In this document: in pieces, positions 1-29,979 of the stretch
Position numbering within the stretch: position 1 is the stretch's first letter
How the letters are laid out: each line of letters opens with the position of its first letter
IMG/VR virus record: IMGVR_UViG_3300042558_001368
Location: 1 to 29,979 of that record
Source of the DNA: a virus
Length of the DNA: 29,979 nucleotides
Direction: 5' to 3' (one strand)
Position numbers and translations under genes: made by a program
The notes under the pieces: generated by a model
Databases searched by the model: none
Seen by the model: the letters and a program-made list of their open reading frames with translations, nothing else
Told to the model about the DNA's origin: nothing

Positions 1-1
1 A

Positions 2-55
2 GATGTAATAAAAATTACACCTACTACACCAGAACAGGAAATAACAAATGGCTAA
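2..55 (+). CDS. C-terminal end of an upstream gene (partial)
   Basis: An open frame enters from the left edge and reads DVIKITPTTPEQEITNG before a TAA at 53-55. It overlaps the next start by a few bases, as most neighbours here do. Because it precedes the lysis genes it could be the tail of a structural gene, but only 17 residues are visible and no function can be assigned. Confidence 0.5.
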   Translation, partial: DVIKITPTTPEQEITNG

Positions 56-458
56 ACAAAAACTAACGCCCGCAGATTTAGATGCTCGATTAAAGTTTAT
101 TCTAGGAATAACTCTTGGAAGTATTCTTTTTATGACAGCTCTTGGAATTATCTATGGGCTGTTGTTTGTAACACAACCTATTGGAGCTCAGTCAGAAAAT
201 GACAAAATGTTCTTCAATGTTCTAGGTAGCATTGCAACATTTATTACAGGAACACTTGCAGGAATTCTAATTGGTAACTCAGGCGCTAAAGATATTATGG
301 CAGCACAGATACAAAATAAAGAAGTAGATGCAAAAAATACACAGGCAGATAAAAAATTAGAAGCAGAAATTGATGCAACTGCAGCTCGTTTGGCAGCAAA
401 GCCAGATGGAGCAATGCCAGAAGAGCAACCAGTTGATCTAGATTGGGATAAAGACTAA
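48..458 (+). CDS. Putative holin / two-TM membrane protein
   Basis: This 136-residue protein has two hydrophobic segments, at about residues 16-42 and 56-78. They are followed by a charged, Ala/Lys/Glu-rich cytoplasmic tail. It lies directly before the endolysin (TAATG junction at 456-460). Size, two membrane spans, charged tail and position fit a phage holin that permeabilises the membrane to release the endolysin. An AGGAAA ribosome binding site precedes the ATG. The holin call rests on topology and context, since holins share little sequence. A generic membrane protein is the alternative. Confidence 0.6.
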   Translation: MAKQKLTPADLDARLKFILGITLGSILFMTALGIIYGLLFVTQPIGAQSENDKMFFNVLGSIATFITGTLAGILIGNSGAKDIMAAQIQNKEVDAKNTQADKKLEAEIDATAARLAAKPDGAMPEEQPVDLDWDKD

Positions 459-1042
459 TGGCAGAACAAGGTACAGCAGCTCGTCTAATAGAAGTTGCTA
501 CAGCAGAGCTAGGAACTATTGAAGGTCCTAAAGACAACGAAACTAAATACGGTGCTTTTATGAAAGCAAACTTCCAACCATGGTGCGGAAGTTTCGTAAA
601 CTGGTGCGGGTCAGAATCTGGCGTAAAGATTCCTAATACTGTTTACACACCAGGAGGTGCAGCAGCATTTAAAAAAGCTGGTGCTTGGATTGATGTAGAT
701 GTTGCAGATCCAGAGCCAGGAGATATAGCGTATTTTGATTTCCCTTCAGATGGCGTCGATAGAATTTCTCATGTAGGTATTGTTGTTAAAGACAATGAGG
801 ATGGAACTGTTTGGTGTATAGAAGGAAACACATCTTCAAAGAAGTCTGGAAGCCAAAGAAATGGCGGAGAAGTTTGCAAACAACTTCGTGCATATAAGAA
901 AAATAAAGCTGGCGTTTTAATTTCAATTGTAGGGTTTGGAAGACCAAAGTTTGGTGCCTCAGCAGCACCAGCAAAAGCAGCAGCCCCAGCAAAAAAAGCG
1001 GCAGCATCTAAATCAAAGAAGTGCCCTACCTGTGGCAAATGA
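458..1042 (+). CDS. CHAP-domain endolysin (peptidoglycan amidase/peptidase)
   Basis: The 194-residue protein carries a CHAP (NlpC/P60-like) fold. The catalytic Cys lies in WCGSFVNWC (about residue 43), the His in SHVGIVVKD (about residue 106), and an EGNTS segment follows at about 122-126, as in phage lysins. The family cleaves peptide cross-links or the amide bond in peptidoglycan. After about residue 165 a low-complexity Ala/Pro/Lys tail (APAKAAAPAKKAAA) ends in KCPTCGK, a CxxC pair that may bind metal or the wall. There is no signal peptide, consistent with holin-dependent export. The ATG overlaps the holin stop. Confidence 0.88.
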   Translation: MAEQGTAARLIEVATAELGTIEGPKDNETKYGAFMKANFQPWCGSFVNWCGSESGVKIPNTVYTPGGAAAFKKAGAWIDVDVADPEPGDIAYFDFPSDGVDRISHVGIVVKDNEDGTVWCIEGNTSSKKSGSQRNGGEVCKQLRAYKKNKAGVLISIVGFGRPKFGASAAPAKAAAPAKKAAASKSKKCPTCGK

Positions 1043-1185
1043 ATAAATATTCTATTAAGATAGAGATAACAGCAGTCATTGAAGCTTTTAATGAAGATGA
1101 TGCCAGAGACTATGTTAATGAAATATTTGGTACTGATGAAGAGGTTCAGTCAGTAAAAATTGCGAGTATAAAAGAGAAAAAATAG
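1039..1185 (+). CDS. Small hypothetical protein (48 aa)
   Basis: The ATG at 1039 overlaps the endolysin stop (ATGA). The protein begins MNKYSIKIEITAVIEAFNED and ends in a Lys-rich KIASIKEKK. The alternating beta-like start followed by an acidic helix resembles small phage proteins with a predicted beta-alpha-beta unit. Function is unknown. It is probably co-translated with the lysis genes. Confidence 0.6.
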   Translation: MNKYSIKIEITAVIEAFNEDDARDYVNEIFGTDEEVQSVKIASIKEKK

Positions 1186-1186
1186 C

Positions 1187-1216
1187 TTGACTTCTCTTGC
1201 TGTCGTAATGTATAAT
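1187..1216 (+). promoter_or_regulatory. Sigma-70-type promoter
   Basis: TTGACT at 1187-1192 and TATAAT at 1211-1216 are separated by 18 bp. The predicted transcript starts near 1223 and would have a leader of about 17 nt before the ATG at 1240. It separates the lysis genes from the WhiB cluster. Confidence 0.7.
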
Positions 1217-1239
1217 TGTATAGATAAGGCAATTTAAAG

Positions 1240-1461
1240 ATGCTAAACTTAACAGAGCGAGGCGTAGAAATTCTGATTAAAAGATCAAATAATTTTTACT
1301 GGAACAACTATAATTTAATAGCGTGGGAAAAAAATAGTAGCGGATATTTTAATCTCAAAGGTATTTATAGAAATAATTCCTGGGGAATCGCAAATGAGTT
1401 TCCAGTTAATTCCAAAGGTATATGGTCAATTCCGCTAAAACATGTCAGACATTTTAAATAA
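1240..1461 (+). CDS. Hypothetical protein (73 aa)
   Basis: First gene after the 1187-1216 promoter. The protein is rich in aromatic residues and Asn (for example NNFYWNNYNLIAWEKN) with alternating hydrophobic residues that suggest a small all-beta fold. It overlaps the WhiB start by 20 bp. I do not recognise the family. Its position suggests co-expression with WhiB. Confidence 0.6.
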   Translation: MLNLTERGVEILIKRSNNFYWNNYNLIAWEKNSSGYFNLKGIYRNNSWGIANEFPVNSKGIWSIPLKHVRHFK

Positions 1462-1753
1462 ATTAAATTCAGACCAAGACTCTATAAGATGGTGGGATTT
1501 AGCAGCATGCAATGGAATGGATACCAACCTATTCTTTGATAAGTATGAGTCTGATGTTCAAATGGCTAATGCAATTGATCAGTGCTGCCTATCTTGCCCA
1601 GTTATAAGCATGTGCTACAAGTCTGGAGTAGATCAAGATGAGTACGGGGTTTGGGGCGGAGTGTTCCTATCTTCTGGACTGGTTGATAAAATCAAAAATG
1701 TACATAAAACTAAAGATACATGGAAGCAGCTAAAGGTAAAGCATGGTCTCTAA
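1442..1753 (+). CDS. whiB: WhiB-family Fe-S transcriptional regulator
   Basis: This 103-residue protein has the Wbl signature: C23, then C49xxC52xxxxxC58 for a [4Fe-4S] cluster, followed by the G-V-W-G-G turn at residues 69-73. Wbl proteins occur in actinobacteria and their phages, where they bind the primary sigma factor and redirect transcription. A second Cys (C48) lies next to the ligand. The C-terminal tail is Lys-rich, as in DNA-contacting Wbl tails. The host is therefore very likely actinobacterial. It could switch transcription between phage gene sets. Confidence 0.92.
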   Translation: MSDILNKLNSDQDSIRWWDLAACNGMDTNLFFDKYESDVQMANAIDQCCLSCPVISMCYKSGVDQDEYGVWGGVFLSSGLVDKIKNVHKTKDTWKQLKVKHGL

Positions 1754-2051
1754 TGTATATGATAATAAGCACTTTAAGTATGGAATGAATCAGTGGACTG
1801 GTGAACCTAATAAGCCAGTATTCTATACAGAAGAAATGAAAAAGAAAGTATGGGAGCTAAAGAAGCCTATGTTTCTTTTAATGGATATAGTAAAGTATCC
1901 AGACTTTCTAGCGTTAAGATTGTATGAAGATAACTTCATTCAGTTTGACGGGTTAGAAAAAGAAAAAGTTATTGATTATGTTACAAAAGTTAAAAAACTA
2001 CTTGAGTCTTATGGTGTTCGAGTAGAACTTGAAGGGAAACCAACAAATTGA
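1743..2051 (+). CDS. Hypothetical protein (102 aa)
   Basis: It overlaps the end of whiB by 11 bp and the next gene by 4 bp, so it is part of the same transcript. The first half is rich in Tyr, Lys and Trp (YGMNQWTGEPNKP); the second half is predominantly helical with YLTKV/KKLLESYGV-type segments. No family is recognised. Confidence 0.65.
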   Translation: MVSNVYDNKHFKYGMNQWTGEPNKPVFYTEEMKKKVWELKKPMFLLMDIVKYPDFLALRLYEDNFIQFDGLEKEKVIDYVTKVKKLLESYGVRVELEGKPTN

Positions 2052-2287
2052 ACGAAAAAATATTTTGTTATTCATGTAATAAAACAAAGAACAAGCTTAA
2101 CTTAAAGAAGTCTTCTCTTCTACCGATTAATCTATTCCTTTGCCAAACATGCATAGACGAAAAGCTTGAGCCAAGATGGGTAGTTTTAATTGCTGGAAGG
2201 CAAAATGGACATGAATCAGTTAAGGATTTTATACAAAAAAGAAAGTACCTTGGATCAGAGATAACAGCTTCAGAGTTATTAATTTAA
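2048..2287 (+). CDS. Small zinc-ribbon protein (79 aa)
   Basis: It starts with TTG inside the TTGA overlap with the upstream stop. Two CxxC pairs (CYSC near residue 7 and CQTC near residue 32) form a four-Cys zinc ribbon, followed by a helical region ending in SELLI. A nucleic-acid or protein-binding role is plausible for this architecture but is not shown. It is translationally coupled to the gene before it. Confidence 0.65.
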   Translation: MNEKIFCYSCNKTKNKLNLKKSSLLPINLFLCQTCIDEKLEPRWVVLIAGRQNGHESVKDFIQKRKYLGSEITASELLI

Positions 2288-2300
2288 ACTAAATATAAGG

Positions 2301-2311
2301 TATAATATGAT
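2301..2311 (+). promoter_or_regulatory. -10 region before the 2317 gene
   Basis: Overlapping TATAAT (2301-2306) and TATGAT (2306-2311) hexamers lie 5-10 bases before the ATG at 2317, and there is no ribosome binding site between. A leaderless or near-leaderless transcript is likely. No good -35 hexamer is apparent. Confidence 0.45.
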
Positions 2312-2316
2312 ATATA

Positions 2317-2631
2317 ATGGAAATATCATACATAACCATAGTGGTTTCAATATTAGCGGCAAGCCTAAGTGGTTTTGGAACTGCTATTATTGCTGGAATT
2401 AGGGACGCCAAAAAAGAAAGAATTAGGCGGGAAGAAAAAGAAAAAGACCAGCTTAGATTAGATATAAAAGACCTTAAAATAGAGTTATATCAATTAGAAA
2501 AAGAATTAACTGAGTGGAAAGACAAATATTATAAAGCCATTCAAGATTTAATTGAAATGAAGTCTGAATTAGATAGTGTAATTAATCAATTAAATCACTT
2601 AGAATATCATGAGATGCTGGACACAGAATAA
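2317..2631 (+). CDS. Membrane-anchored coiled-coil protein (104 aa)
   Basis: A single N-terminal membrane segment (about residues 4-26) is followed by a basic patch (DAKKERIRREEKEK) and a long charged helix with heptad-like Leu/Ile spacing through residue 95. The topology (N-anchor, coiled coil) recalls spanin i-subunits or other phage envelope proteins. The distance from the lysis genes and the lack of an o-spanin make that uncertain. It is probably expressed from the -10 region immediately upstream. Confidence 0.6.
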   Translation: MEISYITIVVSILAASLSGFGTAIIAGIRDAKKERIRREEKEKDQLRLDIKDLKIELYQLEKELTEWKDKYYKAIQDLIEMKSELDSVINQLNHLEYHEMLDTE

Positions 2632-2646
2632 TTAAAATAGTACAAT
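2618..2646 (+). promoter_or_regulatory. Promoter for a leaderless proteasome-like gene
   Basis: TGGACA (2618-2623) and TACAAT (2641-2646) have a 17-bp spacer. Six bases separate the -10 from the ATG at 2653, so the transcript should begin at or next to the start codon. Confidence 0.65.
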
Positions 2647-2652
2647 AAAGGT

Positions 2653-3210
2653 ATGACTTGTATTGTTGCTATTGCCCAGAGTGGTGTCGTTTATATGGCA
2701 TCAGATCATGCTGCCTCAGATGATAAAACTGGTTGGATCCTGTCAAGAAAAGAACCAAAGTGTTTTAAAGTTGGTCAGTATGCTATTGCATTTACAGATT
2801 CATTTCGCATGGGGCAAATTCTTCAGTATATGTGGACTCCACCAAAATACACACCAACAAAAACTAATTCTGGATTAGATAAGTTTATGAGAACTAAGTT
2901 TGTTGATTCAGTCAAGGCTGCATTTAAAGAGCATGGATATGGAAGCATCGGATCATCCTCTGAGGAAGATACTGGTGGAATTTTTATAGTAGGCCTTGAA
3001 GGTAGAATCTTTACTATAGATGAAGACTTTCATGTTGGAGAAAACATAGTAAACTATATGGCAGAAGGAAGCGGCGGACAGATAGCACTAGGAGCACTTC
3101 ATGCTACAAAGAATCAAAAGAACCCAAGACTCAGGCTTAAAGCAGCATTAGAAGCAGCAACTGAGTTTAATATGAGCGTAGCTGCCCCCTATACATACAT
3201 TCAAGTTTAG
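2653..3210 (+). CDS. Proteasome/HslV-like Ntn-hydrolase peptidase
   Basis: The 185-residue protein begins M-T-C-I-V-A-I. Removal of Met would expose Thr1, the nucleophile of proteasome beta and HslV subunits. Counting from Thr1, Asp17 lies in MASDHAAS as in the family, and a Lys in the KEPKCFKVG segment (about position 35) is the Lys33 candidate. A GSGGQIALGAL loop follows at about 138. The length is close to HslV (about 175). It would form a self-compartmentalised threonine peptidase, though no partner ATPase is visible here. One oddity: the family's Gly after the AF(T/A) strand is Asp here (AFTDSF). Its partner could be the host ATPase ring, or it may act alone. Confidence 0.75.
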   Translation: MTCIVAIAQSGVVYMASDHAASDDKTGWILSRKEPKCFKVGQYAIAFTDSFRMGQILQYMWTPPKYTPTKTNSGLDKFMRTKFVDSVKAAFKEHGYGSIGSSSEEDTGGIFIVGLEGRIFTIDEDFHVGENIVNYMAEGSGGQIALGALHATKNQKNPRLRLKAALEAATEFNMSVAAPYTYIQV

Positions 3211-3212
3211 TG

Positions 3213-3218
3213 TATAAT
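3213..3218 (+). promoter_or_regulatory. -10 box for the 3225 gene
   Basis: TATAAT lies exactly six bases before the ATG at 3225, predicting a leaderless mRNA. The -35 is weak (TATACA at 3190-3195, 17-bp spacer). Confidence 0.55.
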
Positions 3219-3224
3219 TAGTTA

Positions 3225-3437
3225 ATGGATATAAACGACTTAAGACCAGACTATTCAAAATCAATGGACATAAGAGGTGTACCAACACATGTATGTCCAT
3301 GCGGTTGTGAAATATGGAACCTTAAAGTTATTTTTGATAGTTGTGAAATTGCAACTTATTTTTTAGATATGGAGTGTGCTAATTGTGGCACACTGGCAAC
3401 AGCACCAACGCCACTGGATAGAGAAGAAGAAGAATGA
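3225..3437 (+). CDS. Small zinc-binding protein (70 aa)
   Basis: Four to five cysteines in CPCGCE (residues 24-28) and CANCG (about 51-54) form a zinc ribbon. The tail is acidic (DREEEE). It probably starts on a leaderless transcript. It overlaps the next ORF (ATGA at 3434-3437). No specific family is recognised. Confidence 0.65.
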   Translation: MDINDLRPDYSKSMDIRGVPTHVCPCGCEIWNLKVIFDSCEIATYFLDMECANCGTLATAPTPLDREEEE

Positions 3438-3613
3438 GATCACAAAGAAGAATTGACATGCTAGAACTTGAACTGTACAAAATTAGAATTGAATTAGATA
3501 TAATGCACGAAATAATGAGCAACGTTATAAACGTACAGACCCAAGCGGCGGAAGCAAGAAATATGGATTCTGGCAAGTGGTATCCACGCAAAAACCCAAA
3601 TCAGAATTCCTGA
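3434..3613 (+). CDS. Small coiled-coil protein (59 aa)
   Basis: The ATG at 3434 overlaps the upstream stop (ATGA). The protein starts MRSQRRIDMLELELYKIRI, a charged helix with Leu/Ile heptads, and ends in a polar GKWYPRKNPNQNS tail. Function is unknown; the strict overlap supports translation. Confidence 0.6.
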   Translation: MRSQRRIDMLELELYKIRIELDIMHEIMSNVINVQTQAAEARNMDSGKWYPRKNPNQNS

Positions 3614-3617
3614 TCTG

Positions 3618-3646
3618 TTGACAAACACCACTCTATTTAGTAAGAT
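3618..3646 (+). promoter_or_regulatory. Promoter for the secreted protease
   Basis: TTGACA (3618-3623), a 17-bp spacer and TAAGAT (3641-3646) are followed after seven bases by the ATG at 3654. An upstream TTG lies in this same frame but is the -35 itself, so the true start is 3654 and the transcript is leaderless. Confidence 0.75.
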
Positions 3647-3653
3647 TAGCTTT

Positions 3654-4619
3654 ATGAAAAAACTAATAGCTACTATGGCACTAATCGCCACAACAATCGC
3701 AATCACAGTAATGCCTGCACAGGCAAATCTAAAGCCAAAAACAGTTGTACCAACATTGGCTATTTTAGACACAGCATTAGACACATCAATCCCATCAATT
3801 AAGTCAAGACTAGTTGCTGAGGTATGCATTTTAGATTGGGCATCATGTCCCAACAAAACTAAATTTATGGAGGGAACAGGAGCATCAGTTCTTCCAATTA
3901 GCATGTTATCAACAAATAACTTTAACCATGGAACACAAATGGCTTCTGCAGCAATTGCAGCTAATCCAAACATTAATATCGTATTCATTAGAATTGTTGG
4001 CAATACATCAAAGGGCCAAGTACAAACTTATGGACTCAATACTCTTGTCAATGCTTTAACATGGGTTAATAACAACAAAGCTAAGTACAATATTGTAGCA
4101 GTTGCATCAGCACATGCTACAAATGCTCCAGTTATTAAGAGAAGCGCTTCATCTGCTTATTGTCTGCCAACAGCAGTCGATACAGTAATTTCTAATTTAA
4201 ATAACTCTGGCGTACCAGTATTCTTTCCTTCTGGAAATAGTGGTGGAAATACAAGCATGAATGGCAAGATCGAATGGCCAGCATGTATTAGCCAGTCAAT
4301 TGCAGTTGGTGGAGTTGAAACTCTAAATCTAGATAAGCCTCAAGTTTCTTTAACAAGCAACTATGATGTTAACCTTGTAGATCTATGGGGTGAAATTCAG
4401 CAGCCAACAATTTATCCTGGAAATGTTAGTGGATATTCTTATGGAACATCTGTTTCTGTTCAAGTAATTGCTGCAAAGTACGTACAATTAAAGACCATGA
4501 AGCCAACGCTGACATCAACAGAGCTAATTTCATTAATGAAGAAAGCTTCTGATCCAGTAGAAAACTCTTATGGACAAAACGTTTATCTGTTTAACTTGAG
4601 TAAAGTAATCAATGGATAG
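3654..4619 (+). CDS. Secreted subtilisin-like (S8) serine protease
   Basis: The 321-residue protein has a Sec signal peptide: MKK start, hydrophobic core to about residue 20, and cleavage near PAQA-NL. The S8 triad is visible: Asp39 in AILDTALD, His92 in NHGTQMASAA, Asn195 (oxyanion hole) in FFPSGNSGG, and Ser266 in YSYGTSVSV. The protein is short for a full subtilase and lacks an obvious pro-domain. It should act outside the membrane on host surface or envelope proteins. Start choice: the promoter at 3618-3646 and the signal peptide both favour 3654. Such proteases are not a usual phage lysis gene. It overlaps the next ORF by eight bases. Confidence 0.85.
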   Translation: MKKLIATMALIATTIAITVMPAQANLKPKTVVPTLAILDTALDTSIPSIKSRLVAEVCILDWASCPNKTKFMEGTGASVLPISMLSTNNFNHGTQMASAAIAANPNINIVFIRIVGNTSKGQVQTYGLNTLVNALTWVNNNKAKYNIVAVASAHATNAPVIKRSASSAYCLPTAVDTVISNLNNSGVPVFFPSGNSGGNTSMNGKIEWPACISQSIAVGGVETLNLDKPQVSLTSNYDVNLVDLWGEIQQPTIYPGNVSGYSYGTSVSVQVIAAKYVQLKTMKPTLTSTELISLMKKASDPVENSYGQNVYLFNLSKVING

Positions 4620-4821
4620 TAAGTTAACTATACTTGAAGAAATAATCAAGGAGATTGGTGAGGAGTTGTACCAGAAATGGTACAACGCCCTCGCCATTGA
4701 AGATAGAACAGAAGAAGCATCAAAAGCAATGTCTACAAATGCTGGTGAGACAGCCTTGTGGGTAATCCAAACATTTATGAATAAGTTTAATAATGCAGCG
4801 GACGAACTAAAGGGAGAGTAA
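4612..4821 (+). CDS. Hypothetical helical protein (69 aa)
   Basis: It begins inside the protease stop region (overlap of eight bases) and is mostly helical (ILEEIIKEIGEELYQKWYNA). The length and helix pattern resemble small all-alpha phage proteins, but no motif fixes a role. It precedes the thioredoxin by one base. Confidence 0.6.
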   Translation: MDSKLTILEEIIKEIGEELYQKWYNALAIEDRTEEASKAMSTNAGETALWVIQTFMNKFNNAADELKGE

Positions 4822-4822
4822 G

Positions 4823-5125
4823 TTGATAGTTACAGATGAAAGTTTCAATAGGGTTCTAGATTCTCATAATTTAGTCCTTATTGATTTTTGGGCTCCATGG
4901 TGCGGACCATGCTTAAAGGTGTCTCCCATACTAGATGAGATATCTAAAGAGCGTGGATTATGGGTCGGCAAGTTAAATGTTGATGAGAATCCTATAAAAT
5001 CAGCAGAATACTCTGTAACATCTATCCCTTATATGGTACTATTTAAGTCTGGGAAGCCAGTAAAAACTATTACTGGTGCAAAACCTAAGCATGTTATGCT
5101 AGAAGAGCTTTCGGAATGGATCTAG
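4823..5125 (+). CDS. trxA: Thioredoxin
   Basis: This 100-residue thioredoxin fold has the active site W-C-G-P-C (about residues 26-30) after DFWAP. The cis-Pro motif VTSIPYMVLFKSGKPV is followed by a final helix. It reduces disulfides and could serve phage enzymes such as ribonucleotide reductase or polymerase (T7 uses host TrxA). It starts with TTG at 4823 behind an AAGGGAGAG ribosome binding site. It has no signal peptide and is cytosolic. Thioredoxin-like proteins are frequent in phages. Confidence 0.93.
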   Translation: MIVTDESFNRVLDSHNLVLIDFWAPWCGPCLKVSPILDEISKERGLWVGKLNVDENPIKSAEYSVTSIPYMVLFKSGKPVKTITGAKPKHVMLEELSEWI

Positions 5126-5310
5126 AAAACATAGGTTCAGATCATCTAGAGTTTGAAATATGGCTCAAAAGTGGTTACGACAGAGGCTGGATATCTGATG
5201 TATTTTGCGATACACATGATGGGCCACCTTTAACAGATGAAGAAATGCAAGAATGGGAAGAAGGAGGAGATCCCTGCTCTTTCCATGTAAAAATAAATGC
5301 ACTACATTAA
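5116..5310 (+). CDS. Small acidic actinophage-type protein (64 aa)
   Basis: It overlaps the thioredoxin end by ten bases. Its middle reads SDVFCDTHDGPPLTDEEMQE, followed by WEEGGDPCSF. The pattern CxTHDGxPxT followed by a GGDPC tail is one I associate with conserved uncharacterised actinophage proteins. Two Cys and one His may bind metal. Function is unknown. Confidence 0.65.
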   Translation: MDLENIGSDHLEFEIWLKSGYDRGWISDVFCDTHDGPPLTDEEMQEWEEGGDPCSFHVKINALH

Positions 5311-5358
5311 ATTTCTGTAATCGCAAAGGTCACAGAGGAAATAAGGAGAATAAATTAA

Positions 5359-6603
5359 ATGAACTCATTTAAAAAAATCGCTCTAGCCGTGGTTGCAGCC
5401 ATGACTTTGGGCACAATGGTAGCAACACCTGCAAGTGCTAACACCATGTCAGTTGTAGCATCCACATGGAATGCTGCAAAAACAGGTGGCGCAGGGTACG
5501 ACACTCCAGCAACTGCTGGAACAGCGCTAACGACTGCAATCGTACGTCCAGTACCTGCAGACAACACTGTTGACAATACAGACGTTGTTCAGATCGTGGC
5601 AACAGTAGTAGCAGGAACATCAGTTACTGCAACTTCAACAAATGCAACAATCGTATCTGCACTACACTCAACTGCTGCACCAGTAGGAGCAACATCAGGA
5701 TCATCATCTTTGACAGTTGCAACTGGTACAGGAACAACAGCAACATTTTATGTCTACACAAAGACAACAGCAATTGGAACAATTGTAATTACAAATGGCC
5801 CAGTAACTTTGACATACTATGTTCAAGGTACTGCTGGTCTTATTAATAATCTAACAGTTTCTGCTCCTGCTACAGGCGCTGCAGGAACAAGACAAGATAT
5901 TACAGTATCTGCAACAGATGTATTTGGCAACAAGGTGTCTGGCAAGTCAATTACTGCAACAGTGTTTGCTGCTACAGCAGTTATGGATACAGCAACAGCA
6001 ACAACTGGTGCAACTCTTTCAGACTTTGGAGTTGCAACATTTAAGGCAACGCTTCCAGCTGCTGGAACACGATCACTAATCACATTTAGTCCAACAACTG
6101 CTGGAGATGCAACCACTACCGATGTAGTTGGTCTACCTGCTCGTGTACTAGCGCCATTCGCAGAGATTGCAGTTCGTGATCTAGTATCAGAACTTGCTGC
6201 TGAGAAGGCTGCAAAAGATGCAGCACTCGCCGCTAAGGCTGTATCAGATGCTGCAGTTGTAAAGGCTGCTGCGGATGCAGTTGCTGCTAAGGCTGTTTCA
6301 GATGCTGCTCTTGCAAAGGCTGCTGCGGATGCAGTTGCTGCCAAGACTGCCTCAGATAAAGCACTTGCAGATGCAAAGACTGCTTCAGATGCAGCACTTG
6401 CTGCTGAGAAGGCTGCTTCTGCTAAGGCACTTGCTGATGCAAAGACTGCACACGATGCAGTTGTCCTTGCTAAGGATGCAGCTATTGCTAAGCTGACAGC
6501 AGACAATGCTAAAGCACTTGCTTCTTTAAAGAAGTCATTCAATGCACTCGCTACAAAGTGGAATGCAAAGAATCCAAAAGCTAAGGTAACCCTAGTTAAG
6601 TAA
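5359..6603 (+). CDS. Secreted surface protein: Ig-like domain plus Ala-rich coiled coil
   Basis: A 414-residue protein with a Sec signal peptide (cleavage near PASA-NT, residue 27). Residues about 30-165 are Thr/Ala-rich beta structure. Residues about 170-270 resemble a bacterial Ig-like (Big_1) domain, with the motif DVFGNKVSGKSITATV. Residues about 280-395 are an Ala/Lys/Asp coiled coil built of 10-12 residue imperfect repeats (ADAVAAKAVSDAALAK). It ends KAKVTLVK without a sortase motif or anchor. It is likely exported to the cell surface. An AAGGAG ribosome binding site lies 11 bases before the ATG. Similar proteins occur in actinobacterial genomes, so host origin is possible. Confidence 0.75.
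   Translation: MNSFKKIALAVVAAMTLGTMVATPASANTMSVVASTWNAAKTGGAGYDTPATAGTALTTAIVRPVPADNTVDNTDVVQIVATVVAGTSVTATSTNATIVSALHSTAAPVGATSGSSSLTVATGTGTTATFYVYTKTTAIGTIVITNGPVTLTYYVQGTAGLINNLTVSAPATGAAGTRQDITVSATDVFGNKVSGKSITATVFAATAVMDTATATTGATLSDFGVATFKATLPAAGTRSLITFSPTTAGDATTTDVVGLPARVLAPFAEIAVRDLVSELAAEKAAKDAALAAKAVSDAAVVKAAADAVAAKAVSDAALAKAAADAVAAKTASDKALADAKTASDAALAAEKAASAKALADAKTAHDAVVLAKDAAIAKLTADNAKALASLKKSFNALATKWNAKNPKAKVTLVK
6190..6500 (+). repeat. Ala-rich imperfect coding repeat
   Basis: DNA encoding (G/A)CTGCAGAT-GCA-type segments recurs through the Ala-rich coiled coil of the 5359 gene, with GCTAAGGCT and GCTGCGGATGCAG words repeated. It is coding, not an independent element, and probably grew by slippage. 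Confidence 0.6.
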
Positions 6604-6607
6604 TTTT

Positions 6608-6637
6608 TTAAGGGCAGTGGGAAACCACTGCCCTTAA
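6608..6637 (+). terminator. Stem-loop terminator candidate
   Basis: A 13-bp perfect stem (TTAAGGGCAGTGG with CCACTGCCCTTAA) closes on a GAAA tetraloop right after the surface protein gene. A T-tract is not present after the stem on the + strand, so it may be a U-tail-less actinobacterial terminator or an mRNA-stabilising hairpin. Confidence 0.65.
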
Positions 6638-6651
6638 TTAGGGAAACTGAT

Positions 6652-7281
6652 ATGAATTTACTTTTAGAATTTAAAAAAGCAGCCATAAATGAAGAAGCTG
6701 TTTTGATTAAAGATTATTTTAAAACAGAATTTACTTGGCAAAATGTTTTAGATTTTGTATACGATCAAACAAAAATAAATAACCCTGACCTGGAATCAAA
6801 AAATAAGGAACAGGGCCCAGGCGTAGACACATACGGTAATATTCTAGCCCAAAAACCTATGTGGCTTGCTCCTCAAACTGGATTAGTCTGGGAACATTTT
6901 CCTGAAATGAAAGATTTTTTAGTTAAGATAAATAAAGAATCAGGTTTTAATGCAGACTTTTCAAATTGTAATTATTATAAAGAATGGGATGCCAGAGGAT
7001 GTACCTGCGGAGCTTTGTGGCACACAGAAGGCATAAAAGTTTCATTGGGAGAAAAATCTGTAGGAGAGCATAGCGACCCTTGGCCAGCTTGCTACCTTCA
7101 ATCAATTGGTACTTCTTTTTGGGAAATAAAAGGAAAAAACTCAACAACAACTTATGAGTTAAAAGAGGGAGACCTATTGTTTTTCCCTAAAAAAACAACA
7201 CATCGTGTTTGGGCCCCTGGCCCAAGGACAGGTTTTCTAGTAAATGCTGATAGAAATAATCCTATTGCGGATGATCTTTAA
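6652..7281 (+). CDS. 2OG/Fe(II) oxygenase-like protein, JmjC/cupin type
   Basis: 209 residues. The cupin core shows an HxD facial-triad pair (H140-S-D142 in GEHSDPW) and the distal His184 (TTHRVWAPG). Arg192 in PRTGFLVN is the likely 2-oxoglutarate partner. A GDLLFFP strand sits before the distal His as in JmjC/2OG folds. It would couple 2OG decarboxylation to hydroxylation of an unknown substrate. Cysteines at 106, 117 and 119 are unusual. AGGGAA precedes the ATG by seven bases. It is the first of five such enzymes in the window. Confidence 0.7.
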   Translation: MNLLLEFKKAAINEEAVLIKDYFKTEFTWQNVLDFVYDQTKINNPDLESKNKEQGPGVDTYGNILAQKPMWLAPQTGLVWEHFPEMKDFLVKINKESGFNADFSNCNYYKEWDARGCTCGALWHTEGIKVSLGEKSVGEHSDPWPACYLQSIGTSFWEIKGKNSTTTYELKEGDLLFFPKKTTHRVWAPGPRTGFLVNADRNNPIADDL

Positions 7282-7283
7282 AA

Positions 7284-7451
7284 ATGGTACAATTAGATAA
7301 TGAATGGGATCACTTTCATGTGATTCAAAAAAAAGTTCTAGAAGATCTAATTAAAGAATTAGAAAGTTTAGAGATCCCACCAGACTGGAGACCAAGAGAG
7401 GTTTTAAGTTTAGTACTTAGAAAATTAAAAGAAAAAGAGGCATCATGTTAA
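7284..7451 (+). CDS. Hypothetical protein (55 aa)
   Basis: An ATG at 7284 opens [20 protein letters not shown] and the helical protein ends [11 protein letters not shown], overlapping the next gene. A second possibility starts at the GTG at 7320. A TACAAT at 7288-7293 sits six bases before another ATG at 7300 whose frame stops after 7 codons. The start is therefore uncertain. Function is unknown. Confidence 0.45.
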
Positions 7452-7690
7452 ATAAGTTAAAAAATTTGTTAGGGTTCAAGTCAGTTGAATCAGAGATTGA
7501 ATTGATCCTGAAAGAGCTAAGCTCACCAGCCAAGAAGGCACCAGCCAAGAAGGCACCAGCCAAGAAGGCACCAGCCAAGAAGTCACCAGCCAAGAAGGCA
7601 CCAGCCAAGAAGGCACCAGCCAAGAAGGCACCAGCCAAGAAGGCACCAGCCAAGAAGGCTGGCGTTACTAAGAGCAAGTCAGTAAAGTGA
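7445..7690 (+). CDS. Histone-H1-like PAKKA-repeat protein
   Basis: 81 residues: a 27-residue helical head ([18 protein letters not shown]), then nine tandem P-A-K-K-A/S units and a basic end. The (PAKKA)n pattern recalls H1/HU tails that bind and compact DNA or RNA. No fold beyond the tail is seen. It overlaps the preceding ORF by seven bases and its TGA overlaps the GTG of the DUF2061 gene. The repeats differ only at one Ser codon, suggesting recent expansion. Nucleoid or packaging binding is inference. Confidence 0.7.
7526..7660 (+). repeat. 15-bp coding tandem repeat, nine copies
   Basis: Nine direct copies of a 15-bp unit (CCAGCCAAGAAGGCA) encode PAKKA. Only one copy differs (TCA codon, Ser). 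The near-perfect nucleotide identity indicates slippage-driven expansion and likely length variation between isolates. Confidence 0.9.
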
Positions 7691-7911
7691 TAGATCCTAA
7701 TAAGAAAAGCCTATACAAATCAATTACATGGCCATTTGTGCATGTATTTTTTGTAGGAGGGTTACTTTATATTGTAACTAAACTTCTTACAGGAGAAGCT
7801 GAATGGGAATATATTGGAATTGGAGCTATATCATACTTGCTCGTAGAAATGTCATTCTATTATCTTCATGAAAAAATTTGGGAAAAGATTAAAGGTAAGC
7901 AATTAAATTAA
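7687..7911 (+). CDS. DUF2061-like small membrane protein
   Basis: 74 residues with two membrane segments (about 14-35 and 42-60). [10 protein letters not shown] near the N-terminus, [25 protein letters not shown] at the end and the spacing between them match DUF2061 proteins, whose C-terminus reads YYLHERxW. Function is unknown. It starts with GTG overlapping the PAKKA stop. The next ORF follows with TAATG. Confidence 0.75.
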
Positions 7912-8033
7912 TGACCGATTTAGATAAGTGTGAAATTAAAGATTGTTTTGGAGAAGCAAAATATATAACTTCTACAGAAACCAAAATGATTCAAGTATGT
8001 AAGACCTGTTATAATAAAATTTATAAAAGGTAA
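7911..8033 (+). CDS. Small zinc-binding protein (40 aa)
   Basis: The ATG overlaps the preceding TAA (TAATG). It starts [18 protein letters not shown] and carries Cys7, Cys12, Cys30 and Cys33 in a C-x4-C and C-x2-C arrangement that suits one zinc ion, then a basic end NKIYKR. No family is recognised. Confidence 0.6.
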   Translation: MTDLDKCEIKDCFGEAKYITSTETKMIQVCKTCYNKIYKR

Positions 8034-8049
8034 ATAGCAAAGGGATAAA

Positions 8050-8520
8050 ATGGAAAATTTAATTAATCTGTTAAAAACATTTCAAGCTAATTCTGTGGTA
8101 TACACAAATTTAGTAAGAGGCTTTTTCTGGAATACAGAATCTGTCTTGATGCGTCAATCACGCATTGTTTATGAAGATATCTATCTAGACTCTGAAGAGG
8201 GCGTACACAATACCTCAACATGGCTTCGCCGATTAGGCGGAGAAGCGCCTTACACCCTAGAAGAGTATGCATCCAACCAAACTCTAGGAAATGTTAAGCC
8301 AGATACATACTGTGGCGTGGAAATGGCAATTCACTTAGTTCCAATTAATAAGAAGATGATCGAAGAGATTAAAAACCTTATCTCTGTTGCAAATGAAAAC
8401 AACGAGTACGGACTATCATCATATCTATCTGAACGACTTTCAGCGCATCAAGAATGGAACTGGTTCTTGGAGTCAAGCCTAAAGCTTCCTCCTAACCCAT
8501 GGAAGTCACTAAAAGACTAA
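8050..8520 (+). CDS. dps: Dps-like ferritin-fold protein with altered ferroxidase site
   Basis: 156 residues. The Dps pattern is visible: a FWN motif at 26-28, a Y41-E-D segment, WLRRLGG at 58-64, and a long final helix NNEYGLSSYLSERLSAHQEWNWFLESSL. Dps proteins form spherical dodecamers that bind DNA and oxidise iron. Aligned to E. coli Dps, however, His51, His63, Asp78 and Glu82 become Phe26, Arg38, His53 and Thr57; only Asp67 is conservatively replaced (Glu42). The protein may therefore only bind DNA or iron-free ligand. AAAGGGA precedes the ATG by seven bases. Confidence 0.7.
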   Translation: MENLINLLKTFQANSVVYTNLVRGFFWNTESVLMRQSRIVYEDIYLDSEEGVHNTSTWLRRLGGEAPYTLEEYASNQTLGNVKPDTYCGVEMAIHLVPINKKMIEEIKNLISVANENNEYGLSSYLSERLSAHQEWNWFLESSLKLPPNPWKSLKD

Positions 8521-8521
8521 G

Positions 8522-9520
8522 TTGTCACAATACAAGATCAGCGCAGTACAAATAGATGTAAACGGTCTATGTAATGCTGGATGTTGGTTTTGCCCAGTTT
8601 CTTATGAAGGAAACCCAAAATCTGCTATTAGAGATATGGAGTTGGGGGAGTTAGAAAATATACTCTCTCAACTTCATAATGGCAAAGGTGATTTTGTAGA
8701 CCCTAATCTAAAAAACATTTATACAGCTAATTACAACGAAGTGTTATTGTATAAAAACTTTGAAGAGATGTTTGATTTGTATAGAAAATATAACTTTACA
8801 ATAAACATACTTACAAATGGTACTCCACTTACCAAGAAAAAAGTTGATATAATTAAAAAAAATATCGATGTGATTGGTGGAATTCTTTTAAATATACCAT
8901 CTGGAGATAAAACCAGATGGTCTAAGTATGTAAATTTAAATGAAAAAATGTTTGATAAAATGGTAGATAATGTTTTATATGCTGCAGAAGAACTAAATGA
9001 ATTAGTTTTAGAAAATAGATTTTTTTTAATGGTTAATGGTCTAAATAATAATTCATTAGTTGAAAATGGTGGGTGGTTAGACATACTTCCTGGAGCCCCA
9101 GATTTAAATTTAGATGTAGAGTCTGGAGATTTAGCTCAAGAGGTTAAGCTATTAAAATCTATATTCCCTTCAATTGAAGTTTTCCCAGCCCACCATTTAT
9201 ACGACAGAGCAGGCCACCTTGCTGATTCAGGAATAATTGATCAGACTTCAGCTATTAATAAATATTTGGCGGGAGAAGGCAAGAAGGTAATAGGATGCAA
9301 TGGTGGATTAGGCGTAAGAAGCAGAACTAATGAGTGGATACATATTAACCCAAATGGTGACTTATTTATCTGCTGCGCTGATTTTGATTTTAAGACAGTG
9401 TACGGAAATTCTAATAAATCTACAATTAAAGATATATGGTTTAGCAAAGAGAGAACAAACATGATAGAAGACTCATACTCTAATATGTGTACCAAGTGCT
9501 CAGCGGCCATCTGGGGCTAG
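8522..9520 (+). CDS. Radical SAM enzyme with SPASM-like C-terminus
   Basis: 332 residues starting at TTG, one base after the Dps stop. The [4Fe-4S] motif CxxxCxxC is C17NAGC21WFC24. The TIM-barrel part reaches about residue 245 (PSGDKTRW, GWLDILPGAPDL). The end has C259, C284, C285, C323 and C326, including GDLFICCADF and MCTKC, the layout of a SPASM/twitch auxiliary cluster. SPASM enzymes usually modify ribosomal peptides or proteins at carbon, though some are oxidoreductases. The three MCxxCxC micro-proteins that follow could be substrates or partners (inference). Confidence 0.82.
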   Translation: MSQYKISAVQIDVNGLCNAGCWFCPVSYEGNPKSAIRDMELGELENILSQLHNGKGDFVDPNLKNIYTANYNEVLLYKNFEEMFDLYRKYNFTINILTNGTPLTKKKVDIIKKNIDVIGGILLNIPSGDKTRWSKYVNLNEKMFDKMVDNVLYAAEELNELVLENRFFLMVNGLNNNSLVENGGWLDILPGAPDLNLDVESGDLAQEVKLLKSIFPSIEVFPAHHLYDRAGHLADSGIIDQTSAINKYLAGEGKKVIGCNGGLGVRSRTNEWIHINPNGDLFICCADFDFKTVYGNSNKSTIKDIWFSKERTNMIEDSYSNMCTKCSAAIWG

Positions 9521-9525
9521 CGCAG

Positions 9526-9630
9526 ATGTGTTGGATATGCGGATGTGCAGACCACGTGGGTCTTGGCAATGAGAGGCCCACAGAGGCAGAAGTTGATCCT
9601 AATCAACTAAATGATATAATAGATTCATAA
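9526..9630 (+). CDS. MCxxCGC micro-protein A (34 aa)
   Basis: It starts five bases after the radical SAM stop. Sequence begins MCWICGCADHVGLG and then turns acidic (TEAEVDPNQLND). The M-C-x-x-C-x-C start, shared with two later ORFs, could bind a metal or thiol cofactor. The motif resembles the N-terminus of HypB but nothing else matches. It could be a modification substrate, a metal sink or a thiol redox peptide. Confidence 0.6.
   Translation: MCWICGCADHVGLGNERPTEAEVDPNQLNDIIDS
9593..9620 (+). promoter_or_regulatory. Promoter for the 9678 gene
   Basis: TTGATC at 9593-9598, a 16-bp spacer and TATAAT at 9615-9620. The transcript would start about 9627, inside the end of micro-protein A, and have a leader of about 50 nt with GGAG before the ATG at 9678. 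Confidence 0.6.
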
Positions 9631-9677
9631 GTGGAATACTAGTCCCGCTTAAATAAATAACCTATAGGAGCAATAAC

Positions 9678-9830
9678 ATGTCAGACGGAAAAGATTTAAA
9701 CGGATTTACATCACCAAAAGTAAACGATTCAACAGTATGGGGTAACAACGAGCAGTACGCAGCTGACCCAAAGGCAGCATTCCCATCAACAGACGTTTCA
9801 AACCAAGCGCAGGCTCAGGGTCCAAAGTAA
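9678..9830 (+). CDS. Small hydrophilic protein (50 aa)
   Basis: Begins MSDGKDLNGFTSPKVNDSTV and is rich in Asn, Gln, Ala, Asp and Pro, with no hydrophobic core, so it is probably disordered. It has its own promoter (9593-9620) and a good GGAG ribosome binding site, and may be made in quantity. The family is unknown. Confidence 0.6.
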   Translation: MSDGKDLNGFTSPKVNDSTVWGNNEQYAADPKAAFPSTDVSNQAQAQGPK

Positions 9831-9831
9831 T

Positions 9832-9924
9832 ATGTGCTTTGAATGCGGTTGCGAAAGCGTAGGAAGCGAAACTGGAATTAAAGAAGTTAATATCCAGGAT
9901 GTATCAGATCAAAGGGATCAATAA
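9832..9924 (+). CDS. MCxxCGC micro-protein B (30 aa)
   Basis: MCFECGCESVGSETGIKEVN followed by a short acidic end. It follows the 9678 gene by one base and its TAA overlaps the next ATG (TAATG at 9922-9926). It shares the MCxxCGC start with micro-protein A. Confidence 0.6.
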   Translation: MCFECGCESVGSETGIKEVNIQDVSDQRDQ

Positions 9925-10031
9925 TGTGTAAAGATTGTGCATGCGGTAAAGACGAGCAAATTCAGTATGAATCAGCTCCATCACCAGCTAACAATAATGT
10001 TGTAACTATCTCACAAATTAAGGGAGCGTAG
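9924..10031 (+). CDS. MCxxCxC micro-protein C (35 aa)
   Basis: MCKDCACGKDEQIQYESAPS then a polar tail ending TISQIKGA. It overlaps the upstream and downstream ORFs. It is the third of three consecutive cysteine-start peptides around the 9678 gene. Function is unknown. Confidence 0.6.
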   Translation: MCKDCACGKDEQIQYESAPSPANNNVVTISQIKGA

Positions 10032-10213
10032 TGTCAGAAAACGTTGTAAGCTCTGGAGAAGCAACAAAAAAGAATCCTTCTCAGGGTAAATTTAAATCTG
10101 GCGTACAGCCTAAAAGACCTCCAATGAAAATCGATGTCAACAAGCACGGTATTAGAAGAGAAACACCAGCTGTTCCTCAAGCACCTAGAAAAACTGGAAG
10201 AAAGAAAGTATAA
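10031..10213 (+). CDS. Basic low-complexity protein (60 aa)
   Basis: It starts with GTG inside the preceding stop. Lys/Arg/Pro-rich (QPKRPPMKIDVNKHGIRRETPA) and ending RKTGRKKV. Without a hydrophobic core, it may bind nucleic acid. No family is recognised. Confidence 0.6.
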   Translation: MSENVVSSGEATKKNPSQGKFKSGVQPKRPPMKIDVNKHGIRRETPAVPQAPRKTGRKKV

Positions 10214-10350
10214 TGCCTCCAAAAAAATTTGGCAGGCAAGTACCTTTTAACGACACGATTATTCGTGATGGTAAAATTGTGAGATTAAGAAAAGACGGTA
10301 GAATAAAAGCTATCGTAGGAGATTACTCTCCAAAACATCCAAAGAAATAG
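10213..10350 (+). CDS. Small basic protein (45 aa)
   Basis: The ATG overlaps the previous stop (TAATG). It has a compact pattern, FGRQVPFNDTIIRDGKIVRL followed by a Lys-rich end SPKHPKK. Last ORF of the micro-protein run before the 10387 oxygenase. Function is unknown. Confidence 0.6.
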   Translation: MPPKKFGRQVPFNDTIIRDGKIVRLRKDGRIKAIVGDYSPKHPKK

Positions 10351-10386
10351 ACTATCTATTATCTTTCTAAAGGTAGGAACTATCAG

Positions 10387-11253
10387 TTGATTATAAATGG
10401 TAAAGAGATTGAGGTAGAAAAACTTCATGAAAAAGTTTGGGTGTTTAAAAATGCCCTAAGTAACTCTAATGAGATGCTAGAATACTACCTAAGTAACTAT
10501 GAAGATAAGTCTGTACCTTGGTATACGTTTGGCTTTCATATATTAATACCAACATCCAGAGGATACTTTGAGTCATTTCCAAGCAAAGATGATTGGCAAA
10601 AGTTTATGGATGAAAATTTTTCTGATAAAGAAATTGGAATTACAAATAATGAGTACGTTAAAGATTTGTTTAAAGTATTTCATGAATCTTCAGTTCAGTA
10701 CTTTGGCTCAGTTAAAGTGGATTACGATAACTGGTGCTGGGATTCGGTTGATATAGCTTACTATAAAGACGGAATGGGCGTTAACGATTTCCAGGGCATG
10801 AACTACCACACTGATTTCCAAGAAGAAAGAAGAGAAGATCCTGGACTAAAGTTTGGAACAACATGCTTATTCTATTTGAATGATGATTATGAAGATGGTG
10901 GAGTAAACATTATAGAGCTAAGTGATGATAAGGAAGATCTACTCAGTCACGTATACTACAAGCCAAATGCTGGTGACTTAATAATGTTCCCTTCTGGTCA
11001 CCCTTTTTACCATAGCCCAATGATTGCTAAGGGCGGATCTAAAGCGCTAATTAGAGCTTACTGGAGATACGAGTACCCAGGATCAGAAGCCTGGCATTCT
11101 GAAAAAGCTCAACACTCTGAAGAAGAGTGGACAGAAATTCTTCGTGAAAGACACAAGGAAGGCTCTTATAATCAAGGAAGGAGCCTTAATAAGTGGAACG
11201 AGAAAATAATCGAGAACGGCTGGAACGAGAACTTAATCAAGAAGGAAGTCTAA
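10387..11253 (+). CDS. 2OG/Fe(II) oxygenase (prolyl-4-hydroxylase-like)
   Basis: 288 residues starting with TTG behind AAAGGTAGG. The facial triad is H141-T-D143 (NYHTDFQ) and H209 (FYHSPM), and Arg223 (ALIRAYW) is the 2OG anchor. The signature strand FYLNDDYEDGG at 162-172 is typical of P4H-like phage oxygenases, followed by GDLIMFPSGHPFYH. It would hydroxylate a side chain in an unknown protein. Cyanophages also carry such enzymes. Note that its 3' end overlaps the sulfotransferase by about 61 bases in another frame. Confidence 0.8.
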   Translation: MIINGKEIEVEKLHEKVWVFKNALSNSNEMLEYYLSNYEDKSVPWYTFGFHILIPTSRGYFESFPSKDDWQKFMDENFSDKEIGITNNEYVKDLFKVFHESSVQYFGSVKVDYDNWCWDSVDIAYYKDGMGVNDFQGMNYHTDFQEERREDPGLKFGTTCLFYLNDDYEDGGVNIIELSDDKEDLLSHVYYKPNAGDLIMFPSGHPFYHSPMIAKGGSKALIRAYWRYEYPGSEAWHSEKAQHSEEEWTEILRERHKEGSYNQGRSLNKWNEKIIENGWNENLIKKEV

Positions 11254-12062
11254 AGCAGCTATATTTTTTGCACATACCAAAAACTGCTGGTAAATATGTA
11301 TCTGCAAATATAAAGAAATCTTTAGATAAAAATAATATACCTTACTACATAAGTACACACTATCCAAACAATAAAAATTTTGTTAACAAAGCCTACATAT
11401 CTATGCATGCTGGTACCTATCCAATTGATCTAATAGACTCTTTAGATGTTGCTGTTGTAGTAAGACACCCAGTTGAAGCTAGACTAAGCTATTTTAATTT
11501 TATATATAATCGTGCTCTTTTTTTAAGAGATGAGTATATTGAAAGAAAGTCCACGCTGGAAAAATTAAGATACTATCTTTTTGAAGATCCAAATTTTAAG
11601 CTACACAATAACTATCAATCCAGGTTTATTTGCAATTCAGCTGATGAGCGTTCATTTGATCCTAGAAGCTTTTACACAAAAAATCATGAAGAAATGATGG
11701 ATCCATTTTTTAAAAAGGGAGAGGCGTTTACTTGGTTTGTTGGAAACGAAAAAACTTCTAAAGAAAATGCAATGGAAGCGATAAAAAAGTTTAAAATTGT
11801 AAACTCTTTAGACAATATTGCTATGTTTGAAAAAAATATCAGCGATTGGTTTAATAATAACTATCAAATAGAAATAGATTTTGACCAGAACAATCTTATA
11901 AACTACGGATCTTTTTCATACGGAGATGAGAAAAACATTACTACTGAATACCTGATGTCTCTTATATCTGAAGAAGACATTGATCTGATTATAAAAAATA
12001 ATGATATTGATTACTTTATTTACAATTATGTGAAGGATAATGAGACAAATGGCATTTCTTAG
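11193..12062 (+). CDS. Sulfotransferase-family protein
   Basis: 289 residues. The PAPS-binding loop reads LHIPKTAGKYV (about residues 26-36) and the 3'-phosphate-binding segment VVVRHPVEARLSYFNF lies at about 89-104, as in Gal3/HS2-type sulfotransferases. It would move a sulfo group from PAPS to a sugar or protein hydroxyl. The start is GTG at 11193, inside the oxygenase; no in-frame ATG precedes the P-loop. Overlap with 12040 is by 23 bases. It is unusual in phages and suggests modification of host envelope glycans or the virion. No PAPS synthase is seen here. Confidence 0.75.
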   Translation: MERENNRERLERELNQEGSLKQLYFLHIPKTAGKYVSANIKKSLDKNNIPYYISTHYPNNKNFVNKAYISMHAGTYPIDLIDSLDVAVVVRHPVEARLSYFNFIYNRALFLRDEYIERKSTLEKLRYYLFEDPNFKLHNNYQSRFICNSADERSFDPRSFYTKNHEEMMDPFFKKGEAFTWFVGNEKTSKENAMEAIKKFKIVNSLDNIAMFEKNISDWFNNNYQIEIDFDQNNLINYGSFSYGDEKNITTEYLMSLISEEDIDLIIKNNDIDYFIYNYVKDNETNGIS

Positions 12063-12642
12063 AGGAGATCTGACTCCAAAAAAAGAGTTAGAAGATTTTA
12101 ATTTTAGATTTAATAAAACTTATGATGTAGATCATATTGCAGATGCTTTACAAAAATTTAGCTCTGAATGGCTAATTAATCAGAATAGGCAAAATGTGGT
12201 TTATGTAGGCAGAGCAAATCCACATGCACACACACAAACATTTATAGTACAAGACCACAGCCTAGAGTGGGACTTTGGAACAAAGATAGATGCAGTCGTT
12301 AAAGACCAAAACATTTTTGATTTAGTCTCACCTATAGTAAAAGATCTAGAGTCAATCTACGGTGGCACTTCTGGAAGAGTCCTACTGATTAAGCTTGAAT
12401 CCAATAAGGATGTTTCAGAGCATACCGATAGAGGAGATTACCTATCTACTGTAAAGAGATTTCATATACCGATTATAACAAATGATAGTGTTTATTATAC
12501 TGTTAATGGAGAAAAAATTAACATGAAGTGCGGAGAATGTTGGGAGATAAATAACTTAAAGCCGCATTCTGTTTTAAATGATAGCAGCATAGATAGAGTT
12601 CATTTATTAATAGACATATTCCCAGATTCATCTAATAAATGA
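12040..12642 (+). CDS. Aspartyl/asparaginyl beta-hydroxylase-like oxygenase
   Basis: 200 residues. H128-T-D130 in SEHTDRGDY, R140-x-H142 in KRFHIPI, H176 in NNLKPHSVLN and R186-V-H188 in DRVHLLIDI match the AspH/LpxO family (Asp/Arg_Hydrox). The strand DSVYYTVNGEKINMKCGECW is the usual cupin segment. It uses 2OG and Fe(II) to add a beta-hydroxyl to Asp, Asn or Arg, or a lipid acyl hydroxyl. The start could also be the ATG at 12049. Overlaps with both neighbours suggest one transcript with the sulfotransferase and 12639 gene. Confidence 0.82.
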   Translation: MRQMAFLRGDLTPKKELEDFNFRFNKTYDVDHIADALQKFSSEWLINQNRQNVVYVGRANPHAHTQTFIVQDHSLEWDFGTKIDAVVKDQNIFDLVSPIVKDLESIYGGTSGRVLLIKLESNKDVSEHTDRGDYLSTVKRFHIPIITNDSVYYTVNGEKINMKCGECWEINNLKPHSVLNDSSIDRVHLLIDIFPDSSNK

Positions 12643-13319
12643 AAAATATAAAATTAATTAACAACTTCATGTCTGAGGAAGACTCTTTGTTTTTAATAGA
12701 CTGGATCGATAAAAATTCGGATGATGATTTAAAGTTTAAAAGTAGGGTCGGTATAGCCGTAAATAAAGGATTGGCATCTAGAGCAATATTCCCAGACCAA
12801 AAGCCCCCGTATTTGTTTAAAGATTTAGAGCCAATTATAAATAAGTATTCTAAAAAATTTATAGACATTGTTAAATCAGAATATAAAATAGATCAAGATT
12901 TATACTTTTATGGAGTTTCTATAACAAAACTATCAAAAGATATACAGCTTAGAATACATCAGGACGTCCACAACGATTTCTCATCTTTAGTTTGGAGCTG
13001 TGTTATATACCTTAACGATAATTATTCAGACGGAGAAGTTGTTTTCTTGGAGAGCTTTGACGAAGCTGATTTCGAAGAATCTCCACATGCAGCGCGATAC
13101 GGTAATACATTTTATTTATATAAAGATGGCGCAGGCGGTCTTGTGTGCAAGCCAAAAGCCTTGGACGCATTTGTTTTCCCAGCCGATCAATGGCACGGTG
13201 GCAGGATGATATCAGACGGAACTAAGTATGCTGTAATTCTATGGCTTGTTAAAGAAAAGGAATATGAATTTAAAGGTTTTGATTCTAGAGAAGTATTAAA
13301 AAATATATATAAGGATTGA
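12639..13319 (+). CDS. 2OG/Fe(II) oxygenase (prolyl-4-hydroxylase-like)
   Basis: 226 residues. The metal pair is H107-Q-D109 or the overlapping H111-N-D113 in RIHQDVHNDF; distal H186 lies in QWHGGRM with K196 beyond it. The signature YLNDNYSDGEVVF (124-136) and FPADQWHGG (180-188) are typical of P4H domains. Which HxD pair binds iron cannot be decided from sequence. Its TGA overlaps the -35 of the next promoter. Confidence 0.8.
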   Translation: MKNIKLINNFMSEEDSLFLIDWIDKNSDDDLKFKSRVGIAVNKGLASRAIFPDQKPPYLFKDLEPIINKYSKKFIDIVKSEYKIDQDLYFYGVSITKLSKDIQLRIHQDVHNDFSSLVWSCVIYLNDNYSDGEVVFLESFDEADFEESPHAARYGNTFYLYKDGAGGLVCKPKALDAFVFPADQWHGGRMISDGTKYAVILWLVKEKEYEFKGFDSREVLKNIYKD

Positions 13320-13345
13320 CAGCTTTACCTATAGTGCTGTATAAT
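13316..13345 (+). promoter_or_regulatory. Promoter for the 13352 gene (leaderless)
   Basis: TTGACA (13316-13321), 18-bp spacer, TATAAT (13340-13345), then six bases to the ATG at 13352. One of the best matches to sigma-70 consensus in the window. Confidence 0.8.
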
Positions 13346-13351
13346 ATAGAT

Positions 13352-13513
13352 ATGAATAACTTTATTATATTTGCCGCAGCTATATTTGCAGTGTGTGCTT
13401 ACGTGGGAATAAAACTTTATAGAGAAATGTCTGTAATTTTAGATGCAAAAAGAATACAAGAGCAGTTCAAAAAAGATAGCTTTTGGGAAACACAAGAATC
13501 TTTTGAGGAGTAA
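13352..13513 (+). CDS. Small single-pass membrane protein (53 aa)
   Basis: Hydrophobic segment at about 3-22 (FIIFAAAIFAVCAYVGI) followed by a charged helix (MSVILDAKRIQEQF) and an acidic end. The start at 13352 is set by the leaderless promoter; an upstream TTG-type start is in the -35 region. The adjacent gene encodes GroES. Role unknown. Confidence 0.65.
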   Translation: MNNFIIFAAAIFAVCAYVGIKLYREMSVILDAKRIQEQFKKDSFWETQESFEE

Positions 13514-13519
13514 TAACAA

Positions 13520-13816
13520 ATGATTAAGCCATTTGGCAACCTGTTGTTAGTAAAAGAAGATAAAGTTGAGGACCGAACCACAACGTCTGGCATAGTTCTT
13601 ATGGCATCATTAAGTGAATCTAACCTTAGAACTGGTAAGATTCTAGAAATGGGAAACGGAGAATATAACTATAAAGGCGAGCTCATTCCTATAACGGGCC
13701 TCAATGTTAATGATATAGTTTATTACAACCAAAATAGCGGAACAGATATTGAAGATACAGATGGAGAAAAGTACTTACTTTTAAATACAAAAAGTGTGCT
13801 TGCAATAAAAGGATAA
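13520..13816 (+). CDS. groES: GroES-like co-chaperonin
   Basis: 98 residues. The family pattern is clear: KPFGNLLLVKED at 3-14, the mobile loop TTTSGIVLMAS at 20-30, GKILEMGNG, the roof loop, then VNDIVYYNQNSGTDIEDTDG and a final VLAIKG. GroES caps the GroEL chamber. No GroEL gene is present in the window, so it would pair with host GroEL, as T4 gp31 does, to fold phage proteins. An AGGAG-type site precedes the ATG. Confidence 0.9.
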   Translation: MIKPFGNLLLVKEDKVEDRTTTSGIVLMASLSESNLRTGKILEMGNGEYNYKGELIPITGLNVNDIVYYNQNSGTDIEDTDGEKYLLLNTKSVLAIKG

Positions 13817-14005
13817 GTGTTGCGTAAACAATTTAAGTTTAAAACAATTTTAAAATCTGTCAATTTAACTGTTAAAACTAAGTGTCCAGAAAAGTGGCTT
13901 CTTGTAGATAGAGAAACTGGTCAGGTTTACCAGGGAAGCGAAAAAGGACATTGGAACAGACTTGATCCAGTGATTAAAGACACAATAAATAAAGAAATGC
14001 TATAA
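13817..14005 (+). CDS. Small conserved phage-type protein (62 aa)
   Basis: Starts at GTG immediately after the GroES stop (an in-frame TTG follows). The second half CPEKWLLVDRETGQVYQGSE plus HWNRLDPV resembles small phage proteins that recur in aquatic phages; I cannot name a family. Lys-rich N-terminus. The 14001 -10 box lies at its end. Confidence 0.6.
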   Translation: MLRKQFKFKTILKSVNLTVKTKCPEKWLLVDRETGQVYQGSEKGHWNRLDPVIKDTINKEML

Positions 14006-14006
14006 T
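14001..14006 (+). promoter_or_regulatory. -10 box for the 14013 oxygenase
   Basis: TATAAT is followed by six bases and the ATG at 14013, so a leaderless transcript is likely. No convincing -35 lies 16-18 bases upstream. Confidence 0.55.
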
Positions 14007-14012
14007 TAATTC

Positions 14013-14813
14013 ATGACTACTCCAATAATTCACGATATGCCTGGTGGCGTAATATACATTGAGAATGCATTTCCTAAATCTAAAGAGTTTTTAGATTTTG
14101 TGGAATCAAATGATCAAAACCCTGAAATTTTAAAAGTTTTTCCTTCATGGAGCACATGGATTAACGGTTATCCAGTTAGCTTAGATCCAAATGATTTGAC
14201 AAAATGGGAACAGATATTCCCAGACAACGAGGGAGCTTTAGCGGGAGTTGCTAAACTGTTAGACTGGGACCTTTCTTATAATGAAAACAATGAATTTTGG
14301 CCCCGCAAAGACATTTCTAATTATGCTCAAGAAAGCAAAGCTCATCAATTGGCATTGCCAGCTATCAAAATGATAGAAGATGATTATATTAACGCTTTAA
14401 AAATTTGGTCAGAAAAGACAAACAATGATCTACCGCATCACATAACCAGAAACTACTGTATTAGAAAGTATAGAATTGGTGGTTTCATGGGGCCACACAT
14501 AGACAGAAACATTTTAAACCCAAAAAATTCTATGGACTGGACATCTCTTATATACTTAAATGATGACTATGAAGGCGGAGAACTAGTGTTTGATCAGCTA
14601 GGATATTCAATAAAGCCTTCAGCTGGGAGCATAGTTTTCCTTCCATGCTTGGTTTCTCATGAAGTTAGTGAAGTGATTTCTGGAAACAAAACTTATATAT
14701 TTTTGTTTATGCATACTGGAACAGGAATAACTTCAGCTCTTGGAGAGCCTTACCAAAATATGGAAGAAAAGCTAATAAGTTTTAATAACAATAATACTAT
14801 TGACAACATTTAG
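14013..14813 (+). CDS. 2OG/Fe(II) oxygenase (P4H-like)
   Basis: 266 residues. H162-I-D164 in MGPHIDRN, H216 in VSHEVSEV and K226 beyond it. YLNDDYEGGELVF (181-193) and the SAGSIVFLP strand are the P4H signature. N-terminal residues 1-145 are an uncharacterised helical region that could select the substrate. Together with 10387 and 12639 it makes three P4H-like genes in 4.4 kb, enough for different substrates. Confidence 0.8.
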   Translation: MTTPIIHDMPGGVIYIENAFPKSKEFLDFVESNDQNPEILKVFPSWSTWINGYPVSLDPNDLTKWEQIFPDNEGALAGVAKLLDWDLSYNENNEFWPRKDISNYAQESKAHQLALPAIKMIEDDYINALKIWSEKTNNDLPHHITRNYCIRKYRIGGFMGPHIDRNILNPKNSMDWTSLIYLNDDYEGGELVFDQLGYSIKPSAGSIVFLPCLVSHEVSEVISGNKTYIFLFMHTGTGITSALGEPYQNMEEKLISFNNNNTIDNI

Positions 14814-14836
14814 TTCATGTTATATAATGAACTATA

Positions 14837-14968
14837 ATGATAAATAAAATAATTTGTCGCATCAAGGGACACATTCTCGTAGCAGCAGGCTCATGCCCAT
14901 ATACAGGATCAACTTATCAGTACTGCGAGAGATGCAGATTAATGATACCAATTCAGGCGGCGCAATGA
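14837..14968 (+). CDS. Small cysteine-rich protein (43 aa)
   Basis: Starts MINKIICRIKGHILVAAGSC and ends in CERCRLMIPIQAAQ. Cys7, Cys20, Cys30 and Cys33 plus His12 could hold zinc. TATAAT at 14823-14828 lies eight bases before the ATG. It overlaps the next ORF (ATGA at 14965). Confidence 0.6.
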   Translation: MINKIICRIKGHILVAAGSCPYTGSTYQYCERCRLMIPIQAAQ

Positions 14969-15069
14969 AAGAGCCTAAGATAATGAAAATGGACTGGCGT
15001 CCTTTAGGATATTGGCCAGTATATAAAGATGGAAAGCTTACATGGGAAAAGGATCCAAAAGATGATTGA
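14965..15069 (+). CDS. Small hypothetical protein (34 aa)
   Basis: MKEPKIMKMDWRPLGYWPVY and an acidic end, starting at the ATGA overlap with the upstream stop. A longer in-frame extension toward 14854 is possible but has no promoter or overlap logic. Unknown function. Confidence 0.5.
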   Translation: MKEPKIMKMDWRPLGYWPVYKDGKLTWEKDPKDD

Positions 15070-15328
15070 ATGGATAGCAAGGCGCATATTTAGCTGGACC
15101 AATCTCAGAGAATATATTTTTGATGAAGTTCACCTTTATGATCATTTAGATACAATTGTTAATGACCCAGAAGGAATGAAGATTGCATCATGTAGCTGGA
15201 TGGAAGGCGACATGTGGTATGGCTGGAACTACGATAGTAACGCTAAGCGTTACTACTTTGATGACATTGGCAATAAGTCCCTCATTGGATTGTGGGAAGA
15301 TCAATGGTTAAAAAAGGAAGATGCCTAA
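15062..15328 (+). CDS. Hypothetical protein (88 aa)
   Basis: ATG at 15062 overlaps the previous TGA by eight bases. Begins MIEWIARRIFSWTNLREYIF; aromatic-rich WMEGDMWYGWNYD and an end EDQWLKKEDA. A longer version from 15029 is less likely because it overlaps more. No family is recognised. Confidence 0.6.
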   Translation: MIEWIARRIFSWTNLREYIFDEVHLYDHLDTIVNDPEGMKIASCSWMEGDMWYGWNYDSNAKRYYFDDIGNKSLIGLWEDQWLKKEDA

Positions 15329-15464
15329 ACATTGGGAGGATAAATCTCAATGGATCACCAACTGTCCAATATGCTATTGTGCAGTAACACATCAACTAAG
15401 AGATTATCATATTCAGTATCATGAAAATCAAATAAGAATGGCAATCCCAATAGATGAAGTATAA
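15321..15464 (+). CDS. Small C2H2-like zinc finger protein (47 aa)
   Basis: It overlaps the previous stop by eight bases. CPIC at 16-19 and His24/His30/His34 in THQLRDYHIQYH (C-x2-C and H-x3-H spacing) suggest one zinc finger. It could bind nucleic acid. It ends inside the next ORF (overlap 11 bases). Confidence 0.55.
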   Translation: MPKHWEDKSQWITNCPICYCAVTHQLRDYHIQYHENQIRMAIPIDEV

Positions 15465-15825
15465 GAAATTAAAGATATTATTAAAGCCGTATAAGGCACA
15501 ATTTGATAGATCACCAAGACACATAAAGGTTATTTCTATCTTGTGTGTTGTCTGGCTGGCTTCACCAATTGACCCATTCGATATACTTTTCCCTTGGGCT
15601 GCATTTACCGATGATATATTTATTGCAGGTGTCCTTCTTAAAATGCTTTATAAATACGGCGGGCTGCCAGAAGATAAGGTTATCACCCCAGTTGAGCTAC
15701 TGAAGAATCTGTTTGGAAAAGATAAAGAGCATAAGCATACAGCAATGACATACGAAGAGCTTGCAATTTCAGCTAAAATATACTTAGAGCAAGTGTCAGA
15801 AGATAAATCTAAGAATATGATATAA
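15454..15825 (+). CDS. YkvA/DUF1232-like membrane protein
   Basis: 123 residues. The motif SPIDPFDILFPWAAFTDDIF followed by IAGVLLKML is close to the DUF1232 signature (PIDLIPDFIPVLGxLDD). One to two membrane segments (about 24-42, 48-66), then a helical C-terminus. Function of the family is unknown. It is in the dense overlapping array before 15833. Confidence 0.72.
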   Translation: MKYKKLKILLKPYKAQFDRSPRHIKVISILCVVWLASPIDPFDILFPWAAFTDDIFIAGVLLKMLYKYGGLPEDKVITPVELLKNLFGKDKEHKHTAMTYEELAISAKIYLEQVSEDKSKNMI

Positions 15826-15826
15826 T
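15821..15826 (+). promoter_or_regulatory. -10 box deciding the 15833 start
   Basis: TATAAT is directly followed by ATG at 15827 and, after six bases, by a second in-frame ATG at 15833. Since the six-base spacing recurs at 2653, 3225, 13352, 14013 and 16313, the leaderless start should be 15833. No strong -35 is seen. Confidence 0.55.
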
Positions 15827-15832
15827 ATGATT

Positions 15833-16060
15833 ATGGACAATAATGATATTAATTTAACAGATGAAGAGATCTCAAAGGGATATGAATCAGATAACCCAGA
15901 TGAAGATAAATGGGACAACCTAGAAAAGGCTTGCTGGAGCGGATACAAGCAGGTTGGTATGAAAGATAAGGGCGGAAAGAAAGTCCCTAACTGTGTACCA
16001 GTAAAGAAGTCTCTATTCGGCACAGAAGGACCACAGAGCCTCATCCCAAGGAATAAGTAG
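15833..16060 (+). CDS. Small acidic protein with KKVPNCVPV motif (75 aa)
   Basis: Starts MDNNDINLTDEEISKGYESD, mostly acidic, then CWSGYKQVGMKDKGGKKV-PNCVPV with two Cys. The pattern (C-W-x-G-Y, G-G-K-K-V-P-N-C-V) is found in phage structural or packaging-associated proteins, without an assigned function. Leaderless by the 15821 box. Confidence 0.62.
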   Translation: MDNNDINLTDEEISKGYESDNPDEDKWDNLEKACWSGYKQVGMKDKGGKKVPNCVPVKKSLFGTEGPQSLIPRNK

Positions 16061-16061
16061 C

Positions 16062-16229
16062 ATGGGCATACTAGATAACCTTGAAGCCTATTTAGAGGCG
16101 GAAGAGCCAGAAAAATGTTATTACTGCACTAAAGCAGCTAAGTATAATGATTTAGCAGAAGTAGATACATGTAGATATGATGTAGTAGGCGTATGTGAAT
16201 GCCATTCATTTAAAGGATTAAGCTCATAA
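16062..16229 (+). CDS. Small zinc-binding protein (55 aa)
   Basis: Starts MGILDNLEAYLEAEEPEKCY. CYYC at about 19-22 and C37, C45, C47 and H48 (CECHSF) could chelate zinc. It begins one base after the upstream stop. Function unknown. Confidence 0.6.
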   Translation: MGILDNLEAYLEAEEPEKCYYCTKAAKYNDLAEVDTCRYDVVGVCECHSFKGLSS

Positions 16230-16277
16230 TATAATCTAATATTGACCGAAAAGTGAAGTCGAAAAGTAGAGACCCCC

Positions 16278-16306
16278 TTGTCAGTACCTGACATAAATGC
16301 TATACT
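16278..16306 (+). promoter_or_regulatory. Promoter for the 16313 gene (leaderless)
   Basis: TTGTCA (16278-16283), 17 bp and TATACT (16301-16306), then six bases to the ATG at 16313. The -35 overlaps the TGTCAG dyad below. Confidence 0.65.
16279..16293 (+). promoter_or_regulatory. TGTCAG-TAC-CTGACA dyad
   Basis: A perfect inverted repeat with a three-base centre covers the -35 of the 16313 promoter. Its half-site is the same TGTCAG that heads all thirteen leftward promoters, so one protein might act at both. The 3-bp centre makes it a compact operator-like site. Confidence 0.55.
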
Positions 16307-16312
16307 AAATAC

Positions 16313-16525
16313 ATGTTGCAGAGTTTAGAGATACCTGATCCATTTACTGCTTTTCGTATAGCAAAATACGCAAAACAAAAATATGGTGCTAGATATGACT
16401 TCTTTAGCGGTGAATGGGATATGGAATGCGGTGCATGCCAAGAGCCATTAAACGCTCCAACTAAAAAGATATTGACTAAGATCAGGCTATATCATACTCG
16501 TAATGAATGTCTTGGTGGATACTGA
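16313..16525 (+). CDS. Small Cys/His protein (70 aa)
   Basis: MECGACQEPLNAPTKK carries two Cys and the end HTRNECLGGY a Cys and His, a possible zinc site. N-terminal helix AFRIAKYAKQKYGARYDF. Expressed leaderless from 16278. Overlaps the next ORF (ATGA). Confidence 0.6.
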   Translation: MLQSLEIPDPFTAFRIAKYAKQKYGARYDFFSGEWDMECGACQEPLNAPTKKILTKIRLYHTRNECLGGY

Positions 16526-16671
16526 TGAGCGATATTGATCCTGACAGATCAATGCGTCTTAAATTAGTTATAGAAGAGATGCTTAAAGATATTGATATGA
16601 GCGGTGAAAAGTGGAATGATCGTGATAAAAACGGGATCCCGTATTGGGAAAAAGAACGGGGTGACAAATAA
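16525..16671 (+). CDS. Small acidic/helical protein (48 aa)
   Basis: ATG at 16525 overlaps the upstream TGA. Begins MSDIDPDRSMRLKLVIEEML and ends PYWEKERGDK. Predicted helix with charged ends. Its TAA overlaps the next ATG (TAATG). Confidence 0.6.
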   Translation: MSDIDPDRSMRLKLVIEEMLKDIDMSGEKWNDRDKNGIPYWEKERGDK

Positions 16672-16898
16672 TGTGGTCATGGGTATTAGCTATTATAGGT
16701 GTAACAGGCATATTCTTTGTTGGTCGAAAGACAATATGGGGATGGTGGGTTTTATTATTTAATGAGGCTTTGTGGATAGCATATGCCCTAATAACAAAGC
16801 AATATGGATTTATAGCCTCAGCAATAGCATATGCAGCAGTTTATATTAGATCTTACATACACTGGTCGAAAGAGCCAGTAAATGAGATTCATCTATGA
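16671..16898 (+). CDS. Small membrane protein (75 aa)
   Basis: Three hydrophobic stretches (about 4-18, 24-42, 47-62) with many Trp residues (MWSWVLAIIGV, WGWWVLLFN). A common architecture of small phage membrane proteins of unknown role. Its end overlaps the glycosyltransferase start by four bases, suggesting coupling. Confidence 0.65.
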   Translation: MWSWVLAIIGVTGIFFVGRKTIWGWWVLLFNEALWIAYALITKQYGFIASAIAYAAVYIRSYIHWSKEPVNEIHL

Positions 16899-17947
16899 AC
16901 AACGAAACAATTTATATATCTATAGCAGCATGCAAAGAAGAGTTTTTAGTTCAAACAATCAAAAGCGCACTAGCTAACGCAGACAATCCAGACCTATTGT
17001 ATTTTGGAATAGCCAATATGGTTATAGATCAAAAAGACTTTTTGTCAGATCCAATATTTAATCATCCCAGACTAACCTATGTAGATATAAAGCATGAGCG
17101 CCCACTAGGCACTGGTATTGGTAGGATGATGGCCTCTATTATAAATTATAGAGACCATGAGTATTTGCTGCAAGTTGACGCACACAATGTTTTTGAAAAA
17201 GGATGGGACACTACCCTAAAGCAACACTATAACGATCTGTTAAAGATTTGTGATAAGCCTATCATATCTACAAATCCTCTTAGATGGATAGATGGACCAA
17301 ACAAAGAAGTATTTTTGCATAACAATTTGAGGGGTATGGCGGTAGACCCACTTGATTTTAAAACTGATGAAAATTTTGGTTCATTAAAAATACAGGTTAT
17401 TTCCATAAATGCTTCCTCGTATGCAAACGCTCAAGTACCAAGCGAAGAAATGATGGATTATGCTTTTATTGAGGGTTGTCATGTGGATTGGCAAGAGGGT
17501 CAAGATTTTGTTGAGCACGGACTGATATTTGCTTCATTTATGTTTACAAAATTTGGTTTTACTCGTGAGCTGATGCATGATCCAGCAAACCCTTTCAACG
17601 GTGATCAAATTAATCTATCTTTTAGAGCGGGCACTAGAGGATACAGAATGTTCTCAATCAAGAAGTGTATAATGTGGTCTAAAGACAAGTTTAACGATGG
17701 TAAGCTTTTGTCTGACGATGACTGGAGAACTCTTGATAGAGGCAAAATTGGAAAATTTAACGAAGTTAACTCTCAATTTGATCAAACTGAAATATTTTCT
17801 GGGGAATACCTAGGATATTGGGGAGCACCAAACAAGGAATCAATTGCTGAGTATTATAACAAGATAGGGATAGATTTATCTAAATACTTTATATCAAAGA
17901 GAGAATACCTGGTTGGGAAAGGTGAGGGCGGGGGAACCAATGGATAA
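16895..17947 (+). CDS. Skp1-GnT-like glycosyltransferase (GlcNAc-transferase family)
   Basis: 350 residues. IYISIAACKEEFLVQTIKSAL at the start, ADNPDLLYFGI, and the metal/nucleotide motif LLQVDAHNVFEKGWDTTL at about residues 90-107 match the family of the hydroxyproline GlcNAc-transferase Gnt1 (QIDSHxRFxxxWD). It is a GT-A fold expected to use UDP-sugar and Mn. In protists Gnt1 glycosylates a proline that a 2OG hydroxylase has modified. Three P4H-like genes lie upstream. Substrate here unknown. Confidence 0.78.
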   Translation: MNNETIYISIAACKEEFLVQTIKSALANADNPDLLYFGIANMVIDQKDFLSDPIFNHPRLTYVDIKHERPLGTGIGRMMASIINYRDHEYLLQVDAHNVFEKGWDTTLKQHYNDLLKICDKPIISTNPLRWIDGPNKEVFLHNNLRGMAVDPLDFKTDENFGSLKIQVISINASSYANAQVPSEEMMDYAFIEGCHVDWQEGQDFVEHGLIFASFMFTKFGFTRELMHDPANPFNGDQINLSFRAGTRGYRMFSIKKCIMWSKDKFNDGKLLSDDDWRTLDRGKIGKFNEVNSQFDQTEIFSGEYLGYWGAPNKESIAEYYNKIGIDLSKYFISKREYLVGKGEGGGTNG

Positions 17948-18074
17948 GTTTCAATCATCCTATGAGAAGTATGTGAATACTGAGCCATATAAGGTAGCAT
18001 GTACTCAATGTAAGCAACTGTATGTCAAGCAAGATGATGACCCATTTATATGCCTTACATGCTCAGCAAAATGA
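17940..18074 (+). CDS. Small zinc-ribbon protein (44 aa)
   Basis: Overlaps the glycosyltransferase end by eight bases. Two CxxC pairs, CTQC (21-24) and CLTC (38-41), form a zinc ribbon; MDKFQSSYEKYVNTEPYKV at the start. Role unknown. Confidence 0.6.
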   Translation: MDKFQSSYEKYVNTEPYKVACTQCKQLYVKQDDDPFICLTCSAK

Positions 18075-18119
18075 GTGACAGCCCTACCCCATATCTTTAA
18101 GGCGGGGGAGACAAAGGAG

Positions 18120-18125
18120 TATAAT
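18120..18125 (+). promoter_or_regulatory. -10 box before the last rightward gene
   Basis: TATAAT lies about 50 bases before the ATG at 18172, giving a leader of about 40 nt. No clear -35 is seen. Low confidence. Confidence 0.35.
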
Positions 18126-18171
18126 AGTACTATAGGGATAAACATCCTTGGTTACTAGAGAAAGATATAAC

Positions 18172-18357
18172 ATGAGTACTCCAATGTGCAAGACATGTTC
18201 AATAGAGACAAATAAGGCAGCATGGGCTAAATACCCAGATATGCTCGATCTCTGCAAAATGTGCAAATCCTTTCAACAATCAATTGAACATACCATAGAT
18301 GCAGCAGATAAGGTGCGAAAGAAAGCTGCACAAATAGGCAGACAATTAGAGTCTTAA
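18172..18357 (+). CDS. Small zinc-binding helical protein (61 aa)
   Basis: MCKTCSIETNKAAWAKYPDM, then CKMCKSF, two CxxC pairs, then a charged helix (DAADKVRKKAAQIGRQLES). AGAGAAAG lies upstream of the ATG. A longer start at 18148 (TTG) is possible. It is the last + strand gene before the junction. Confidence 0.6.
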   Translation: MSTPMCKTCSIETNKAAWAKYPDMLDLCKMCKSFQQSIEHTIDAADKVRKKAAQIGRQLES

Positions 18358-18424
18358 AAGCTCTTACCCATTATATCCCCCCTCCTTTTATCTCCCTTGT
18401 ATCAGCCTCCTAGAGGCTTATTTA

Positions 18425-18450
18425 GTGGAGTATTGTGGAGTAAAGTGGAG
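18425..18450 (+). repeat. 10-bp spaced GTGGAG direct repeats, three copies
   Basis: GTGGAG occurs at 18425, 18435 and 18445, each exactly 10 bases apart (AGTGGAGTA-TTGTGGAGTA-AAGTGGAGAA). All copies lie on one helix face, typical of an iteron or a cooperative operator. Confidence 0.6.
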
Positions 18451-18555
18451 AATCATACTATCAATTTAGATCCAAATACTATCATTATATATAGTTAAAC
18501 ATATCTATGTAATGGAACGTTACCATTTGATGGGTCATAATGTCAATAGGGCCTA

Positions 18556-18584
18556 TATAAAGCATATTGGCCAATATTTGTCAA
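18556..18584 (-). promoter_or_regulatory. Leftward promoter with palindromic spacer
   Basis: On the - strand TTGACA (18579-18584), 17 bp and TTTATA (18556-18561). The spacer holds the perfect palindrome ATATTGGCCAATAT (18564-18577), an operator-like site. It points into the end of the rightward block, where no leftward gene exists, so the product may be an antisense or small RNA. Confidence 0.5.
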
Positions 18585-18848
18585 TAGATATTCCAGGAAA
18601 TTTTTTTATTTGTTCGTAAAGAGCAATTTTGGCCCATATTTATGGCAAAAAATTATGTCTAATTCTGTATAATTTGTCTCATATAATGAGATATTCTATA
18701 CAGATTTTGACAGATTTTATTCAATATGCATACAAATTCCAGCGTATTTTTACATGCGTCGTAAAGAAGAAATTTGGCCCATAAGATGGGCATACAAAAA
18801 TGGGACATATAGCTAATTAAAGCCATATGCCCCATAGGGGAAGTTATA

Positions 18849-19193
18849 TTAGAATGAATCTAGATCCATTATGTATTTGCTATCTCTTACTCTTGTTTCT
18901 TCAAGGGATTTAATAGTTAGGTTTCTATCCACCGCCCCGTATTTTGCCTCAATCATATCGTTGAGAGCATCAGCCAGAAGCAATCCTTCGGATGTGTATC
19001 CCTTGTCCCATTCTGACTTTAATCTAAGGGAATTGTATTGGATAATATATCTAACTAGTTCCATTAGCCTGTCTTGGGTGTATAAGGTATGTTCAGTTGT
19101 TAATACATTTGCCATTACGGCAGGGGAGAAGTTAGCATTGTTTAGATAGTCTGTTAGTTTTTCTGCTGCTTTGAATTCGTTCGCTTTAGCCAT
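18849..19193 (-). CDS. Hypothetical protein (114 aa)
   Basis: First gene of the leftward block counted from the junction. It begins MAKANEFKAAEKLTDYLNNA, is mostly helical with many charged residues (EETRVRDSKYIMDLDSF at the end) and has no Cys motif. A GAAAGGCGG ribosome binding site lies upstream and the 19215-19235 promoter drives it. No family is recognised. Confidence 0.65.
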   Translation of the reverse strand: MAKANEFKAAEKLTDYLNNANFSPAVMANVLTTEHTLYTQDRLMELVRYIIQYNSLRLKSEWDKGYTSEGLLLADALNDMIEAKYGAVDRNLTIKSLEETRVRDSKYIMDLDSF

Positions 19194-19214
19194 TGAGTTC
19201 CGCCTTTCGTTTTG

Positions 19215-19235
19215 ATTATACCATTGACCACTGAC
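19215..19235 (-). promoter_or_regulatory. TGTCAG-type promoter 1
   Basis: TATAAT (19215-19220) and the TGTCAGTGG box (19228-19235), seven bases apart, reading leftward to the 19193 gene. Confidence 0.75.
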
Positions 19236-19252
19236 ATTTGTAAATGAAGCGA

Positions 19253-19293
19253 GGTTCCTCCCCTTTCCCGTTTTCCCACAGAGAGGAGGAACC
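19253..19293 (-). terminator. GC-rich hairpin after the Lsr2-like gene
   Basis: GGTTCCTCC (19253-19261) pairs with GGAGGAACC (19285-19293), nine base pairs with a 23-base loop, downstream of the Lsr2-like gene on the - strand. No U-tract. A weak terminator candidate. Confidence 0.4.
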
Positions 19294-19307
19294 CCACACT
19301 TAGTTTA

Positions 19308-19460
19308 TTACTTGACGTTCTTCTTGTCTGTGAAGACTACGCCCTCTTGTGCTGCCTTGCTGATAACGCCTAGAGCTGCAGCTGAAAAGCGGCCACGCTT
19401 GCCCACAGAAATTCCCTGGGTCTTGAGGTACTCACGAGTTGTTGTTGGTGTTGATGTCAT
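19308..19460 (-). CDS. Lsr2-like DNA-binding mini-protein (50 aa)
   Basis: MTSTPTTTREYLKTQGISVG, then K-R-G-R (R22-G23-R24) and a helix FSAAALGVISKAA. The C-terminal DNA-binding domain of Lsr2 has the same helix-RGR-helix pattern and binds AT-rich minor groove. The length (50 versus about 112 in full Lsr2) means only this domain is present, without the oligomerisation domain, so it may antagonise host Lsr2. AGAAAGGA precedes the ATG by eight bases. The promoter upstream has a palindrome in its spacer. Confidence 0.6.
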   Translation of the reverse strand: MTSTPTTTREYLKTQGISVGKRGRFSAAALGVISKAAQEGVVFTDKKNVK

Positions 19461-19493
19461 TTGTTTGATCCTTTCTAGATCTTTGTTATATAT

Positions 19494-19522
19494 ATTATAT
19501 CCGAATTTCGGCGATTTGTAAA
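19494..19522 (-). promoter_or_regulatory. Classical promoter with operator-like spacer
   Basis: On the - strand TTTACA (19517-19522), 17 bp and TATAAT (19494-19499). The spacer contains CCGAATTTCGG (19501-19511), a perfect 11-bp palindrome except for its centre, placed to block RNA polymerase. The leftward TGTCAG box is missing here, so regulation differs. Confidence 0.7.
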
Positions 19523-19567
19523 TAGGTGCCGTAAAGCAAAATTTTTGCCCGTGCCCTTAGATTATGA

Positions 19568-19594
19568 CCGTTATGTCCGAATTGTCCATAACGG
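19568..19594 (-). terminator. Stem-loop terminator candidate
   Basis: CCGTTATG pairs with CATAACGG (eight base pairs, 11-base loop), just downstream of the 19607-19789 gene. No U-tract. Confidence 0.5.
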
Positions 19595-19606
19595 CCCAAC
19601 CTATCT

Positions 19607-19789
19607 TTATTCAGTTGTTAGTTCTTCTACTTGGTATGGCTCTATCTTATCTTTACGATTGGCACCCTTTTGCCATTCTTTCTTAGGTGCGGCTACTGCC
19701 TTGTACCATGCCTCATCGCTGTCCTTGGCTTCTACTACAATGTAAAATTCCTGAATGGTGTCGCCATATACTTTAAACTGTTTAGTCAT
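19607..19789 (-). CDS. Hypothetical protein (60 aa)
   Basis: MTKQFKVYGDTIQEFYIVVE, then AKDSDEAWYKAVAAPKKEW. A beta-beta-alpha pattern resembling small phage DUF families where a helix carries ADSxDEA. The ATG overlaps the next gene's stop by four bases. Function unknown. Confidence 0.6.
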   Translation of the reverse strand: MTKQFKVYGDTIQEFYIVVEAKDSDEAWYKAVAAPKKEWQKGANRKDKIEPYQVEELTTE

Positions 19790-19923
19790 AGTTCCACCTG
19801 TTCTATCTTGTCTTTAATTAGTTTAGCAATGATGTTGTGTGCCTCGATGTTTTCTGTTTCGGACCCACCCCACAAAAGCTTTTGGGCTTTACTAAGTTGA
19901 TCGTTTAAGTACTTATCACTCAT
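19786..19923 (-). CDS. Hypothetical helical protein (45 aa)
   Basis: Starts MSDKYLNDQLSKAQKLLWGG at 19923 where it overlaps the upstream stop by eight bases. A longer start at 19986 overlaps the upstream acidic tail far more. Ends AKLIKDKIEQVEL. No motif. Confidence 0.6.
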   Translation of the reverse strand: MSDKYLNDQLSKAQKLLWGGSETENIEAHNIIAKLIKDKIEQVEL

Positions 19924-20242
19924 CTTCATCTTCGTCGTCCTCCTCTTCTTCATCTTCCTCAAACATTGTGTCCACAATGTATTCACGATTCATCATCCAT
20001 TCAAGGACATCTTCGTTGTGCTGTTCGGCACCGTACTCCAGAGAGAACCCCATACCAGCCTCCACAGCCTCACAGAGGTGGCCCCACATGTCATCTAGGG
20101 TGCAGTTCTGCTTGTAGGTCTCATCCTCAAATATGTTGTTAATTGTTGACCAAGTCCACAACCAAACTAATGATAGACCTAGGTCAGTGCTGTCTAGAAT
20201 CTCTAAACACTTGTTTAGTTTATCTTTATCGTCAGGCTTCAT
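19916..20242 (-). CDS. Hypothetical protein with acidic tail (108 aa)
   Basis: Starts MKPDDKDKLNKCLEILDSTD; Trp-rich middle (LVWLWTWSTINN) and a poly-acidic end (EEDEEEEDDEDEDE). Two Cys (C12, C47). The acidic tail could mimic DNA. The start at 20242 is the ATG that overlaps the next gene; a TTG at 20248 is also possible. Confidence 0.6.
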   Translation of the reverse strand: MKPDDKDKLNKCLEILDSTDLGLSLVWLWTWSTINNIFEDETYKQNCTLDDMWGHLCEAVEAGMGFSLEYGAEQHNEDVLEWMMNREYIVDTMFEEDEEEEDDEDEDE

Positions 20243-20522
20243 TAGCAAACTCCAAATCTATTCTTGATTGAATTGCAAATGATAGTTCATATGTTAGTTG
20301 ATATAGTTCGACTAGAGTATCTAGTCGTCCTTCACATTCTGTTCGGACCATAGAATCCATTGCCTCTTCAGACAACTCCTCCTGTGCTAATGCGTCCTTT
20401 AAATCTTGCTCGGCAATTAGCATTAAGTTCTTTAGTTCTCCGTGCATTATATCTAATCCGCTAACACCCGCATTAACCAAACGCTGTAGGTGCGGAGGGA
20501 GCCCAATGTCTTCTTGATTCAT
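20232..20522 (-). CDS. Hypothetical protein (96 aa)
   Basis: MNQEDIGLPPHLQRLVNAGV and long charged helices with repeated Glu. Helical, no motif. TAATG-type overlap with the upstream gene (both at 20522). Confidence 0.6.
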   Translation of the reverse strand: MNQEDIGLPPHLQRLVNAGVSGLDIMHGELKNLMLIAEQDLKDALAQEELSEEAMDSMVRTECEGRLDTLVELYQLTYELSFAIQSRIDLEFANEA

Positions 20523-20725
20523 TATATTACCTCATAGTTCACTAGTGTTGATTCATTTAAGTTGTTTGCCCAATCAGGCTTTCCTTCTACCCAATCATAT
20601 TCAATATCGATATCTCCTCCGCCTTCGGCAGGAGCACCAATTGTGATTACCAATTCTGTCCCGTCCTCAAAAAATATTTGTTCAACGGCGGAACGATAAG
20701 TAACTTCTCTAGATGATATGTTCAT
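20522..20725 (-). CDS. Hypothetical protein (67 aa)
   Basis: MNISSREVTYRSAVEQIFFE, then an acidic beta-rich segment with GGGDIDIEYDW. CGAAAGGG-type site before the ATG and a TGTCAG promoter 25 bases upstream inside the next ORF, so it is independently controlled. Confidence 0.6.
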   Translation of the reverse strand: MNISSREVTYRSAVEQIFFEDGTELVITIGAPAEGGGDIDIEYDWVEGKPDWANNLNESTLVNYEVI

Positions 20726-20967
20726 TAATATACCCTTTCGTTATCAATCATTATATCAGTAGCCACTGACAAAATATGTTCCATAGTATCAATGGCACCC
20801 ATATAATAACTATCTGATTCGAAGTATTCATCTTCAGGAATAGGAATATTATTTCTAGCATCTTCTAAATCTTGTTCTAAACTAATCTTATGTATCTTTA
20901 GATACTCCATAAAATGTGATGACTTAGTCAAAATAACCCTCCGCCCAAAGCCCCTGGAGGAAGTCAT
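20725..20967 (-). CDS. Hypothetical protein (80 aa, start uncertain)
   Basis: MTSSRGFGRRVILTKSSHFM, then a helical acidic body (EYLKIHKISLEQDLEDARNN). Its start overlaps the preceding gene by 44 bases; an alternative ATG at 20910 avoids this. No ribosome binding site is visible for either. Function unknown. Confidence 0.5.
   Translation of the reverse strand: MTSSRGFGRRVILTKSSHFMEYLKIHKISLEQDLEDARNNIPIPEDEYFESDSYYMGAIDTMEHILSVATDIMIDNERVY
20750..20770 (-). promoter_or_regulatory. TGTCAG-type promoter 2 (intragenic)
   Basis: TATAAT (20750-20755), seven bases, TGTCAGTGG box (20763-20770), lying inside the 20725-20967 coding region and aimed at the 20725 start. Confidence 0.65.
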
Positions 20968-21097
20968 TTGTTTTTAACAAGCCTTCATTTAATATTGACT
21001 TGTCCATTAAATCGGACGGGGTTCTAAGATAAAATAACTTAGCATCATGTACTGAGTTAATCATCTCATCAAGATCATCTTTAGTATAACCTAGCAT
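20924..21097 (-). CDS. Hypothetical protein (57 aa)
   Basis: MLGYTKDDLDEMINSVHDAK, LRTPSDLMDKSILNEG and an end FLQGLWAEGYFD. It overlaps the upstream stop (ATGCTAG) and the downstream start. Helical. Not recognised. Confidence 0.55.
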   Translation of the reverse strand: MLGYTKDDLDEMINSVHDAKLFYLRTPSDLMDKSILNEGLLKTNDFLQGLWAEGYFD

Positions 21098-21237
21098 TCT
21101 ATTGCCTCCATATATTTAATCATAGTATTAAGTGTTATATGAATGTGACAATCACAATCATCTGATGTATCTCTATCATCAAAATGGATTAAGTTGTCAT
21201 CATAGATATAATCAATTAGTTCTTGGCTGGTAATCAT
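21091..21237 (-). CDS. Hypothetical protein (48 aa)
   Basis: MITSQELIDYIYDDNLIHFD, then DDCDCHIHITLN with two Cys and two His, possibly metal-binding. It overlaps the genes on both sides by four to seven bases. Confidence 0.55.
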   Translation of the reverse strand: MITSQELIDYIYDDNLIHFDDRDTSDDCDCHIHITLNTMIKYMEAIEC

Positions 21238-21446
21238 AGGAGGAATTCATCTCCTTCAATATAACCATAGTACTCATTGTATGATTGTTTTAAGTTATCA
21301 GGAGCAAATTGCATGAACATATATTCAGCATAATCGCTGCCCTCATCTAAATTTTTGCTGTTCCATTGTTCAAAGAGATGTTGCTCAATATCTACTTGAA
21401 TTGCTCCAAGGATATGTTCTCCTACTGTATCTGTAAATGCTTCCAT
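21234..21446 (-). CDS. Hypothetical protein (70 aa)
   Basis: MEAFTDTVGEHILGAIQVDI, an acidic helical protein ending GYIEGDEFLL. Overlaps the next start by four bases. It has its own TGTCAG promoter (21487-21507) inside the YubB-like gene, with AAAGGCGG near the ATG. Confidence 0.6.
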   Translation of the reverse strand: MEAFTDTVGEHILGAIQVDIEQHLFEQWNSKNLDEGSDYAEYMFMQFAPDNLKQSYNEYYGYIEGDEFLL

Positions 21447-22180
21447 TATGCTTCCGCCTTTCTATATTCGGGTACTTTAGTGTCTAAGTATATCTTATGG
21501 GTCTGACAAATTGCTACAGCCTCTAGGTCAGCATTGCCTAGCCAGTTGCAGTTGCCACAGATTTCACCGCAGTCATTGTCGCAGTATTCCATTTGGTCAG
21601 TTGCATCACAATCACGGCACATGTTATCGTATTCTGATTCTGATATAACTTCTCCACGGAGGAATTCCATTTCCCCACCCCAACCTGTTTCTTCTTCATA
21701 TGATAAAGTAAATAGTAGTGTTGGGTATTGTGCAGATAGTTTAGAGATAGCACCAAGAGGTCGTGACCATGCAGTGTTAAAGTTGTAATGAACTACATAG
21801 TTCTCACCGTTTTCTGCTTCTTCAATAGTTGTATCAGGATACTTATTACCCTCGGCTACAGCAACATCCCACTTGGTTCCCCACTCACGCACATTAAAGT
21901 TGTACCAGTCATTGGTCTCAAACTTCATTGCCTGAGAAAAGTCGGTGGAACGAGGAGGCTGTCCATGATATACCTCATCAGTAATACCAGCATCTCTATA
22001 GTTATAGATATTATGAAAAGCAAAGATAGGATTAACATACTTAGTCTGCTTGACATCATATGATAAATCACCTACTGCAGTAATAGAATAAACAAATGGC
22101 TTATTCATTTGTTTGATTAGAGATTTTACTTGCTCAGGATTACCTTCAATAGTTAATCCATTAAATACCCAATTTGGCAT
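21446..22180 (-). CDS. YubB/Api92-like ferredoxin-fold protein with Cys tail
   Basis: Starts MPNWVFNGLTIEGNPEQVKS, the N-terminal pattern of YubB/DUF1281-like plasmid and phage proteins (MPNWxxNxL). The middle (PTLLFTLSYEEETGWGGEM) matches the family's aromatic loop. The C-terminus, from about residue 188, has seven to eight Cys (CRDCDATD, CDNDCGEICGNC), a zinc cluster not usual in the family. The start at 22180 is supported by a CGAAAGGAT ribosome binding site; a longer open frame reaches 22333 but crosses the promoter. Confidence 0.7.
   Translation of the reverse strand: MPNWVFNGLTIEGNPEQVKSLIKQMNKPFVYSITAVGDLSYDVKQTKYVNPIFAFHNIYNYRDAGITDEVYHGQPPRSTDFSQAMKFETNDWYNFNVREWGTKWDVAVAEGNKYPDTTIEEAENGENYVVHYNFNTAWSRPLGAISKLSAQYPTLLFTLSYEEETGWGGEMEFLRGEVISESEYDNMCRDCDATDQMEYCDNDCGEICGNCNWLGNADLEAVAICQTHKIYLDTKVPEYRKAEA
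21487..21507 (-). promoter_or_regulatory. TGTCAG-type promoter 3 (intragenic)
   Basis: TATACT (21487-21492), seven bases, TGTCAGACC box (21500-21507), inside the YubB-like coding sequence and aimed at the 21446 start. Confidence 0.65.
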
Positions 22181-22207
22181 TTTATATCCTTTCGTTGATA
22201 TGTTCCA

Positions 22208-22228
22208 ATTATACAATGGACCACTGAC
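22208..22228 (-). promoter_or_regulatory. TGTCAG-type promoter 4
   Basis: TATAAT (22208-22213), seven bases, TGTCAGTGG box (22221-22228). Leader of about 27 nt to the 22180 start. Confidence 0.75.
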
Positions 22229-22275
22229 ATTTGGAATAGCAAATAGGTGTGTTTCACACCACATTTTCCAAGCTA

Positions 22276-22291
22276 TGTGGTCAAGATCACA
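22276..22291 (-). promoter_or_regulatory. CRP/GlxR-like palindrome (one mismatch)
   Basis: TGTGG-N6-TCACA, one mismatch to TGTGA-N6-TCACA, 70.5 bp from promoter 4's -10. It continues into ACAAATTCCTGGG like the other copies. Confidence 0.45.
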
Positions 22292-22363
22292 CAAATTCCT
22301 GGGAAAATTAACTTGACGTCGTAAAACAAACATGCTACCCTCAAGTCTTTGCGGGCAATAGAA

Positions 22364-22386
22364 AACCCCCAGCTATGCTGGGGGTT
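22364..22386 (-). terminator. Intrinsic terminator
   Basis: Perfect 10-bp stem AACCCCCAGC/GCTGGGGGTT with a three-base loop. On the - strand TTTTC follows, as for an intrinsic terminator of the 22509-22874 operon. Confidence 0.8.
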
Positions 22387-22508
22387 ATGAATATGGCTGC
22401 TGATTTCCAACGAAAGAAATAAACCGCTTTACTTAGCGCCTGGCCCTAAAGACTAATAGACGCACCATTTCATTTCCTATTAAAACCAGGACCAAAGTCC
22501 TAGTCTAA

Positions 22509-22874
22509 TTATACCATAACTAGTCGACTGTATTTATCTACGAATGCTGCAAGGGACGAGGTAAACACTACCGTGCTCAGGTCCTCTTCATACAGTGTAA
22601 AAGTTTGATTGGACCAATCAATAACAGGCACCTTATGCTCATTATCTCCTAATTGATTAATGTAGATACCCCAGCCTGTTTTTTCAGTCCAGTCTTCTCC
22701 AATTAGATTAGATATAGCAATGCGTGTTGCATATGATTCATCCTGCCAGCGAGGCTCTGCAGCCTGCACAGCATTGGCCAACTTGGCTAGCATATTATGC
22801 CCAGCCCAGTGTCCATATAGAAATAGTACATTCTCCTTGGAATCTCTGAATCCAAAGTTTGCTCTGTCGCCCAT
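22509..22874 (-). CDS. Conserved actinophage protein of unknown function (121 aa)
   Basis: MGDRANFGFRDSKENVLFLY plus GHWAGHNMLAKLANAVQAAE and SYATRIAISNLI. I recognise this family from many actinobacteriophages, without an assigned function. It is the last gene before the terminator. Confidence 0.75.
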   Translation of the reverse strand: MGDRANFGFRDSKENVLFLYGHWAGHNMLAKLANAVQAAEPRWQDESYATRIAISNLIGEDWTEKTGWGIYINQLGDNEHKVPVIDWSNQTFTLYEEDLSTVVFTSSLAAFVDKYSRLVMV

Positions 22875-22875
22875 T

Positions 22876-23085
22876 TTATTCCGCCGTTTCTAGTTGAGGG
22901 ATTGCTTCTTCCGTTTTGTTTAATTCTATCACTTCGTATGCGACCTTGTCAAGGCCACGCTTGCTTGCGTTGTAGTGGTGACCGCAAAAGAAAAGCTCAC
23001 CATCTACTAGTTTAACCATATACATTGCTTGGGCTGTGCCACATTGGTCACATGCTATCCATCTTGTTAGATCTTCCATTGTCAT
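22876..23085 (-). CDS. Small CxxC/GHH zinc-ribbon protein (69 aa)
   Basis: CDQCGTAQ then GELFFCGHHYNASKRG, the pattern of the actinobacterial zinc-ribbon family (CDRCGA...GELxFCGHHY, DUF7455-like). The start at 23085 overlaps the upstream stop; GGTGGAG lies four bases before it. Function unknown. Confidence 0.7.
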   Translation of the reverse strand: MTMEDLTRWIACDQCGTAQAMYMVKLVDGELFFCGHHYNASKRGLDKVAYEVIELNKTEEAIPQLETAE

Positions 23086-23228
23086 AGTGCTCCACCTTCA
23101 ATCATCTCAGAAAGACGATCAAGGATCCAGGAATCAATGTCGTTGATATCAATCTCTGATAACTTTTCCATGATTTCATCACGGGCAAACTTATACCCAT
23201 CGTCCCAACCATCTTTATAGTCTGACAT
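23082..23228 (-). CDS. Hypothetical acidic helical protein (48 aa)
   Basis: MSDYKDGWDDGYKFARDEIM and SWILDRLSEMIEGGAL. TAAGGAGAAATT precedes the ATG as a strong ribosome binding site. It overlaps the next start (ATGA). No family. Confidence 0.6.
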   Translation of the reverse strand: MSDYKDGWDDGYKFARDEIMEKLSEIDINDIDSWILDRLSEMIEGGAL

Positions 23229-23237
23229 AATTTCTCC

Positions 23238-23441
23238 TTAATAACCTGTGGTTTCGTAGTCTGATATGTAAGATTCAGTTAAGTTATACTTATCACGAAT
23301 TCTACTTACTTTCTCAATACTACCAGTTCCAATGTTGAATGTCAACGGTGACATTGCTTGCGGGTCCAGCCCAATAATTTGTGCATCCCAATAGGCCATC
23401 TCCATGGATAGCCTATCAGGAGCAGTCAACTCAAAATACAT
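23238..23441 (-). CDS. Hypothetical protein (67 aa)
   Basis: MYFELTAPDRLSMEMAYWDA, a beta/alpha mix with QIIGLDPQAMSPLTFN. It shares its ATG with the TAG/TAA end of the upstream gene (both at 23441). No family is recognised. Confidence 0.6.
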   Translation of the reverse strand: MYFELTAPDRLSMEMAYWDAQIIGLDPQAMSPLTFNIGTGSIEKVSRIRDKYNLTESYISDYETTGY

Positions 23442-23908
23442 TAGCAGTTCTCCCTAATGTTGCAGATTTCTTGGTCAACAACTTCAATGTTGCCATTGTG
23501 TGAATCAGCATAAAGAGCATCTTCAATTTCTGAATCTAAGTCAAAATGAGTATCCTCAAGTAGGTTGACTGAAATAGTTCCGCTAACTTCAATAGATGCA
23601 GACCATTCAATCTCTCTAATTAATTCAATCTCAAGCGCTTCTGCAATTGCTTGCAAAGTTTCTTGGTCTTCTGAATCAGCATATGCCTCTGAAATAATAT
23701 CTTTAACTAAGCCAATCTTATTCTGTAAAGATGAGACTGCCTTAGAATTTGTGCGACCATTATGCAGTTCGTATTCAATGTTGCGAACTTTATCTGTAGC
23801 ATATTCAGCATCCGAATAACCACGGATTACTTTGTATGTAACTAATTGGTCAGGGTTGTACTTCTCTGCATCTGATAGAGGCAGGTTTTCTACTGTCATT
23901 CCGTCCAT
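23441..23908 (-). CDS. Hypothetical acidic protein (155 aa, own promoter)
   Basis: Starts MDGMTVENLPLSDAEKYNPD with a GAAAGAAGGAAGC ribosome binding site and its own TGTCAG promoter (23943-23963). Rich in Asp/Glu with helices (SEDQETLQAIAEALEIEL). The same frame continues upstream without a stop to 24115, so it is nested within a longer protein. Function unknown. Confidence 0.65.
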   Translation of the reverse strand: MDGMTVENLPLSDAEKYNPDQLVTYKVIRGYSDAEYATDKVRNIEYELHNGRTNSKAVSSLQNKIGLVKDIISEAYADSEDQETLQAIAEALEIELIREIEWSASIEVSGTISVNLLEDTHFDLDSEIEDALYADSHNGNIEVVDQEICNIRENC

Positions 23909-24115
23909 ATTGCTTCCTTCTTTCGTTTGGTTTAAGGATGTAATTGTAGCATGCTCCACTGACACTAATGTGGTCTTACGGCCACACGGGCATGTGAGTT
24001 CTGTCACACCTGATGGAAAGCCAAATCCATCAGATGATGTTAATTGGATTAAACAATCACACTCATCTGGGTCACAGACAAATGTGTACACGCTTGATAC
24101 TAGTTCGTTGGTCAT
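23441..24115 (-). CDS. Zinc-ribbon protein fused in frame to the 23908 gene (224 aa)
   Basis: From ATG at 24115 (MTNELVSSVYTFVCDPDECD) a Cys4 ribbon (CDPDECDC then CPCG near residues 42-45) is followed by VSVEHATITSLNQTKEGSN and then the 155-residue protein. Seven bases separate the promoter -10 from the ATG, so it is leaderless. The zinc part resembles a stand-alone actinophage protein, so loss of its stop codon probably fused two genes. Confidence 0.6.
   Translation of the reverse strand: MTNELVSSVYTFVCDPDECDCLIQLTSSDGFGFPSGVTELTCPCGRKTTLVSVEHATITSLNQTKEGSNMDGMTVENLPLSDAEKYNPDQLVTYKVIRGYSDAEYATDKVRNIEYELHNGRTNSKAVSSLQNKIGLVKDIISEAYADSEDQETLQAIAEALEIELIREIEWSASIEVSGTISVNLLEDTHFDLDSEIEDALYADSHNGNIEVVDQEICNIRENC
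23943..23963 (-). promoter_or_regulatory. TGTCAG-type promoter 5 (internal to the long ORF)
   Basis: TACAAT (23943-23948), seven bases, TGTCAGTGG box (23956-23963), inside the zinc-ribbon part and aimed at the 23908 start. Confidence 0.65.
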
Positions 24116-24122
24116 GTACAGA

Positions 24123-24143
24123 ATTATACAGGACCCCACTGAC
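24123..24143 (-). promoter_or_regulatory. TGTCAG-type promoter 6 (leaderless)
   Basis: TATAAT (24123-24128), seven bases, TGTCAGTGG box (24136-24143). The ATG at 24115 is seven bases after the -10. A near-match TGTGA-GTCGTA-ACACA (24172-24187) lies 51.5 bp upstream of the -10. Confidence 0.72.
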
Positions 24144-24216
24144 ATTTACAATAGATTCCAGGGAATTTAAATGTGAGTCGTAACACACTTTTTGCCCCCT
24201 TAGCTTTGAGGGCGCT

Positions 24217-24293
24217 TGGCGATCCATAACGGACTTGAACCGTCGGCCTCTACCGTGACAGGGTAGCGCTCTAACCAACTGAGCTAATGGACC
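24217..24293 (-). tRNA. trnD: tRNA-Asp (GTC) with encoded CCA
   Basis: On the - strand the acceptor stem GGTCCAT pairs with ATGGATC and is followed by G-CCA. D-arm TAGCTCAGTTGGTTAGAG is standard. The anticodon stem CTACC/GGTAG holds the loop CTGTCAC, anticodon GTC. The T-arm is GACGG-TTCAAGT-CCGTT. Length 77 with CCA. It should help read the many Asp codons of the small acidic genes. The encoded CCA could be host-independent processing. Confidence 0.95.
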
Positions 24294-24295
24294 AA

Positions 24296-24327
24296 GAAAA
24301 AATGTGAGCAGTTTTAAATCTTGCTCA
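24296..24327 (-). terminator. Intrinsic terminator after the DUF932 gene
   Basis: TGAGCA pairs with TGCTCA on the - strand and is followed by CATTTTTTC, a U-rich tail. It separates the DUF932 gene from the tRNA, so the tRNA depends on read-through or its own promoter. Confidence 0.7.
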
Positions 24328-24340
24328 GGATTATTTTTAT

Positions 24341-25348
24341 TTAGAAAGCAGAAATCAATTTCTTGATTTTGTTTTTCTCAGCGGTTAGCACTGGGTCAAA
24401 TCCTGATGCGCCAGCCATAAGCGTTTCAGAATTTCCACGACCTGAGCGATAGTAATCAAGGCGTTCGGTGAGAGCATTAAACGCACCCCATTTAGTTCCC
24501 TTGATGTTAGCATTAGTTGGTGAGTTATGGTAAAGGTCATCAAGTAGCACGACCTTATTCTCCCATTTAGTTAGCGCAACTTTAGCAGCATCATCAGCAG
24601 GCTTTGGATAAATTGTGTGAATTAACTTTGAGAATTCAGCATCAGTAATTGACTGAGAATAAAGTGCTTGCGCTTCCTTCTCGAATTCATCAAAGTAACC
24701 AAGAGCAAGCCCAAGAGTTTCACGAGCAACTTGAATGCGACCTTCAACAGATTGCGTATGACGAATCTTGAAAGATTGCTTAGCGTTACGCATGGCAAGA
24801 TTCAATGTGTTTTGGCATACAACACGAACAGGAGTAACAGCAGCCTGAACAGCAACTGACCCGTCATGTGATGTCCATACAATTAAATAGAGTTTAGTTT
24901 CATCGTTGGCACCTTGTGGGTCAAGAACCATTGTGCGAGGAATATCAACAGTGCCGAATACAACTTTGCCCTTTTTCAATGAGCCAGCAGATTCCCAACG
25001 GCAGTCAGCGTTCGCATCATGAATAGCATCAGCGAATGCGAATAATTCTTCATTCTGTACAGGCTTGTAACGCTTGCCAACAGTGGCAAGAACATCAGTT
25101 CCCTTATTGAATGGATTGTCACGAATGACAAGAGATGCGGTAGAGACATCATTCCAAGATTCTGGAATGTGCTCAGTGATTGGAGATAGACGAACATTCC
25201 AATTTGCCAACTTTGCTTCTTCAAGCATTAGGGCGGTAGTAACTTCTTCATCTTTTGTGAAGATGCGATTTGCTAGGTTGTGCCAAGCAGGTGCGCCACG
25301 GAGAGCGAAAGCAACTTCGCCGTTTTCCATTTCTAGATTGTGAGCCAT
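24341..25348 (-). CDS. DUF932 / TIGR03299-type phage-plasmid protein
   Basis: 335 residues from ATG 25348, starting MAHNLEMENGEVAFALRGAP with AWHNLANRI, the typical start of the TIGR03299/DUF932 family found on phages and plasmids. Later LGLALGYFDEFEKEAQALYS and the repeated YHNSPTNANIKGTKWGAFNA agree. Function is not established; it may be linked to plasmid or phage replication genes. CGAAAGG lies upstream. Alternative start at 25402 would cross the promoter. Confidence 0.85.
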   Translation of the reverse strand: MAHNLEMENGEVAFALRGAPAWHNLANRIFTKDEEVTTALMLEEAKLANWNVRLSPITEHIPESWNDVSTASLVIRDNPFNKGTDVLATVGKRYKPVQNEELFAFADAIHDANADCRWESAGSLKKGKVVFGTVDIPRTMVLDPQGANDETKLYLIVWTSHDGSVAVQAAVTPVRVVCQNTLNLAMRNAKQSFKIRHTQSVEGRIQVARETLGLALGYFDEFEKEAQALYSQSITDAEFSKLIHTIYPKPADDAAKVALTKWENKVVLLDDLYHNSPTNANIKGTKWGAFNALTERLDYYRSGRGNSETLMAGASGFDPVLTAEKNKIKKLISAF

Positions 25349-25379
25349 ATATTTTTTACCTTTCGTTTGATTAGTCATA

Positions 25380-25400
25380 AGTATAACAGGTGCCACTGAC
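25380..25400 (-). promoter_or_regulatory. TGTCAG-type promoter 7
   Basis: TATACT (25380-25385), seven bases, TGTCAGTGG box (25393-25400), 31-nt leader to 25348. Confidence 0.75.
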
Positions 25401-25439
25401 ATTGTCTAGGATTAGATACAATATGTCCGAATTGATCCA

Positions 25440-25455
25440 TGTGATTAATCTCACA
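25440..25455 (-). promoter_or_regulatory. CRP/GlxR-type palindrome (perfect TGTGA-N6-TCACA)
   Basis: TGTGATTAATCTCACA, centre 62.5 bp from promoter 7's -10. It continues into AAAATTCCAGGG. CRP or GlxR family sites in actinobacteria have this 5-6-5 form. Confidence 0.65.
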
Positions 25456-25466
25456 AAATTCCAGGG

Positions 25467-25498
25467 ATATCCACAGGCAGTCGTAACCCTGTGGATAA
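25467..25498 (-). repeat. DnaA-box pair (one degenerate, inverted)
   Basis: TGTGGATAA (25490-25498) is the complement of the DnaA box TTATCCACA. ATATCCACA (25467-25475) is an inverted near-match. CGTAA words flank it. Confidence 0.6.
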
Positions 25499-25517
25499 CC
25501 CCTTACCTTTACGGGCC

Positions 25518-25536
25518 AGCTGCAGGATATGCAGCT
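25518..25536 (-). terminator. Stem-loop after the 25549 gene
   Basis: AGCTGCA pairs with TGCAGCT around a five-base loop, 13 bases past the stop of the 25549-25803 gene. No U-tract. Confidence 0.4.
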
Positions 25537-25548
25537 AGTGTTAGATCT

Positions 25549-25803
25549 TTACAGACCTAACTCATCCCTGGTTAATTGATTCTTTCGATTGAAGTTAATA
25601 ACTTCGGCGGGAAGATAAAGAGCAGTTGTCTTAGTCTTCTTCAATGTATCATACACATAAGCACGAACATCACCAAAAAAGTTACGGCGATTAGAGAATG
25701 CTAATTCAGTTAAGTATTCCTTATCAACGCCTTGCTCTGAATAAATTGTTACATCATTTAACTTGTTCTCATCATAGATTTCTACTCTGAAACGATTTTT
25801 CAT
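25549..25803 (-). CDS. Hypothetical protein (84 aa)
   Basis: MKNRFRVEIYDENKLNDVTI then a Lys-rich beta-alpha protein ending QLTRDELGL. An AAAGGC site precedes the ATG. Probably in the same transcript as the 26297 gene. Family unknown. Confidence 0.6.
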   Translation of the reverse strand: MKNRFRVEIYDENKLNDVTIYSEQGVDKEYLTELAFSNRRNFFGDVRAYVYDTLKKTKTTALYLPAEVINFNRKNQLTRDELGL

Positions 25804-25874
25804 TTTGTTGCCTTTGTTAGTAGTTGTCCCAAAAGGGAGAGCAGTTTGGCGACATACTCAGGTCGTTGGATTAT

Positions 25875-26297
25875 TTACAGATAACGAGCAACCGCATTGT
25901 AAGTGCTGGTATTAACAACTTCCTCATCTGTCATTTTAAGAATACGAATTGCGTTTTCCATTTCCTCTTTCATCTCATTGTATGAGTGGCGGTGGATTAC
26001 TTCGTAGTCCTTCTCAGGTTCAGCAGGGAAGTTTCCTTCCTTTGTGATGATGTCAAAATCAACATTGAGAGTGTTGTTCCAGTTGCGATAGTTTGTGCGT
26101 AGGTTTTCAGCCTTTGAGAAGTTAGCAATAGCCCACTTTCCAATTTCCTTTTTCCACGCTTCTACCTGCTTGTTATACTTTGCTTCGTTTGCTTCTTGTG
26201 ATGCGAAGTCTTTATTTAGTTGTGCCAACTTTGTTTCCAAAGCCTTGATTACTCGCTGAGTTGGGATTTTCACCGAGATTGCTTTTCCTCTAGCCAT
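25875..26297 (-). CDS. Hypothetical helical protein (140 aa)
   Basis: MARGKAISVKIPTQRVIKAL, then Lys/Glu-rich helices (LAQLNKDFASQEANEAKYNK) and a C-terminal helix ending STYNAVARYL. Possible coiled coil. Driven by promoter 8; AAAGAAGGA lies before the ATG. Not recognised. Confidence 0.62.
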   Translation of the reverse strand: MARGKAISVKIPTQRVIKALETKLAQLNKDFASQEANEAKYNKQVEAWKKEIGKWAIANFSKAENLRTNYRNWNNTLNVDFDIITKEGNFPAEPEKDYEVIHRHSYNEMKEEMENAIRILKMTDEEVVNTSTYNAVARYL

Positions 26298-26336
26298 TTG
26301 TTTCCTTCTTTCGTTGTGGGTTGGGTTGATGAAGTA

Positions 26337-26357
26337 ATTATAGCAGGGAGGTCTGAC
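26337..26357 (-). promoter_or_regulatory. TGTCAG-type promoter 8
   Basis: TATAAT (26337-26342), seven bases, TGTCAGACC box (26350-26357). Confidence 0.72.
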
Positions 26358-26383
26358 ATTTCTGCGACCCCCCTGCCTTTAGA

Positions 26384-26566
26384 TTATACGCCTAGTAGTG
26401 TTTGAGCGGATACGGAAGTCCAACGAGTTTCCTTGTTTGGCATTTCCAATAGCACACGCACCGAGCCAGATGTTTGTGGGTGGATTTCTTTAATCACACC
26501 TGTTTTCTTTGACTTAAGGGTAGTGAATAAATCGCCTACCTGATACAACTTGTCGTTGATTGTCAT
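26384..26566 (-). CDS. Small beta-barrel-like protein (60 aa)
   Basis: MTINDKLYQVGDLFTTLKSK, then a strand pattern (TGVIKEIHPQTSGSVRVLLE) resembling SH3-like or KOW-type small domains. Single-gene unit with its own promoter (26597). Function unknown. Confidence 0.6.
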   Translation of the reverse strand: MTINDKLYQVGDLFTTLKSKKTGVIKEIHPQTSGSVRVLLEMPNKETRWTSVSAQTLLGV

Positions 26567-26596
26567 TTATTGCCTCTTTTCTTTGTTAGGTTGGTA

Positions 26597-26617
26597 ATTA
26601 TAGCATTGGGGTCTGAC
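26597..26617 (-). promoter_or_regulatory. TGTCAG-type promoter 9
   Basis: TATAAT (26597-26602), seven bases, TGTCAGACC box (26610-26617), 30-nt leader to 26566. Confidence 0.72.
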
Positions 26618-26663
26618 ATTAGTCTAGCCCTATCTCATTATTTGAGAAAGTTATTGTGTGACC

Positions 26664-26927
26664 TTAGTCACTTTCAGGTAGCCAAGCGTCTAAGTGGTGC
26701 TGTTCGATAATAGCCCACGCTGGCGCATGAGAGTCACCCTTATAAGATACGCCTTCAGGCATTTCGATCAACTTATTATAATCCTCATCATAGTAAGCAT
26801 CAATAGCCTCGATACAAGGCTGTACCATAGAAAGTGGGACGGGCGGGTAATGATTACCCTGTAAGTGATAACCTAGTGCTACCTCTAAATCTAATTCAGT
26901 TAAATCTAATGCTGTATTGTATCCCAT
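26664..26927 (-). CDS. Hypothetical protein (87 aa)
   Basis: MGYNTALDLTELDLEVALGY, then an acidic helical protein ending DAWLPESD. It shares its ATG with the stop of 26927-27130, so it is coupled. Unknown family. Confidence 0.6.
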   Translation of the reverse strand: MGYNTALDLTELDLEVALGYHLQGNHYPPVPLSMVQPCIEAIDAYYDEDYNKLIEMPEGVSYKGDSHAPAWAIIEQHHLDAWLPESD

Positions 26928-27130
26928 TATTCTGCCACCTTAAGAATTGCGTATGAGCCATTAGCATTTATCTCATCAAGAATTGGTTGTAGTCGGCTAC
27001 CGACTAAATCTTTTAGCATTGACTCTAGCATAAAGATACGAGTATCCTCATCAAGCATTTCTATTTGCTTAGTTACTGGATGGCCGTCCTTAAACTCTGT
27101 TACGAACTTCAGGTTGTGTTCTATTCTCAT
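26927..27130 (-). CDS. Hypothetical protein (67 aa)
   Basis: MRIEHNLKFVTEFKDGHPVT then a helical LKDLVGSRLQPILDEINANG. GAAAGGCAAC lies before the ATG. Driven by promoter 10. No motif. Confidence 0.6.
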   Translation of the reverse strand: MRIEHNLKFVTEFKDGHPVTKQIEMLDEDTRIFMLESMLKDLVGSRLQPILDEINANGSYAILKVAE

Positions 27131-27159
27131 TTGTTGCCTTTCGTTGTTGGTATAAGAGT

Positions 27160-27180
27160 ATTATAGCCTATGCCACTGAC
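27160..27180 (-). promoter_or_regulatory. TGTCAG-type promoter 10
   Basis: TATAAT (27160-27165), seven bases, TGTCAGTGG box (27173-27180). Confidence 0.75.
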
Positions 27181-27218
27181 AAATTGCTCAACACGCCCAA
27201 GCTTTATCTAATTTATTT

Positions 27219-27234
27219 TGTGATTAATCTCACA
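27219..27234 (-). promoter_or_regulatory. CRP/GlxR-type palindrome (perfect)
   Basis: TGTGATTAATCTCACA, identical to the copy at 25440, centre 61.5 bp from promoter 10's -10. Followed by AAATTCCAGGGG. Confidence 0.65.
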
Positions 27235-27247
27235 AATTCCAGGGGGT

Positions 27248-27277
27248 TGTGGATAACGCCCGTAACCCTGTGGATAA
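27248..27277 (-). repeat. DnaA-box pair, 21-bp spacing
   Basis: TGTGGATAA at 27248-27256 and 27269-27277, two helical turns apart with CGTAACCC between. CCCGTAA (27259-27265) and TTACGGG form an inverted pair around it. Confidence 0.65.
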
Positions 27278-27303
27278 CCCCGCAGCTTTACGGGCGGGCA
27301 GCG

Positions 27304-27435
27304 TCATTGATCAAATTTATTTTTATGTTTTATTTTTCTAAAATATTTTTTCTTATTGCGTACAGGTTGCGCCGCATTACTGCGACGCAATTCCTGTATG
27401 CGTTTAACTTTATCTCGAAGTGAATTTTGTGACAT
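27304..27435 (-). CDS. Small basic protein (43 aa)
   Basis: MSQNSLRDKVKRIQELRRSN and a Lys-rich end (KKKYFRKIKHKNK), strongly basic, possibly nucleic-acid binding. It overlaps the neighbour by 26 bases. Family unknown. Confidence 0.55.
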   Translation of the reverse strand: MSQNSLRDKVKRIQELRRSNAAQPVRNKKKYFRKIKHKNKFDQ

Positions 27436-27601
27436 GGTATCCACACGCTTTATGAAATCGGTTTACATCAAATCGCTCATTATCTTTTGCGAACATAACT
27501 GCGAAATCATTTACAATTTTAGAAAATAAAGCAGGGTGCGCCTTATCACTAGCAAAGTTTAAAATTTCTGCTACTGCGACATAATCTTTTCTTGTCATCA
27601 T
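27410..27601 (-). CDS. Hypothetical protein (63 aa)
   Basis: MMTRKDYVAVAEILNFASDK, then HPALFSKIVNDFAVMFAKDN and a His-rich end. The pattern (KxDYxAVAxIL) recalls small DUF-type phage proteins found in actinophages. Overlap of four bases with the next gene. Confidence 0.6.
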   Translation of the reverse strand: MMTRKDYVAVAEILNFASDKAHPALFSKIVNDFAVMFAKDNERFDVNRFHKACGYHVTKFTSR

Positions 27602-27804
27602 TTTGTTACGACCTTTCGACCTTCACGATAAAATGTTTTTGTGTACATCTTGCCAGTTGGCGTCATTAAATTTACAGTTGAGTATTCGTTAGCAAATCCC
27701 CAATCGGTAAATGAAAGAAATGCGGTGAACGCTTCTAAAGCGTCATCATAGTTTTTATTCCAATGGATAGGCTTGCTATCGTAGGAAATTGTTATTTGGT
27801 ACAT
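27598..27804 (-). CDS. Hypothetical protein (68 aa)
   Basis: MYQITISYDSKPIHWNKNYD, a small alpha/beta protein ending FYREGRKVVTK. TAATG overlap with the upstream gene. Unknown. Confidence 0.6.
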   Translation of the reverse strand: MYQITISYDSKPIHWNKNYDDALEAFTAFLSFTDWGFANEYSTVNLMTPTGKMYTKTFYREGRKVVTK

Positions 27805-27944
27805 TAGTCATTTTCCCCGTTCTTAAATAAAGAGCCATCTTGACAATCGCAAGGCTCGCAATCAAAATCATTATCATCACCAAAAAAGATTACGCCATGA
27901 CCTAAGCAATCTTGGCAATCTATTGTTAATACTGAGTTAATCAT
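27804..27944 (-). CDS. Small DnaJ-type zinc-finger-like protein (46 aa)
   Basis: MINSVLTIDCQDCLGHGVIF with CQDC, CLGHG and CEPCDCQDG. The pattern (CxxCxGxG...CxxC) resembles one zinc module of DnaJ. Acidic end. Function unknown. Confidence 0.6.
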   Translation of the reverse strand: MINSVLTIDCQDCLGHGVIFFGDDNDFDCEPCDCQDGSLFKNGEND

Positions 27945-28108
27945 TAGTGTTGTTCCTCGCAATCTTTGTCATAGTCAAATCCGCAAAAGTAGCAACCCAT
28001 AAATTCTAGGTGTTCGATACAGTAATACTTAAATTGACTTTCATCACAACAAAAATGTTGCTCGTCTGCGATTTCATAGAAATCGGTTTTGTCGATTATG
28101 TTTAACAT
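27944..28108 (-). CDS. Small Cys-rich protein (54 aa)
   Basis: MLNIIDKTDFYEIADEQHFC with C20, C21, C30, C39, C42 and C50 (CYFCGFDYDKDC), zinc-binding likely. First gene after promoter 11; GAAAGGAAAAC precedes the ATG. Confidence 0.6.
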   Translation of the reverse strand: MLNIIDKTDFYEIADEQHFCCDESQFKYYCIEHLEFMGCYFCGFDYDKDCEEQH

Positions 28109-28136
28109 AGTTTTCCTTTCGTTTGTTTATTCTGTA

Positions 28137-28157
28137 ATTATAGCGGATAGCACTGAC
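28137..28157 (-). promoter_or_regulatory. TGTCAG-type promoter 11
   Basis: TATAAT (28137-28142), seven bases, TGTCAGTGC box (28150-28157), with no CRP-like site or DnaA boxes between it and the gene upstream. Confidence 0.72.
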
Positions 28158-28160
28158 AAA

Positions 28161-28370
28161 TTAGTCAGATACCCTAACCGCAATGGTTGCCCAAAAGTTT
28201 TTGATCCCACGGGTTGGGCGAACCTCGATAGCGTAAGCCTCTAGGTTTTCTCCGTACCAAATTGCGTCACGCTTTGTTGCGTATACGATAGTTCCCTCGT
28301 CATGGCGAGAGTGTGAGCGATAGTGTTTTCCCTCTAAGAGGCTTTCGATAGTGTATGCTTTTGCTGACAT
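28161..28370 (-). CDS. Hypothetical protein (69 aa)
   Basis: MSAKAYTIESLLEGKHYRSH then KRDAIWYGENLEAYAIEVRP; a beta/alpha protein ending IAVRVSD. Single-gene unit between promoters 11 and 12. Unknown. Confidence 0.6.
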   Translation of the reverse strand: MSAKAYTIESLLEGKHYRSHSRHDEGTIVYATKRDAIWYGENLEAYAIEVRPTRGIKNFWATIAVRVSD

Positions 28371-28402
28371 GAGTTGTCACCTTTCGTTTGTTGATACTGG
28401 CA

Positions 28403-28423
28403 ATTATAGCCTATGCCACTGAC
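28403..28423 (-). promoter_or_regulatory. TGTCAG-type promoter 12
   Basis: TATAAT (28403-28408), seven bases, TGTCAGTGG box (28416-28423). Confidence 0.75.
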
Positions 28424-28472
28424 ATTTTCACATTACTGGCGAGTAATTCCACATTTTGAGACGCTCAAGTCG

Positions 28473-28488
28473 TGTGATAAAAATCACA
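28473..28488 (-). promoter_or_regulatory. CRP/GlxR-type palindrome (perfect)
   Basis: TGTGATAAAAATCACA, centre 72.5 bp from promoter 12's -10, one helical turn more than at 25440 and 27219. Followed by AAATCTCGGGCGTGTCGCA and then AATTCCAGGGG. Confidence 0.65.
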
Positions 28489-28519
28489 AAATCTCGGGCG
28501 TGTCGCAAATTCCAGGGGT

Positions 28520-28549
28520 TGTGGATAACCCCCGTAACCCTGTGGATAA
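28520..28549 (-). repeat. DnaA-box pair, 21-bp spacing
   Basis: TGTGGATAA at 28520-28528 and 28541-28549, with CCCGTAACCC between. Downstream CCCGCTCTTTTGCGGG can form a hairpin. Confidence 0.65.
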
Positions 28550-28600
28550 CCCCGCTCTTTTGCGGGCGCATCAACTTTTGTCAAGTCGACACGCCGCTGT

Positions 28601-28696
28601 TTATTCGAAATCTTTAAAAATTTCTTCAAGCTTTAGAATTTGCTCATCTGTTAAATGATCAATTTCAATTGCTTTTTCAAATCCAAAAAAATCCAT
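28601..28696 (-). CDS. Small acidic protein (31 aa)
   Basis: MDFFGFEKAIEIDHLTDEQI and an end KLEEIFKDFE. Its ATG coincides with the stop of the next gene (TAATG). Short, but the spacing supports translation. Unknown. Confidence 0.5.
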   Translation of the reverse strand: MDFFGFEKAIEIDHLTDEQILKLEEIFKDFE

Positions 28697-28890
28697 TATT
28701 CGTTTTCCATTTCTGCTAAATAATCTTCATGTTCAATTAGTCCGATTGAAAAAGCGATTGGGTCGCAACATTCCAAAATTTCGGCGGGAGTAAAAGTAGA
28801 GTAACCAATTTTTACAGTAGGGTAAACATCATTTAGTAAATCAATAAAGCTTTCTTTAATTTCTAAATCTTTTTCGAAATCTGATTTCAT
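28696..28890 (-). CDS. Hypothetical protein (64 aa)
   Basis: MKSDFEKDLEIKESFIDLLN, then PTVKIGYSTFTPAEILECCD, and the end IEHEDYLAEMENE. The mix of KxxY and (T/S)PAEILxxCD recalls small phage proteins of unknown function. Overlaps both neighbours. Confidence 0.6.
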   Translation of the reverse strand: MKSDFEKDLEIKESFIDLLNDVYPTVKIGYSTFTPAEILECCDPIAFSIGLIEHEDYLAEMENE

Positions 28891-29027
28891 TCGCTTAACT
28901 CCAATTCGGTATAATCAACAACAATAAAATCAAGTCGCTCTAATGGAACAACCTTTAACCATGATAAGGCAGACTCAAAATCATCTGCCTCAACAGTAAC
29001 GGATAAATCAAAATTAAATACAGCCAT
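28887..29027 (-). CDS. Hypothetical protein (46 aa)
   Basis: MAVFNFDLSVTVEADDFESA, LSWLKVVPLERLDFIVVDYT, a beta-alpha-beta pattern. Overlaps the next start by four bases. Unknown. Confidence 0.6.
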   Translation of the reverse strand: MAVFNFDLSVTVEADDFESALSWLKVVPLERLDFIVVDYTELELSE

Positions 29028-29189
29028 TTAGTTAGTTTCCTTATCTTTTAGTATGTTTAGAATAATCTCTAATTGCTTAGTGCTTAGTAACGCTTGAGCG
29101 CAACCCCACTTAAAGGCTAAATCCATTTCGCCATAGTGCTTTTTAGCAAGAGTTGTTATTTCTTGCGTTACCTCAAAATTAGTTTTCAT
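29028..29189 (-). CDS. Hypothetical protein (53 aa)
   Basis: MKTNFEVTQEITTLAKKHYG, then a helical body ending LKDKETN. It overlaps the gene after it by four bases. No family. Confidence 0.6.
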   Translation of the reverse strand: MKTNFEVTQEITTLAKKHYGEMDLAFKWGCAQALLSTKQLEIILNILKDKETN

Positions 29190-29371
29190 TTAGTTAAACT
29201 CCAATCGGAATAAAATGGTAAGCGGTCATAGTCATCATAGAAATAGACTCTATCTATGTTCTGCTCGCATGTTTCGCAGAAAGTGTATTCGACATCTACA
29301 CCCATGCCATAGGTAGTAGATACGCTCTCCATGTGTGGAGTGTGTGTATGTGTATTTGTTAGTGTAGTCAT
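29186..29371 (-). CDS. Small Cys/His protein (61 aa)
   Basis: Starts MTTLTNTHTHTPHMESVSTT at 29371 behind AAAGGTGG; a longer start at 29380 (GTG) is less likely. CETCEQNID gives one CxxC, and His-rich HTHTPH could bind metal. First gene after promoter 13. Confidence 0.58.
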   Translation of the reverse strand: MTTLTNTHTHTPHMESVSTTYGMGVDVEYTFCETCEQNIDRVYFYDDYDRLPFYSDWSLTK

Positions 29372-29402
29372 AGTGACCACCTTTCTTTTTCGTTATGGTA
29401 GT

Positions 29403-29423
29403 ATTTTACCACGGGGGTCTGAC
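29403..29423 (-). promoter_or_regulatory. TGTCAG-type promoter 13
   Basis: TAAAAT (29403-29408), seven bases, TGTCAGACC box (29416-29423). Confidence 0.68.
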
Positions 29424-29473
29424 ATTTATCTACCTACTAGCCAGTAATTCCAAATAATGAGACGCTCAGCCTA

Positions 29474-29489
29474 TGTGATAGTAATCACA
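29474..29489 (-). promoter_or_regulatory. CRP/GlxR-type palindrome (perfect)
   Basis: TGTGATAGTAATCACA, centre 73.5 bp from promoter 13's -10. The surrounding 90 bp (GAGACGCTCA, AAATCTCGGGCGTGTCGC) match the 28.4-kb cassette closely. Confidence 0.65.
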
Positions 29490-29520
29490 AAATCTCGGGC
29501 GTGTCGCAAAACCTGGGGGT

Positions 29521-29550
29521 TGTGGATAACCCCCGTAACCCTGTGGATAA
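29521..29550 (-). repeat. DnaA-box pair, 21-bp spacing
   Basis: TGTGGATAA at 29521-29529 and 29542-29550, with CCCCGTAACC between, in the same arrangement as 27248 and 28520. Confidence 0.65.
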
Positions 29551-29552
29551 CT

Positions 29553-29590
29553 CCCGCAAGTACTTGCGGGCCAGCTTGACAATGTCAAGC
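29553..29590 (-). terminator. Two consecutive palindromes / terminator candidate
   Basis: CCCGCAAG-TA-CTTGCGGG (29553-29570) is followed by GCTTGACA-A-TGTCAAGC (29574-29590). Both are perfect hairpins downstream of the 29606-29725 gene. The second contains TGTCAA, related to the promoter box. Terminator, operator, or both. Confidence 0.5.
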
Positions 29591-29605
29591 CGACACGCCG
29601 TTAGG

Positions 29606-29725
29606 CTAGTGTGAGTTAGCCCACTCTCGGTAATCCGCTACGATCTCACGCCATACAAGGCGGAGCATAATTAGGGCGGGAATACCAATACCTAATTGGA
29701 CTAGTGTAGTAAGTAGTCTATTCAT
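29606..29725 (-). CDS. Small single-pass membrane protein (39 aa)
   Basis: MNRLLTTLVQLGIGIPALIM hydrophobic segment followed by RLVWREIVADYREWANSH. The ATG overlaps the previous stop (TAATG). Function unknown. Confidence 0.55.
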   Translation of the reverse strand: MNRLLTTLVQLGIGIPALIMLRLVWREIVADYREWANSH

Positions 29726-29916
29726 TACTCTCCCCATGTATCATTAGTATTAGTAGGCAAGCAATTGCCTAGTGTTCGATTATTCTTTACTCTTTTATAA
29801 ATCTTATAACCGATAAAAACAACGGAGGACAAGATAAGGAAAGCCCATGATAGGGATAAGTAAATAAAATCACCCATGTCAAGCATAAAGCCGTATTCAT
29901 TTAGTTCGATAGTCAT
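29725..29916 (-). CDS. Small membrane protein (63 aa)
   Basis: MTIELNEYGFMLDMGDFIYL then a membrane segment (about 17-36) and a basic region (YKIYKRVKNNRT). Overlaps both neighbours. No family. Confidence 0.6.
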   Translation of the reverse strand: MTIELNEYGFMLDMGDFIYLSLSWAFLILSSVVFIGYKIYKRVKNNRTLGNCLPTNTNDTWGE

Positions 29917-29978
29917 TACTTATTTACCTCTACTTCTCTAATGTTGTAAGTGAAACCCTTACCTAGTTTATTTAGTTC
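29916..29978 (-). CDS. C-terminal end of a gene beyond the window (partial)
   Basis: The open frame ending GKGFTYNIREVEVNK enters from the right edge and its TAA overlaps the 29916 ATG (TAATG). Only 20 residues are visible. Confidence 0.45.
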   Translation of the reverse strand, partial: ELNKLGKGFTYNIREVEVNK

Positions 29979-29979
29979 G

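Follow-up and report, generated by a model that had tools for sequence, protein, structure and literature searches.

The 13 leftward promoter elements of this phage are likely to be promoters of the actinobacterial PafBC type (RecA-NDp) controlled by the PafBC of its host, which suggests that the phage runs a gene block through the host's own DNA-damage activator. The elements were identified in a window of 29,979 nucleotides, the whole stretch of viral DNA that was analysed (IMG/VR record IMGVR_UViG_3300042558_001368, positions 1 to 29,979). A preliminary description of this DNA had reported 13 leftward copies of TGTCAG separated by a 10-base spacer from a −10-like hexamer. Direct reading of the window bore this out, as all 13 positions on the minus strand hold TGTCAG, ten bases and then a −10 hexamer, which is TATAAT in nine cores, TATACT in two, and TACAAT and TAAAAT in one each; all 13 are of the TAnnnT type. 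In the following list, exact refers to TGTCAG-N10-TATAAT.

19215..19236, minus strand: candidate PafBC-type promoter core, TGTCAG-N10-TATAAT; TTTACA at 18 bp; ATG 22 nt after the −10
20750..20771, minus strand: candidate PafBC-type core, exact; within the 3′ end of the upstream ORF; ATG 20725
21487..21508, minus strand: candidate PafBC-type core, TATACT, ACC variant; within the 3′ end of the upstream ORF
22208..22229, minus strand: candidate PafBC-type core, exact; ATG 22180, 244 aa
23943..23964, minus strand: candidate PafBC-type core, TACAAT; ATG 23908, 155 aa
24123..24144, minus strand: candidate PafBC-type core, exact; TTGTAA at 17 bp; downstream start codon not found
25380..25401, minus strand: candidate PafBC-type core, TATACT; upstream of the DUF932 gene; TAGACA at 17 bp, kept in relatives
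26337..26358, minus strand: candidate PafBC-type core, exact, ACC variant; ATG 26297, 140 aa
26597..26618, minus strand: candidate PafBC-type core, exact, ACC variant; TAGACT at 18 bp
27160..27181, minus strand: candidate PafBC-type core, exact
28137..28158, minus strand: candidate PafBC-type core, exact, TGC variant
28403..28424, minus strand: candidate PafBC-type core, exact; GTGAAA at 17 bp
29403..29424, minus strand: candidate PafBC-type core, TAAAAT, ACC variant; TAGATA at 18 bp

Twelve of the 13 cores are followed by an SD-preceded start codon 22–41 nt after the −10. The remaining core, 24123, has no start codon of its own and lies 180 bp above 23943, to which it may be a tandem promoter. 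Three copies had been placed within coding sequence, a count that did not hold. Measured against the longest mechanical ORFs, six of the 13 cores are internal; when SD-preceded starts were applied, cores 25380, 23943, 22208 and 24123 fell outside their gene, and only 21487 and 20750 were still within the 3′ end of the upstream ORF. The genes referred to below are as follows.

24341..25348, minus strand: DUF932 / TIGR03299 phage-plasmid-like protein (phrog_1221); start moved below promoter 25380
21446..22180, minus strand: block gene with a DUF1281_C ferredoxin-like (Api92-like) domain; SD-preceded start, Pfam match on the longer ORF 21446-22333
22509..22874, minus strand: block gene, phrog_31860, function unknown
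1442..1753, plus strand: WhiB-family protein outside the block, alternative regulator; PF02467 match at 1490-1663, plus strand

Exact TGTCAG-N10-TATAAT occurs nine times in the window and zero times in each of 100 shuffles. When the published consensus alone was used as the score, 9 window sites reached 11 or 12 of 12, compared with 0 in one shuffle. TGTCAG is present 19 times on the minus strand of the window, and the six occurrences besides the 13 cores have no TAnnnT at N10. Of the seven occurrences on the plus strand one (1443, TAAATT) fits TAnnnT; this match is formed by the bases around the start codon of the whiB ORF (ATG 1442). A rightward palindrome at 16279 was inspected and set aside.

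When relatives were searched for TGTCAG-N10-TATAAT, as the preliminary description had suggested, the exact motif was found in 80 of 80 related viral loci, always on the same strand. On the gene strand of these loci 436 copies had the 10-base spacing, compared with 3 when the remaining spacings between 0 and 30 were pooled, and the opposite strand contained 0 exact copies. This strand specificity supports the proposal of a co-regulated leftward promoter class and agrees with the claim that rightward genes lack the arrangement. Three relatives of 115–117 kb each contain 16–18 matches, nearly all of them (up to 17) in one leftward block of about 10–11.5 kb. An overlapping set of 199 loci gave 792 copies at N10 versus 21 over 15 other spacings, a count that we kept out of the main evidence because the loci overlap (shared contigs) and part of the set was fetched by motif.

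TGTCAG had been called invariant, which is the case in 13 of 13 window cores but not in the relatives. An unfiltered count of the hexamers above every TATAAT gave 436 TGTCAG and 13 TGTCGG, and a search that restricted the fifth base to A or G found TGTCGG in 37 of 638 distinct contexts. The three bases after the hexamer in these contexts are TGG (256), ACC (157), TGC (74), TCC (50) and CCC (27), such that TG directly follows the hexamer in a bare majority (335 of 638). The base preceding TGTC in the relatives is A (0.61) or T (0.35), whereas the published consensus has T. The 638 contexts, like the total of 654 used for the −35 comparison, include the TGTCAGCAAATGTCTATACTAT cluster, 13 contexts that represent a start-codon context and not a promoter.

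The claim that no −35 is conserved stood only in part. No −35-like hexamer is common to all 13 cores, and no hexamer is conserved at −35 over all sites of the relatives (638 distinct contexts). However, six of the 13 cores have a hexamer with at least a 4/6 match to TTGACA at 17–18 bp, and a −35-like hexamer (≥4/6) is present in 219 of 654 contexts of the relatives, about a third, versus 34–89 in offset windows. This excess is confined to a few promoter families, one of which keeps TAGACA before the DUF932 gene (36 of 37), and many families have none. Cores with such a hexamer, for example 25380 and 19215, would be predicted to show some basal activity that does not depend on PafBC. Such hexamers would fit ordinary sigma-A promoters that combine a weak −35 with a strong −10, in which TGTCAG would serve as the operator of a repressor made by the phage or the host. 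We consider this arrangement very unlikely, since the −35-like excess does not extend beyond those few families and since a spacing locked to the −10 fits contact with RNA polymerase, whereas repressor sites can shift. An ECF sigma factor using TGTC as its −35 was also considered and rejected; the −10 of such a factor would fall directly after the −10 seen here, where conservation is weak (at most 0.48 bits for the first four bases), and the −10 bases that the search left free show higher conservation (0.67–1.29 bits).

The element instead resembles a published one. According to the relevant passages of PMC5656591, the RecA-independent DNA-damage promoter of actinobacteria (RecA-NDp, P1) has the consensus tTGTCRgtg-8nt-TAnnnT. 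PMC11804915 reports that PafBC, a WYL heterodimer, recognizes the −26 motif, which takes the place of the sigma-A −35 in what is called "sigma adaptation", and that PafBC was seen on such a promoter by cryo-EM. The phage sites have a TGTCR hexamer at N10 and a TAnnnT −10 in 13 of 13 cores, with A or G as the fifth base in the relatives. Judged by sequence, the promoter class itself is not new, as the published consensus fits exactly. Recognition by another host factor (ClgR), or by a WYL regulator other than PafBC, appears highly improbable: an earlier report of recognition of the P1/RecA-independent motif, cited in PMC5656591, favors ClgR, but work cited in a passage of PMC8223512 assigns the motif to PafBC, the protein that the cryo-EM structure places on such a promoter.

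Because the element corresponds to the known actinobacterial PafBC −26 motif, the activator is likely the host's. The winged-helix domain of host PafB would read the TGTCAG(TG) −26 motif ten bases above the sigma-A −10, and PafC would dock on domain 4 of sigma-A, so that the housekeeping RNA polymerase could initiate without the need of a −35. According to the published mechanism, PafBC is switched on by single-stranded DNA (ssDNA), for which resected genome ends, replication intermediates and damaged host DNA are potential sources in the infected cell, and the leftward block should then turn on once ssDNA appears. We infer that the PafBC of the true host would bind and activate these predicted sites, and that ssDNA would be the trigger during infection and set the timing of block expression.

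We lean toward the broader view that an actinophage lineage of at least 270 viral contigs rewired this gene block from sigma-A promoters to the ssDNA-sensing PafBC of the host, an expression clock that would be run by a host DNA-damage sensor. If this is true, the block would be expressed only when ssDNA signals ongoing infection, ongoing genome replication or damage to the host, and host pafBC would be a dependency of the phage. It would also clearly exemplify a phage that has connected a dozen or more of its promoters to a DNA-damage activator of the host, with control by activation, unlike LexA de-repression; no phage PafBC regulon of this kind was found in the literature searched. PafBC, so far known as a repair regulator, might then decide whether such phages can express their genes, which raises the question of whether pafBC loss protects the cell. 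The 638 distinct contexts would provide several hundred natural −26 element variants for defining PafBC specificity.

The preliminary description had proposed that a phage or host activator replaces the −35. Specificity does appear to be set by a non-−35 element, with the host as the likely source of its activator, but the phage option is disfavored. Among 10 phage records, some of them fragments, none encoded a WYL protein (PF13280, E ≤ 1; control positive in 9 of 14 genomes) or sigma-70 region 2 (PF04542; control positive in 10 of 14 genomes), and a phage WYL protein and a phage sigma factor were rejected as the activator. WhiB is encoded in 9 of the 10 records, and WhiB-family proteins can work through sigma-A domain 4. 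Most of the scanned block proteins have no family match or are of unknown function, such that a regulator could hide among them. We nevertheless regard as unlikely a phage-encoded activator (MotA-like, WhiB or a small unknown block protein) that would bring in host RNA polymerase by binding to TGTCAG, since whiB lies outside the block, the nearby match at 1443 is its own start-codon context, and the element is also present in cellular genomes upstream of repair genes. A phage-specific activator without a counterpart elsewhere was our first reading after a 16-base version of the motif was found in 52 scattered stretches among 84,980 species genomes. This reading was dropped because in four of the 52 the −10 is directly followed by an SOS-box-like palindrome or by a degenerate version of one; these four are high-GC actinobacterial stretches and come from Mycobacterium, Mycolicibacter or Nocardioides.

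PafC was found in 26 of 30 small actinobacterial genomes, which are all those of ≤1.6 Mb among 296 of the class sampled. YGTCR is positioned before recA at the phage spacing in 23 of 27 genomes, with 30 matches at N10 versus 3 at eight other spacings, a count based on the 27 loci that passed the RecA cut-off (L330-L356; L357-L359, weak matches that are not RecA, were left out). One of the 23 matches is in G379, where PafC was not found. TGTCRGTG-N8-TAnnnT occurs 71 times, versus 24 for the reversed pattern, summed over the 26 PafC-positive genomes, and 3 versus 4 times summed over the four PafC-negative genomes. In a wider, phylum-wide sample of 29 small genomes, TGTCR-N11-TAnnnT preceded recA in only 3 (T form searched) and TGTCRG in 0 of 29 usable loci. 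Within the phylum, few genomes contain the strict TATAAT form (7 of 296, including the source genome, versus 1 for the control).

In the host-like genome G440, PafB and PafC are adjacent and match the PDB PafBC chains 7p5x, 9fnd and 6sj9; PafC has the Pfam domain HTH_PafC, and PafB retains RMFERDK-ELR-LGI, which is taken to be its DNA-reading helix. Sites in this genome are also found upstream of dinB, a DEDD exonuclease, and DUF6504 plus a DnaE-type polymerase. Six of the 10 listed sites have no obvious repair gene downstream, and two CGTCRG sites were included in the spacing count and fell outside the gene-by-gene inspection. The 8-base form is enriched at N10 (5 versus a mean of 1.0). The bare hexamer form is not enriched (9 at N10, 1–13 at other spacings), and full-consensus scoring of G440 gave no excess (12 sites at 11 or 12 of 12 versus 15 in the shuffle). 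We infer that the phage host belongs to an actinobacterial group with small genomes. One candidate order is Ca. Nanopelagicales, for which PMC10202952 reports both cultivation and the isolation of phages. A regex search found no rhodopsin-like gene in G440, and none of 98 phage loci matched the DNA of G440, of which 94% was compared. No related phage gene was found in any species genome.

The phage sites thus share with the PafBC promoters of mycobacteria and other actinobacteria the TGTCRG(TG) element at −26, N10 to a TAnnnT −10, and the occurrence of the element before recA in small actinobacterial genomes. A −35 is not required in the known class, and the phage sites have no all-site −35, though a −35-like hexamer is present at the six cores described above. 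They differ in being phage-borne, with 13 copies packed in about 10–11.5 kb, in using TATAAT in 9 of 13 cores, in having A/T rather than T before TGTC and a TGS/ACC alternation after the hexamer, and in that the palindrome CGAAC-N3-5-GTTCG is absent from the window and from three relatives. T4 middle promoters (MotA/AsiA) similarly have an activator element near −30 that replaces the −35 while a good −10 is kept; their box has another sequence and their activator is made by the phage, whereas here it is likely the host's.

In the Streptomyces phages (Karimac, Stanwilliamsviridae; Riptide), a leftward block close to the genome end includes a homologous DUF932 gene (about 50% identity). That block also consists of small genes, and many of them have a CGAAAGG-like ribosome site and an intergenic stretch that resembles a promoter. 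The 20 kb of Karimac and 15 kb of Riptide that were searched contain no TGTCRG-N10-TAnnnT, and the promoters there, as judged by eye, have the form TTG..-N17/18-TAGACT. These Streptomyces relatives seem to still use ordinary sigma-A promoters. Their DUF932 gene is found at two places per record, one of them <3 kb from the left end, and presumably lies in a terminal repeat; judging from this position, the phage block may be early, as the preliminary description had proposed.

The window comprises an entire IMG/VR virus record; its 29,979 bases have a GC content of 0.376. The preliminary description listed 13 promoter cores on the − strand in which TGTCAG is separated by 10 nt (N10) from a TATAAT-like −10 element, and all 13 were confirmed. 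The exact form, TGTCAG-N10-TATAAT, occurred 9 times in the window and was absent from 100 shuffled sequences. Alignment of the 13 sites revealed a W-rich segment before the hexamer, TGTCAG, TGG/TGC or ACC, and then the −10, with G at −2 in 11 of them. At 12 of the 13 sites an SD-preceded start codon lies 22–41 nt past the −10; thus, several gene starts shift to positions below the promoter. By eye, a ACGAAAGG-like ribosome site follows most of the 13 promoters. Bases 7–9 of the cores (19215–29424) alternate between TGG/TGC and ACC; relatives also have TCC, CCC and AGG, and TGG, TGC and CCC also follow the hexamer in host recA promoters.

When 84,980 species genomes were searched for TGTCAGTGG-N5-G-N-TATAAT, 52 stretches were identified in many phyla, no more than the ~120 expected by our own arithmetic assuming uniform base composition. 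Four of the 52 were from Mycobacterium (two), Mycolicibacter and Nocardioides, and directly past the −10 these contained cgaacgtatgttcga (two stretches) or a degenerate form of it (two stretches). In this position cgaacgtatgttcga recalls the actinobacterial SOS box, which pointed to a RecA-independent DNA-damage promoter, the consensus of which is given as tTGTCRgtg-8nt-TAnnnT (PMC5656591). In sequence and spacing, the phage element is the element of this promoter class, the motif of which is described as reaching beyond mycobacteria (PMC8223512). Scoring with the full consensus gave 9 sites in the window and 0 in a shuffled sequence, and 11–12 versus 0–1 in three phage records.

We used a gene of the leftward block that contains the 13 sites as a query for related viral contigs.

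24341–25402, − strand: DUF932 gene of the block (phrog_1221, TIGR03299)

The search yielded 270 relatives, and we retained the best 80. In relatives, where the preliminary description had proposed to look for it, the spaced motif recurs: all 80 of these best relatives carried the exact form on the same strand, with 436 copies at N10 compared to 3 at all other spacings from 0 to 30. Its claim that rightward genes lack the element also held, as the other strand of the best 80 of 270 contained 0 exact copies at N10. With the TAnnnT form there were 6–17 copies per locus in the best 80, and a single copy, in one locus, on the other strand. When the hexamer 16 bases above every gene-strand TATAAT was tabulated, TGTCAG accounted for 436 of 1314, the next commonest hexamer for 33 and TGTCGG for 13. 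Twelve records of 40–117 kb contained the exact motif 3–9 times, on one strand only. Three records of 115–117 kb, which are classed as linear with no completeness given, had 16, 16 and 18 matches of the TAnnnT type, which with a single exception lie on one strand within ~11 kb; one match in the relative G3 is in a coding context rather than a promoter. Five contigs fetched by the motif itself (L039, L048, L062, L068 and L081) had 8–16 copies on one strand and at most 3 detectable homologues of proteins of the relative phage G005, indicating that the element persists where protein similarity has been lost, or is common to several lineages. A DUF932 homologue at 50% is present in L068; the other four, with 0–3 G005 homologues, may represent a further phage lineage that shares the regulon.

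The preliminary description also held that no hexamer at the usual −35 distance is conserved in the copies compared. Although no −35 column was conserved across the 13 aligned sites, a −35-like hexamer was present 17–18 bp away in 6 of them. Among contexts from the relatives, 219 of 654 had a −35-like hexamer matching at least 4 of 6 positions (34–89 in offset windows) and 98 of 654 matched at least 5 of 6 (1–4 in offset windows). This excess was confined to a few promoter families, many families having none, and DUF932 was foremost: unlike many other copies, the DUF932 promoter (25380–25401 and its relatives) had TAGACA at 17–18 bp in 36 of 37 contexts. Sites with such hexamers could be promoters of a mixed kind that show basal activity, and the DUF932 promoter is possibly a mixed σA/PafBC promoter. 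A general σ70 scan of positions 16000–29979 found no excess (49 versus 45.5, sd 6.8).

PafBC is the actinobacterial WYL heterodimer that acts at RecA-independent DNA-damage promoters. PafC sequences were taken from three genomes to which named contigs belong, at their Pup-ligase loci; matches to PafC at E ≤ 1e-10, which may include paralogues, were found in 287 of 296 genomes of the class of the Nocardioides genome. Of all 30 genomes of ≤1.6 Mb among the 296, 26 had a PafC match, and in 27 the RecA hit exceeded the cut-off. In 23 of these 27, YGTCR stands upstream of recA with the N10 spacing (30 matches versus 3 at eight other spacings), counts that are not independent because the genomes are related. 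One of the 23 (G379) has the recA element yet no PafC match. Several recA upstream regions contained TGTCAGTGG or TGTCAGCCC, N5, GC and TACCTT, closely resembling the phage forms. Summed over whole genomes, TGTCRGTG-N8-TAnnnT occurred 71 times in the 26 PafC-positive genomes versus 24 for a reversed control, and 3 versus 4 times in the four genomes without PafC. Across the phylum, 7 of 296 genomes, the source genome among them, had the stricter TATAAT form, versus 1 for the control. TGTCRG preceded recA in 0 of 29 small genomes sampled across the whole phylum; the recA element is therefore no phylum-wide feature.

One small host-like genome, G440, was studied closely. Its size is 1.24 Mb and its GC content of 0.415 fits that reported for Ca. 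Nanopelagicales (42%; PMC6802176), a resemblance and not an identification. PafB and PafC adjoin each other in this genome and match the PDB PafBC chains at 2.5e-36 and 1.4e-26; by Pfam both contain WYL and WCX domains, and PafC contains HTH_PafC. Ten sites were listed, nine with TGTCRG plus CGTCAGTG of recA. Downstream of four of them lie, respectively, recA, dinB, a DEDD exonuclease gene, and DUF6504 with a DnaE-type polymerase after it, the last site having an SOS-like palindrome. The other six have no obvious repair gene downstream. In G440 neither the bare hexamer at N10 nor the full consensus score (12 sites versus 15 in one shuffle) was in excess; the 8-base form was enriched at N10 (5 versus a mean of 1.0).

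Among 10 phage records, some of them fragments, none encoded a WYL or σ70 region 2 domain and 9 encoded WhiB. We use the label actinophage because WhiB is said to occur only in actinobacteria (PMC6802176) and because actinobacteria are the hosts of most named phages that matched DUF932. No CGAAC-N3-5-GTTCG box was found in the window or in three 115–117-kb relatives; there is thus no evident sign of LexA control through such a box. PafBC is reported to sit between promoter DNA and σA domain 4, with the PafB HTH engaging the −26 motif, and to be activated by ssDNA bound by its WYL domains (PMC11804915). The sites are probably promoters read by σA RNA polymerase with host PafBC. The earlier proposal was that a phage or host activator replaces the −35; of these two options the host one is favoured, the element being of a class already known and the activator probably host PafBC. 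From PafBC biochemistry, ssDNA would set the timing of block expression. No phage regulon of this type was found in the literature searched, largely titles and abstracts and mostly without subscription papers. So this type of promoter is an established one, and a phage regulon built from it appears to be new.

Elsewhere, a rightward region of G005 (L208:178–3286), far from the element's block, contains genes for a DNA polymerase III alpha-like protein and for a homologue of RecA. A 10-of-12 promoter-like match, TTGTCA-N17-TATACT, lies at 16278–16306 (+), and the rightward genes of the window end with the following.

16895–17947, + strand: glycosyltransferase, GlcNAc family (PF11397)

Inside the promoter-like site at 16278–16306 is a perfect palindrome, TGTCAGTACCTGACA, at 16279–16293 (+), a possible operator; the motif TGTCAG-N3-CTGACA is also present in 15 of 98 phage loci.

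Among named phages, 44 kb of Trina had two matches at N10, no more than at other spacings, and 26.5 kb of LilMcDreamy had no element. Isolated Ca. Planktophila phages are a separate 39-kb group that encodes its own σ70 (PMC10202952). Distant Streptomyces phages resemble the window in having a DUF932 gene, found close to the left end and at one further position, and a leftward block of small genes. In contrast to the window, their promoters look by eye like TTG-N17/18-TAGACT, and the element is absent from both stretches examined. By eye, leaders of distant Streptomyces phages (L226 and L227) also contain a ACGAAAGG-like ribosome site.
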